From assembly GCF_018143015.1 (NCBI RefSeq), contig NC_054750.1:1965501-2029500 (forward strand): DNA of 64,000 nucleotides, written 5' to 3'. This DNA comes from Lytechinus variegatus. Its lineage: Eukaryota > Echinodermata > Echinoidea > Temnopleuroida > Toxopneustidae. The translations under genes and the position numbers were made by a program. Shown one piece after another: positions 1-64,000 of the stretch (within the stretch, counting starts at the first letter, position 1; each line of letters starts with the position of its first letter). The notes beneath the pieces are model-generated. The model saw nothing but the letters and a program-made list of their open reading frames with translations. It was not told the origin of the DNA and did no database searches.

Positions 1-627
1 TCCAAGAACTTATTTAACTCTTTATCTTTCTTGATTATTGATTGCATATACCGTGTGTCTCAAAAAAACGTAACACTTCATATGTAATTTTATGAAGAAA
101 TGTCGATATGTATGGAAAGCTAAAGGACCAACCTTTCATATGAAATGAAAAAATTGAAAAAAAATAATGCTTCGATGAACAGGGTTCACTTAAGTTAGAG
201 GTATGAAAATGGGCCTGCGCAGGATTTTTCCTTCCAATTTCGGACAGGTATATAGCATACAAAACAAAGTTGATACGAGATATTCATGATCGATGGATTA
301 AGAGTTAAAAGGATGTTTTGAATACCAGTCCTTTCTCTCTGTCATTTATCAATCCCCAAACACCACCCATGCCACACACACACACCAACTACCACTCCCA
401 TCTTAATGTATCATTGATCTGGTAGATGTGAACAGGATGAAGGAAGAATTGGAAAATGTTTAATTGAAATATTCAAAATTATAATCGACATGCAACCCAC
501 TCTCCTCCCCCACAACCTTTTCCCATCCCATCACCTACCCTTTGCCTTTTCTTTATCTGTTTTCTTCCGTCATCAATCACATTTTATTCAGGTTTTATGA
601 ATGACCCAAACATGTAATAGCTATCAC

Positions 628-743
628 CCATGAGATTGATGTCCTTCGTCAGGACAGAGCCACAGTCAGGAGAGCTGTTCTGGACATGCTGAAACGGGCA
701 AGATCGTGTATCGAGAGAGAAGGTGGACATGTCGATCATTAAT
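628..743 (+). pseudogene. transposase C-terminal remnant
   Basis: An open stretch ends ...LDMLKRARSCIEREGGHVDH followed by a TAA stop. A basic helix followed by GGH(V/I)(D/E)H at the extreme C-terminus is typical of mariner/IS630-type transposases. Only about 38 residues are recognisable; upstream coding is lost, so the element cannot encode its own transposase. It lies between the inverted arms of the 51-1627 element, as expected. Confidence 0.55.
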
Positions 744-965
744 GTGAAACACTTTTATCTTTACCGGTACCCTTACTCAATCGGTACTTTGAAAGCCGTG
801 ATATTTAGTCAAGAAGAAAAGATAGCCATGTGGACTATGAACTGATTACTTTTGTCAGATCTTTCATTTTAAGATGAACAAAGCAGTTGTAAATAAGAAA
901 AAAATAAAAGAAACATGAACATCTTAAAAAAAAGATTTAACTTGTTTTTGTCATGTCTGCCCTAA

Positions 966-1012
966 TGTGTGTGTGTGGGGGTGGGTGTGCGCGCGCGCAT
1001 GTATGTGTGTGT

Positions 1013-1053
<41 letters not shown>

Positions 1054-1066
1054 TGTGTGCGTGTGA
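966..1066. repeat. (GT)n microsatellite
   Basis: Nearly uninterrupted GT/GC dinucleotide run inside the mariner-like element. A 63-residue open frame across it (969-1160) is only a product of the repeat. Confidence 0.95.
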
Positions 1067-1627
1067 TAATTGGTTTGAGCAATTGCTTGATGGAATTAAT
1101 GTTTCAGTGATTTATCGATTGATTTCATTGATCAAAATGAGTGACTGGTTAATAATTTGATTATTAATGGAAAAAAATGATCCACCAAACTTTCAGAAGA
1201 AAAGTGATAAAAATGCAAGGAGTAGGTGAGATGATATGAAGAAGGTTGTATGTGTGTGTGTGTGGGAGGGGGAGGACAGTGGGTTGCATAATGTTAATTA
1301 TGATTTGGAATATTTCAATTTAGCCAATTCCCATTCATCCTTAATCCCGTTCACATCTACCAGATCAATGATACAATAAGATGGGAGTGGAAGTGTGTGT
1401 GCGTGTGTGTGTGGGGGGGGGTGGGCGGTGGTGTTTCGGGATTGATAAATAACAGAGAAAAGGGAATGGTATTCAAAATATCCTGTTGATCCATCGATCA
1501 TGAATATCTCATATCGACCTTATTTTGTACCTGTCCAAAATTGGAAGGAAAAATATTGACATTTTTTCATAAAATAATATATGCTCAATTTGGCAACCAT
1601 TTCAAAAGTTTTTTTTTAAACACACAG

Positions 1628-4024
1628 TATTGCAATTAAATAAGGAATAAGATTAAAGTTCAACTTTTTTCAGGAGTTCCTTTTGTTTGGAAAAAGTTTA
1701 ATATGGTCATTTACACCCTAAAACCAGCTCCTGTGTCTCTCAGTCATGTGAGTTCCTGATGGACCTGGGAAGCGTGCTTCAGGAACCACTAAAATCCATA
1801 AGCAGCACTCCACGTATTCTGACAGATGCGTAAAAAAATTTAAACAAATGTAACCAAAATGCTTTTATGCATTGAAATGGATTATGCTTTTGATCTCCAT
1901 TTTGTAGTGAAAATTTTTTTTCTTTGTTTTGTTTTGTTTATTTGTCTTTTTTCAAATTTACATCACCACCCCAAGTCAAAATAGCGTTCCTAAGGCCCTG
2001 TACCTCCTCTAATTGTTCATCTACTTGTTTATTGGCTTGTTTATTCGCCATTATTCATGCGTTTATTTAATTACTCATATGTTCATGCATTCTTATAATT
2101 TTATATCATTATTTATTCATATTATCATTTTTATTATTGTTTTAATTATTGATATTATTATTATTTTATTATTATTATTATTATCATTGTTGTTCTTATT
2201 ATTGTCATTATCACTATTATGGTTATAAGCATTATTGCTATAACTACTCTTTCTTTGGGAGTGTAGTCCCTTCACCCTCTCGCTATCAATAATGATTTTA
2301 GTGTAATTCCTCGCAAGACACTGGAAAGAAATATAAAGATTGACATAAATTGTATTTCGATCATTACTCCTATGACTTCATGGTGTCATAATTTAGTTGC
2401 ATTGAGACGTGTGCCCCTAGAATTTATAGGGCCTATTATTTCTGCAAAGTAAATAATGCTGAGCACACAGCCGGAAAGCTGATACCAAAGACATGACCCA
2501 ATGCCACACAATATTCTAACGCATTGCAAATATAATTTTCCATAAAATTAGTATAAAATTTATTCATTGACTGTTGCTTATTCTCATTTCTGAACTATTT
2601 TTCGGCCTTGTTCGGCCTCGTTTTGGCCCCCGATTCGTCGGAAGTAATCGTAGGAAACGGCCAAAGTCCAAGGCCAAGGACGGCTAATATAATGGGCATC
2701 GAGGCCAACCTTGACCTTGAGGACGGCCTCGAGCAACACAACATTGCACCAATGGATTGCCACTGGATTAATTATCATACAACATATTTATAACAATTTA
2801 TTCTTCTTCGAGTGGTGCAAGACAATCTGTGATTTGTGTTTATCATCCAACTGCATGGGACTCTCCATTTATCGCTGAAATTATATTTTCCAGCATTTCT
2901 TGAGGACATTTGCTTGGTTAATAAGTTGCTTTGCAACTTCTTTTGTGGTTTCACTGCAAGTAATTATCCCACATTTTGCCATCAGGTACAGGGTCCCCCT
3001 TTTCATTTTTTTTCTTGAAAGGAGTACTTTTTATGCAGCTGCTGACAAAAGAGCAAAAGATCCCCACGAATTTGAAATTTGAAAAAAATTAATCAAGTTT
3101 TGGTACACATTTATAAAAAAAAAAAAAAGCTGAAAAGAACTGGGCCATTTTTGTTGTACAGCTATGAATATTGTCTTTTTTTTTCATTTCCAAATGGCTT
3201 AATCCCTTTACAAAAATAGAAGCTTCCCAGCCTTTGTTTAGATTTCTACAACGGGGACATGTGAAACCTTACACCCGATAATTTTCATTTAAATGAAAAA
3301 AAAATTATTTGAATTGACCATTTAAACTATTCAAGGTCTTGCAGGTAACACAAAAGGACCAATTTTAGGGGGTGAGGTAACCATAAATGGACTAATCAGA
3401 AAATTTTAACATCATTTTCGTAGTACATGCCCTCTATGTACTTAAGCCTCTGAATATGAAAGAAATCCGCCGACCCCATCTTCCAACTTTGTTAAAATCT
3501 GCCTGATTCTCTCATACAGTAGCTGTTAAATTTCGATTCAGATTTCCAGGATTTTCGTGATTTCGATTCCCCCCCAAAAAAATACATGGAGAGCATATCT
3601 TTAATATGTTATGATACTTTGAATACCTTTTTTGCAAGATCCCTTGCATGTGAAACACATATGATACAATGTACAATAAAATAGGAAAAAAATTAAGAAA
3701 AAAAAGTACGATTATTTTTCTCATGGATTTGGTTTTACTTAAATAGAACCAAGTATATTTTAATGAGTTTATAGCCATACTGCACACTGGCAATATGCCT
3801 ATGGGTGGTGTATTTGTGGTGTTGGAGTGGACCAAGAGCTAGCTAACCCTTGAATTTAAAATAATAATTTTTTTTGCTGATGTCCAGATTAAAGGAACCA
3901 TATCCATGTATAATACGCTCTTTTAAGGGATATACGTTGTGTTATTTGATATAATGAGAGACAACCAGGAAATTAAGGCTGTTCTCGTTTAATTACAACC
4001 AGTATCTTCCGTGTTTTCCCACAG
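1628..4024. other. non-coding; probably intron or upstream flank of gene A
   Basis: I see no SRCR-like or other recognisable coding here. About 2085-2245 is an ATT/TTA-rich microsatellite. About 2600-2730 is a more GC-rich patch with short GGCC dyads. The last 200 bases (about 3790-4020) resemble the sequences just upstream of the 31183 exon (30930-31150) and the 42607 exon (42430-42590), which shows that introns were copied along with exons. The first exon of gene A may lie here or left of the window. Confidence 0.6.
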
Positions 4025-4354
4025 CATATCCAGACCCATTACAAGCTCGCCTTGTCGATGGGACTAACGATGCTGAAGGCAGAGTAGAGGTTATGCATAA
4101 CGGATCCTGGGGTTCTATCTGTGATGTCTGGTGGGACCTCAGAGACGCCAGGGTGGTTTGTAGAAAGCTTGGGTTTGATGGAGCTTTAGAGGCACCAAGA
4201 TCTGCGAGGTTTGGTCAAGGTTCCGGTCACGTTCTGCTGGATTATGTCAACTGTGAAGGAACAGAAGACAACCTAGCAGACTGTGCTCATCCAGGGATTG
4301 AACGTTACTCATGTAGCCATTCAAGAGATGCAGGAGTCATTTGCTTTTCTGGAG
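4025..4354 (+). CDS. gene A exon: SRCR domain 1 (330 bp)
   Basis: Complete SRCR domain on one exon. The acceptor is TTTTCCCACAG just before 4025 and the donor is GTAAGT after 4354; both introns are phase 1. The domain runs from ARLVDGTNDAEGRVEV through GSWGSICD, DARVVCRKLGFDGAL, GQGSGHVLLDYVNCEGTE to the final VICF. Six cysteines are present in the group A spacing (as in MARCO or SR-A), without the two extra cysteines of group B domains. SRCR domains are extracellular ligand-binding modules. The exon belongs to the 330-bp type and is closest to 30098-30427 (gene B) and 42607-42936 (gene C). It is the first SRCR exon of gene A in the window; earlier exons may lie to the left. Confidence 0.93.
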
Positions 4355-4587
4355 GTAAGTTACTTGTATTGGTCGATTTAACGATTTAATCTTCTGAATA
4401 CATTTTTCATTCAATTAATTTGCAATAGGCTCACATAAAATGTTTCCTAAGAAAGATTACAATGTTCTTCAACTTTTTCTTCGTTTCAAATGTTATCTTA
4501 AACGTACCTCCTTTGGTAAAATAAAGCTGTAAGGTTTTCATTATGTTCATATAATTTCGATATGAATTATTACCCGCGTGTTATCTT

Positions 4588-4730
4588 AGCCGCTGTATTG
4601 GCTCAGTTGGTAAGGCGTCTGTCTTACAACCGAAAGTTCGGGAGTTCAAAACCAGGCCCAGTCAGACAAAAATACGTTAAAAAAATGTTGTTGGAAGTTG
4701 TTGCTACCCTGTTAGAAGTTCAATATTTAT
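4588..4730 (+). mobile_element. tRNA-Val-derived SINE fragment
   Basis: The sequence has a pol III A box (TGGCTCAGTTGGTAAGGC), an anticodon loop CTTACAA reading TAC (Val), and a B-box-like GAGTTCAAAACC. There is no matching acceptor stem and the sequence runs into an unrelated tail, so this is a SINE head and not a functional tRNA. It lies in gene A's first visible intron. Related heads occur on the minus strand near 48050-48110 and 48370-48440. Confidence 0.55.
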
Positions 4731-4899
4731 AATAGTGCTGCGTGCGTTATTTTCTATAGCCAGCACCCCCGGAATTATGGTATATGTGGCAATATGAATA
4801 AATGAAAGCAAAATAAAACACATTTTGGAGTGAAACTCTTTTTTGTTTTCCTTGTCATATTTGTATGGACACAAATTCAAAATTACCGTCATATTTTGG

Positions 4900-5465
4900 T
4901 AAAACTGTTTTGTTTGTCAGATTTACATCCGCATCCTCGGTTTAAACAAATGGAGGGCCTCTGGCAGTCTCACCTGCATCACGCGATTCAATATAGCAGC
5001 AGTGCTAACTTTTAAAATTACTATAAAAAGAAATTATTCACACAAAACACCATACATATAATGATACAATACTACGTTCATTAACAATAAATTATCTTTG
5101 ACCTTAATCATACGACCTAAGACTTGTCAGTGATACATGATTACCTCTATATCCACATTTCATGAACGATATCTACAAGCTTTGAAAGTTATGACAGCAA
5201 TTTAATAATTACCTCCAAAATCGCCAAGGTTCAATGACCTAAAATAACTATTGACTTTGGTCATGTCACCTGAAACTCAGACAGGATATTCAGTAATACT
5301 TGATTAACCTGTCCAAGTTTCATGAACTAGGTCTATATACTTTCTAAGTTATGATGTCATTTCAACAACTTAATCTTTGGTGAAGATTTGGTGTTGAAGC
5401 CGCCACCATCACCGTCGGAAAAGCGGCGCCTATAGTCTCACTCTGCTAGGCAGTTGAGACAAAAA
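4900..5465 (+). repeat. dispersed GACCTT-type repeat, two internal units
   Basis: About two 165-bp units are built around CTTTGACCTT, TTTCATGAAC and ATACTTTCTAAGTTATGA. They end in a GC-rich block with GTCGGAAAAGCGGCGCC and GTTGAGAC. A second copy is at 40690-41385. I recognise the motif as a repeat widespread in marine invertebrate genomes; this is from memory and not searched. It is intronic here. Confidence 0.7.
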
Positions 5466-5576
5466 CGTTCCCAGGGATCTGATTCTTTTGTAACTTATTT
5501 TGCTGACATTTATCTCCTAGTGCGCCTGTCTATTCCTTTACATCTTATCAACCTAACAATTCATTAAGCACAACAG

Positions 5577-5894
5577 AACCATTCCAAGTTCGCCTTACAA
5601 ATGGAACAGGCTCGGAAGGCAGAGTTGAAGTTTCGTATAAGACATCGTGGGGAACTGTATGTGATGATAATTGGGATCTCCGAGATGCAAGAGTCGTTTG
5701 TAACATACTTGGATTTGATGGAGCTTTAGCCGCACCTGGTAGTGCTACCTTTGGGGCTGGAAGTGGGGAAATATTGTTTGATGACGTTGACTGCAAAGGC
5801 ACGGAGGATACCCTTGCTGACTGCTTCCATCGAGGACTTGGGGTCAACAAGTGCAACCACGGCAGAGATGCTGGTGCTGTCTGCTTTAGAGGAG
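5577..5894 (+). CDS. gene A exon: SRCR domain 2 (318 bp)
   Basis: Single-exon SRCR domain. The acceptor is ATTAAGCACAACAG, the donor GTATGA, and the phases are 1-1. It begins PFQVRLTNGTGSEGRVEV and contains WGTVCDDNWDLRDARVVC, GAGSGEILFDDVDCKGTE, LADCFHRGLGVNKCNHG and VCFRGG. All six group A cysteines are present. It pairs with gene C's exon 43118-43438 (shared GAGSGEILFDDV(D/N)CKGTE and DCFHRGLGVN(K/T)CNHG), so the A and C ectodomains derive from one ancestral domain order. The antisense open frame over this exon (5548-5856) is a shadow. Confidence 0.93.
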
Positions 5895-6153
5895 GTATGA
5901 TTATACAAAATACTATTCAGAAAAATTCAGGACATGGATTGTTGACAAAATGGTGACATCCGCAGTACATACTACATACATGTACATGTAGCAAGTCATG
6001 TATGTTACTCCAAAGCAAAATATTGAAATCAGTGTGCTTACACCGAGAAAGGGGGGGCATACTCATGATTCTATGTTCTTCAGACGTTGATTAACTCCTG
6101 CTATCAAAGTCCAGAACTGATAACATATACATTTATTTTTCTTACACTTGCAG

Positions 6154-6474
6154 CGCCATTTCTAGTTCAGCTGGTAAATGGTTCTAACGACTTTGAAGGA
6201 CGAGTAGAGGTCATGTATGAAGGTTCCTGGGGAACCATCTGTGATAATGGGTGGGATCTGAGAGATGCCAGAGTCGTGTGTAAAATGCTAAAGTTTGATG
6301 GAGCGTTAGCCGCACCAGGCTCTGCAACATTTGGCCGAGGCTCAGGAGACATACTTCTTGATGATGTTTCCTGTGAGAGTACACATGACAACCTGGCAGA
6401 CTGTTATCATCGAGGAATTGGTGTTTCAAATTGTCAACACGAAGGAGATTCTGGAGTTATTTGTTTCAAAGGAG
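6154..6474 (+). CDS. gene A exon: SRCR domain 3 (321 bp)
   Basis: Single-exon SRCR domain with acceptor CTTACACTTGCAG, donor GTACAA and phases 1-1. It contains LVQLVNGSNDFEGRVEV, GTICDNGWDLRDARVVCKML, GRGSGDILLDDVSCESTHDN, DCYHRGIGVSNCQHEGDSG and VICFKGG. Six cysteines are in group A spacing. The intron to the previous exon is only 259 bp, so domains 2-4 sit close together and probably arose by local exon duplication. Confidence 0.93.
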
Positions 6475-6814
6475 GTACAAGAGTCCTTTAGATTCTACCA
6501 TCATATTCATATTCCATATCAAGAGTTGTCATCCAGAAATTTCATTAGGATTTCGTTGTATCCATTCCTATGAGTCAAGTTTATAAAATTGTACGCTATT
6601 AACCATGTGCTTGAAAATTAGAAGACCCACAAAAAATAAAATCGTAAGTAAAAATATCCTTCCCATGAGTTGACAACGCCAGTGGAAGGTCGAAAGGGAT
6701 GCTCGATATAGTTCACATGAAATATTTTTATTTAATGGCTCCTTCTGGAAAAAATAATCCGCTTGTGTCAATACACAATGCCTAATTTGAGTGTTTCCCA
6801 CTCAAATTTTACAG

Positions 6815-7135
6815 ATCCATTCACAGTTCGTCTTAGGAATGGATCAAACGCGTCGGAGGGGAGGGTAGAGATTATGTATGACGGATCCTGGGGAACCATT
6901 TGTGGCAGTAGCTGGGACCTCATCGACGCCAGAGTTGTATGCAGAATGCTAGGCTTTGATGGAGCTTTGGCAGCACCCGTTTCTGGAGAGTTTGGCCGAA
7001 GTGAAGGCGACATTTTCCTTTCTGATGTCCAGTGTGACGGGACAGAAAACAGCCTAGCAGATTGCAATCACGCAGGAATAGGGGTCAACAATTGCGACTA
7101 CGCCATTGATTCGGGTGCTATCTGTTTCTCAGGAG
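6815..7135 (+). CDS. gene A exon: SRCR domain 4 (321 bp)
   Basis: Single-exon SRCR domain with acceptor CTCAAATTTTACAG, donor GTATAT and phases 1-1. It carries FTVRLRNGSNASEGRVEI, SWGTICGSSWDLIDARVVC, GRSEGDIFLSDVQCDGTENS, DCNHAGIGVNNCDYAIDSG and AICFSGG. All six cysteines are present. The usual CDD after the first cysteine is CGSS here, a change in a normally acidic patch. It is followed by an 11.8-kb intron filled with transposons, after which the gene resumes at 18966. Confidence 0.93.
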
Positions 7136-7237
7136 GTATATTTCTCTCAACCATGTACATTTTACTGAAAACCTAATAGTCAGGGGCCTTAGCAAAATTT
7201 TGGGGACAGGATTTACAAAAGCGCCATTTTTTGCATG

Positions 7238-7700
7238 TGGGTCCCTGGTATCAAAAGCATTAATTCTAGATAGGGTGCCCCGAAATCGGTGAAGGGCACC
7301 CTATTTTAAAATGCTAATTTATGCAAATTTTATGCAAAAAACTCATAATTCACCATATCTCACTAAAAATAATTTTCAAATGCTCAATTTGTGTGTATTT
7401 GTGTCTTCTTTTGCTAAACATTCAACTGCAGGTCGATTTTTATGAAATTGGTGAGTATGAATCAATTTTTAAAGTTAATTTATGCAAATTATATGCAAAT
7501 CGAATGTAAAAACACATGTATTATCATATATCGACATATAGAATTGTCACTGTGTGACTGGTACCAAAAGCATTAATTCTTGATAGGATGCCTCGATATC
7601 AATGACTGGAATCCTTTTTCATAGGGCTAATTTATGCAAAATTATGCAAAATCACACTATTCACCGTGAATTACTGTATATGTATAGTACAGACCGAAAC
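7238..7700. repeat. AT-rich tandem units, left end of composite region
   Basis: Two units about 320 bp apart each start near GGTA(T/C)CAAAAGCATTAATTCT, pass through a GATAGG(G/A)TGCC block and reach CTAATTTATGCAAA words. A short dyad (GGTGCCC ... GGGCACC) occurs at 7270-7300. They resemble the 15770-16150 and 18294-18590 units in inverted orientation. Confidence 0.6.
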
Positions 7701-8879
7701 TTTTCTATAGAAGCCTATTTCTTTTTCTTTTTTACGGGGGGGGGGGTATTTGGGATTTATTTTGACGGGGCATCAAATCTAGATTAATTTCTGTACAATT
7801 CCTGAATAAGAATCAACTGTCAATGTTAATTAATGCAAATTCTTGCAAAATTTATGCAAATATGTGTATAACTCATCAACTATCCTATTTTTAAGTTTTA
7901 ACCCTATCTAGGCCGGGGTATTTTGGGAGTTCCTACGGCCGGGGGGGCCTCCCAGCCCCCCCCCCCCTAAGATCTCGGCCGTCGACCGCGCGATCGCGCC
8001 GAAAATTGGCACGCGGGTTGTCTGGGACATAATCTACAAGATTGTATAGTAATTTATTTCATGCGAATCGCTATTAAGTGATTATGCTAATTTATGCGTA
8101 ATTAGTATGCGAAATCATACTTTTTCCTCTAACTCCCTAAATTAAGCTCCAAATGTACTAATTTTGGTATAGAAATTCTTTGTGGTGTCCTTAGCAAGAA
8201 TACATGAAAAAAGATTGTGATATCAAATCATTTTCTTATGTATTATATTGTTTTTTGCAATTTCTTATGTATTTCTATGTTTTTTGACCTTTTGTTTTTC
8301 ATTGTTTTTTCAATGAAATTTGTTGGGGACTCTTCTGTGATCATAAAAATCATAACATGAATAAATTTAGACTAGCAGAACTAAAAATAATCATACATTT
8401 ATGAAGTTTGGTTGAAAACACAATTTGCATTGACTTTGTACACGAAATCATGTTTTTGAGCAATTTTCGGTCTGACATGCACTTACAAAATGTTGCGTAA
8501 TTTCGAAACACATACCCGGGTGGCGCAAAATTGGTCTCAAAAGTTGCGCAAGACTTGAAAGTAAAAACTCAGCGAGCGGCGCGGTCAGAAAATTTCGCTC
8601 TGTATCTTTATCATTCTGTAACATTATCACGGTACGTGACGGTGACGGTACGTGTCCTGGAACATGTCTGGATATAATGTTTTCTTAGGAAATCTTGGAA
8701 AATCTAGTGTTTGTTAAGAGAGTATGTGCCCTTGGGAAGGCTAGTGGAATGACACCTCAACATCATGAAAGACTCAAGGAGGAGATTTTGAACTCTCATT
8801 TGGCTAATAAACACTGTGAGTATACGGGACATACCTACGCATATATACTACGTACTACTATATACTTCGTAGGCCCATA
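7701..8879. other. non-coding repeat-rich DNA with one exon-like open stretch
   Basis: The block contains poly-G and poly-C tracts (7735-7750, 7960-7972). A GC-rich dyad-bearing stretch (ATCTCGGCCGTCGACCGCG, about 7972) recurs in diverged form at 47805 and 48190. AT-rich filler follows. The stretch 8692-8813 is open, bounded by TTTCTTAG and GTGAGT, and reads ENLVFVKRVCALGKASGM and on. I do not recognise it, and it may be a chance exon-like stretch. Confidence 0.4.
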
Positions 8880-8988
8880 GGCCTGTACGCCGCATCAGAC
8901 CGGCATTGAACCTTTCAACGCTGCTATTCCGAATCACCGAAGCGGACCGCGTTAACCCAGGTACTTGCAATACACGCTAATAAGCAAG

Positions 8989-10751
8989 ATGAATCCTGAT
9001 GATGACGAAACTAATGATGGCCCGTTTCAGACTCCACCTGACACACAATCTGAATTACTGTCTCAAGATGGAGACCGAAATACTCAGTATTACTGCAAAA
9101 AGTGTAAATCACCAGGTGATACTAAAACTATGACCAGATGCAGTACCAAAAGTGCAAAGCTTATTTCCACTTTGCTTGCACGGGGATGCCCGCTCACATG
9201 CTTACCTATATTAGGCGTGTGAATGGGGCCAAATATATCTGTGATGAATGTGAAATTGCTGATGCAGATATTATCCGCGAATTATGTGAGCAAAATGAAC
9301 CTAATCGGAACAATGAGAAACATGAACAGGATGTAAACGATATCAATCAACTAAAAGGAGCCATAGAAAATATGGAAAAGGAAGTAATCAAATGTATTAG
9401 AGATATCAAACTCCAAACACAAAATGAAGGTAGATGTACCTGTGCTGATGAAAATGAACTAAAAACGACGATGGACAAACAGCGGGATGAAATAATCTCT
9501 CTGAAAGAATGTATTAAGCAACTAAAATCAGAGATTAATATTCGTGTGAACGAATATGAGCTATTGCTCAAAGAACAAAGACTAGTCGTCAAAAGCAAAG
9601 AACAAGAACTGAATATGCATAAAAGATACAATGAAAATGAGGAAAAGAAATCAAACAAGCTCCAAAGTGAGTTGGATCAAACAGTTGAGCAACTCAAGAT
9701 GGCGAAGAAAGAAATCGACAAAGTAAATGAAGAAAAGATCAATATCAAACGACAATGGCAAGCCAGTGAAAGTGATGGTGAATGGAGGGAACAAAAAAGA
9801 TACACTCATACTAGAGGAAGGAAAGAAGGAAGAGATGATAGAAAATGGAGTGAATATAGAGGAAATTATCCCAGAGGAGAGGGACAATGGAGAGAACGTA
9901 AGAGATTCATTTGTGATAGACGAGAAGAAGGAAGAAGCCCTACAGGAGGAGGATTAGAACATAAAAGATACAGCCTATACAGCGATGTTGCTGCCCCATA
10001 TCGTGACGCTGACCGACCGAGGAATGGTCAACCTCGACATGCTCGAGAGATATCACCACAGAGGAATGCACGAGAAGGAAATGAGCGAACGACTGAGGGG
10101 ATGAACGCAATACATGAGGAAAGAAACGATCACGAGTGTGATATGAGTAGAGATAAACATAACATGTATGATGGAAGCAGAGGCCAAATGAATGACAAAA
10201 CCGAAAAGAAAATGAGAAAAGTTGTTATAGTTGGAAATTCACAGATAAGTGGGATTGATCCTGATAAGTTTTCCCAAAATGTTAAGTTACATAAAGTAAT
10301 TAAATACACAATGGATGATGTTGAGTCTTGGTTGAAATCTAGTGAGGCAAAGCAATCTCTAAGCGATGCAGAAACCGTGATAATCCACGAATTAACGAAT
10401 GACGTTAAACGGTCTAGTGCACTAGATTGTGCTTGTAAAATGAACAATCTCATTGGTCTGATCAAAGTGTCCTTCAAATCAATTAAGATAGTTATATCTC
10501 TCGGCACGCCCCGAGATGATAACCAATTGTATCAGCAGCGTGTGGACATGGCCAATAGTATGATGATGGCTGATGCATTATATGACAGAAGAGTTAAAAT
10601 TGTTCATCACAGAAACCTGCTCTACCGTGGAACAATTAACACTAATCTGTATAGTGATGATCGTTATCACCTTAGCAAGAATGGAACTAGAGTTTTAGCA
10701 GGAAATCTCCGATGGGCAATTGAAAGGAGCTCTTCACGAAATAAACGATAG
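8989..10751 (+). CDS. LINE ORF1: PHD finger, coiled coil, SGNH esterase protein
   Basis: A nucleic-acid-binding and accessory protein of the retrotransposon. The likely start is ATG at 8989 (MNPDDDE). CKKC ... TRC at about 9091-9140 and QKCKAYFHFAC then YICDEC at 9147-9255 together make a PHD-like zinc finger. The two halves lie in different frames, so a one-base loss near 9140 is likely. From about 9330 to 9760 there is a charged heptad-rich coiled coil. From about 9770 to 10200 there is an Arg/Gly-rich linker suited to RNA binding. From about 10215 to 10740 there is an SGNH hydrolase domain with GNS (10233-10241), LTND and a DxxH in SDDRYHLSKNGT (about 10656-10670); the catalytic Ser, Asp and His all seem kept. 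The stop is at 10749-10751. Confidence 0.85.
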
Positions 10752-10800
10752 ACTTCTTGTTTAAGGTCTATCTGAGGACCGAGAAACGTGAATACACCTT

Positions 10801-13800
10801 ATGACTGAAAGAAAAAATATTCAAATTTGTTATTGGAATGTAAATGGGATACATAAGAGATGGGACGGGGTTAAATCTTCCTCAAAATTGGAAGAAGAGG
10901 ATTTTGTCAACGTTTTTAATTCATATGATATTGTTTGTCTGGCAGAAATAAAAATAGGGCCGAAGGAAAATATGTCTTTACAAGGATATGTCAATAAAGT
11001 AATATGCAGGAAGAAACATAAAAATGCTAAAGCTGACTCAGGGGGCTTGGCCCTGTACATCAAAGAATCTATTAAGCACCAGGTTGCAATTATCAATAAT
11101 ACCTCAAGCGAATTTTGTTGGATAAAGATAGGTAATAGTATCCACGACTCATTTGAGGAGCAGTATATCTGTTTTGTTTACTTAAGCCCAGAAAACTCCA
11201 CCTTTTCGTCAAAAGTAGATTTAATCGATGCAATCATGAAAGATATCGCAACTTATAAGAACCGAGGTAAATGTATGATAATGGGTGATCTAAATGCTCA
11301 TACTAATACCTTACCTGACAGCATTGAATACGATTCAGAACGTGATGGTAGGGTATTACCAGTGCCTTTCACGCTCGATTGTTCAGAGGCCTATGCAAGG
11401 GTAAATCAAGACACAAGGCCCGTGAACAAAAGAGGCAAAGATGTGATTGAACTTTGTAAAGCATGTGATCTAAGAATAGTAAATGGACGTAAACTTGGAG
11501 ATTTGACTGGGAAATTTACTTGCTATGAGGCGAATGCCAGAATTCCCAGTGTATTAGATTATGCTCTTGTTGAAAATGGTGCTTTGGATGATATATCATA
11601 CTTCTATGTTGATGATCTCAATATATTTTCTGATCATTGCCCAATTGTCTTATCTTTAATGTCATCCACACTTGAACTTCAAAGACCGTGTGAAATAGAA
11701 AAACAAGCTTTGAACCCCCATCCTAAAGCTTATATATGGGAATCGCATGTATGTGATGCAGCCTTTGCTAAAACGCTACAAACACCTGAGATATTGACCA
11801 TAATAAAAGAAATAAAGGAAAAGGTATATTGTACAAATGACATTGATATTGAAAACGCAGTCAATGATGTAACAAACTGTATCTTAACTATCGCAGATAA
11901 AGCGAAAATAAGAGTCAAAATACCTCGGGTAAAAAACATAAAGAAAAAGAACAAAAAGAAAATATTTAAAGCTGGTGAATGCCTTGCTCTTCGGCGTCGC
12001 GTAAAACTATTGTGTAGACAAGTGTGTAAAAATCCATTTGATAGAGGCCTCAGGCAGCAATATTACACCATGAAAAGGCTAAAAGAAATTGTACGTAATA
12101 AGAGAAATCATATAATTGACAAACTAGACAATCTCCAAAGTGAGAACCCTAAACTTTATTGGGACCTGATTAACGACCTAGAAAAACTGCACTCTGATAG
12201 AAAAAGTCCAGTTAATAACATACAACCAAAGCGATGGTTCGAGTATTTTAAAGAACTCATGAATCACAAACCCCTACTTTCGAAAGATCAAAATGAAATT
12301 AAGAATCATGTAAATAACCCAAAACTGCATGACACGTTTTCATCTCTTGATTTTAAGATCACTCCCAATGAAGTGTTAGAGTGTATTCAAACTTTGAAGA
12401 GAAAGAAAGCCCCAGGAAATGATGCTATTTTGAACGAAATGTTGAAAGCTGGAAAATTTGTGTTGTCACCAGTTTTGTCAAAGGTATTTAATTTAATCCT
12501 TATCAGTGGTCATTTTCCCGATAATTGGTCAGGAAGCCTCTTAAAGCCTCTTTACAAAAGTGGCTCAGTTTGCGATCCCTCAAATTATCGAGGAATATCC
12601 CTCTCAAGTTGTCTTGGAAAAGTTTTCTGCTCAGTTCTAAACCGTCGCTTGGTATCATTTCTAGAAGAATATAAATTCAATACAGCCAATCAAATTGCTT
12701 TTAGATCAGGTTATAGAACGTCAGACCACATGTTCGTTCTAAAAACTATTCTTGATAAATATATAAGATGTAAAATAGATGATAACTATAATAAATTATA
12801 TGTATGCTTTGTAGACTTAAGAAAGGCTTTTGACAACGTTTGGAGAGATGGCCTCTGGTACAAACTACTAGAACATGGTATTGGTGGCAATTCCTTAAGA
12901 GTCATCCGTGACATGTATTCAAAATGTAAAGTATCGATCAAATTAGACGAAGGTGTTACCCCATATTTTTATACTAATGTTGGAGTAAAACAGGGTTGCG
13001 TAATTAGTCCAACTTTATTTAATTTATTTCTTAATGACATAACTAATATATTTGATACATCAGTAAGCCATCCAGTAACACTTTTTGATAAAGAACTAAA
13101 TTGTATAATGTATGCTGATGATCTCGTTATTGTGTCGAAATCCCCTAAAGGTATGCAACACTGTTTAGATAAATTCACCACATACTGTAAATCCTGGATG
13201 CTAAACATAAATGTATCTAAGACTAAGATTATGGTGTGCTCAAAATCAGGGAGATCAAACGAACAGGTTTCATTTGAAATTAATGGAGAAACACTATGCA
13301 CTGTTAAGGAAATGAAATATCTTGGTATTGTTTTCGCAAATAATGGATCACTTAAAGTGGCCGCAAGGGATTTAGCTGATAAAGCGAGAAGAGCATTGTT
13401 CAAATTGTACAAATCTTTTGGTTCCTATACTCCTAGCACTAAAACCTTGTTGCATCTTTTCGATGCAACGATACAGCCGATATTACTTTATGGATCTGAA
13501 ATATGGGGTACAAATGTTATAGACATGGAAAAAAATCTACAATTAATTGATGGGAAAACAGGGCTATATTTTAAACATGAATCTGAAAAGGTGCACATTC
13601 AATTTTGTAAATATATTCTTGGGGTAAACCGCAAATGCAGTAACTTAGCAGCGACAGCTGAAATTGGTAGATATCCAAAAGTCATCCAAATTGCAATAAA
13701 TATACTTAAATATTGGATTCGAATACGTAATATGGACGAAGATAGTTTGGTTTACAAAGCTTTTGTAGAAAATGTAAGTCTATTGAATAACGGAAACAAC

Positions 13801-14223
13801 CGCTGGCTTAAGACAATTCAGGATATTTTTAACATATTAGATATTTGTCGGAAAAATGACACCCCCATACTCGATCCAGAAAATATACCAATTTCCCAAA
13901 AAGAATTTATTACAATATGCAAAACATCCTTGGAACGGAGATTTGATGAACAGTTTAAATTAGATTTATTTAACGACAGGGACAGTAGGGAAGGAAATAA
14001 ACTAAGAACTTTTAGGCAATTCAAACTCAATATAAGGCAAGAAAATTATTTATGTTCAATACACAATGTCAATTTGAGAAAAAATATAACCAAGCTCCGA
14101 CTGAGCGCTCATAATCTACCAATAGAAACAGGGAGGTACAAAAGACCTGAGAAGATACCATCTAACCTGAGATTTTGTGAGGATTGTAATTTGAATTTGG
14201 TGGGGATGAGTTTCACATTATAA
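10801..14223 (+). CDS. LINE ORF2: endonuclease and reverse transcriptase
   Basis: An open frame of 1140 codons. The N-terminal APE-type endonuclease has CYWNVNGI, CLAEIKI, MGDLNAHT and FSDHCPIV. The reverse transcriptase has KPLYKSG ... NYRGISL, FVDLRKAFDNV (about 12808), GVKQGCVISPTLFN, the catalytic YADD at 13111-13122 and LNINVSKTKIMV. It nicks target DNA and copies the LINE RNA by target-primed reverse transcription. The frame stops at 14221, just after CEDCN. In the next frame the sequence reads DEFHIIMKC, so the C-terminal CCHC-like motif is separated by one extra G near 14200. The overlapping frame 14223-14411 is that displaced C-terminus and not a separate gene. Confidence 0.93.
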   Translation: MTERKNIQICYWNVNGIHKRWDGVKSSSKLEEEDFVNVFNSYDIVCLAEIKIGPKENMSLQGYVNKVICRKKHKNAKADSGGLALYIKESIKHQVAIINNTSSEFCWIKIGNSIHDSFEEQYICFVYLSPENSTFSSKVDLIDAIMKDIATYKNRGKCMIMGDLNAHTNTLPDSIEYDSERDGRVLPVPFTLDCSEAYARVNQDTRPVNKRGKDVIELCKACDLRIVNGRKLGDLTGKFTCYEANARIPSVLDYALVENGALDDISYFYVDDLNIFSDHCPIVLSLMSSTLELQRPCEIEKQALNPHPKAYIWESHVCDAAFAKTLQTPEILTIIKEIKEKVYCTNDIDIENAVNDVTNCILTIADKAKIRVKIPRVKNIKKKNKKKIFKAGECLALRRRVKLLCRQVCKNPFDRGLRQQYYTMKRLKEIVRNKRNHIIDKLDNLQSENPKLYWDLINDLEKLHSDRKSPVNNIQPKRWFEYFKELMNHKPLLSKDQNEIKNHVNNPKLHDTFSSLDFKITPNEVLECIQTLKRKKAPGNDAILNEMLKAGKFVLSPVLSKVFNLILISGHFPDNWSGSLLKPLYKSGSVCDPSNYRGISLSSCLGKVFCSVLNRRLVSFLEEYKFNTANQIAFRSGYRTSDHMFVLKTILDKYIRCKIDDNYNKLYVCFVDLRKAFDNVWRDGLWYKLLEHGIGGNSLRVIRDMYSKCKVSIKLDEGVTPYFYTNVGVKQGCVISPTLFNLFLNDITNIFDTSVSHPVTLFDKELNCIMYADDLVIVSKSPKGMQHCLDKFTTYCKSWMLNINVSKTKIMVCSKSGRSNEQVSFEINGETLCTVKEMKYLGIVFANNGSLKVAARDLADKARRALFKLYKSFGSYTPSTKTLLHLFDATIQPILLYGSEIWGTNVIDMEKNLQLIDGKTGLYFKHESEKVHIQFCKYILGVNRKCSNLAATAEIGRYPKVIQIAINILKYWIRIRNMDEDSLVYKAFVENVSLLNNGNNRWLKTIQDIFNILDICRKNDTPILDPENIPISQKEFITICKTSLERRFDEQFKLDLFNDRDSREGNKLRTFRQFKLNIRQENYLCSIHNVNLRKNITKLRLSAHNLPIETGRYKRPEKIPSNLRFCEDCNLNLVGMSFTL

Positions 14224-14869
14224 TGAAATGTAACAAATATAATGATTTGCGCAAAGATTTTTTTGAAAAGATAAGTACCCTTAATATTAGGTTTTCTGAA
14301 ATGGAGTACCAGGAAAAATTTATTTACATTATGAAATTGGAAACTGATGCATTAATTAAATTATTTTGTTCTTTTGTCCAAAACATAATTAATATTAGGG
14401 GGGAATTCTGAGTACTAAAAATATCAACCGGCAAACACTTTGAATTTATACAATCGCAATATTCTTACACAATAAGTTTACATGTGATGATGCCATTCTT
14501 CTCACTCTTCCTCTCTCCCGTCCTCTCTATTTTCGAACTTCTTTCCTCTTTATTTCCCTCTCCTCTCCCACTTTCCTTGTGTTTTCCTTGTCCTCTCTTG
14601 GACATCAGCTTTTTTTTTCTTTTTTACTCATTGTTAAAATGAGTACCCGAATAATGCCTATGTTTATAGTGTATATTTTTATATATAAGTTGCTTTGTTA
14701 TATTTTGTTTTGATTTTGTTTTTGTTTGACAAAAAATACTATTTTGTCTTTGTTTATCTGTTTATGTATATATTTTCTTGTTTTGAACAAAATGTTGGCA
14801 ATTGCCGGTGACGTTCTGTAATAAATTCAATTCAATTCATATCAATTCATCCAAAATGTGGCTCGAAAA

Positions 14870-15740
14870 AATGTTTCTTGGCCACATTCTGGAGTATTTT
14901 GGAGGATATTCGGCTGGTTTTAAAATTTTCAAGACAAGCAGAATCTCTCTAAGAATGTTTCCGTTGGGAGGGAGAACAGAATAGTCCCGGATCCTTCCGA
15001 ATCGATTCCGGGAGCTCCCCGAATCCGAAATGAATAAGTACCGAATCCAGGCCATTTTGGGCAGAATTGATCTGAATTTGTTCGGGAGAATTTGGTTTTG
15101 TGTAACCCTTTGCTTAAAGCTAAGGTTAGAACGGAACCGAATCAGCTGCGAATCCATCCATATACGCGTACATGTATTCTGGTGGTTTCAGGAATATTCT
15201 GTTTTGCCTTCGTAAATGCAAGAAAATTCGGGAACATTCGCTGAAAAATTCAGCTCATTTTGAAATGTTCAAAATCAGCCGAATACCCTCCAGAATATTC
15301 CCGAATGTGACCACAGGAAATTCCATTCGGGCCACATCCGGGATGTATTTTAATGGAATTCGGTTGGATTTTGGGGTATTTTGTGAACATGGTGAAGATT
15401 AAGACCTATTCGTATCAGTAGAAGAGTAATTAAATGTCCGACTCTTGCCCCCCCCCCCTCCCATATCGTACGAATACAAAGAATAATATAGACGAGTGAG
15501 ACGAATTGGCCAGAAATTAGAAAAATGGCATCCAAAAAGCTGCCGAATCGGTAAATTATAGATCTTTTCGAAAGAATCTGGCACATTTTCGGGAAATTCT
15601 GTGGCTGTACTCTGCAAATTCCTGCATAATCGTTCGATTCGGGTCGTTATTCAGGTCGTCATTTGGCGATAATCGGAGGATTCGGGCTAAATTCGACTCG
15701 ATTCTGGCCGCTCTGGCTCGATTTTTGCCACTGTTCTGGT
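14870..15740. repeat. imperfect inverted repeat rich in GAAT/ATTC dyads
   Basis: The segment 14878-14940 (TGGCCACATTCTGGAGTATT ...) is matched by the reverse complement of 15265-15325 (TGGTCACATTCGGGAATATT ...), both with GG(A/G)(T/G)ATTCGGCTG. Between and after these arms are many GAATTCGG/CCGAATC words. I see no coding. It looks like a degraded hairpin element directly 3' of the LINE. Confidence 0.5.
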
Positions 15741-15769
15741 TGGCATACGGCTTTATGCTTTATGTAATA

Positions 15770-16150
15770 TATGATTAGTCAATGGAATACAGCTTCATAC
15801 ATAAATATTTGCTAATTTACATAAATTAGCATATTTTGCATGAAGACGGGATTTTCAATAGCACGTTTGATAGGGAAAATTAAATCTATGGATCTGACAG
15901 AGATTTTCTTTAAGTTTGGTTTCTTTTTATTCCTTTTACTAATTTTTATTATTCATGCATAAATTAACTGCTAATTTACATAAATTAACACATTTTTGCA
16001 TAAAGACATGATTTTCAATATCATGTTTGACAAGGAAATTTAAAGCTATTGACCTAAAAGAGACTTTCTTAAATTTTGGTATCTTTTTATTTACTTTTAT
16101 TAATTAATTCCTATTGGCATATGGCTTCATGCATAAATTACTGCTAATCC
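15770..16150. repeat. AT-rich tandem units (left block)
   Basis: About two and a half units with a period near 170 bp. Each carries (G/C)CTTCAT(A/G)CATAAAT, GCTAATTTACATAAATTA, TTGCAT(G/A)AAGAC, ATTTTCAATA, and GACCT(A/G)A(A/C)AGAGA followed by TTGGT. The same units reappear at 18294-18590, so either the array was split by about 2.1 kb of other DNA or two arrays exist. Confidence 0.75.
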
Positions 16151-18293
16151 TTACTATAATTTGGCTAATCTTGTGTCCTTCCGTTTGTTTGAAGCAGCTT
16201 TTCTCCGTGGTTTTCCACTCAATCGAGCTGGAATTTTTTCTAAACATGGTTAAATTGTTCACAGATTGTCATGAGGGGGGTTGTTTGTGGTATTTTGGTC
16301 GCATTATTTAAATTTTTTTTTAATTCGTAACTTTTTGGCATTCCTTTTCGCAGCCCTGAGTATAGCTTCGAAGTATTCCCAGTCCCTTTTACCTCTCTCG
16401 GGTCAGCGAAATACAAAGCACGGTATACGGTACGTACTTACACTCATGCGCTGGCTGCATGTATATATGCATGTGTAGCGCTGCTGAAACGTAAACAACA
16501 TACCGTAATCGGCCGATGTCCTCAGTGGTTACCGTACAAAATGTGGGCAGTTGTCACAAAGAGGTTATCCCTATTCTGACTTGGCTTTTTGGAAACAAGT
16601 GTTGACTGGGGGGTTGCTGGGGTGAGGGTCTACATCTAATGTTTCTGCCCAGTTTCATTAACACATCCTTTGTATTTAATCCTATATTTTAACAGATTGG
16701 GCTACCTGCTACTCAACGCTCCAAAACTGTGCCAGTGCTCTGTTGTACACAGTTGAACAGTGCATGGTTAGTATTTTGACGTAAAATGTAATATTTATAT
16801 TGAATGATTGATGCCGCAGTAAATCTAAATTCCAACATATGATGAAGTTGTTTGGTTGAGTCAGATAATCAACTCAGTGCTAAGTTCCAAAACCCAAAAT
16901 TAAAATTGTCTTAAATAGATTTGCTATTAACCCTTTTATTTAAAGGCAAATTTGATCAGATTTTCTTCTGCAAATTGGCAACACTGGCATTTTTTTTGCT
17001 ACACATATTTTGTTTGACATGTATTCTACAAAACTCTGTTGTACATATGTAGATGTTTATTAAAAATGTAGATATGAATAATACAGTGTAAAATGGTTTA
17101 TCGCTTCAACAGCCAATACCGTGTATAACAGACATACGGGACCTTATGCATTATGCCATCTCAAATATTATGATCTTTTCATCTGTATACTGTTGTAGCA
17201 TATCTTGCCTTTAATTAACATGATATTTTTATGAAAAAAGACATAATCTAACATACACGTATCAATATTGTTATTTATTTGAATGAAATTATAATCAGTG
17301 AAGATGCCCATATAACTTTTAAAAGACACAATAATTCCATACTACATTTACAGTGTACTTTCTAAGATTTTTATCAATTATTTCAATGCATAACTATTTG
17401 ATCCACCAGTAAAAAAAGATATCTAAAACCTCTAAAAAAAATTAAAATGCCCATGTAAGCCATACAAATCTTATCTTTTTATCACAATTAACATCTAAAA
17501 CCTTTTCTCTCTCTCTCTATCTCGCTCTTTTGTATTCTTTAATTTCTCTATCTCTCTCTTCATCTCTCTCTCTCTGATTTTCCCAATGTCTCTCTCATTT
17601 TCCCCACTATCTCTCTCTCTCATTCATTTTCCCCGTGTGGGTCTCTTTCATTTTCCCCTCTGTCTCTCTGTCATTCATTTTCCCCTCTGTCTCTCATTTT
17701 TCCCATTCTCTGTCTCTCATTTTCCTCACTGTCTGTCTGACTCATTTTTCCCACCACTGTTTCTGTCTCACTCATTTTATCACCCCCCCCCCCCCCCTTT
17801 CTCTCACGCTCAATTCTTTTCGACATCCTGCCATACTTATATATGATTGAGCAACCTTTAATTTAAAAATTACAAACAACTGCAGTCTAATGTGCATTGT
17901 AAGGTACATGTGCAATGTACTTACATATTCATTTCCGACCCAATACATGTAATCATAACATTTCTATATCACAATAATTGCCTCTTGACTGCTTACTGAA
18001 TACACCGTGTTCTAATACATTTTTCCATTTTATAGTTAGATTTGGATTTCACTCTGTAATGATTATTGAAGTTCTTCCTCCAGTTCAACCCAAGATGCTT
18101 AACTTAATTGAACCTCCTATCTATATTGAAAGAGAAGTCTGCTATAAATCAGTTGTCTAAATATATTTCATCAATAAACTGCTCGGCTTTCAGTGTAAAT
18201 AGGCAGTCTAGCTGTACATACAAGAATGTCACCCCCTCCCCTCCCCCACACACTTTGATAAAGAAAAATGACTCCTACCCCCTGTGCTGCCAC
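16151..18293. other. non-coding DNA between two blocks of the same tandem repeat
   Basis: No coding is recognisable. The block contains a CT-rich minisatellite at 17495-17815, where TCTCTCTCATTTTCCCC recurs and ends in a C run. The remainder is AT-rich unique-looking sequence. Open frames at 17586-17850 come only from the CT repeat. Confidence 0.6.
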
Positions 18294-18590
18294 GGGTAAT
18301 TGCTGCTAGCTTACATAAATTAGCATATTTTTGCATGAAGATGCAATTTTCAACACCATGTCCTGTGGGAAAAATTAAAGCTATTGACCTGATAGAGACT
18401 TTCCTAAAGTTTGGTATCTTTTTTAAAAAACTTTTATTAATTAATTCCTAATGGCATATGGCTTCATGCATAAATTACTGCTAATTTGCATAAATTAGCA
18501 TATTTTTGCATGAAGATGCAATTTTCAACACCATGTTCTGTGGGAAAAATGAAGCTATTGACCTAATAGTGACATAGGGAAAGTTTGGTG
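18294..18590. repeat. AT-rich tandem units (right block)
   Basis: Two units with TTGCATGAAGATGCAATTTT and CAACACCATGT(C/T)CTGTGGG, about 165 bp apart, homologous to 15770-16150. They abut the right inverted end of the composite region. Confidence 0.75.
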
Positions 18591-18965
18591 CTTTTGTAAA
18601 CTCTGTCCCCAAAACTTCAAATTTAAGGCCTAAGGCCCCTGACTATAATATGGAGGTAGTTTTTATTTTACGAAAATGAGACTACGCGGGTATAATCAGT
18701 CTCTCTGTCCTACACGGTCATGACGAGTTGGTATCAACTACATAATACACCAACTACAAATATAAACTAAACATGAAGTGGACAAGGTAATGATCAGGGC
18801 TAGATGAATCGTAGGTTCATGCACCATTGTTATATATACTTTGAATGGGAGTAAATACACAGGGAAAGTGAATACTCTAATGTAAAATTACTCTGATAAG
18901 ACTATTTCTCTTCCCACATTTTATTGAATACGTTATTATTTGGTTTTTCTACATCACGTTTATAG

Positions 18966-19274
18966 TGCGTCTAGTTGGAGGAACTAATAACGCTGAAGGC
19001 AGAGTGGAAATTTTACATGATGGCTCCTGGGGAACTGTGTGTGATGATTCTTGGGATCTCAAGGACGCGGAGGTCGTTTGCAGAATGTTAGGATTTGTTG
19101 GGGCTTTGAAAGCTCCAGTTGGTGCTCATTTTGGTAAAGGATCTGGGGACATCTTTCTCGATGAAGTGCAGTGCAATGGAACTGAAATCGATCTTGAACA
19201 TTGTGATCATGACGGTATTGGTGTCCACAACTGTGCCCACAACGAAGATGCAAGCGTTGAATGTATCCAACCAG
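18966..19274 (+). CDS. gene A exon: membrane-proximal SRCR domain 5 (309 bp)
   Basis: Single-exon SRCR domain with acceptor TACATCACGTTTATAG, donor GTAATT and phases 1-1. It contains VRLVGGTNNAEGRVEI, SWGTVCDDSWDLKDAEVVC, GKGSGDIFLDEVQCNGTE, HCDHDGIGVHNCAHNEDAS and VECIQPG. All six group A cysteines are present. The 309-bp length and DIFLD(E/G)VQCNG(T/S)E are shared only with gene C's last SRCR exon (44694-45002), which has the same place next to the membrane. Gene B has no counterpart. The exon is separated from domain 4 by the transposon-filled intron. Confidence 0.93.
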
Positions 19275-19477
19275 GTAATTGTTGTGAATTATATTTAGTA
19301 CATGCAATCCTGTAGAGATCTTTTTTTTTTTAGTTTTCAAACGTTAACTTTTTGGATACAGAAATGTTGTTTCTTACATGTGTGTTTTCATGACATAAGC
19401 GATGAGTAGAGTTAATTTTTAAAAAAATTGAAAGGCATTTTTTAAATCATTTGACCATTTTTTTTTCGCTATTACAG

Positions 19478-20370
19478 ATACCGCAAATAAAATTGCAATC
19501 GTTTACGGGTTATGTATCACATTTCCGAGCTTCTTCGTAGTGATAACTCTTACATATTGTTTACGGACGGTCAGGACCAAAAGGGCAGGTCGCTATTTAG
19601 AAAATGAAATTTACTTGGATCTTCAAGACATAGGAATAAATAAGGGAACAATGGCACCATCTACTTATCAGGATCTCAATGCACCACCAAACCTTCCAGA
19701 GCGACCTCTAACGACGTTTCGTCAAAGTACAACGCGATCGTCTGGCCAGCGGTTTCATAACCACGATGAGCGGATTCTGACAGAAAAGGACAGAGAGCAT
19801 GGCAGCCACGATTATACAGAAATGGGAACCACTAACAAGACTGTTTCCGCGGACAAGGACGAACATAGCTATGCTTACAACATTCATTTAGAAAACAGTG
19901 CTAAAGATAACGGACCACAAGACCACATAACGTCAATGACCAGCACAAGAAGGCAAGAAGACGCACGTGAGCGGATAAGTCATGGGCAGTCAAACGGTCA
20001 AAATAAAGCACAGGGGTATAAGGTCATGAACACTGTGTACAAAAAGATTGATGTAGGAAAAGATGAGGATATTGACGGATATCTTCTTCCAAGTAAAACT
20101 AACGAAACGGCGAAATCTCCGATTCGAGCTGAGCACGCAAAAGCAACCATGCCCGCAGATAACGACAAGATATCGGTATCATCACGAACAGATTACTCCG
20201 AAGATGAAAACGCACGGCTGCAAAAAGAAGTACAAAATACAGAACTTAGTGCACATGAATTTTTAGATGTGACCACATTTGGCCAAGGAATATCGAAGGA
20301 AAATAAAATAGACAGTGACGGCTATCTTCTGCCGGTCGCTTCTGGTGTCAGTCATGAAATGAACGACTAA
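19478..20370 (+). CDS. gene A last exon: transmembrane segment and tyrosine-rich tail
   Basis: The acceptor is TTTTTTTTCGCTATTACAG; the phase 1 entry matches the SRCR exons, and the stop TAA is at 20368-20370 (296 residues). A single hydrophobic span (IAIVYGLCITFPSFFVVITL) is followed by basic RTKRAGR, giving a type I receptor with a cytoplasmic C-terminus. The tail lacks catalytic domains but is rich in tyrosine motifs: YLDL, STYQDL followed by PPNLPE, DYTEM, YAYN, YKVMNTVY and GYLLP near 20017-20092, and a second GYLLP near the C-terminus. YxxM is the known SH2 target of PI3-kinase p85 and YxN that of Grb2, so a phosphotyrosine adaptor role is inferred. Genes B and C have the same order of motifs. 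Confidence 0.9.
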
Positions 20371-21162
20371 AAATTTTATTCCAATTTAATTTATGAAGTT
20401 TATAAATTTATAGAGGTCCTCTAACTCCTTTTCTTCGTGGTTAGGAAAATAGAAATAGGAAAGAGAGTAGGGAAATGTGAATTTCTTAAACATCAGTTTC
20501 TACTTAATGCTTTCAAAACAAAAGCTTCTTTTATGCCAGATATTAACTTATGAATGAGTAAAAACAATTTTAAATTGATAGAGTGAATTGACGTCCAGAT
20601 GAGAACACAAATGAATGGCATAAGATTCAACTTTATTGTTAAGTTGATGAAAATAAAAACGATGTATTTGTTATTATTTCAAAACATCCACATAGACTTC
20701 AAAAAGTCAGATATGATTATAAATCATGGAAATTTCGATTACATTATTATTTTGATTCCTAATGCTAAAAAAGGTTCGTTGATCAACAAGACTAAAAAAT
20801 GAATTATTCCTAAGGAATAAGGAGCATAATGGCAAGTTGTCATGCATAAGGGTAACACGAAGTCTTATCACCTTTTTTTTGCAAAAATAATAATTTCAAT
20901 GAATATCCATTAAATACAGTGTTTTTTATGGCGGGATCAAAAGCTGTTGAAAAAAAAATTATTCACAACAAAGTTGGACTTCTGTCATATTCATTGACAT
21001 TCGTAAAATAATGGATGCAAAAAAAAAATTATGCAAAGTAGTCAAAGTATTAACTGGTTGTTTTGGACCTAATTAAATTTTAATTACTTTGGGTGGTGTC
21101 CCTATGTTTACAATGCAACGTTCACTTTGATTACAAGACTCCTAACACCCTATTCCAACGTT
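20371..21162. other. gene A 3' UTR and flank
   Basis: AT-rich DNA without a recognisable gene. An AATAAA at 20652-20657 could serve as the polyadenylation signal of gene A. Simple A and T runs follow. Confidence 0.4.
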
Positions 21163-22080
21163 AAAGGCCAAGTCCACCCAAGAAAACTGTTGATTGGAAA
21201 TGATAGAAAAACTCAAACAAGCTTAACGCTGGAAAATTTCATCAAACGCGGATGTAAAATAAGAAAGCTATGACATTTTTAAGTTTCGCTTCTTTTTCAA
21301 AAAACAGTAATAAAAAAATATGCACAACTAAGTGATCTGCAAATGAGAGACTCGATGATGTTCCTCACTCACTATTCCTTTTGTTTTTTGTCGGTAGAGA
21401 GCGGTGTTGGCTCAGTCGGTAACGCGTCTGCCCGTCGAACCAAAGGTCGTGGGTTCGAGTCCACCCCGGGCGGATGACTGAAGCCAGTGCGTTGTGTGTA
21501 AACGTCTCTCCCATGTTTCATAGATGCAGGCTTTGTTACGATGGAAAATACTCCGTCCCTCGGATAGGAAGTTAAATGGAGGCCCCGTGTAGAGGAGAGT
21601 CACCACCTTTGCACGTTTAGAACCCACTGCACTATTCGTATAAGAGTAGGGGGTAACCCCGGTGCAGTGGTCCACCTGCATGCCCCCCCCCCCCCCCCAA
21701 TCAGTTATATCGGGAGGAGAGACCTGCGGGTCATAGTGACTCAGTTTGCTTTTCGCCTCCCAGGTACAGGTGACGCCAAACAAATAGTAATAATAATAAT
21801 TATTGTTTAAATTAACCAATATTCATTTTTTACAGATATGACAAGGACCAACTTTACTAAATCAGAAACTGTTAAAATAATGGTCGTTTAATATGTCAAG
21901 GGAGGAATACAATTTGTTTCACATAACAATGAGAAAATAAGAATTTTTCATAGAAATTTCTCAAAATAAAATACAAAAGAAATAGTGAGTGGGTTACGTC
22001 ATTAGTCTGCTCATTTGCATACCGACCAGAATGTGTTTTGCAAAATTAACTAAATTAATATTTTCATTATTACGCTTCAA
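21163..22080. mobile_element. AAGGCCAAGTCCACC-type MITE split by a SINE
   Basis: The left part (21163-21390) starts AAAGGCCAAGTCCACCC and contains TTTCATCAAACGCGGATGTA and AAGAAAGCTATGACATTTT. The right part (about 21801-22050) continues with GGAGGAATACAATTTGTTTC and CTCATTTGCATACCGACCAG. A nearby copy (22150-22560) runs through without the break, which marks the SINE as a later insertion. I recall this opening motif from sea urchin sequence but have not searched it. Confidence 0.65.
21391..21800 (+). mobile_element. tRNA-derived SINE
   Basis: The A box GTTGGCTCAGTCGGTAACGC and B box GGTTCGAGTCC are spaced as in a tRNA, followed by about 330 bp of body and a TAATAATAATAAT tail. It has no acceptor stem or CCA-proximal pairing. 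It is inserted into the MITE at 21163-22080. The antisense 135-codon frame over it is non-functional. Confidence 0.85.
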
Positions 22081-22149
22081 AAGCAGCTTGTTGGATCTTT
22101 TTCTTTTTATTCAAATCAACTTTTTATTGATGTGACCTTGTCATTTAAA

Positions 22150-22560
22150 TGTCAAGCACTCATCAGAAAAAAATGTTGATTTTAATCTATAAAGAAAAAT
22201 CAAACAAGTATAATGCTGAAACTTTCATCAAACTCGGATGTAAGATAAGAAAGTTGTGACATTTTAAAGTTTCACTTTTCACAAAAAAGGTTTATGCACA
22301 ACAGAGTGATACGCAAGTGAGAAAGTCGATAAAGTCCCTCACTATTTATTTTATTTTTTTATTGTTTGAATAAGACAGTATTCCAATTTTAACAGATTTT
22401 ACAGTTATGAACAACTTGACTGAGACAGAAATGTTAAAACAATGGTAATTCACATGTTCAGGGAGAAATAAACCTAGTTTCACATGACAATGAGAAGTAA
22501 AATAAATTTCACACAAGAAAAAAGTAAATCCCACGTTAAACATCTATAATTTTCAAACCA
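22150..22560. mobile_element. second copy of the 21163 MITE family, uninterrupted
   Basis: Shares TTTCATCAAACTCGGATGTA, AAGAAAGTTGTGACATTTT, TTATGCACAAC, CCCTCACTATTTATT, AACAATGGT and GTTTCACATGACAATGAGAA with the copy at 21163, in the same order and orientation. A further partial copy lies at about 23130-23290 (CATTTGCATACCGACCAG) and a more diverged one at about 60395-60520. Confidence 0.65.
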
Positions 22561-24059
22561 CAGGGAGTTTTTAATATATTTTTTTGCATTCTGAGCGTGT
22601 AGGTAATTTTATAAGCTACCCTTTCAGTGAATGTTACGGATGTATTTTATGTAATTCTTCAGTGAGCAACGCAAGAAGGCAAAATTGTCACTTTTTAAAA
22701 GTCACAAGCCAAATATCATGACTATCATGACGATTTCCATATTCTCATCACGAAAAATCGTCAGAAGGCTTCTAAAAACTGCTTTCTAAAAGACGATACA
22801 ACTTTTTTTATAAATTTCAAGGTTGAATAAACACAAGTAATAATTTGCTATAATTTTTTACACGTATATGTTGATAAAATGATCGAATATGATGACATTT
22901 ACTTTTGGGAAGAGTATCTTCAACAATTCCGAACTTTTTAACACTTTCACGGTTGAGCGAGCACACTTGAAAACTTAGGAATGGATACTCTTTATATCAC
23001 ATAATGCATTATTTTCCTCACGATTTCTAAGGATCTGTTGAATTTGCAATGAGTGGTGGAACCAGAATTTGAAAATGGGGAGGAGACTAAGAAATTGGGG
23101 AGGCGGACCAAGAAATTGGGGAGGGGAACCACTAACATTTTCCAATTTTAACATGTTTTTTTTTTAGTTATAGCAGATACTACCATAAACCCTAAGATGA
23201 AATACGAAAGAAATAATGAATGGATGATGTAATCAATCTCCCATTTGCATACCGACCAGTATATACATATAACTATTTTGAGCCATTTTTAATAGATGAC
23301 AAGGATACGACCGCGAACATTTATTGAAATTTAGCATCTCCATCTCACATGATTGACAGTATTTTCTTTGATTGAATTTAATGTCTTATATTTTCAACTT
23401 TCAAATTTTTACGTTTACAATCATCATACAGTTGACATATCATTTCTTAGTAACATACTATTAAATTTGAAGTACATATAAAGATGAACAATTATTTCAC
23501 AATAAACAATTAACAAAGCAAAATATAAATTGAAAGGGGGTGCCAGAGCCTGTACAACGTAGGTCAGTTGTGAGAGTATTTCAACACATATCTGATTAAT
23601 TGTAAAGTAATAACATATGGCGCTGGAACTATGATAAAATAATATTTTTGTCTACAGGATATACATACATAATGGTTTCTCTGACAATAAATCGAACGAG
23701 TTCTAATTACAAGAAATAGATTTTTTAATGTATTCTGTCTTTGGGAAGGGAACTGCATGATACTACTTACTTTTAAAACTTTCTTAGTGTTTTTTTTTTA
23801 TCTAGGTAGTAATTTACTTGACTTGGAGAAAAGTAAATTACACATAGTGTGCTTACAGGAGAAGAAAACTTAAACATTTACAAAAGTCAGAAATTTGTGT
23901 GTTTGGTACGTCGTGTGAGTGGAGTGCATCCGAGGGTTTGGGGGTGAAGACAAAGAGAATGAACTTGTGAGGATGTACATTTGTCCAGTTTGGTACCGAT
24001 GAGAGGCAAGCTACCTTTTTTTCCAGAGTCCAACATAGAAGGAAATCACAAGACTCCTA
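22561..24059. other. AT-rich intergenic DNA
   Basis: No gene is recognisable. A short tandem of AAGAAATTGGGGAGG occurs at 23070-23125, with a partial MITE copy next to it. The 64-codon antisense frame at 23564-23758 has no recognisable domain. Confidence 0.5.
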
Positions 24060-24640
24060 AGCCCAGCACCTATCCCCCACCCCCTCGTGAGTATTAATCA
24101 TGCCGGTCAATGTGAGGGTATGTGTGTGTGGACCAATGAAGGCGTGAGTGGGAGTGGCTATGTGTGGACACAGTTGCAAGTGTACTATGCTCTGTGTTAA
24201 GTGAGTGTGAGGGCGTGTAGTAAAGGTGTGAGGGTATCCGTGAGTGCATGATTATGTGAGGGAGTGAGAATGAGCGTGTGTGTGTGCATATGGCGCCGTA
24301 TAGTGAGTATGTAGAACATGTGTGTGTTTCTATGAGTGGCAATATAATAATAGTAAATGTTAGGGTGTATTTGTGGATGCGGGGGTAGGCCTATGTGTGA
24401 GTGAGGACTCTGGGAGTTAGGGTGTTTAAATAGTTCGGGATATTGGCCGAGTGGTGTTTCTGTGTGTACAACTATGTTGGTAAACATGAAGAGTGTGTGG
24501 ATGAATATATGTGTCTACACGTGAAGGACTGTGGGTCCTGTTGAGAATGTGCGCTTACAAGTGAAGGTTAGGGTGCAGTTGTTAGTACAAGATGCGTGTT
24601 TCTGTGAATTGGGACCTTTCGCAATCCTCACGGACGCTAG
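24060..24640. repeat. GTGTGAG-rich degenerate minisatellite
   Basis: Irregular repeats of GTGTGAGTG, GTGTGTG and GAGGGTGTG words, strongly purine/TG skewed on this strand. A similar patch is at 25840-26040. Antisense open frames here (24094-24487), rich in His, Thr and Pro, are repeat translations. Confidence 0.75.
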
Positions 24641-25264
24641 TATTAGGGTCCCCTAACACAAAAGTTAACGCTTAATCATACACTTGAGTTTTAAGATTGA
24701 TTGTGAATTAAAGTCAATAGAATCAAACGTAGAAAACTGCTCTACGATCAATGCTAAGCTTTGTATTACAGGGGGGTTACAGGCTCTACAAATCTGCTTT
24801 TCGTGTGCAAAATCCCTTTCCGCGACACCCGCACCATACATGCATGTATATTACGACTGATGGCTGGAGATATTCGAAATGCAGGACCTAAAATAGATTA
24901 TTACATGGATAAGAAAGTGGTTTTTCAAACAAATCGAGAACATATTGAGTGAGGAAAAACTTACTGAATGAAGGCTTAGATATTGATCATTAAAGTCCAT
25001 CGAATCGATATTACATTTAAAGTAGATTATTGGTGGATCACTGGCATTTGATTTTATGGATCAGATCAACCTCTCCAGCCGAACATTTCGCATGCGTTGA
25101 TATGTACACATCATATGCGATACCTTTGAACTCGTTTCCTTTTGTTTCTTTTGTTTCTTTGTTTCTTTTGTTTACTCCTTATACACAAACGATATGCCTC
25201 TCGCACACGATGTGAGGGGCATTATGTTTTACATTCCCCAGAAATGGGGATTAGATTCAAATTC

Positions 25265-25557
25265 CGGGGGGACCACTTCCATTGATGAGTGGATACCAGG
25301 CACGACCATGGGGTTTCGAAAAGTACCCTAAACAGGGAAGAAATTCTTTTCCAGATTATGAAAATGCATCTCTTAGGAAGTATTTGGCTTGTGAAACCCT
25401 ACAAGCATTGGATATATATCCCTTTTTCAGCATTTTAAACATCGTTTTGACACCCTTATAACGTTACATAGGCCTATATACGTAACGTACCTGCCCACTC
25501 TGTCCCCTTTTACGGGTGGTCGCTCCTGGTATCCACTAATCAATGGAAGTGGGCCCC
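25265..25557. mobile_element. MITE with ACCACTTCCATTGA ends
   Basis: Starts CCGGGGGGACCACTTCCATT and ends, read in reverse complement, CCGGGGGGCCCACTTCCATT, with terminal arms that continue as GAGTGGATACCA. It is the same family as 63202-63807 (shared termini, CCCTAAACA words, ACGTAACGT core). No clear target duplication is visible around this copy. It is non-coding. Confidence 0.75.
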
Positions 25558-26479
25558 CCGGGCGGCCTCTCGAGCTCTAGGAGGACTCAAATGTGGCTTT
25601 GGAAAGTCGTCCTCAATCGGATAAATCGCTGTTACCACAGTAGCAACCATAATTTTGCACACGAAATGCATATTGAATGTTTCCGTCGCAGATGCAAAAC
25701 GAAAAACAATCTCATGTCACACAATTTGCATTGCAGGACTGAGTTTTACGACCATGATGACGGGCCCAAAAAGTCCCTTCCAAAGTCAACTACCGTTGTA
25801 AATAAGCGTCCGCGTCCTCAAACGAAAGGTCGGGATTGTCATAATAACACGTCCGCGAGGATGTGTGGGTTAACGAGTGAGGGTGCCTCTGTGTGGATAA
25901 AGGAATGTGCGTACGCGTGAGAGTGGGCAAGTGCATGCTTGGGGGAGAGTGCATTGGAGAATGTAAGAACTGCGGGTTTGTGAGATAGCAAATGAGGGTG
26001 TATATTTGTGAATGAGGGACTTTTTGTGTTTAAATATGAAACAAGATTGTCGATAGCCCTGTGAAAATTTTTTGTTCCCCGACCACGGAACTTATGCCCG
26101 TAAGCAGGGAATGAAAAAAGTGCTCTTTAATTCTACATTAATTTGAATTGAAGCGGTTCACGCATTCTTGGCAATTATTTGGGCACTACTTTAAAAAGTT
26201 TAGTGTGCGTGCCCGCGTGGGTACGTGTGTGCAAGAAATAGAGAGGGGTGGAGGAGAGAGGAAACGAGAGCGGGGGTATTTTCAGGATTTTGGGCCTATA
26301 AAATTTGTATCAAATCAACCCATTAGACATTGCCCAAATTTTGATCATTGTACATCCCCACGGATTTTTCAATTTATCATGCACTCCCTGTTGTAATTTG
26401 GAGTGTATGCTTGACATCGCACTTTTTTGGTAAAGTCTATTCATGAAAGCTGTCCAAACTTCTCGCACATTTAAAAAAA

Positions 26480-27250
26480 AGGAGCTAGAAATGTCATTGA
26501 AGGTGATTAAAACCCCACCCTATGCCTTTTCAATGGCGACACACTTTTCCAACACACTTTTAAGATTAATCTTGCATGTCTTTACCCAAGATGACTGTTT
26601 GCTCCAAAATTCAAAAGAAATAACCCAAATAGCATGTTGTTACCATGGCAACACGCATTTGAAAACGGGTATTGCATTTTTTTTCTACCAATGTTGGTGC
26701 CAACTTTCATCAAGTTTTTGATCCACAATGAGTATTTGGGGGGGCCATAATATGCGGTTACCATGGCAACACAATTTCTAACAAAATTGAAAAATGTGTC
26801 TTGCACTCCTTAACTCCAGAGCTATTTGTGAGCCAAGATTCATGTAAATTGGTTGAAAACTGATGTTATTTGAACCGCAAGGTTTTTAGCTAATTTTGCC
26901 ACATATGTTGCCACCATGGAAACAAGATTTCCGACACAGGCAGAAAATATGTCTTGCACATTTTTACCTGAAGACCAATGTGTCAGCTAAATTTCATGGG
27001 AATTGGTTGAAAACTGATGGAGCTCAAACCGCGAGATTCTTACCTATTTTTCGCCATATAATATGTTATAACAATGGCGACATGATTTCTGATAAATTTA
27101 AAAAACTTGTCTCGCACATGTTTACCCCCAAACCAATGTGTGTTCCAAATATGAGGATTGGTTGACAGTTGAGGAAGTAGTTCGAAGCGGAAGATTTGCA
27201 ACGTACCGACCAACCGTACGCTGATTATTATTTACCCCCTTTTTTGGTGG
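26480..27250. repeat. degenerate tandem satellite, period about 145 bp
   Basis: About five units carry TACCATGGCAACACA(T/A)TT, (T/C)TTGCACA(T/C)(T/C)TTTAC, AATTGGTTGAAAACTGATG and AACCGC(A/G)AG(G/A)TTTT. The array ends at ACCGACCAACCGTACGCTG followed by a short TTTACCCCC...GGGGGTAT hairpin. It is non-coding and lies upstream of gene B. Confidence 0.7.
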
Positions 27251-27963
27251 GGGTATAATCACCAGGGTATTAAAATCCAATTAGAAAAAAACAAAAGATT
27301 TAACCTCCCAAATTGACGGCAAGATCGTTGATTAAAATTATATTGACGAAAATTTATGTATCGCCATCTGAAGACTGTATGGCGAGTGCGTGTTGTGCAA
27401 AAAATTCTGAAAAAATATAACACTATTTCGCGCACAATATTTATGTAGAGATTTAAACAGAAATCAAAGCTAAAATGGTGAAATATTTATATCAGATGGA
27501 CAGCGACGTGACAGAATCGGTAAGTACACACTTTACTGATATTTCTTATGAAACCTGCTTGAAAATTTGTGATTTCCTGTTTGTTGTTGAGAAGTTCGAA
27601 TTTTTCTTGCAATAAGTTCATCAAGCATTTCATGAAAAAAAATTCTCTTATTTTTCCCCTGATGAAATCGCAAATCTCATAATTATTTCTTCTCGTTTTT
27701 TTTTTAGTTTATCACTTGTTTTCTATGATGTTGGATTTAAATATTTGAAGTATAAAACACACAAAAAAAATCTTGAACTTTTGAACTATGGGTCAATCAA
27801 TATTCCCTGACTTCCCCCTGATTTGAAGCATTGTCTATGAAAATTCCCTGAATGGAATAAAGAGGATGTGCTAGTACACCTATTATATTCTACATTGATA
27901 AGAATAAAGGTATGTATGACAACAAATTTGTAAAGGGATATCAAAGACTTTTATACCGACAGA
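27251..27963. other. upstream flank of gene B remnants
   Basis: AT-rich. An ATG-initiated stretch of 15 codons at 27475-27519 (MVKYLYQMDSDVTES) runs into a perfect GTAAGT donor, but in phase 0 and without signal-peptide character, so it does not fit the phase 1 SRCR exons. Confidence 0.3.
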
Positions 27964-28281
27964 AATATAGGCGCGCCTCGTCAATGGCTCCAACAATGCT
28001 GAATGAAGATAGGTCATATATCATATACGGTAGATCATAGATGGTCGTTTGTAGTGGTGTCTTGTTTAGTCTCAATGATGCTAGGATAGTATGCAGAATG
28101 CTCGGTTACGACGGGGCCTTGGAGGCGGGAAGATTAGCAAGGTCTAGTCATGGATCTGGTAGTATTCTCTTTGTCGACTGTTCTGGATCAGAAGAAAGCC
28201 TCGTAGGCTGTTACGATGTATCTGATGCAACAACTTATTGTGAACACAAATGGGACGCAGGTGCCATCTGCTACTCAGGAG
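27964..28281 (+). pseudogene. gene B: decayed first SRCR exon
   Basis: Recognisable SRCR sequence: RLVNGSNNAE at 27971-28002, then a scrambled stretch with in-frame stops (TGA at 28001, TAG soon after), then an open part with DARIVCRMLGYDGALEA, GSGSILFVDCSGSEESLVGC, TYCEHKWDAGAICYSGG and a donor GTAAAA after 28281. The frame upstream of about 28040 does not read through. It is the counterpart of gene C's first exon (41489-41809), sharing CYSGG, EHKWDA/GHKWDA and an atypical middle. It is a host exon that gene B has lost or cannot use. Confidence 0.8.
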
Positions 28282-29047
28282 GTAAAACAGTGATCTTACA
28301 ATGGGCAAACCTTTGTACTTGTACGAGACATACAATGAAATTCGAAAAAAATTACAATGATTTATTTTTCCATAGCTATACCTACATACATATAATAATT
28401 CCCATTACCATGATCACGATCGAGAAATCATACACATGAGAAGGGCAATATCAATAAATTTATGTCAACATTGATTACATAATATTTTGTAAAGTGTGCG
28501 GTATGTCCATTTGCATTTCATGACTCCGGTGGTGTTCATGTTATTTTAGGCTCGCATAGCTTATCTTACAATGTAGCTAAAGGTCAATAAGTACAAAGCT
28601 ATTATAGTATAATTAATTTATAATTATTTTGACTAGATAAGTAAAAACGATATCTGACACCGACCAAAAGTAACTCATAAATATCTATATTCTGTTGATT
28701 TTTAGTGTAATGTTCCGGTATTTATTTGTACATTTCAATTTCGGTTTAGTTCGCCGCTTATAACTCGCTTTTTTCTGCAACTAGAATGACTAGGGGAAAT
28801 ATGTGTGTAGGCGATCTATAAATATACATATATGCATAAAGATGCACACATACATAAATTATCTCAAAGCTTAAAGGCTGACCTTTAAACAGACTATGGA
28901 TTTGTCTTTAAAAATTCAGGTTTCGATTCTAATGTATAATTACGCAAAATCTAATGGAGAATATCCTTAAGTGCACATCTATAAAAAAATCTTATAAAAC
29001 TACATCCAGAATCAAATAGTTAAATTGAATAAATAAATATATATATA
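28282..29047. other. non-coding, between two dead SRCR exons
   Basis: AT-rich sequence without a recognisable gene; ends in a short ATATATATA tract next to the truncated exon at 29048. Confidence 0.5.
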
Positions 29048-29141
29048 AACAGAAGACAACCTGGTAGACTGCTCATGCAGGGATTGGACGATACCCATGT
29101 ATACATTCAAAATTATGCAGGAGTCATGTGTTGCTGAGGAG
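29048..29141 (+). pseudogene. gene B: 3' stub of a 330-bp type SRCR exon
   Basis: Matches the last third of the 4025, 30098 and 42607 exons: ACAGAAGACAACCTGGTAGA, then CATGCAGGGATTGGACG, ending in GGAG and donor GTACGT after 29141. A 2-base loss breaks the frame (GACTG-CTCAT), and TGA stands where the exon should end CFSGG. The 5' two-thirds are missing. With the intact exon at 30098 this shows that gene B once had a tandem pair of this domain type. Confidence 0.8.
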
Positions 29142-29793
29142 GTACGTTGCCCCAACACACACTCACCCACTCTCTATCCATCTTTTGAAACATTTTTATC
29201 AGAATTTCATTATTAATAAAGCTTTCTTGTAGGATTGGCGAACCACTGGGTGTTAATAATGGTTTACCCTATTCTTTTTAACCGAACGTTCCGACGCCAT
29301 TGCGTTAAGATTTTTAATCTTATTGTATCATCAAAAAAATCGTACCAATAAATGCAAGGGGCTTCTGACCCCTTTAAATGTAAATACAGATTTTCAGTAA
29401 AAAAAATCGGTATTTTTAAGATTTTACCTAGTACTAAATCTTGAATTTCGAGGCTCATCCTACTTGATCATTTTGAATGATATACCCTTTTTCTAGAAGC
29501 ATTCATCAGTAAACACCCTTGTTCTGAGATTATGTAAAATTGCGAAAAGTTCACGCGCCTGCTAAACATATTGGGCACAAGGAACAAAGATGAAACATAA
29601 CGCTATAATGCGAAGACCTTTCCCTTTCTTACAGCTTCTTGTTTTTAAACCAAGATCCTTATACTTTTCACTCACTAACAAGATAATGCATGTTATGCTC
29701 CTTTCAAGCAATGTATATTTTTAATGGCACACTGTATATATGCGATGTGAATATAATGTATATTTGGTCATGTATATGGAATTGATAAGAACC
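29142..29793. other. non-coding intronic or upstream DNA of gene B
   Basis: No SRCR or other coding is recognisable. A small antisense frame (29264-29458) has no recognisable domain. Confidence 0.5.
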
Positions 29794-29801
29794 ACCTACT
29801 A

Positions 29802-29914
29802 CAGTAGCGGACCGTGACCCGGAGGAGACAAATCATTGGGGGGACACTGCATTGTCTGTGAACAATGCTGTGCCCCCCCATGCTTTGTCTCCTCCGGGTC
29901 ACGGTCCGCCACTG
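29802..29914. mobile_element. 113-bp hAT-like hairpin MITE
   Basis: The ends CAGTAGCGGACCGTGACCC and, in reverse complement, CAGTGGCGGACCGTGACCC pair over more than 35 bp. The 8-bp flanks ACCTACTA (29794-29801) and CCCTACTA (29915-29922) match at 7 of 8 positions, fitting a hAT target duplication. CAGTRGCG termini are usual for hAT MITEs. It is non-coding and sits just upstream of the first intact SRCR exon of gene B. Confidence 0.85.
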
Positions 29915-30097
29915 CCCTACTATCAACCTGCACTTTATTTCTTTATAGAACAATGAAACATACCCAGGTATATTTTGAACGCTGATGATCTGTACTTTTG
30001 AAATATATAATTTTCTATGAATTAGTAGCATCATCACAGAAAATCAAGATATTTCGTGTGACTTTTTACATGCAACCGACTTTATCTTTACGTACAG

Positions 30098-30427
30098 CAA
30101 ATCCAAACACATTCCAAGTTCGTCTTGTTGGTGGATCTAATCATGCTGAAGGCAGAGTAGAGGTCATGCATAACGGATCCTGGGGAACTATCTGTGATGA
30201 CTGGTGGGATCTACGAGATGTTACGGTGGTTTGCAAGATGCTGGGGTTTGATGGAGCTTTGGAAGCACCGAGGTCTGCAAGGTTTGGTCAAGGATCTGGT
30301 CATATTTTGCTTAACTATGTGAACTGTGAAGGAACTGAAGACAACCTAGCAGACTGTGCTCATCCAGGGATCGGACGGTACTCTTGTAGCCATTTAAGGG
30401 ATGCAGGAGCCATTTGTCTCCCACGAG
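30098..30427 (+). CDS. gene B exon: SRCR domain (330 bp)
   Basis: Single-exon SRCR domain with acceptor TTTATCTTTACGTACAG, donor GTACGA and phases 1-1. It contains FQVRLVGGSNHAEGRVEVMH, SWGTICDDWWDLRDVTVVC, GQGSGHILLNYVNCEGTEDN, DCAHPGIGRYSCSHLRDAG and AICLPRG. Six group A cysteines are present. It is nearest to gene A domain 1 (4025) and gene C domain 2 (42607). It appears to be the first usable SRCR exon of gene B, since the two upstream are broken. Whether a signal-peptide exon still splices to it cannot be seen. Confidence 0.92.
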
Positions 30428-30689
30428 GTACGATGTTCATCCCCCCCCCTTATCTGTTTCTAGCCCCTCCAAATGGAGAATATCGACTTTAAATACTTAA
30501 ACATCGAATTCATACGTTAGAATATTGGTTCAGCGTTTCGGGACTTTCATGATATCAATGGCAATTTTAAAAAATAAATATACTTTGAAGGCATATATAT
30601 CTTAATCTTATGAGCGTTAGAATATTACCTTGTTTGAAAAATGTTTTGGAAATTTTTGGTTAGTTCAATTAACTGTAAAACCCATAGGA

Positions 30690-30950
30690 CACTATGTGCA
30701 ATGAAAAAGTAAATGAAGAGAATTAATTCATTAAAATACGATACCTTCTTTCTCATGGTTTTGTTTTACTAGAACCAAATATATTGTAAAGAACTTATGG
30801 CCACATTGTACACATAGGAAGCAATGTGCAATGAAAAGTAAATGAAGAGAATTAATTCAGTAAAATACGATAACTTCTTTCTCATGGTTTAATGTTACGA
30901 GAAATAATTATACTGTAATGAACTTATGGCCACACTGTACACAGGCAATA
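30690..30950. repeat. intronic 130-bp tandem duplication
   Basis: TGTGCAATGAAAAAGTAAAT at 30695 and TGTGCAATGAAAAGTAAATG at 30825 each begin a unit that continues GAAGAGAATTAATTCA, TTTCTCATGGTTT and GAACTTATGGCCACA. Two copies, slightly diverged. Confidence 0.85.
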
Positions 30951-31182
30951 TGGCTATGAACATGATGAATGGTATGTATTTGGAGTTGGAGTAAACCACG
31001 TGCCAGCGTACCTTTACTAAATAAAAAAAATAAAAACAATTAATATAAATTGTTTGGTGATGTCTAGATCAAAGGAATCGTATCCAAGTATTATGTTCTT
31101 TAAATTGTGAAATTTGATATTCTTAGAGACAATCAGGATTTTTTTTTGTTCTTTTCTTTGCTGTTTCGCACAAAAATACCAG

Positions 31183-31503
31183 ACCCATTCCAAGTTCGCC
31201 TTTCTGGTGGATTAAACGATGCTGAAGGGATAGTAGAGGTACTACATGACGGATCCTGGGGAACTATCTGCGATTATGAATGGGATCTACGAGACGCCAG
31301 GGTGGTTTGTAGGATGCTTGGGTTTGATGGAGCCTTGGAAGCCCTGAGATCTGCAAGGTTCGGCCAGGGTTCTGGTCCTATTCATCTCCTTTTTGTCGAG
31401 TGTGATGGAACAGAAGACAACCTAGCCGACTGTTCTCAAGTTGGGATTGGTCGTTTCTCATGTAGCCAGTCAAGGAATGCGGGAGCCATTTGTTTTTCTA
31501 GAG
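31183..31503 (+). CDS. gene B exon: SRCR domain next to membrane (321 bp)
   Basis: Single-exon SRCR domain. The acceptor is CACAAAAATACCAG, with a T-rich tract 25 to 50 bases upstream; the donor is GTGGGT and the phases are 1-1. It contains PFQVRLSGGLNDAEGIVEV, SWGTICDYEWDLRDARVVC, GQGSGPIHLLFVECDGTEDN, DCSQVGIGRFSCSQSRNAG and AICFSRG. Six cysteines are present. DCSQ...VG/PGVG resembles gene C domain 4 (44097). In gene B this domain directly precedes the transmembrane exon, where genes A and C have the 309-bp type. Confidence 0.92.
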
Positions 31504-32079
31504 GTGGGTTAGTGATCGATTTTGTATACAACTTGGGTTTCTGGGTATAATTTACCCCGTTAAAATGATTTGTTTGCGATATACACAGACAAAATATTTT
31601 TCCTAAAAACTGCAAAGTTGCACAAGCCTTTCTAGGTTTCAATTTTTATATAAAATTAACCTAATTGAAAAGTGAAGCTGTATTATTTCAATATGTTTAC
31701 TTACGTTTTATCTTAATCAGATTCTTTTCTCAAATATTTTGCCTCTATGGGCCAACTCATATGGGTTTTTGTTCGGTGTGTGCGTTTGAGTGATATTTAT
31801 CTCTACTTCAATGTGTTTTTACCGCTTAGTTTCTTTATCCTTTGCATTCCATTAAGTTATAAGCTTTTCCTCCGCCTTACCACGAGTATATCTATTTTGA
31901 ACACAATAATATGCACCAAGAGACGAGCTAAGCTATTGATAGGTTTTTGATAAGTAATTTCTGATTAATGTGGTCCTTGCAGTTTTACATCGAATGTATT
32001 TATTGTATGATATTTTGTCATTTCCTATTTTTTCTCATTTTCGCCAACCATTCATAATATTTTTTTTCCTACTTTTCAG

Positions 32080-32966
32080 TTTCTAATGGTAGTTCTGAAT
32101 TCGAGACTAACCTATCAAATAAAGTTCATGGCGATCATTTCCTGTGGCTCGTAATATGCATTCTTGTCCTGAGTTCCATGGGTTTAGCAGCCTTTCTATC
32201 TTGCCTATATCAAAGGCGGACGAAACTTAGAGCGAGGAGTTCTGATACTATTACATACATGGATTTGATGCATTCTAGAACCGTGGGCCATCAGGACTTG
32301 AACTCAACCTATCAAGATTTGAGTTCTCCGCCGAACTTACCACAACATTCGTCGGCCGATGTGTCAGTATTTTGTAAATCACAGATAGCCTCAACAGAAG
32401 GTGAAGATACGACCAACGTCAGCCATGAATACACGGATCTAAATACCATTTTGGAAAAACAAACAATTTCTAAAGATTCAGAGAGAAAAGTTTATATGGA
32501 GACAAGGAAAAAATCAGGAGAAGCGTATTATGAAAATCGAATAAGTGTAGAAAGAAAAACAGATAATAGTACACAGGATGCGGTTAAACAATATATGGAC
32601 ATGAGGCCAATCGCAGATACTCCAGACACAGGGTTTGACGATTATCTTCTAGCAACCCCTGCAAGCATGTCTAAGTCATGTGTGCACTTATCAGAAGGAA
32701 CACATATCTCTGATGTGGCAAGGAATGGCAACGGCACTGTTCAGTATAAAGGTAATAAGTACATGGACATGAATATTGTGTATCAAACGCCAGCATCTGG
32801 TTCAGACTTAGATGTTGATGGTTACCTTCTCCACGATATAACGTCAGCGAGCACTGATCATGATATTGATAAACATCTTCTTCGAAGCCTTACATCTGCC
32901 CAAAATAAAGTGATTTTGAATAACAACGCAGTATCAACAGGTTTTGCAACAGCAGAAGTGAAGTAG
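32080..32966 (+). CDS. gene B last exon: transmembrane segment and tyrosine-rich tail
   Basis: The acceptor is TTTTTTTTCCTACTTTTCAG, phase 1 entry, and the stop TAG is at 32964-32966 (294 residues). A short stalk SNGSSEFETNLSN precedes the membrane span FLWLVICILVLSSMGLAAFL and basic QRRTKLRAR. Tail motifs in order: TYMDL, STYQDL with PPNLPQ, EYTDL, KVYMET, AYYEN (YxN, Grb2-like), QYMDM, DDYLL, and KYMDMNIVY ... GYLL at 32760-32831. YMDM fits the p85 SH2 consensus. After the stop another frame stays open to 33037 and ends HDYMDL, so the C-terminus may have shifted frame recently. A dead duplicate of this exon lies at 53280-55110. Confidence 0.9.
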
Positions 32967-33037
32967 ATGTTAAAGAAGTATCGCAATCCAGCGGACAAAA
33001 TCATATAAATGGGGATCATGATTACATGGATCTCTGA
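32953..33037 (+). other. out-of-frame continuation of the gene B tail
   Basis: In the frame one base off the annotated one, 32953-33037 reads RSEVDVKEVSQSSGQ and ends GDHDYMDL before TGA at 33035-33037. The acidic and serine-rich composition and the terminal YMDL look like receptor tail. It suggests a 1-base indel in the last part of the exon, a polymorphism, or an assembly error. Confidence 0.5.
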
Positions 33038-33489
33038 CAATCTGACTTACGGGAAATGAACGTTCTTCAGATGAAGCTCCCAACTACCTGGCTTCTACTT
33101 ACTCCATGCAAATATCAACAAAAAAACGAAGCCCTATACTGATATACTTTTCAGGAGGGAATTATTAATAAATGCATGGACGATTGATATCCACACAGTT
33201 GCACATACCACCCCTCACGCCATATTAACTGTGAACTCAAAGAAACTAACGGACAAGGGGAATCTACCTGTAAAGACGTAAGACATAACTTTTTACAAAG
33301 AGGAACATGAATGGTTGAGCTAAACGAATACATAACCATCGGAGCTATATCCGTACGATGACAAAGACTGATCATTGATAAGTGATGGTACATGTAAATT
33401 TATTGCACTTGCGACTGTAAAAACACAATATTGATTTCAAGATTTACGACGAATATAAAATCGCATTAAATCTACATTAAATCTATATT

Positions 33490-33650
33490 AAATATTTTGA
33501 AACTAAGACGAGGGTCACGATTAGAGCAACACAGTCGGCACGAATTCATTTTGAATACAGCTTCGTCGATTTCTACTCCGAAATCCACTCGAAGAATTGA
33601 TTCTAAAAGTGTTACCATTCGAAAGTCATCAGCATACCGTTTATAACTGC
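33490..33650. repeat. gene B 3' flank duplicated at 55290-55440
   Basis: CGAGGGTCA, then GTCGATTTCTAC, ACTCGAAG, AAAAG(T/G)GT and TTCGAAAGT(C/T)ATCA occur in the same order and spacing downstream of the dead tail exon near 53-55 kb. This supports a duplication of the whole gene end and not retrocopying of mRNA. Confidence 0.65.
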
Positions 33651-34254
33651 TGACACCTCCCATATTGGCAAAAATATCAATTGACGTAATGTCGACGACC
33701 TGTTGTATTTAATTGTGTGATTTATATTTTCCTGACTAGTAACATTACTAGTTTACAATGCATTTTTCAGGCGTTCTTATACATTTACTCATGATATTTA
33801 GGAGAGATATAAATAACCAACTTTTTGGTCGAAACAAGCTTACCTCACCTATACTATGAAGCTGAAATGGCAAAGAACATTATAATTTGATGAAAACGAA
33901 GGAAAGCTTTAGAATTTATTTGTACCAAATAATGGCATAATACAATGCCGGTATAACTGTTTTGTCGGAAGTAAACAAAATCATGTCATAGACACATTTG
34001 CATTTCTTGCATTCTCACATATAACTTAAAGCATATCGTGCACCATTATGTAGAACACAACTGATGTATATAATAATGGTTAAAAAATACTATTTGGACT
34101 AAAAACAGTTGTACGTTACCAGTAGACAAAAATATATATATTATTTGGCCAAATGAGTAAATATGTTTAATAGACATTCTTTATATTGTGAGAATTAAAG
34201 CAAAAAAAGTAATGATAATATCTCCGTAGCTGTTAATAACGATCTCAGCGCTAC

Positions 34255-35741
34255 ACATGATTTGCCAATAGGCTCTCTCTAAATCTTGATAAAACAAATT
34301 GTATGTTATTTAGTAACTCTCTTACAAGTTTACCTGACAATATTTTATTGAATGATGTCCAGATCAGTATGGTAAAATCAACTAAGTTCTTGGGACTTTT
34401 TATTGATGACAAAATGACCTGGAAAATTCATACAAACCACATTTGCTCAATTTTATCTAGAAATACTGGTATAATGTATAAACTTAAATCAATGTTTCCA
34501 CTCAATATTATGCAAATGTTATATTCCACTTTATTACTTCCGTATTTAAACTATAGTATTCTTGCCTGGGGAAATTCTAGTAAGCCTCAACTTGATAAAA
34601 TTTTGGTTATTCAAAAGAGAGCAATTCGTATAATCTCCAATGCCAATATACGGGCTGATACAGGTCCTCTCTTTTTAGAAAAGGGTGTTTTAAGAGTTTC
34701 TGATATTTTCTTTCTGCAGTTGGGTTCTTTTATGTTTCAACTGAATAATAATGACTTGCCTCCGGCACTTAATTATATGTTCATAAAAAACAACCAGTTG
34801 CATGACTATCCAACACGCCAAGCATTTTCATTTCATCTTCCAAAAACCAGAACAAAATTTGCCCACAATACTATTATTTATTCAGGTCCCAAATATTGGA
34901 ATTCACTCAATATCGATATAAAAAGATCTGTTAGCTTAACTGCATTTAAAAGAAAATTGAAAACGTCTCTTTTGAGAAAAGATTACTCCTCGTAGAACCC
35001 AACTGTAAGCTTTAAATACACAATATATATTTATCAATTTGTACTCAATTGCGTATTACTTTTAAAACGGTCAGAAAGTGGATTGAGCACCTGGTAGCCA
35101 GGGAAACTCTTTAAAACCACATACCTCTTCTAAGTTTTGCTTCGGTCCTTTGATACTTTTTCTCTCCTAGCAACTATCAAGTTTTTTTTTCTTTTCCTCG
35201 TCTGCCAGGTGCTCTATCCCCTCACTATGTCCGTATGTTTACCATTGTAATGAATTACACGTATTCATATTTACAGCTGCAGATACCCTTACAAAGGACC
35301 CGTCTACTATTTCACTGGCATACGATCAATTCTGTCAAAATATTTTACGTCATGCTTAAACGACGCAATCATGAACAGCAATATAATAGACGGGTCTTCT
35401 TTCCTTCTTTCTTTCTTGTCTTGTTTTGTCCTCCTTGTCTTGTCTAGTAACCTGTGTGCCCCTGTTCTTTGTAACGTTCTCTGTTTTCGTCCTTGTCCAG
35501 TTTCTGTAACTTTCTCCGAGCTCAGCTCTATTTTTTCTATAATTATTTGTAGCTATCAATGATTACACATAAATTATTTGTTAAGGGCCTATCCACAACA
35601 AGCTTTTGCTTTACTTTAGGTCCATCCACTTAGAATCTGCTTTTATATTGTAATTATGCATACTATTTCGGAATGAGTTGTGTGTTTTTCTTTGTATTTT
35701 TATTGATTTGTGGAAAATAAATGAAATGAAATGAAATGAAA
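34255..35741 (+). mobile_element. 5'-truncated LINE with reverse transcriptase C-terminus
   Basis: The open part from about 34258 to 34995 reads FANRLSLNLDKTNCMLF, KFLGLFIDDKMTWKIHTNHI, LPYLNYSILAWGN, QKRAIRIIS and ends LKTSLLRKDYSS before a stop. This is the thumb and C-terminal region of a non-LTR reverse transcriptase of the CR1/L2/jockey type; the catalytic YADD part is absent. The 3' UTR carries a GCACCTGGTAGCC...GCCAGGTGC dyad and the end is a short GAAAT tandem (35717-35741), as in CR1/L2-like tails. It is inserted in the first copy of the tandem flank segment. Confidence 0.85.
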
Positions 35742-36262
35742 GTTACCTATATACTCTAGCTAAAAGATATTTACATCATCTTATATTAAGCCTTTTTTAT
35801 TTATTATTGCCCCCACAGGGTGGATAATGACGTTATTAGGTGCAATTATGAGTTTATAATGCATTTCCAGCTGTTCTTATACATTTAGTCCTACTTAATA
35901 TGAGAAATATAAATAACTGTCCTCTTGGTATAACGATTTTTCATTCTATACTATGAAACTGAAATGGCAATAAACATTGTTGTCGAAGTCATCCGTTATG
36001 AAAGTATAATACAAAGGCTTTTCAATCTTAATTTGAAGACGATAGAGGCAAGCTTTGAAATTTATTTTTGACAAAAATTGACATAATACAATGTTGGTAA
36101 AAACCGATGTATTGTCTGAAGGAAACGAAACCAGATTGGACACTTTCGCACTTTTTGACTCTGTTAAAAAAAATGAAAACATATTATGCACCATTATGCA
36201 GAACACGATTGATGTATATTATCGTTGTAAAAATACTCTTTGGACTAAAATGTAGCGACCGA

Positions 36263-37730
36263 ACTAATTTCTTTAAATTAACAGTTTGATTTGTCACTTT
36301 TTGATCATAATACGACCGTTTCGGGTGTGGTGAAATTACGTGACAAACCGCGATACTACATTACTTTTTGGTCACGTGGGTCTGGTATGATTCCACCGAG
36401 AAAAATAGTCCTTCCTTTTTTTTCTGTCATAATCTTATATTGTTATACTGTCGTCGAAAACATATCAAACAATTCAAATATACACTCATTATTAAGTTTT
36501 GTATTCACAAGTATAGTATATTTCGATGTAGTACAATATGACGTCATAAATTATAATGCGGAGCTATATCAGGCAAGTCTTTGTAGCTGGGTAGCAACCT
36601 TATCCCGAGAAAATTAAACGAAGTCGTCAAGACTCCTCGTAGTTTTTGAAAGCGGGAAGGCATACCGTTTCATATTCGGATGTGTGTTTGTAATTAATTT
36701 TTCATCAGGTATTTTAAATAAATTAATCAGATATTTCACTTTGCTTGCAATTATAGCATAGGTCTTTTTTTATTGAAAATATCTTGTCTTTAGGGTAAAT
36801 GTTTAATAGTTGGCTAGAGCAGTGTTAAAAATACACCGCTTTTCCTTTTTAAGGTATTATCTTTTTGCATCTAAATTATAACTTTGACATGTTGATTATA
36901 TATATTGCAAAAACAAACTGCTTAGTATTTCAAGCGGCTCAATTTATTTTAAATGATAGTATTTAATCATATTGCATTTATTGAATGTTATGTCGTATTT
37001 ACTAAACGATCGAAAGAACGTGTATAAACGTAGTCTTTTCTTATATTTGTATACCATTTAGTTTATAAATGTACAGCTAGTCTGCAGTGTATCTCATTTC
37101 TTTTCGATAATTGATTATTTTTTCTCTTTTTTTGGAAGTAATAAATTCTAATATTGTGTGATACATGGTACATGTACATGATTATAATCTATTTTTTTTA
37201 CCATAGCCGCTGAGGCCGTTCTTTTCTGGCTGCTGGCCATAGGCACAGCCGAGCAGGTGATGCACATGTAACTTTTTCCTTGGAAATTAATAAACTAGGG
37301 GGAGTTATTGTAGTGATTTATTACCTGAAAATATTATAGTCCTAGTCAAATACAATTTCATATAGATTTTTATGACATTATGAAAGTGCATTTCTTGCAC
37401 AGAATTCTGAGTATTAATAATGATGGAAATTGATATTGATTTGTATTATCTTATAATCACAATGTTTTCTTTGATCTTCTGTAAGATGCAGGGGTTTCGG
37501 TTTCTGTTTATTGTCAAGAATAAACGGTATATGCACAACTTTGTTACCGCCTGATCTGCGCCCTCTGTTGTTCTTTTCTTTCCCCCTTGGTGTGAATAAA
37601 TGAGTGTGGTATAACTGGCTCTCCACCCAAAAAAAATAAAATATATCGATTGTAGGCGATATGTATATATATATATATGTGTGTATATATATATATATGT
37701 ATGTATACATGAATATATATTGTGTATGTA
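36263..37730. other. unique sequence with a candidate signal-peptide frame
   Basis: An ATG at 36387 opens MIPPRKIVLPFFSVIILYC, with basic start and hydrophobic core, and at 36510 meets GTATAG in phase 1. This could be the missing first exon of gene C. The donor is weak and there is no other support. The rest is AT-rich, with a TA/TG microsatellite at 37655-37710. Confidence 0.25.
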
Positions 37731-38960
37731 TGGGTGTCTGTATGCATATGCTAGACAATCATTTCTCTTAAGCAGTATTTGAAGGAAAAATTAGATAGTA
37801 TTTGGCAATATGAATAAATATGTTTGATACCCTGTCTTTACCATGTAAGAATTAATAGAAAAGAATTAATAAAAATGCATACATAACTTTTACATGTATA
37901 TGCCATATTCTCCCTATGATGTAACTAAAAAAACATTTACGTTTCCTTCGATTAAAACTTTTCTTAATTATTACCTTCATATGTTAGGTGATAATGCAAT
38001 TATGAGTTTACAGCACATTTTTTAGGTGTTCTTGTACATTAAGTAATATACTGGTTTATAGGAGACACATAAATAACTGTCCTCTTGGTATAAACGATTT
38101 TTTAAATTATATACTATGAAAGTGAAATGGCAATAAACATTGTTGTCGAGGTCATCCGTTATGAAAGTATATTACAAAGACTTTCAATTTTAATTTGATG
38201 ACGATGAATGGTAAACTTTCGAATTCATTTTTAACAAAAATTGACAAAATACAATGTTGGTAAAAACCGATGTATTGTCTGAAGGAAACGAAACCAAGTT
38301 GGACAGTTTCGCGCTTTTTACTGTGGTAAATAAATGAAAATATATTATGCACCATAACTCAGAACACAATTGATGTATATTATAGTGGTAAAACGTTGCT
38401 ATTTGGGCTTAAAAAAAAACAAGTGCACACCTTATAATGCATATAGCATTTCCATTTATTTGAAAATAGGATATAAAAGAGCATTGTTGATTAAAAGCCA
38501 CGGTACCTCCACTTTTTTTAAGGATGTTTTATTATATTCTCTCAAATCAAAATACACAATCACATTCTATAAACAATTTGTACAAACTATTTGAAACATA
38601 ATTATAAATTATGTTTCAAATTATGTTTCCACTAAAATAACATAATCGATGGTATGGTACGTTACCAGAAGAGGATATATATACGTAACAATATTTACCT
38701 ATCCATGCTAGAAAACCATTTTTGCTAAACAGTATTTGAACAAAACATAGATAGTATTTGGAAATATTAGTATATATGTTGTTAGCCTTTCTTCACTTGG
38801 TGAAAATTAAATGAAAATAATGATAATGAAAAATGCATTCATAGCTCTTAATACGCCATATTCTCAAGGTTTCAAATAGCATTTTTCTATGACACTAATC
38901 TGTCATATTCCTCTCGCAAAAAGATATTTATACCATCTTGAATTAAATGTTTTGCAACGA

Positions 38961-39638
38961 TAAAATTACAGTTTAATTTAGCGAGAGCACAGAACTTGCG
39001 GTTTTTCTCTATGAATTCTGTCATCAGGGGCCTGAGAGCAACTTTTGAAGAGAGGGGTGCTGGTTTGAGGAAAAATGACAAAAAAAAGGATTTCGTTTAA
39101 AAACGATTTTTTTTTTTTTTTTTTGGTCATACAAAAAATCGAAGGAAGAAACAGAAAATGGTTTTCGTTTCAACTTTATTTTCTTCCTTCCCAGAACTAA
39201 AGTTATTTTTTAACGCAACCACCAGTCAAGACATTACCAACATGTCAACAAAATAACGGGAGTAATTCCTGGGTCCAATCTTACAAAGAGTTAAGACTGA
39301 TCCGATCAACCTCAACTATGGGAAGCCAGCAACGCTTACATTTAAAATGCATGTTTATTCAATAAGTTTTCGAGATGATGAAGCATACTCATACATTCAT
39401 TGTCGTCTTGATAATTCAGTGTGTTCCTCTTTGTTTACAAAGAACATTGTGCAAATTTGTTTGTGGAAAGATTATGGCAACGTTGGCTTTCCATACTAGT
39501 TGAGGTTGATTGGGGAGGGGTGCTTCAACCCCAGTATCCCCGCTTCCTGGGGCCATGTCTCGGATCCGAGTCGGATCTGCTTCATATTGAGCCAGGTGCA
39601 GTAAATGGGCGAGTCAGGGGGCCTCAGCCCCCCCCCTC

Positions 39639-39640
<2 letters not shown>
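38961..39640. other. intergenic DNA
   Basis: No gene is recognisable. There is a T run at 39107-39124. A GC-richer patch at 39500-39625 (AGGTTGATTGGGGAGG, GGGGCCATGTCTCGGATCC) next to the TA repeat looks like part of an unidentified repeat. Confidence 0.4.
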
Positions 39641-39697
<57 letters not shown>

Positions 39698-39719
39698 TAT
39701 ATATATACATATATATATG
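39641..39719. repeat. (TA)n microsatellite
   Basis: About 70 bases of TA dinucleotides following a C-rich run, with one short CAG interruption. Confidence 0.95.
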
Positions 39720-40439
39720 TGATAAAATAAAATTATGATTAAAAAATAAGAATAAAAGATAAATAATTAACTAAAAGAAATGAGTGAAAATATTTTTTTT
39801 TTAAATTACAACTGATATTACAAAAAAAAAGCTCAATAAGGTGGGTGATAGTAAACACATATTACAGTGACTAAATTGTATGAGCAAATTATGCATTATT
39901 CCATGATAGGAAACATAATTGAAAGAGATTGATGACGAGAGAGACGAATTTGGAATAAGAAGATTGAAGTAGACGTGGTAGACAGAGAGCAAGAGAGGGG
40001 GAGAGAATGGTAAGAGTGACAGTGAAAAGAGCCCCAAAAGACCTTTAATGAACATCAACATTTATTAACATGATATATACTACGTAAATCACCTTCCTAT
40101 ATGAGAAAAAAATATTATATATATTGCAGTGGCCTTTCATGATCAGACTTTTGTACCTCGGTTGGCGATTATAATGAATACATTTGCCGGCATAAGGAAA
40201 TCCCGTAATGCATAATTGCATCAATGGTGCCTGTATTTTGAAACAAATCTTGACTAAATGATTTAAGAAAGTAAAGATCTACCTGGTACGGGTATCTTGC
40301 CAAGCCTCTTGAAAAACGTTGTCCCAACGCAGCTGGCTGTATCACATTTATGAAACGATCTTGGATATAATACACCATGAAGACAGTCTACATACAGAAG
40401 GAGTGGCAGTACCGAGAGAGCTTTAGTGTGTTTTAAGGA
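39720..40439. other. AT-rich intergenic DNA
   Basis: No gene is recognised. Short antisense frames (39801-40061, 40169-40378) show no family motif. Confidence 0.4.
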
Positions 40440-40685
40440 TGGCAATCTCGTGATGACCGTTTGTAAAGCTTGATGTCACTGGACATGTCTTATCCTTTTT
40501 ACACCTTATGTCCAATATAATTTGATCCCATCACTTTAAGAAGTACGTGGTGCTATTTCTCTGTTTATAGAGTGTATTGAGCTGACAGGCGTCTTATCTC
40601 ATTTGACAAGTATAGCACTGAAAAGGCGTTGAAGCGGTGTCAACTCACACCATAGTGGTATATACGGTGTCCTGCAAGGATGAGT
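40440..40685 (+). mobile_element. LINE relic (reverse transcriptase fragment)
   Basis: TCTTATCTCATTTGACAAGT and, at about 40650-40683, the codons for SGIYGVLQG recall the SYLT...YGVPQGS region before the catalytic motif of non-LTR reverse transcriptases. The related stretch at 58497-58600 keeps the same layout plus the following YADD. Upstream, ATGTC(C)AATATAATTTGATC matches 55560-55590. Degraded. Confidence 0.45.
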
Positions 40686-40689
40686 AACT

Positions 40690-41385
40690 TCCAAAGTTAT
40701 GTTGGCATTCAACAAATACATCCAACATGTTGACTGACCAAAAATAACCTTTGACCTTGACCCTGTGACATGAAACCCAGGCAGGATGTTTAGTAATACT
40801 TCGTCACCCTTATGTTCAAGTTTCATGAATTAGGTTTATATACTTTCTAAGAAATGACTACATTTAAAAAAAATAACTTTAGGTTAAAATTTCGATTCCC
40901 GCCAGAATGGAATTTCAGTTCAATGATTCTAAATCACGTTTGACCTTGGTCACGTGATCTGGAACTTAATTCAATTAAATTTAATTATTTTCTCTTTCAA
41001 TCCTTTTACATTTACAATGATAGTTTAATATACATATTTACAAGATATAACATTTAAGTCAGTTCTATGATACAATAATACTATGAAATCAAAAGAGGAG
41101 ACCAACTAAAAAGCAGAGCTTTGTAGGGTGAAGGCCCCCTTTCATAAGTATATTTTATGAATAAAAAATAACCAAAACAAAAAAAATAAAATACAAAATG
41201 AATTAATTAATCAATTAATAAAAAAGAAAGGATGTTTAGGAATTCTTGAGCACTTTTTGGCCAAGTTTCATTAACTAAGTCAATATACTTTCTAAGATAT
41301 AATGAGATTTCAAAAACTTAAACTTCGGTTAAGATTTCAATGTTGACGACGTCACCGCCGCCGTCGAAAAAGCGGCGCCTGCGTT
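40690..41385 (+). repeat. second copy of the GACCTT-type repeat, with insertion
   Basis: Carries CCTTTGACCTTGACC, CAGGCAGGATGTTTAGTAAT, TTTCATGAATTAGGT, ATACTTTCTAAG and the terminal GTCGAAAAAGCGGCGCC, as in 4900-5465. It is interrupted at about 40972-41231. It lies just upstream of gene C's first visible exon. Confidence 0.75.
40972..41231 (-). mobile_element. LINE 3' end inserted in the GACCTT repeat
   Basis: Read on the minus strand it ends AAAGGATTGAAAGAGAAAAT and then AATTAAATTTAATTGAATTA, a plausible LINE 3' UTR with an AATTG-type tail. The host repeat resumes on both sides (GATCTGGAACT / GGATGTTTAGGAATTC). Confidence 0.5.
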
Positions 41386-41488
41386 CAGTGACATCCACAG
41401 GTATCCGTAGGTACGTAACTATAAACTAAATGGTCCTCTAATAATCAACAGGGTGGGGACCGCATAAATGCACATCGACAAAATAAAG

Positions 41489-41809
41489 AAATAATATTCG
41501 CGAATGTTCAACGATTGTTTAATGGCTCCAACAGCGGCGAAGGAAGAGTGGATGTCTTGTACTGTGGATCGTGGATGACCGTTTGTGGGCAGTCGTGGGA
41601 TCTACGGGCTGCAAGGGTTGTATGTAGAATGCTCGGATTCGAAGGGGCCTTGGATGCGCCAAAAACTGCTAGGTATGGTCAAGGATCTGGTGATACGCTT
41701 TTTGCCCGTTGCTGGGGAACAGAGGAGAGCCTGGGAGACTGTTTTTACATTGGGATCCATTCTCTTTGTGGACATAAATGGGATGCATCCGCTGTGTGTT
41801 ATTCAGGAG
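41489..41809 (+). CDS. gene C exon: atypical first SRCR domain (321 bp)
   Basis: Open SRCR domain ending at donor GTAAGA, phase 1. It contains QRLFNGSNSGEGRVDVLY, CGSWMTVCGQSWDLRAARVVC, GQGSGDTLFARCWGTEES, DCFYIGIHSLCGHKWDAS and AVCYSGG. It has seven cysteines: the six of group A plus one in LYCGSW, where other domains have a tyrosine, aspartate or asparagine before GSW. MTVCGQ replaces GTVCDD. The best phase-matching acceptor (AAATAAAG before 41489) lacks a pyrimidine tract, so exon use is less certain than for the others. It is paralogous to the dead gene B exon at 27964. Confidence 0.75.
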
Positions 41810-41869
41810 GTAAGAAGTCGACGTTTATTTTTTATTCAATTTGTTGGAACGTAAGAGATGTCCCCATCC

Positions 41870-42395
41870 CGTATACATTTTAACGAAGTTGTCCCAACTA
41901 CAACGGAGACGGTAGATATGCGGTCGATTTTCAAAACACGAGATGCTACCATAGACACAGCGAAATTGCCGATATTGCACTTAGGTCTGAGCCTTAACTG
42001 TGATAAAACAGTGAGCATGTTATTTGAATCTCGCACAATGATAGGTAAATGTAATAGGTTGAACTTGAATAAAAAGTAAAGCAAGTACAATCAACAAAAT
42101 ATCTTGGTATATTATTAGATTCCAGTTTAAAGTTGAATCTGCATATCATGTAAATCACGTTCATCCGATATTTTAAAGATTGTACTGACCACCCTCTTAT
42201 TTTTCTAAAGATTTGATATTATGGTTATTTAGGAGAAAACCCATACAAGCATATTCTGCTTTTGTTATTCCCCTAAATGTACTTGTATATTTTCTTTGTA
42301 TTTTTGTTGTCTTTCTGTATTCATCTTTTAATGGATGTATTGTATTTGTACTTGCACCTGTAGTTTTTTACCAGTACTGGAAAATAAATAAATTA
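41870..42395 (+). mobile_element. LINE relic in gene C intron
   Basis: LSLNCDKTVSMLFESR at 41985-42030 and STKYLGILLDSSLKLNLHI at about 42088-42145 are the conserved post-YADD motifs of a non-LTR reverse transcriptase, in different frames. The 3' end is AT-rich and finishes in AAATAAATAAATTAAAAT. It is 5'-truncated and inactive. Confidence 0.7.
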
Positions 42396-42606
42396 AAATC
42401 GAATTGAAAAATGCAGTAATACCCAAGAAATAAAAACAATAACAAATTTTGTTTTGTGGTGCCCAAATCCAAGAGACCGTAGACATCTTTTGAATGCTGA
42501 TCTGATGTTCTTTTAAAGTGAAATAAGTTTAGTATCATCACATAAGATATGAAAAATTTGGCAGCTATTCTCCTTGTATAAGCAGTATTTTCGTATTTTC
42601 ACACAG

Positions 42607-42936
42607 CAAATCCATACCAATTACAAGTTCGCCTTACCGGTGGATCTGACGATGCTGAAGGCAGAGTAGAAGTACTGCATGACGGATCCTGGGGAACTGT
42701 ATGTGATGTGTGGTGGGATCTTAGAGACGCTAGGGTGGTTTGCATGATGCTTGGGTTTGATGGAGCCCTTGAGGCACCGGGATCTGCGAGGTTTGGCCAA
42801 GGTTCCGGTCGAGTTCTGCTGATGTACGTCAACTGTGAAGGAACCGAAAACAACCTAGCAGACTGTGCACATGCTGGGATTGCACATTACTCATGTATGC
42901 ATTCGAGGGATGCAGGAGCCGTATGTTACTCAGGAG
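42607..42936 (+). CDS. gene C exon: SRCR domain 2 (330 bp)
   Basis: Single-exon SRCR domain with acceptor TCGTATTTTCACACAG, donor GTAGAT and phases 1-1. It contains LQVRLTGGSDDAEGRVEV, SWGTVCDVWWDLRDARVVC, GQGSGRVLLMYVNCEGTENN, DCAHAGIAHYSCMHSRDAG and AVCYSGG. All six cysteines are present. It is the orthologue-like partner of gene A domain 1 and gene B 30098. The preceding 150 bases of intron are also similar among the three. Confidence 0.93.
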
Positions 42937-43117
42937 GTAGATCTTTACTTGCGATCTTTTTTTAACTATTGAAATTGTACTCGCAAAATAGCTAATCGCG
43001 AGCATTCCTGTAATGCCTTTATTGTTGAGATATAAATATATCAGCATATCACTGAATTTCACTATCTGTTTCTCTTATCTGTTCACCCAATTCTACATTT
43101 TATTCAAATTGCAATAG

Positions 43118-43438
43118 AACCATTCAGCATTCAACTAATCAATGGCGCCAACGACTTGGAGGGCAGGGTGAAGATTCTGTACAAAGGAAGAATGGGAAGT
43201 ATATGTGATGATGACTGGGATATTCGAGATGCAAGAGTGGTTTGTAATATGCTTGGATTTGACGGGGCATTAGCCGCACCAGGAGAAGCTATCTTTGGGG
43301 CCGGAAGTGGCGAAATCTTGTTTGACGACGTTAACTGCAAAGGGACGGAGGAAACCCTTGCTGACTGCTTCCATCGAGGACTTGGAGTCAACACCTGCAA
43401 CCATGGCAGTAATGCTGGTGTTGTTTGCTTTACAAGAG
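43118..43438 (+). CDS. gene C exon: SRCR domain 3 (321 bp)
   Basis: Single-exon SRCR domain; the acceptor is ATTCAAATTGCAATAG, the donor GTAATT, phases 1-1, and only 181 bp of intron lies before it. It contains FSIQLINGANDLEGRVKI, MGSICDDDWDIRDARVVC, GAGSGEILFDDVNCKGTEET, DCFHRGLGVNTCNHGSNAG and VVCFTRG. The usual GSWGT is GRMGS here, so the highly conserved tryptophan of the SRCR core is replaced by methionine. It pairs with gene A domain 2. Confidence 0.92.
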
Positions 43439-44096
43439 GTAATTATTTCCAATCAATCATAATTCCCTCGAAGCATCGATAAAGTTTAAAAATGGTTGCT
43501 TCGATGAGTTGTGTAGAATCCCTAATGTCAAGTAAGCTTGGTATTTTTTTTTATTTTGAGGTATTATTTTTGTATACATACACTACAGATTTGAAACAAA
43601 TATTCTTCAATATATTAAGATTCGAGTATGTAAGCGTGGGTACAGCTTACAATTCCTGAGCAGTTACCAACATGATACCCGAAAAGCTATACACTGTTAT
43701 AAAATTCATTTGTCGAAAAAATAGAGATAAAAGGGTCTTCTGTAGAGTCTCGAGACATATAAACTTGAACAGTCCTAAATAAAGAAATGCAAAATGATTG
43801 TACATTTTTTGTGTAAAATCTTTCTGTTTTGATAATGTAGATTATCTTTAATAGCCAAACCGGATGGAGAAATGGCCAAACAGGATGGTACGAGAATGAC
43901 CACAGAACCAAGGAATGATTTCAAGGTGTGACACCACTTGACAATGAAATAAAACAAAATGTCTATGTTTGTCATTATTGTCTATTAATGTCGTAGGCCT
44001 AAGATTGAAAGGTGAGAGTCAAGTCAGAGCTAAAATATGCATTATGCATTATGTATGCATTAAAATACCCAGTCACATGTATTGTTTTCACTTTAG
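43439..44096. other. gene C intron
   Basis: AT-rich, no coding recognised. A short tandem GCATTATGCATTATGTATGC lies at 44039-44060. Confidence 0.6.
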
Positions 44097-44429
44097 ATCA
44101 GTCATCTCCCTTCCAATTAAGGCTGACCGGTGGAGGAAGTAATGTTGAAGGCACAGTAAACGTTATGCATAATGGATCCTGGGGAACTGTATGCGACTTA
44201 AATTGGGATCTGCGTGACGCCCTGGTGGTTTGTAGGATGCTAGGGTTTGATGGAGCCTTGGGGGCACCAGGAGCTGCTAGGTTTGGTCAAGGATTTGGGA
44301 GAGTTCTTCTTAACTGGGTCGAATGTGATGGATCAGAAGACAATCTTGCGGACTGCTCGCAACCAGGAGTTGGGGATTATACTTACTGTGGTCATGATAA
44401 AGATGCAGGAGTCGTGTGTTTCATTGAGG
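44097..44429 (+). CDS. gene C exon: SRCR domain 4 (333 bp)
   Basis: Single-exon SRCR domain with acceptor TGTTTTCACTTTAG, donor GTATGT and phases 1-1. It contains FQLRLTGGGSNVEGTVNV, SWGTVCDLNWDLRDALVVC, GQGFGRVLLNWVECDGSEDN, DCSQPGVGDYTYCGHDKDAG and VVCF. Six cysteines are present. The strongly conserved GRVE is GTVN here, as in gene B's 31183 domain where it is GIVE; the two also share VECDG(S/T)EDN and DCSQ and are probably the same ancestral domain. Confidence 0.92.
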
Positions 44430-44693
44430 GTATGTTTTAATTTTTACCTTGAAAACTTTCGCCCCATAATCAAAAGAACCAGAGATTATTTGAAATACGG
44501 AAATGTCCTTGCTTTCTATTTATGGCTAAATGTACATCTTTACAAAGGATACAAATATTTGGCAAAATAAAGACCTAAAATACATTTTTAGTAGTAGTCT
44601 AAACTTGAAAACCAACAGAACTACCACTTACCAATTTCCAAAATGGTCTAATAACTGGATGCGTCAGATTACTATTTCGCTTCTTTTTTTTAG

Positions 44694-45002
44694 TTCGACT
44701 TGCAGATGGAGCAAGTGAAAATGAAGGAAGGGTAGAGATTCTCCATGAAGGGTCCTGGGGAACTGTATGTGATGATTTATGGGATCTGGATGATGCTACC
44801 GTTGTGTGCAGACACTTAGGATTTGAGGGAGCTCTGGCTGCGTTACCCCAGGCTCACTTTGGTGAGGGTTCTGGTGATATCTTTTTGGATGGTGTTCAGT
44901 GCAATGGATCAGAAGTCAACCTGAAAGACTGTAATCACAGCGGAATGGGTATACATGATTGTGCACATAAAGAGGATGCCAGCGTCATATGCAAAAATAC
45001 AG
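44694..45002 (+). CDS. gene C exon: membrane-proximal SRCR domain 5 (309 bp)
   Basis: Single-exon SRCR domain with acceptor GCTTCTTTTTTTTAG, donor GTAACT and phases 1-1. It contains RLADGASENEGRVEI, SWGTVCDDLWDLDDATVVC, GEGSGDIFLDGVQCNGSEVN, DCNHSGMGIHDCAHKEDAS and VICKNTG. All six cysteines are present. Same length and place as gene A domain 5. The next splice acceptor downstream is either 45587 (short stop-bearing exon) or 46089 (membrane exon). Confidence 0.93.
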
Positions 45003-45108
45003 GTAACTTTTAATGAAATTGTGTCAATGCTCTCCCCAGAACACACCCACACACACACTCGCACACGCACACAACCACTATCTATTTATTCGTCCCATGA
45101 TTGATCGT

Positions 45109-45430
45109 GGGGGCGTTGTGGTCTAGTGGTCATGACTATCGTCTTTTAATCTGAGGGAAGTGGGTTCGATTCCCAGCCATGGCGTATTTTCCTTCAGCAA
45201 AAAATTACCCACTTTGTGCTGCACTCAACCCAGGTGAAGTGAATAGGTACCCGGTAGGAAGAAATCCCTCGAATGATCGAGCGCCCGATCAAGGTAGCCG
45301 TGCTAAAGCCGGGGTAATAACATAATCATGTTAAGCAGGGTCCGCTGGGAGAACAGTTGGTGGAACTGAAGTGGCTACTCTCGGTAAAATATAACGTTAT
45401 TATTAGTAGTAGTATCATTGTTGTTATTAT
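45109..45430 (+). mobile_element. tRNA-derived SINE, family copy 1
   Basis: The head GGGGCGTTGTGGTCTAGTGG (A box) and GGGTTCGATTCCCAGCC (B box) flank a CTTTTAA loop, so it is tRNA-Lys-like. The body has TTCCTTCAGCAA, TGTGCTGCACTCAACCCAGG and GAATAGGTACCCGG, and the tail is TTATTATTAGTAGTAG. The same body occurs at 51690-51945 and 60129-60390. It lies in gene C's last intron. Confidence 0.85.
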
Positions 45431-45586
45431 GATTACAACTATTATGAAGTTTGTATTTACTATCAAAATTCACTTCATGTGATATCATGTTGCAGGCCAC
45501 AGGGATTTGTCTCTCTTTTGGAATTTCCTTACTTGTCGATCTCTTGATAAATGATCATTCCTTATATTTTACCTTAAATTTTACAG

Positions 45587-45624
45587 ATACGTCATCACGA
45601 TATCTTTTTCCAAGGGAAGTCTAG
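45587..45624 (+). CDS. gene C: candidate short terminal exon for a secreted form
   Basis: A good acceptor (TATATTTTACCTTAAATTTTACAG) in the same phase as all the others opens DTSSRYLFPREV and a TAG stop. AATAAA signals follow at 45894 and 45898. Joined to the 45002 donor it would end the protein after five SRCR domains without a membrane span. Gene A's membrane exon also begins DT, so this could instead be the first bases of a lost ancestral membrane exon. No transcript evidence is available. Confidence 0.3.
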
Positions 45625-46088
45625 ATTCTGAAAATTTAACTCGTATAATGGAGTTACATCGTAAAAGCATTTAATAGGAGATAAATGAACTGGATAATAA
45701 TTCGGTTCAGAAACCTCTTCAATGGAATCGATTGTGTACCTTCTTTTTAATCCGTGAGCAAAATGTAAAAGAAATCGTTTAGAATTTCAATTTGTTGCTT
45801 TTTTATTGACCTCAGTAATAATATTATTATTACACATCATTTATTATGCTCCATCTATCTAGTAAACTATTCCGAGGAGCAGAGGTTTAGAAAAATAAAT
45901 AAAAGTAGTCAGCACACAATGAAGAACACTTGGTTTAGATATCTTCACTGGGGGAAATAATGAACCTTTAAGTACAAAAATGTATATATAATGCATTAGA
46001 GTGTGGGTGTGTGTGCGTGAGTGTAGAAATAATGTAAGGCATTAGCTACATCTAATTTGCATTTGAATTTTTTCATATATCTTTATAG

Positions 46089-46972
46089 GCTTTACGACAT
46101 ACTCAGACGCTAGTACATCTGATGAAATGCATTCAACAAACACATTATACTTAAAGTCTTCTACGCTTATTGGAAACGAAACTACACATACTACTGGAAA
46201 TGAGAGCACCGATTACAGCACACCTCGCCGCCCGTTACACATTAATGATGCTCAAAACTTGGAAACAAATTCAGGGGCAACTTTCGTACTTAGCCTTCAC
46301 ATGATAATAGTCATCGGAATCTGCACGCTAATCATTAGTATATTTGTAATCTTATCAATCGTGTACTGTTTTTATAGATTTTATAAGAGAATGGCTGCTA
46401 AGAATTCGGAAGATATTTATATGGACGTCACAAATCTATCATCACTTAACGCCCTATCTACCAGTTCGACTTATCAAGACATACACACCCCACCTGAATT
46501 ACCGGATGGGCAAAAGACTGATGTGATTCGGCACGAGTATGAATCACAAATAACCATGGATCTCGCTGGTAATGCCGACAACTTAAAAACTTTTCAAAAT
46601 ATCGGCGAGGGAGATATTCATGAATACACGGACATGAAAACCATTCGTCAAAAACACCCACGAAACGAGTACAGAGACACCGATGGCTATTGCAGAACAA
46701 ACACAGAAATGCCTTCGAGAGATGTAAAATCAATTATTGAGGGTTGTAGTAAAAGTGAAACGCTGAAAATGTCCGATGACAATGTTGGAATCGAACATTT
46801 ACCCGGAGGAAAATATGAAAACATGGCACATGGTTATATGGAAATGAAAACGGTTTACCAAAAACCGAAATCCAGAGAGGATCTCGATCTCAATGGTTAC
46901 CTTCTCCCAGACGCAAGAAATTCACCGAATCATGGCAATGCTGTAGAATATGAAACAACTCTTCTTGATTAA
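46089..46972 (+). CDS. gene C last exon: stalk, transmembrane segment, tyrosine-rich tail
   Basis: The acceptor is TTTTTTCATATATCTTTATAG, phase 1 entry, and the stop TAA is at 46970-46972 (293 residues). The first 65 or so residues are a Ser/Thr-rich stalk with N-glycosylation sequons NETT and NEST. The membrane span is LHMIIVIGICTLIISIFVIL, followed by basic FYRFYKR. Tail motifs: IYMDV, STYQDI with PPELPD, EYESQI, EYTDM, EYRDTDGY, KYENM, GYMEMKTVY and GYLLP (46835-46909), EYETTLLD at the end. YMEM, YENM and YTDM fit the p85 SH2 consensus. Compared with gene A the stalk is much longer, while the tail keeps the motif order. Confidence 0.9.
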
Positions 46973-47744
46973 ATAACTCGAACATTAATTTCCCTGTAAT
47001 AATGAAAAGATCCTATTCAGACAAAACCCAAACAGTGTAAACGCAAGTATATGGAAATAACGCCTGTTTTCCAATATTCTGTTACAGAAAACAACACAGA
47101 TCCGAATACCTTCGTTTGGCAATGTTTGGGTGACTATTCCGCAGTGGGGACAGAGCAGAAGGTGATAAACTGTCGAATGAATAAGTTCTGATTTAACTAT
47201 GGAGAGCCGATTGGGGCACAAATCCCTAACAGTATACATCAAATTCATTAACTCATATCACACCCAAATTGTCTGGGAATGAAAACTGAAGTATTTTTAA
47301 AGCATATTTCATCATTATGAAAGCAAAAGGAAACAAAATAGTAAACATTAGAAATATACAATATAAACAGAATGTTAGAATTTTTCGCTCCCCATAATTT
47401 TAGCACAGACTTAGACCATGGTCTAAATTAAACCAGACTTCAGAATACGGGCCATTGACTTAAAATGTTCACCGACAACATCTCAGATTTTGACATTTAA
47501 GTGACACATTGAATGATGTATAATACTACTGTATCGTGTATTTAAATCTGGAAATAGGCTGGAAAGCACATATTTCTTTTCTGATGCTCTACATTGGGTT
47601 TTTTTTGTTAAAATTCGTGTATAGAATTTCAAACAGTAGGCAAGAATAAAAGTTATTTATGGCCTTTTTCGTCAAACACATGAGCTAAAGGATTTTTTTA
47701 CATATGTTATCAACTTTATATACTCCGGGCAGTTTTGAAATTGG
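46973..47744. other. gene C 3' UTR and flank
   Basis: No coding recognised. AATAAA at 47645-47650 is one possible polyadenylation signal. Confidence 0.4.
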
Positions 47745-47764
47745 ATATATGCCCCCCCCCCCTT

Positions 47765-47795
<31 letters not shown>

Positions 47796-48445
47796 TCCCT
47801 CATATCTCGGCCGTTAATTACCACTTTTCACCACTTGCGTCACCCATGACGCATTTCTCAATGCTTGACAGTAAGTTGTACCGAAATCATTTAAGTTAAT
47901 TTCTAATGAACTATTTGATTAATTATACCTATCGATGTTTAATTTTCGGTCAAACTTTTTAAAAAACATAATAGATGAAAATCCATATTTTGTTGTTCGA
48001 AAAAAAATCCGAAAAAGAAATCCTACGGAAATTGATTTTTCCTTACGGTTGTAAGGCAGACGCTTTTTAAAATGAGCCAACACACCGATTATAATGATCC
48101 AAAGCAAAATTTTGGTCTCGACACTTTGTTAGGATATCGCCATTGCAGATATGCCCTCCTCCCCCTCTTTCCCTCTCTGTCTCTCCCTCAGATCTCGGCC
48201 GTTGATTACGTGATCGCTAGGAAATTTTACCACTTGCGTCACCAAAGACCTATTACCCAAAGCTTGATAGTAAGTTGTACCGAAATCATTAAAGTTAATT
48301 TCTAATAATTAACTATTTAACTAATTATACTTATTAATGTATAATTTTGGGCTAAGCTTTTTTAAAAAGACCTCTTGAATTTCCGACCTCTCGGTTGTGA
48401 GGCAGACACTCTTTCAACTGAGTCAACACACCGATTATAAAGCTC
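47745..48445 (-). repeat. two tandem copies of a SINE-like unit with tRNA-Val-like heads
   Basis: Units at 47745-48110 and about 48145-48445 share ATCTCGGCCGTT(A/G)ATTA, CCACTTGCGTCACC, AGTAAGTTGTACCGAAATCA and end in tRNA-like sequence. On the minus strand the heads read GTGTTGGCTCA and GTGTTGACTCAGTTGAAAG with anticodon loops CTTACAA (TAC) and CTCACAA (CAC), both Val. Each body also has a CT-rich run. Confidence 0.6.
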
Positions 48446-48607
48446 CATAGCTAAACTTGCAGCAACAACACTACAATGTCGGGCGAGCCCAGAGTAACAA
48501 ATTTAATTGAATGTAATATTTTATCATCTGCCTTCACAATCAATGGCAGAACTTGAACACTCTAAAATATGTTAATATTCTGGGGGCTCACTAACTTTGT
48601 AGCAGCA

Positions 48608-48609
<2 letters not shown>

Positions 48610-48676
<67 letters not shown>
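48610..48676. repeat. (AT)n microsatellite
   Basis: About 66 bases of pure TA dinucleotides. Confidence 0.97.
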
Positions 48677-48677
<1 letters not shown>

Positions 48678-51600
48678 CATACATATATATACTTTACTAA
48701 ATATGTTTTACCTGTCTGATGTGATGACTGTGCAAATTTTAGACGGGATCGTTAAAAATGACAATTCCAGAATCTGTGTTATTCATTACCATTTTTGTGC
48801 AGAGTTGTACATTACATGCACCATATTTCACTTATCTACACATCCAGTTATTTGGTTACATAAATTACACATCATTTCCATTTTATCTCTCCTCCTCCTG
48901 CTATGTATATTCCGTCCTCATTCGTTTGATCTTTACCTGACACTTTTATTGAAGACTGTCCACTAATATGTGTGCATCTTGATCTGCGCATATTTTATCC
49001 TACGTGCTTTGATGGATGAACAGGTGATTTATAAGCTACAGGTATCAGCTGATTTTCCCCTAGATCTGCATTCCAACGGCAGATTCAATATATTATTTTA
49101 TTCAGCTAATTAGCTGAAGATAATCAATGGATCCATTCGTTTAGATACCGCTACAATTTCAGAATACTCCACTCTACATTGTTACAAAGTATGACGAATA
49201 TTACCTCGAGTTTGAATAAATGGTTGAGTAGCTTAGAATTTTTTTCTTACATAGATACAAAGCATTAGGCGCGTTATTTTTTTCATATCTTTTGTTTCAA
49301 AAAGCACATTTGCTCCAACAGTAGTGCTAATAGTTTAAAAACAAGATCACGAATCTCTATTTTTTACACGTTTTTGGTATACCTTCCACTTTGCATTAGT
49401 ATTAGTAATATGTTTAGTTTATAAGAGTACAATAACTTTGTATGCGATTACAAGTATAGCATAAAAGTTACTCCAGATGTGTTTTATATGAATTCAAATC
49501 ATGTTACAGTATTGTCTGTTTCATGAAAAAAGTGACTTAGTAGTGTAAAGTAAATTTTAAAACTTACATTTCATTTTTTAATGCCATCTATTCTTATTTA
49601 ATGTTTTATTTATGTTCTGTTACCACGTATGATGTATATTATGTATTTTTCTCATTTTTTTTCGAAAGAAAAAAGTTCAAGTTCGAAATCCGGTTCTTAG
49701 AGGATTCCACTTGGAAATATTGAGATCGTTATCAATCAGTAAACATCACGGAAATTGAGGAGTACACGTTACTTTGATACTTCTTTTTGGTAAAAGTTAA
49801 GTACTGTCACTGATTAATGTTAGGGATGACTATTGAGATGTTGATTATTGTATTGATAGTATACTATCATGTAAATGTTTATTACCATCGCAAAGCAAAA
49901 TGGCAAGGGGTAAACAGGAAGAAACTGATAATAACAATCACTCCTAGAAACACTTCAGTGCGACAGAATATGAACACCTTGTTGCGTTGTGAAAATGCGT
50001 TCTCATTGTCTCCTTTTCATTTGGGGATTGATATTATTGAAATGCAGAATAAAGTTATTTTTCACGGGTTTTTCTGCTTGAATCGTTTTTATAATAGTTT
50101 GCGTGAATAAATGTTTTCTACACCCAATTGTTCGTGGAGTTTGGTATTCTGTTTTAGGTCTGGAGAGGGGGTGGGGTCTGGGCGCGAACACTGCCCAATT
50201 CTGTGGCGCGCGTTTATGATCCATTCCAAGTTTCGGAAATTAGAAGTTGATGAAAAATATCCGTGATTCGAGCCTGGGGTCTCTTAGCACAAAGAGTATC
50301 AATCAAATTCAAGTTGACTGTCAACCAATATGCGCACAAGGGACTTGCGTATGATTTTTCTTTTGACTGCGATTTTCTTCTTTCAGTGGGCCCCATGTCC
50401 TTCGGACGGTGATGGTAAATGTCAGTTCCATGGATAGATAATTCTCTTTGATTGATGTACATCTCTATATACTCAATCACACACAGTACTTTATAAATGC
50501 TACAAGATAGCTAGATCTTAGTTTGTTTTAACTCCTTCAATAATGTATTTTGCTCGATGATGATGCTAATCATTAGAATAAAAATTTTAGTAATATTAAT
50601 GATAATAATGACAACGATAACAACAATAGTAATGCAATTCATGATGTGCTAGTATCAACTCCACGAAGAGCGAAATATGTTCGATGTTTTTATTTTTCTG
50701 ACGTTTGGAAAGTAGAATATTTTTATATTATCTAATTTATAATCAATTTGTAAATTACAATTGTTTTGTAAACATAACATTAGAACACCATAGCATAAAA
50801 TTATATGTATATTGGAGAAACTGCATGTTGGGGAAATTTCCCCCAACATACAAAGTGTATTGAAACATGTGAAATAACAAAAACATTAGACAACACAAAT
50901 AGGGGATACAAACCATCTCAAATATAATGATCTATGTATGGAGTTAGCGGAATAGACAGAGGTAAAACTGATACACTTCTCGCATGATGTTCAGAGTATT
51001 CGAATGCTTTAATGTAGGAGACAGGGGTTTGCTTTTTTTGTTGGATAGCATTGCGGAGGTGGAATAGAGTGACACCGAATTCACTGTGGGCATGTCCATG
51101 CTGAAATCATTCCCCTTTTAGGATATTTTTTTCTTGGAAGGGGTTCCGGTACAACTGTGGCTGAAACTTATTTTCTAGAGCAACTCAAAGACATAGTTCG
51201 ACTAATGCAGTTTCAATGGGTGGCCCAAATGGCGCATATTGCTTTGTTATAGGCAAGCCCAATCCAAAACAAATTGCGCCATACAAGTAACCCATTGAAA
51301 TCGGGTTGGACGCAACTCTTTCTATTAATGGCTCTGTTTTCTTCTGGTAGAGAGCGCCATCTCTTGCATGAACTTCCTGGATGATCTTCAAAATAATGAT
51401 TAATTCCATAATACGAGCTATTTTAAATGCAATTTTATTTCAAAATCCACAAACGTACATAGAAAGATATTTGTCTCTTTAGAAAAGTGGATTCCTTTGC
51501 ATTGTAATATTAACGGCGATTATGAGATCGTTGATAGGGCTGCCAGAAAAGGCGTTCTGTTTTGGGAGTTTTTTTTTTGACATTGTATGATAAGGGAACT

Positions 51601-51689
51601 TGTATTCTCAAGCTTGATGTATTATAACGATATCTGGCAAGCAGATTGTAATGTTTAATAAAATGGTTTGTTTTGAATGCAATTCATTA
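48677..51689. other. intergenic DNA without recognisable genes
   Basis: AT-rich. A small imperfect hairpin with arms TTTCAATGGGT ... ACCCATTGAAA is at 51210-51302. The 97-codon frame at 49817-50110 has no family motif, no splice context that I trust and no similarity to the receptor genes. Nothing else is supported. Confidence 0.5.
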
Positions 51690-51945
51690 GCGTCGTGGCC
51701 AAGTGGAATTGTCTTCAGCAAGAAATTTATCCACATTGTGCTGCACTCGATCCAGGTGAGGTGAATGGGTACCGGACGGTAGGATTTATTCCTTGACCGC
51801 TTTAGCGCCTATTGATATGGCGGCACAGCTACGGCCGGGGTTATAATGAAACGAAGTATCAAAGCGCAGTTGAGTAATTCCACATAGTAACTGCGCTGTA
51901 TAAATTGACTTATTATTGTTATCATTATTATTATTATTATTATTA
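51690..51945 (+). mobile_element. tRNA-derived SINE, family copy 2 (internally deleted head)
   Basis: The head starts GCGTCGTGGCCAAGTGGAA, then jumps directly to CTTCAGCAAGAAATTTATCC, so most of the tRNA part (including the B box) is missing. The body TGTGCTGCACTCGATCCAGG, GAATGGGTACCGG and the ATTATTATTATT tail match 45109-45430. Confidence 0.8.
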
Positions 51946-53279
51946 TGGAAAAGGCTTCTGTGTGAAAGGGGAATCATCATTCAAACTGCAAATAAAGCTA
52001 TGCATGTTTCATAACTTGCAGCACTCGTCAGGCCTCTGTATAAGGCATGCAAAATTATCGAAACTAATAAATATTATTTTACTCTGTTTCAATACGCATT
52101 ATCGAATGAGATCGAATATCCCGAACCTCAAGCAATCGTCATCTAACATGAATTCACTGAAAGGTATTATTTAACTTTGTGAGCAGCCGATTTAAAAAAT
52201 TCTCAAACCAAGATGAAACATGTGTACAAGTGCATGTATTAGAACTAATAAACCCTGAAAACAACCATTATTGAGAATGAAAAGCTAAAACTAAGGGGCA
52301 AACCCAGATTTTGTAAATAGGCATCTTATAGACACCTAAATAGTACACATAAGTGTATGGGATGAAATTAAGATGGTGTTTCCGGTCACTTTATATTTCA
52401 ATTTTTGAAGCACTAAATAATCATTTTCGAACGCAATTTTTTCTGGGCTTCATTTTTGGAACATATCACAGACACAGGTGACAAGTGTGACCTTCTAGCT
52501 CAGATTTTTTAAAAGTCAAACCAATGTTAACATATCACTTTAATTATTGCCAATAGTTTGACGTTACATAGGCCTTCCATAGTGACTGGCTCGTATAATC
52601 TTGATAGAATGGAGAGCGCCATCATATTCAACTACTACTAAAGTATTAATAATGCATGCAATCCTATCAACACTTCCATCATAACTATCAACCCCCCCCC
52701 CCCCCAGCGTGTCCGTTCCCGTCACTATTGCATGTTATCACTACATGTTTATGTGTATCCTAAAACCTTTATGGGGTGGATTATCCGTTCAGTTCATGTA
52801 TTTTCCATTAAAAACTCAATCAAAATAAATACATACTAAAATTCATTAATGAAAATTTGAAGGACCACAAGAAAAGCATAGCTTGCGAATTTATCTTATG
52901 ATTTCAGAGGATAGTTACCATAGTAAAGATTCTTGTCAGCCAATCAAAATTAGGAAAAGTTTTCAGAACAGGGGAACGTTTCATGAAATGACAAGTCGGA
53001 CGTTTTACCCCCACAAGCCTCAGTTTATCCGACAGTTACCATAGTTAGGGACTGGTGCTTCTCAATCAGAATCAAGCAAAGGTGTCGGATCTGACCACTT
53101 GTCGAACGAAGATGATGATGAAACACTTCCCTGATGTCCAATCAAAATAAATATACACTGCAACATCTCTGGTGTTGATTCATTGCGATCCAAATATCAA
53201 AGAAATTGTGATAGCATTTGACATTCCAACTAATAATGTTTTACGGATTAGAGTTCAGAATAGATGTAGGACTAGTTAG
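51946..53279. other. intergenic DNA
   Basis: No gene recognised. A C run is at 52692-52705. Between 52880 and 53140 two related units with AGTTACCATAGT(A/T), CAATCA(A/G)AAT and (G/A)ACAAGT(C/-)GG words suggest a diverged repeat. Confidence 0.45.
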
Positions 53280-55110
53280 TTTAGTTTAGTTTCTTTCATT
53301 CTTTGCAGATCTTTAAGTTATATGCTTTTCATCCGCCGTGCCACTAAAACATATATTCTGATGACAGAAATATGCCGAAAGACACGAGCTAAGTTGTTGA
53401 TAGGTTATTAATAAGTAATTGCTGATTAAGGAAGTCCTTCCAGTTTTACATATAATGCATTATTTGATATCTTGTAATTTCTAATGTTTTGCCAACCATT
53501 CATATTTTTCCCCCGACTTTTCAGTTTTTAATGGTACCTCTGAATTCGAAGTTCGTGGCAATTTTCGCATGTGACTCGTAATATGCATTACTGTCTCGAT
53601 TTCCATGACTTTAGCAGCCTTCATCAGTGGCGTAGCTAGGATTTTTTTCCTGGGGGGTACTGGGGGTCCTTGCTGTTTCAGGGGGGCACCATTTTTTCCG
53701 GTGTGTGTGTATGTGACACATGGGCGGATCCGACTTTAATCAATAGGGGACGGGTCCCGAAACTATCTTCACCTATATTTTCCCCGATCAGTCACTTCTT
53801 AGTTTTCTTCTGATAAAACAACATAAACATTAAATAATCTCATAAGCCTTGTAAAAAAAGTGCGAGCGCGAAGCGCGAGCGATTTTTTTTTTTTTTACTT
53901 TGATGTGTTTCGTCCTGAAAAATTAATATTCTGGGCAATGTTACGTGTGATCTTGAACAAGATTCGTATGTAACTAGATGGCTACTGCGAACGCCAAGCG
54001 CGAGCAGAAAGTTTTACTAACTGTTCTAGCATTATCGAAAAGGGACCTGTTAAGGACTGCTTACAGTTACCCAAGGAGACGGTATATATTTCAATAATGC
54101 GAGCCCGAAGCGCGAGCAATTTTTTTTTTGACATTTCGACCTAAAAAAAATGGTCATTCTAAGCACTTTTTGTATTAATAAATGGGATATGTATGTAAAT
54201 AAACAATTGATGCGAGCGCAAAGACCTTAAAGCGGGACACTCTATTCATATTTTGTAAATCATAAATAGGATATAGTTAATCGGGTATCATTAATAATGC
54301 AATCGTGAAGCGTGAGCAGACAATTATTGATATACTGATGTGAAACTGGATAATCTAAGTACATTTTAAATAAAGAACATGCAGGCTATCGCGCATGTTT
54401 TAGATTTAGACGTAGAATCTGGGCATTCTGAAAACATTTGTTTATTATAACATTATGGAATACACGTAGACAATAGGAACGTGGCAAATCAAACAATGTG
54501 ACCACGCAGCGTGAGCTTCGAAATGCTGATATGTAGACTATGAAACGGACATTTTACAGCTACAGCACTTAAATTTGTTAATGAAAAAAATAATGAAAGC
54601 TCGATGTCCGAGCCAAAATATGTTTTGTATATTGACTTCAAAACTTGCTCCATATCAGCCTGTTATGCAAGATATGAATCTCATCGAACAGGCAATTCTG
54701 GCGCGAAGCTCAAGCAAAATTTTTATATAGTAACACGAAAGATTTGTGTTTTTATTTTGCAATATTTTCCTTTTCTTTTTCGTCTTTCTTCTTCTTTTCC
54801 TTTTTTCTATCTCCCTTTTTCCTTTTATTTTTGCTCTGCCATTTTTTTTCAGGGGGGCACCTGGGGGGAACACCAAATCTCAGGAGGGGGGACACGTGCC
54901 ACCCAGCCCCCCCCCCCCCCCCGTAGCTACGCTACTGGCCTTCATACTTTGCCTAGTTCAAAGGCGGAAGAATAGAGCGAAAAGGAGTTCTCATAATAAG
55001 TACAAGAATGGATTTGATGCGTTCAAGAGCTGTGGAAGTTCAGGATTTGAACTCAACTTATCAAGATTTGAATCCTACACCGAAATTACCAGAACGCTCG
55101 GCAGCCGGCA
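53280..55110 (+). pseudogene. dead fourth copy of the receptor membrane/tail exon
   Basis: The sequence follows gene B from its last intron (GACACGAGCTAAG(T/C)T, TTGCCAACCATTCAT) through the acceptor region CGACTTTTCAG, the stalk GGTACCTCTGAATTCGA and the membrane part up to TTTAGCAGCC. After a transposon (53625-54937) it resumes with CTAGTTCAAAGGCGGAAGAA, ATGGATTTGATGCGTTC and CAACTTATCAAGATTTGAAT (the STYQDL motif). A TGA replaces part of the membrane segment. Similarity fades near 55110. The presence of intron sequence shows a segmental duplication and not a retrocopy. Confidence 0.85.
53625..54937. mobile_element. hAT-like non-autonomous transposon in the dead exon
   Basis: The ends are CAGTGGCGTAGCTAGG and, in reverse complement, CAGTAGCGTAGCTACGG. 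The 8-bp target duplication GCCTTCAT is perfect at 53617-53624 and 54938-54945. Both sides carry G/C runs (GGGGGGCACC), and the interior has repeated GCGAGCGCGAAGCGCGAGC-like words at 53860, 54000, 54105 and 54305. No transposase is seen. The perfect target duplication makes it younger than the exon's decay or of similar age. Confidence 0.92.
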
Positions 55111-55289
55111 TGGTAGGGCCGTTGTGGAAAGCATTTTTTGAAACTGACAATGCCACCCTGTATAAATAAAACTACAAATAAATAAATGCTTCAAAACATA
55201 AACTATAACTTTATACAAAGTGGGGGAAGAGAGGAAAGAAACCATTTGAATGTGAAATATCATTATCTCTCAGCTTAAGCACATTTTTA

Positions 55290-55735
55290 AGGTTAACTCG
55301 AGGGTCAAGACCATCGGAAAACTGTCAACACGAAATCCCTTAGAGGTCAGTTGAGTCGATTTCTACCGCGCGTGAACGACTCAGAAAATACTTTCGAAGG
55401 AACGACCAAAAGGGTCTTCAATCGAAAGTTATCAATCTGTATACAAAAGGAATCAAAGTACCAAAACAGGTTTGGTGAGTTCTCAGAATGCTTTTAGCTG
55501 TGTTCTTGATGTATAACAGTTTGATGTCTTTGGACTTGTATGTATTCTGATTTTTTACAGCTTAGACCCAATATAATTTGATCACACCGTAGTCATAGGG
55601 CTTGTGTTCTGTTGTACACCTCATACCTAATGTAATGTTATTATACCGTTTCAACACATATGTGGTATTACCTAAATAGAACTGATATGACTGACGTACT
55701 CTCTCATTGGACAATCTGACTGACGTCTGTTACGA
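55290..55735. repeat. flank of the dead gene copy, matching gene B flank
   Basis: 55290-55440 matches 33490-33650, and 55510-55600 matches 40450-40530 (GATGTC(T/A)(T/C)TGGAC, CCAATATAATTTGATC). In this copy the two pieces are about 70 bp apart, whereas downstream of gene B they are 6.8 kb apart. Confidence 0.55.
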
Positions 55736-55751
55736 TCTTATAAGCGAATCG

Positions 55752-58378
55752 TATGGTGGCCCTGAAGGGACATCGCATATAGACCAAATCGCGAATATTC
55801 ACGACGAAATTGGCGACGAAATTCACGACATCGTGAATTTCGTCGCCAATTTCGTCGCGAATTTCGTCGTGAATTTGAAATTCACGACAAAATTGGCGAC
55901 GAAATTCGCGACATCGTGAATTTCGTCGCCAATTTCGTCGCGAATTATTCACGACGAAATTCACGACGTCGTGAATTTCGTCGCCAATTTCGTCGTGAAT
56001 TTGTTTTGCTTGCCTGGGCGGTATGCGGCCGGGTTGAAACCAACTCGCCTGCTGCTAATTCGTCCACTCACAACAGGGTCTACATTCATTTAGTATAATG
56101 TCTGTCACTTTTCGCTATTAAGTATATATCGATCTCTATGCTTTTCGCCTAACAACCATGGTGCAATAAACATATGGTCCAGTCATCACTTCGTCTCATC
56201 ACCAGTTCGTCTTTGACCATTTCGTCTCATAACTAGTTGGTCTAATATAGTTTTATTTTCCTTAATTTCGCCCAATTATCACTTGGCATATTACTAACCT
56301 TGGCATTAGACCACTTGAAAATAAACCATTTAAAAGACAGAACGATGTCCACTGCTATCCATATGCATAGGCAGATCCAGGGGGGACGAGGCCCCCCCCC
56401 CCATTGGCGGAGCAAAAAAGGAAAAAAACGAAAAAAAGAGGGAATAGAGAAAAGGGAAAGATAGAGACGAGTGAATAAAATAAGATGAGGGAAGACATGG
56501 AAATAAAAAGAATCTTTCATGTCACTATATGATTGTTTAGTTATATAGCTATCCTGTTTACGATTACAAAAATTGATTAAAAATTTCCATTCTTTATGTA
56601 GAAATGTCAAAAGTTTTTAGCTCGCCCTTCGCGCTCACATCAATTGTTTATTATATACCTATTCTGTATAAGTTAAAGTCCTTAGAATTCTAATTTTTTA
56701 GGTAAAAATGTAAAAAAAATCCAGCTCGCGCATCGCGCTCACATTATTTGATTTTTAAAATATATAACGTCTTCGTGACTAACTGCATGCAGGTACCTTC
56801 AATTTCCACCAGTTCATTTCTGCTAGCGCTTCGCGTTCGTAATAATTAATTATTTGCATGCACATCTTTTTTAGGAAAACAAACATTGCAAAGAATGTTA
56901 AAATTTTAGGAAAATATACATAAGATTTCAAACGCGTATCGCGCTCACATTATATAAATAAGGATTATGATATTATATTTTTATGTTGATTTGTAAGAAT
57001 AAAGCTAAGAAGACTCCCTCTTCACAGAAACCAAAAATCATCTTCGAGCGGCCGATCGGGGAAAATATGACTGAAAAATGATACCGCCCCCCCCCCCCCT
57101 ATATGGTGGCTGTTTTGCATTCATTACTATACTATAACCATAGAGCTATTAACAGAATAGCTCCATGCTATAACACTGTAGCACACTATTCACACGTACA
57201 TGACTGCTCTCGCTGCTGGTCAAGGAACATATGAAACATGTGGTACCATGCAGGGTCCAGGGTATTATATAACTCTCTACACGGTGGTGAGGGGTAACCA
57301 TGGGAACAGATTATAGGGATTAGGAACAGATTATAGGGTAGGGGATGGAATGTGCTAACCCAGGGAAAAGTCTGCTACTGGGAAATTGCATGGAGGCCTA
57401 TATACAAACACAATAGGCTGGATCCGCCCCTGGAACACCTATAGGCAATGCGAGCGCGAGCGAAAATTTGATAGTGACATGAAAGATTCTTTTTATTTCC
57501 ATGTCTTTCCCTCATCTTATTTTTTTCACTCGTCTTCCTCTTCTAGCTTTTTTCTCCTCTCTTTTAATTCCCTCTTTTTTTCTTTATTTCTTAATTCCTT
57601 CCCTTTTTCATGTTTTATTGCTCCGCCAATATAGGGGTCGGGGGGGGGGGGAGGTGGGCCCCTCGGCCCACCAGGATCCGCCTATGCATATGGATAGCAG
57701 TGGACATCGTTCTGTCGTTTCAATCTTTCAATTGGTCTAATGCCAACTCGTATCATTTGGTCTACCATCAGTTCGTCCACGTCCACATGGTCTAACTGCC
57801 ATTTCGTCTAATAACCAAGTATGTCCAATTGCCATTATATTCCACGTGCCATTTGGTCTAATTGAAGTAAGTGTTAATTGGGCGAAATTAAGGAAAATAA
57901 AATTGATATTAGACCAACTAGTTATGAGACGAAATGGTCAAAGACGAACTGGTGATAAGACGAAGTGATGACTGGACCAAATGGTTATTGGACCATGGTT
58001 GTTAGGCGAAAAGTTAATGGACAGACTTGCATTATACTAAATGAATGTAGACCCTGTTGTGAGTGGACGAATTAGCAGCAGGCGAGTTGGTTTCAACCCG
58101 GCCGCATACCGCCCAGGCAAGCAAAACAAATTCACGACGAAATTGGCGACGAAATTCACGACGTCGTGAATTTCGTCGTGAATAATTCGCGACGAAATTG
58201 GCGACGAAATTCACGATGTCGCGAATTTCGTCGCCAATTTCGTCGTGAATTTCAAATTCACGACGAAATTCGCGACGAAATTGGCGACGAAATTCACGAT
58301 GTCGTGAATTTCGTCGCCAATTTCGTCGTGAATATTCACGATTTGGTCTATATGCGATGTCCCTTCAGGGCCACCATA
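55752..58378. mobile_element. 2.6-kb foldback element with satellite-like arms
   Basis: Both ends read TATGGTGGCCCTGAAGGGAC when viewed inward, with a perfect 6-bp target duplication GAATCG (55746-55751 and 58379-58384). The arms, about 800-900 bp each (to about 56560 and from about 57470), are reverse complements. The outer 250 bp of each arm is a dense array of ATTCACGACGAAATT / GGCGACGAAATT words that are themselves palindromic. Inner arms carry TTCGTCT(C/T)AT and TTGGTCTAA words. The loop has TCGCGCTCACATT-type words. No transposase is seen; open frames over the arms are repeat artefacts. The superfamily is unassigned. Confidence 0.9.
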
Positions 58379-58489
58379 GAATCGTGCTTATCGTGTAACT
58401 CGCCGGGTAAGTTCGCGTAAAAAGTGTTCTATTGCGAATGTAATGTACGCGCGCACACTGAATGGGGAGTTTATGCGAGAAAATCACTT

Positions 58490-59850
58490 CTCTTCTCATT
58501 GGACAAGTATCGCATTTTTAAAATCATTGCGGTTTTATACAGGGGTATACGAAGTCCTGCGAGGATCAATGTGTCCACTGCTGTTTACGATTTCCTAAAA
58601 GTCAGTAGACATTACTATACATGTATAGATTATCATGTTTATGCAGATGACATCTGTTTTTTGCAGAGATTTGTTTCATCTTTGCCGGATTCTACTTAGT
58701 GTGAAAAGCCCTGTTTAGTGGACGCCAAACAAGACGTCCATTAATGAATGACATCGAATAAACTAAAATTAAACCAAGATAAAAAGGCGCTCGTTGTATT
58801 GCTTTAATAGTCAAGTGTCCTCTGTTAAATGACTTACACTTACCTCAGTCTCCTTAGCAGGGGCCGCGGAACCGGGGGAGGGGCTGGGGGCTTCAGGCCC
58901 CCCCCCCCAGTTTTTTTTCCCCAAAACCGTGTACAGAAACGTAAAAATGACCATAGGATTGTGATTTTTGGCATGGTTAGCCCCCCCCCCTTAAAAACCG
59001 TTCCGCGGCCCCTGTGCTGAATGACTTTACATAAATTACACTAACCTTAGATGATACTACAGAGCTGAAGCCGTTACCAGATGTTGGAACCCTAGGTACT
59101 CCTAAAAATTTCATGCTTCTGAATTTCCATGTTCCAAATGTCAGGAATTATTCTCAAATACGTAATCTATGCCAAATTGAGAAATATCTTGATGAGAGAG
59201 CTGCTAAGTTTGCTGTTCGTCTCTAGCTCTGTCACACGTGTGATTATTGTTGCAATCTTCTTTATAAAACTACAGCTGTTAAAGAACATCCATTGTCATC
59301 TATGCTCCAGCATCATCCTGTGTGTATTATTGTGTCTTGTCAGTTTCAGAACACACCTTACTTGACGCTCGTCAAGGCTCCCTGTACAACATAGACAATA
59401 ATTTAAGACTGCTTCAATTGTTCCAAATATACTCGATGATTTATCCCCTTCATACAATTCCGACCTCATTCACGTAAAAACAGTCCGTTTGTAATCTAAG
59501 ATCAAATGCCAATACCAGCACAATAATCCATATCCCAACACGTCGAACCAACATTGGCAATCAAGCGTTTTTTAATGGCTATTGATTAAAACCGGAACAA
59601 TTGGCGCAATATAAATGCTGTGGATCATCATCATCAACAATCTACCCAATCATACAATTGTTGAATTAATTCAAAGTATGATTTAAGAACGCAGCTTTTC
59701 TGTTTACTGCTTTTTATCGGTGGCCCATTGTTTGTCTTTAATAAGTTTAATTTACTGCGTTTTAATTACTTTCTTTTTATTTCTTTGTATTGCGTTTTTG
59801 GATCTTTTTAGGGGCGCTTAAGAAATGTTACAATCATTATTATATCTGTT
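58490..59850 (+). mobile_element. LINE relic (CR1/L2-like), 5'-truncated
   Basis: VLRGSMCPLLFTIS (about 58550-58590) matches the GVPQGSVLGPLLF motif, YHVYADDICFLQ at 58637-58670 the catalytic YADD block. QIRNLCQIEKYLDERAAKFAVR (about 59155-59225) and YCCNLLYK match later thumb motifs. Frames are scattered, so it is inactive. The end near 59808-59840 (GGGGCGCTTAAGAAATGTTA) resembles LINE tails. A 157-bp hairpin element is nested at 58858. Confidence 0.7.
58858..59014. mobile_element. 157-bp hairpin MITE with CAGGGGCCGCGG ends
   Basis: CAGGGGCCGCGGAACCGG at the left and, in reverse complement, CAGGGGCCGCGGAACGG at the right, with G and C runs inside. CAGGGG ends are common in hAT elements. The 8-bp flanks do not match clearly, so the class is tentative. 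It is nested in the LINE relic. Confidence 0.75.
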
Positions 59851-60128
59851 GTTTTTAGTCCCTTCTTATCTGATCCTCAAATGTTTTATGGGGTTGTGAT
59901 TTTTATTAGCGTGAAAAAAAAATTCAAAAAGGCTTTGTCATTCTCCCCCTTAGATTTGGTGAGAAATTTCTTTTTTTTTAAATCATGCAGATACACGTCT
60001 ATAATATCATTTTCTCGATTATTGATCACTCTGATCTTCCCAATCTAGAAATCCAAAGTTTGAACAGGGAGTTGGTTTGAAATTCAAATAAGGTATGGGA
60101 TTTTTTTAGATGAAGCAGTAATTTTTTC

Positions 60129-60390
60129 GGGGGCTTCGTGGTCTAGTGCTTAAGAATCTTCTTTCGATCTGAGGGGCTTGAGTTCGATTCGCAGCCATGA
60201 CGTGTTTTCCTTCAGCAAGAAATTTACCCTCATTGTGTTACAGTCGACCCAGGTGAGGTAAATGGGTAACGGCAGGAAGTAAGTCCTCAAATAGCGGTGC
60301 GTACCGGAATCGGTAGACTAGCTTAGCCGGGATAATATAGGAGCGCCTTGAGCACCAGGCTGAAAATATTTGCATCTCAATAAATAGAGT
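60129..60390 (+). mobile_element. tRNA-derived SINE, family copy 3
   Basis: GGGGGCTTCGTGGTCTAGTG and GAGTTCGATTCGCAGCC are the A and B boxes. The body has TTCCTTCAGCAAGAAATTTA, GTGTTACAGTCGACCCAGG and GGTAAATGGGTAACGG. It is diverged from the copies at 45109 and 51690 and has lost the ATT tail. Confidence 0.8.
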
Positions 60391-61689
60391 ATAATTCACA
60401 GCGCAAAATGCTGAAAATTTTATCAAATTCGGATAACATATAATAAAGACAATTAAATTTCATAGAAAAAGTTATTGGCATGTCTTCATCATTAGGTTGG
60501 CTGATGATGTCATATTATACCCCCAATTTTTTTTGGCATTTTATTACATGATGTTAGGTGTTTTCAAAGCAAATGGATCGACAACTGATCAAATGCATTG
60601 TTTATTGCTGAATTTCATCATAATAGAGACACATCATTGACACATTTATGAAAAAACGAAACAATTATGATTTCATGTAATAAAATAATAAGGAATCTTC
60701 AAATAACATCAATCATCTTGTTAAGGACGTGATTGACAAACTTAATAACTCAGGAGGGCTTTTAAATCGACGTGATTTGTTTCATATATGTTCTGCAGTT
60801 TTGATTACTGTTAAATATCACCATTAAGGGTTCTTATTTCCTCAAGCCATTGCCCGCGAGAGTTTAATAATTTTACAATTAAAAAGAATAATTAGATGCA
60901 TTGTCCTTGGGCAAGGCAGATTTGGAGCAAAAGAATACACCTTATCAGCCAAAAAACATGGGCTCAATCACACAGTGCTCTGCGTCCACCGTTGTGTCCA
61001 AAAACGTCAATTTCATGAGGATCCCTTCCCATCACAAGTTTGTATCATTTATCTACGGACGGAAAGAAAATGCGGACGATACGTATAGATACGTCTAGAT
61101 GCAGATTCTTGCGTCCACTTGTAGATTACGAATCGACACGTTATTATTCTTTCGATTTTCGTAATATTCAAAATACTTTTGAGCACTTGCGGAGAGTTGC
61201 GGATATTTACGGACATTTTTGGAAGGTTGCAGATAGCAACGGGTTGTTGTGAATAATTATGAACATGGTACAAACGGCATATCCCCTGCCCAAACAGTGC
61301 ATATGACAGAATAACTTTATACCTCTAAAGTAATGACGTTTCAAACGTAAGATTTTAATAACATTCTGAACTAAAAACAAGGTAGACATTTCCAATTCAA
61401 ATTTAAAAGATGCCTAACATTCAATCCCATACCGATAGATATTTAAATTAACGTTGAGGAGAAAGAAACTAAAATATGCATTCAAAATATACGCAGATTG
61501 TTGGATTGGAAAATAATGTATAGACAAGCCAATATATGATTCGCCAAACAGGTTTTAACACCAAAACTTTCATAAGAATATTCGCTAAAAGTACATTTCT
61601 TATTTCTTGTCAATAAATAATTGATATATCTTGAACATAAAAACTAATTATATCATTCAAGAAAACAATAATAACAAAAAATATTGGTT
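60391..61689. other. intergenic DNA with small repeat fragments
   Basis: About 60395-60520 resembles the 21163 MITE family (GCTGAAAATTTTATCAAATT, CATAATAAAGACA). About 60870-60925 reads ILQLKRIIRCIVLG, like the QKRIIR motif of LINE reverse transcriptases. No host gene is seen. Confidence 0.45.
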
Positions 61690-61910
61690 TCCTATCAATA
61701 AAAAAGCAATAAACAAGGAAACTTCTTTGAAACTCCTTGGAGATAAGATTCACAATAAACTTACTTGGAAAGAATATAAATGACATATATGAAATATTAT
61801 ATACTGTTGGTTTTATGAGTATGAGTGGACTTGAAATTCATCTCGTCGCCATATATTCGCACTAATCTATGAAAGACAATGATCTTGTCTTATCTAACAT
61901 ATTGTATATA
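61690..61910 (+). mobile_element. LINE relic, cut by a Tc1/mariner-like element
   Basis: LLGDKIHNKLTWKE at about 61733-61775 and IFALIYE...LILHIVY near 61852-61905 match the post-YADD region (FLGVxID..LTW ... LYxSLIxPYLxYC). It ends exactly at the TA target of the next element. Inactive. Confidence 0.55.
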
Positions 61911-62728
61911 CAGTGCGTCCCAGAAAAACGAAACCGAGATTTAGCGATCATTTATCATAACTTAATCATAAATAAAATAGACAAATGACCTACCAATCTA
62001 AAGCTTAGAATCCCCTCTTTCATCTGATATTACTTAGATTATTTCTTATTCACGCATGAGTGAGCAAAAACAATTTGAAGAAAGGATACCAAAAACTCAT
62101 TTGGCGGGGGTATCTGGGTTTCAAAAAGAAAACCACATTTTTGAAAATTTCAATATCTGCTCTTTAATTTGGTACCTAAATTACAGAAAATGGTCAAGAA
62201 ATAACAAAGTTCTGGTCATTTGAAATAAGGCTTTAATTTCAATAATTTCATAAAATGAAGAGGTTCTCCAGGCTGGCTTTCTAACTCACTCGACACTCCG
62301 TTTTGTTGACGATCAGCCATGCATTAACTCTTTTGTTCACCATGCGAAAGCTTATGTGGGAAACCGGTGAAAACACGTTTATCTCATGAAATTATGGAAA
62401 TACAAGCCTTATTTCAAATGACCAGAACTTTTTTATTTCTTGACCAAATTCAGTAATTGAGGTACCAAATTAAAGAGCAGATATTGAACTTTTGAGAAAT
62501 GAGGTTTTCCTTTTGAAACCCAGATACCCCCCGCAAAATGAGTTTTTGGTATCCTTTCTTCAAATTGTTTTTGCTCACTCATGCGTGAATAAGAAATAAC
62601 CTAAGTAATATTAGATGAAAGAGGAGATTCTAAGCTTTAAATTGGTAGGTCATTTGTATATTCTATTTATGATTAAGTTATGATAAATGATCGCTAAATC
62701 TCGGTTTCGTTTATTCTGGGACGCACTG
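61911..62728. mobile_element. Tc1/mariner-like MITE, 818 bp, 345-bp arms
   Basis: CAGTGCGTCCCAGAAAAACG at the left and, in reverse complement, CAGTGCGTCCCAGAATAAAC at the right, with TA at 61909-61910 and 62729-62730. The arms pair over about 345 bp, leaving a loop of about 130 bp without coding. CAGTG ends with a TA duplication are typical of Tc1/mariner. Confidence 0.9.
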
Positions 62729-62744
62729 TACATATAACGCATAT

Positions 62745-64000
62745 ATGAAGGACATCAAGGTCTGGTCTGCGAAGAACAGACTCCATCTCAACGAAGCCAA
62801 CTGGTACATCTTTCTTCGCAATTTAGAGCTACGGAGCCTCTGCCAGACTTCAATATGGAAGAGGGCATACTTAAGCTGTCTGACTTTGTCAAAGACCTTG
62901 GTGTCACTTTAGACAAGCACCTTACCCTCCAGCCACATATCAGGAACATCTGCAAATCAGCATCATGGGGTTTATTTAGGATTGGTAAGGTCAGGCGACT
63001 ACTCGACCAAGCCTCTACTGAAAAACCCATTCATGCCTTCGTTTCATCCCATCTAGACTACTGCAATTCCCTCTTTGCCGGCCTCCGAATTTCTTTCATC
63101 TCTCTCCTCCAGCGAATCCTCAACACTGCAGCGAGAATGGTAACCTTGAGCAAGAAACACGAACACATCACCCCTATTCTCCGATCACTTCATTGGCTTC
63201 CAGGGAGGGGCCACTTCCATTGACGAGTGGATACCATGCGTGACCACGGGATCTTGAAAATCACCCTAAACACGTATTTTCCATGTTTTCCATGTTCTGA
63301 AAATGCACCCCTTGGCGTGTGAAACCCTACCCTTAACAAGTATTGGAAACAAATGCTATTGGCAAGTATTCCCAGAATTGAGCCCCTAAACAAGTACAGC
63401 GATGTATTTTCCATATTCTGAAAATGCACCCCTTAACAAGTATTGGAAACAAAACTATACTCTTGGCAAGTATTTCCTGAAATGAACCCCTAAACAAGTA
63501 AAGCGATATTTTATTGTTATGTCACGGGTCCGTCGGTCATCGGTTTTAACTTTACACACCATTATTTTTGGGGCGAATAGGACATCCTTTATAAAACATT
63601 TTGATTTTGTTTTATCATCCCTGCATATTTGACCCTAAACACGAATATTTTTCCGAGCGAAATAGATACCCTTTTTTCAATATTTTTGTGTTTTTGACAC
63701 CCTTTTCACGTTACGTACGTAACGTGCCCTATCATGAAAAAGACATCCTTTTTACGTGTTTTTTGGGTCGCGCATGGTATCCACTCGTCAATGTAAGTGG
63801 CCCCCGGATTGGCTTCCGGTTCAGTCTCGCATAACGTTCAAAATTCTACTCATTGTATACAAAATTACCCATAATATGTCACCCAAATATCTCCAAGACC
63901 TTATTTCCCTTCGTTCTTCCTCTTCTGTCAGATCCTTACGTTCATCATCTTCCAATAATTTAATTCATGGCCCTCGCACTAAGACCCGATATGGTGATCG
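62745..64000 (+). mobile_element. CR1/L2-like LINE 3' part, continuing past the window
   Basis: WSAKNRLHLNEAN, DFVKDLGVTLDKHLTLQPHI, AFVSSHLDYCNSLFAGL, LQRILNTAARMVTL and HITPILRSLHWLP form the C-terminal region of a non-LTR reverse transcriptase. After a MITE (63202-63807) it resumes PVQSRITFKILLIVYK and on to the window end. Most of the post-YADD coding region is open from 62855, so it is fairly young. The catalytic core is absent. Confidence 0.85.
63202..63807. mobile_element. MITE with 10-bp target duplication, Mutator-like
   Basis: The ends GGGGCCACTTCCATTGACGA and, in reverse complement, GGGGCCACTTACATTGACGA continue as GTGGATACCATG. It is flanked by a perfect 10-bp duplication ATTGGCTTCC (63192-63201 and 63808-63817); one copy of it restores the HWLPVQS reading of the host LINE. 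TSDs of 9-11 bp point to the Mutator superfamily. The interior has tandem ACAAGTATTGG and CACCCCTTAACAAG words. It is related to 25265-25557. Confidence 0.88.

Follow-up and report, generated by a model that had tools for sequence, protein, structure and literature searches.

The window, a stretch of 64,000 nucleotides of Lytechinus variegatus DNA, is part of a tandem array of SRCR receptor genes (C11 1.71-2.19 Mb). Three terminal exons in the window, all on the + strand and each downstream of SRCR exons, carry a tyrosine module in frame. In each of these genes, a single exon encodes both the membrane segment and the tail. The features of genes 1, 2, and 3, and of a probable fourth tail, are as follows:

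18966..19274, + strand: last SRCR exon of gene 1 (Pfam PF00530, E=2.8e-33; candidate splice sites)
19478..20370, + strand: terminal exon of gene 1, with membrane helix, tail, and stop (open frame; acceptor tattacag immediately before 19478)
19609..19704, + strand: gene 1 IYLDL and TYQDLNAPPNLPER, a Src-type SH2 plus SH3-ligand-like block (tail alignment)
19807..19878, + strand: gene 1 degenerate unit HDYTEM...YAY, Y-Y spacing 21 residues (spacing scan)
20017..20091, + strand: gene 1 module YKVMNTVY-x12-GYLLP (six-frame scan)
20254..20334, + strand: gene 1 second unit copy HEFLDV...DGYLLP (internal-repeat test)
31104..31503, + strand: last SRCR exon of gene 2 (Pfam PF00530, E=1.2e-27; donor candidate; 31104 is the start of the open frame, the exon start not being placed)
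32080..32966, + strand: terminal exon of gene 2, with transmembrane segment and tail (open frame; acceptor)
32253..32348, + strand: gene 2 TYMDL and TYQDLSSPPNLPQH
32424..32495, + strand: gene 2 unit-like stretch HEYTDL...VY, Y-Y spacing 21 residues (spacing scan)
32592..32651, + strand: gene 2 shortened unit YMDMRP...DDYLL, spacing 17 residues (coordinates derived from tail positions 113 and 130)
32760..32834, + strand: gene 2 module YMDMNIVYQTP...DGYLLH (six-frame scan)
44694..45002, + strand: last SRCR exon of gene 3 (Pfam PF00530, E=4.1e-33; candidate splice sites)
46089..46972, + strand: terminal exon of gene 3, with stalk, transmembrane segment, and tail (open frame; acceptor)
46415..46510, + strand: gene 3 IYMDV and TYQDIHTPPELPDG
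46619..46696, + strand: gene 3 first unit HEYTDMKTI...DTDGYCR, Y-Y spacing 21 residues (spacing scan and internal-repeat test)
46835..46909, + strand: gene 3 module YMEMKTVYQKP...NGYLLP (six-frame scan)
54957..55166, + strand: probable remnant of a fourth tail, STYQDLNPTPKLPERS, with the module absent

All 13 of the SRCR-type frames that we submitted to Pfam scored above the gathering score for PF00530. Ten of the 13 frames contain six cysteines, and 41425-41880 contains seven. We counted six by eye in the frame at 44009-44437 (the automatic count clipped the sequence), and the exon at 28041-28436 has a disrupted frame, so that its count of eight cysteines takes in sequence past the domain. 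Group B SRCR domains, such as those of WC1 and CD163, have eight cysteines each. We rejected membership in that group because the cysteine count is different, with mostly six per domain here. Beyond the SRCR domains, gene 1 is predicted to have a membrane helix and then a disordered cytoplasmic tail (in the AF2 model of its terminal exon, made from an alignment of three sequences, the helix is followed by mostly pLDDT<50), and the putative membrane segments of genes 2 and 3 are hydrophobic segments identified by eye. The terminal exons belong to paralogous, tandemly arrayed SRCR-domain receptors with three divergent tail types.

The preliminary description had reported a YxxM-x2-VY...GYLL module in three tails. 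A six-frame scan of the window for YxxMxxVY followed by GYLL within 8-20 residues gave exactly these three matches (20017-20088, 32760-32831, and 46835-46906), all on the + strand and in open terminal exons. The spacing of the two parts, described as 14-15 residues, is more regular than that: exactly 12 residues separate VY from GYLL in all three. The rest of the tail had been considered hard to align. This does not hold: overall identity to gene 1 is only 28%, yet an alignment shows further blocks in the same order, namely a membrane-proximal Y(M/L)D, STYQD(L/I)xxPPxLP, and H(D/E)YT(D/E)(M/L). So the tails are not otherwise unalignable, and the triplet, which is indeed present, is one copy of a repeat and has a conserved block of YQD(L/I) and proline-rich sequence next to it. 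Searches of the tails against Pfam and PDB found nothing significant (the best E values, 0.022 and 0.19 respectively, were taken as chance).

To these three tails we added eight others for a sample of 11, with 10 further search matches left out and with L005, which overlaps L004, counted once. Because the tails are related to one another, the counts across them are not independent. The module takes the form YxxMxx(V/I)Y-x12-GYLL across tails. YxxMxx(V/I)Y is present in 10 of 11 tails, as is the complete module, in which 12 residues separate VY from GYLL. PPxLP is found in all 11 tails, PxLPxR in 9 (it is missing from two of the three window genes), and YQ(D/E)(L/I) also in 9 (YQDL is missing from L009, and L002 has YQGL instead). 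(D/N/S)(G/D/S)Y(L/C)xP occurs in 9 of 11 and is absent from W2 and from L004, whose open frame ends before the site. Both type-B tails that we sampled, including that of window gene 2, lack the proline at +3 in GYLL; in these tails, VYQ(T/K)P has a proline at that position.

Tests of shuffling, internal repeats, and spacing used seven of the 11 tails, leaving aside L002 and L004 (truncated) and L007 and L010 (which nearly duplicate L008). The module was reproduced in 0 of 5,000 shuffles for each of the seven tails, and the expected rate is about 0.003 per 10 million residues (a rough estimate from composition). We therefore rejected a chance origin; occurrence at chance frequency was one of the outcomes that the preliminary description had named as counting against the module. 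The internal repeat score was above that of all 150 shuffles in six of the seven tails. For gene 2, 1 of 150 shuffles reached the score, and the best self-match paired GYLL with DIDKHLL instead of unit with unit; the shortened unit in this gene is supported by a DNA repeat (32574-32604 and 32742-32772). In the second unit copy of gene 1, the first tyrosine is replaced by phenylalanine, and L003 has a tyrosine there. When we paired each Y(M/T/L/K/V)x(M/L) with later tyrosines 12-30 residues on, 16 of 25 pairs had a spacing of 21 residues. A unit with a favoured tyrosine spacing of 21 residues is repeated internally, and the YxxM...GYLL module is one of its copies.

We propose that signalling proteins such as PI3-kinase probably dock on the repeated tyrosine pair, by analogy with the tails of cattle WC1. 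YMDM, YMEM, and YMVM would fit a reading as targets of the SH2 domains of p85. The SH2 domain of the adaptor CRKL binds YxxP, its SH3 domain binds p85, and the SH2 domains of p85 bind YxxM (PMC7982423). We give about even odds (roughly 0.5) that the tails, which are predicted to be disordered, are tyrosine-based scaffolds that are phosphorylated by Src-family kinases and bind p85 PI3-kinase on YxxM and a CRK-type adaptor on YxxP. Clustering on ligand, through the SRCR ectodomain, would draw a Src-family kinase towards YQD(L/I) and its neighbour PPxLPxR, and the kinase would phosphorylate the units of the tail. Phosphorylated YxxM would then recruit PI3-kinase via p85, and the YxxP tyrosines (GYLLP, VYQKP) would attract an adaptor of the CRK/CRKL type, perhaps within a single CRKL:p85 complex. 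The outcome would be PIP3 signalling and remodelling of actin, leading to phagocytosis or co-stimulation, and the receptor would act as a WC1-like immune or phagocytic co-receptor.

Alternatively, the paired tyrosines might be read by one protein with tandem SH2 domains (an SHP-2-like phosphatase, or a protein of the Syk/ZAP-70 or PLC-gamma type), with the spacing of 21 as the key and with a tail that is ITIM- or ITAM-like instead of a platform for PI3K plus CRK. A spacing of exactly 21 residues recurs in 16 of the 25 counted pairs, both within and between tails, and a two-headed reader would be expected to fix such a distance. We nevertheless consider a tandem-SH2 reader unlikely. The first site is YxxM, the classical p85 motif, and the second leans towards YxxP. 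Also, the ITAM is YxxL/I-x6-8-YxxL/I, with 6-8 residues between its boxes, while the tyrosines of the module are 21 residues apart, the second of them in YLLP, YLLH, or YLLS; the ITIM consensus does not describe the tails either.

A role for the tyrosines mainly in endocytic sorting, as YxxPhi signals that are read by AP-2 during scavenger receptor internalisation, seems less probable again. Scavenger receptors are often endocytic, and YMDL, YQDL, YTDM, and YMEM all match YxxPhi, but GYLLP, GYCRP, and VYQKP have proline at +3, which is a misfit, and sorting would leave the long and regular spacing unexplained.

A further reading is shared ancestry alone, in which the duplicated genes have simply not had time to diverge at these positions. 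All of the matches except one lie within a single array of paralogs, and gene conversion is possible. With one pair per tail type, pooled pN was 0.043 in the module, 0.067 in all tyrosine blocks, and 0.172 in the rest of the tail, and pooled pS did not differ (0.281 in the blocks versus 0.275 in the rest). Amino acid changes are thus 2.6-fold rarer in the blocks than elsewhere in the tail (p=7e-7, Fisher test on rounded counts from three of the six within-type pairs, with sites treated as independent). The motif blocks were taken from the alignment of the window tails and were chosen with the further loci already in view. Individual pairs, whose pN/pS ratios are based on few changes, varied: L001/L003 had 0.49 in motifs versus 0.59 in the rest, and two of the six within-type pairs went in the opposite direction (L009/L007, 0.54 versus 0.37; L001/L002, 0.55 versus 0.31). 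Between tail types, dN was 0.15-0.21 in the blocks versus 1.0-1.4 in the rest. The tyrosine blocks are conserved over the three tail types and, in the pooled pairs, change amino acids less, which supports purifying selection on the module, whose absence the preliminary description had named as a refuting outcome; shared ancestry without any special function is consistent with the two contrary pairs, but given the pooled and between-type differences, it is very improbable.

If the tails are scaffolds for PI3-kinase and CRK-type adaptors, then the array would be a counterpart, in an invertebrate, of the WC1 array of cattle and would link SRCR recognition to PI3-kinase and CRK. More generally, a conserved and repeated two-tyrosine unit implies that the receptors probably signal and makes their adaptors predictable. 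A survey of invertebrate SRCR families sorts them by domains and gene structure and not by tails. No paper among the matches listed from open-licence PMC (titles and abstract openings) concerned tyrosine modules in the tails of sea urchin SRCR receptors, and SRCR and YxxM occurred together in no paper of the open-licence PMC set that we searched.

WC1 and CD163c-alpha are one of the closest parallels. As in the window, bovine WC1/CD163c-alpha has a multigene SRCR array with several tail types (PMC2681482, PMC8356672). Co-stimulation by WC1 requires phosphorylation of the tyrosine in YEEL, and the pattern Y-(Q/E)-(D/C/E)-(I/L) is common to its relatives (PMC2906472). YQD(L/I) matches this pattern, a four-residue resemblance that may be convergent. 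WC1 can be phosphorylated by Fyn, Blk, and Lyn (PMC8356672). Unlike the single-exon tails of the window, the WC1 tail spans four to six exons (PMC2681482), and the available texts on WC1 do not describe a repeated YxxM-GYLxP unit.

Neither CBL nor GAB2 is a receptor. Both resemble the tails in combining YxxM sites for p85 with YxxP sites for CRKL (PMC7982423). The receptors DCBLD1 and DCBLD2 have repeated YxxP, and DCBLD receptors bind CRKL via this conserved motif, but their ectodomains are CUB, LCCL, and FV/FVIII instead of SRCR (PMC6029619). In contrast to the unit described here, the available text of these sources reports no fixed YxxM-YxxP distance for CBL/GAB2 or for DCBLD1/2 (PMC7982423, PMC6029619). 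A more speculative proposal, which we put forward only tentatively, is that a bivalent phosphotyrosine unit, not described in the papers searched, originated in an SRCR array of an invertebrate and was duplicated within tails. The unit would consist of YxxM and, 21 residues further along, the tyrosine of GYLxP; a single CRKL:p85-type complex or one tandem-SH2 protein would read the clustered receptor, and this ITAM-like code would have been spread by block duplication of an A-B-C trio of receptor genes.

The main text of a study of the S. purpuratus array describes no tyrosine motifs in tails, as the words "tyrosine" and "ITAM" are absent from it (PMC10855680). In that species, the SRCR genes have expanded in tandem clusters, and in the array that the study describes, SRCR domains are encoded by single exons, with one gene excepted, much as in the window (PMC10855680).

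We found the YxxMxxVY...GYLL module of the preliminary description at three sites in the window, where a six-frame scan placed it to within a few bases of the positions first reported:

20017-20088, + strand, full match in the terminal exon of SRCR receptor gene 1 (19478..20370)
32760-32831, + strand, full match in the terminal exon of gene 2 (32080..32966)
46835-46906, + strand, full match in the terminal exon of gene 3 (46089..46972)

Beyond these, none of the six frames of the window contains a full match, with GYLL allowed to lie 8-20 residues past YxxMxxVY. The gap from VY to GYLL is 12 residues in all three copies. The full pattern appeared in none of 5000 shuffles of each of seven tails, and its chance expectation is about 0.003 per 10 million residues (a rough figure from approximate residue frequencies).

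The module is real and is not single: self-alignment shows it to be one copy of a tyrosine-pair unit that recurs within the tails. In type C tails, which resemble gene 3 (L006, and likewise L008 and L009), the best self-alignment pairs YTDMKTI...DTDGY with YMEMKTV...DLNGY. In type A, which resembles gene 1, YMVMNTV...DGYLLP pairs with YLNMTTF...DGYLLP (L003; L001 has the same pairing with the first Tyr replaced by Phe), and in type B, which resembles gene 2, YMDMRPI...DSYL pairs with YMDMNIV...DGYL (L011). In all six of these tails the self-alignment score exceeded that of all 150 shuffles. For window gene 2 the score was reached by 1 of 150 shuffles, and its best self-match joins the GYLL stretch to a later DIDKHLL, not unit to unit; a repeat copy is visible in its DNA (32574-32604 versus 32742-32772, 71% identical), with a tyrosine spacing of 17 residues. 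When each Y(M/T/L/K/V)x(M/L) was matched with any Tyr 12-30 residues later, the seven tails gave 25 pairs, 16 of them spaced by 21 residues; these pairs are not independent because the tails are related.

Two tails were used as protein queries against the 870-Mb, 33-contig genome. The first search gave 11 stretches (E up to 0.001) and the second gave 25 (E up to 10), 12 of them at 0.001 or better. All but one lie at 1.71-2.19 Mb on the + strand of C11, the contig on which the window spans 1965501-2029500. The sole match outside this array (C18:9190457-9190555) is weak (E 0.019; 55% over 34 residues of the module region) and lies in a 330-residue open frame. We analysed 11 distinct tails, three of them from the window: the set is window gene 2 together with L001-L011, among which L004 and L005 belong to one gene, and ten further matches were left out. 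Similarity groups the tails into the three types, which in the window run A (1985160), B (1998230), C (2011966). The outer members are likewise A and C at 1809577/1824722/1841798, 1869928/1883101/1902065 and 2159083/2177231/2188845, where type was read for the outer two. Among the tails typed, the C types at 1778861 and 1922488 and the B type at 1726911, for example, fit no such pattern. This arrangement is no more than suggestive of block duplication of A-B-C trios.

Each motif sits in a terminal exon that starts downstream of a 3' splice site and encodes a hydrophobic segment and the tail. Compared with the gene 1 terminal exon, identity is 28% for gene 2 and likewise for gene 3, but the three tails share one order of motifs: a membrane-proximal Y(M/L)D(L/V), STYQD(L/I)xxPPxLP, H(D/E)YT(D/E)(M/L), and the module. 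In an AlphaFold2 model of the gene 1 exon (three-sequence alignment), an N-terminal helix is followed by low confidence (239 of 297 residues with pLDDT <50), as expected of a disordered tail. The juxtamembrane Y, PPxLP and H(D/E)YT(D/E)(M/L) are present in 11/11 tails, YQ(D/E)(L/I) and PxLPxR each in 9/11, the full module in 10/11, and (D/N)GYLLP in 8/11. The sole tail without a contiguous module, L004 (type A), has about 0.9 kb of extra sequence (~638-1503) after YMVMNTV, that is, past the V of YxxMxxV; this may be an insertion or a new intron. An extra YMDM (HDYMDMEYARQDPK) is open in a different frame just past the end of the L011 tail (2183-2362). A probable fourth-tail remnant in the window (54957-55166) retains STYQDL and PKLPER and lacks the module.

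We also asked how the conserved tyrosine motif stretches (blocks) evolve relative to the rest of the tail. Between types (five pairs), dN was 0.15-0.21 in blocks versus 1.0-1.4 in the rest, with dS mostly saturated. Within types, we pooled one pair per type (L001/L003, W2/L011 and L006/L008, where W2 is window gene 2):

Pooled within-type comparison (one-sided Fisher test for lower pN; p values versus the rest)
Core module: pN 0.043 (p=4e-5), pS 0.216 (p 0.66)
All blocks: pN 0.067 (p=7e-7), pS 0.281 (p 1.0)
Rest: pN 0.172, pS 0.275

Thus pN is lower in the motifs while pS does not differ; the counts are small, W2/L011 supplies much of the pN signal, and sequence exchange among paralogs is possible. 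The ratios for blocks versus rest were 0.49 versus 0.59 (L001/L003), 0.05 versus 0.62 (W2/L011), 0.26 versus 0.47 (L006/L008) and 0.25 versus 0.57 (L006/L009). Two pairs show the opposite trend: L009/L007 (0.54 versus 0.37, with three synonymous block changes) and L001/L002 (0.55 versus 0.31, with one). The L002 tail has stops further along.

The YxxM of the module fits the p85 SH2 preference, and, judged by eye, Pro lies at +3 of at least one tyrosine in 10/10 modules: type A has GYLLP, type B has VYQ(K/T)P, and type C has both. PPxLPxR beside YQD(L/I) looks like a class II SH3 ligand. From this and the WC1-like YQD(L/I), we propose that a Src-family kinase would dock at the two adjoining motifs and phosphorylate the repeat units, which could then recruit PI3-kinase and a CRK-type adaptor. 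YQD(L/I) matches the Y-(Q/E)-(D/C/E)-(I/L) motif of WC1 and CD163c-alpha, whose phosphorylation is needed for WC1 co-stimulation (PMC2906472), and WC1 can be phosphorylated by Fyn, Blk and Lyn (PMC8356672). YxxP is described as a CRK/CRKL SH2 site, as in DCBLD1/2 (PMC6029619). Because the CRKL SH3 domain also binds p85, one CRKL:p85 complex has been hypothesised to dock on scaffolds with YxxP and YxxM (PMC7982423). On this reading, the window receptors would act like a WC1-type SRCR signalling receptor. Membership in WC1/CD163 itself is ruled out by the SRCR cysteine count and the single-exon tail. The word "tyrosine" has no match in the main text of an SRCR survey describing the sea urchin expansion (PMC10855680), and among the open-licence PMC papers searched, we found none with "SRCR" together with "YxxM".

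Upstream of the tails on the same strand, all 13 SRCR-type frames submitted matched PF00530 above the gathering score. A same-phase donor candidate lies 3' of the domain in 12 of the 13, and acceptor candidates in matching phase could be placed for six. Ten frames have six cysteines and one has seven (for one of the 13, a partial extraction, six were counted by eye, and another, 28041-28436, is frame-disrupted). One-exon SRCR domains are common to these genes and the S. purpuratus tandem array, which has a single exon per domain with one exception (PMC10855680); this would fit a sea urchin origin. In the run of exons leading to gene 2, the first SRCR-like one (27900-28290; frame 28041-28436) has its start and remainder in different frames and has probably decayed. 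Between the gene 1 SRCR exons at 6736 and 18881 lies a LINE-like element (9126-14223); its first ORF is without a Pfam match, and its second encodes a reverse transcriptase domain (RVT_1 E=8.9e-39) as well as an endonuclease domain. Elsewhere in the window, 55695-56095 and 58035-58417 look by eye like two inverted copies of a stretch built of gaaattcgcgac-like repeated units, their translations on opposite strands being near-identical.
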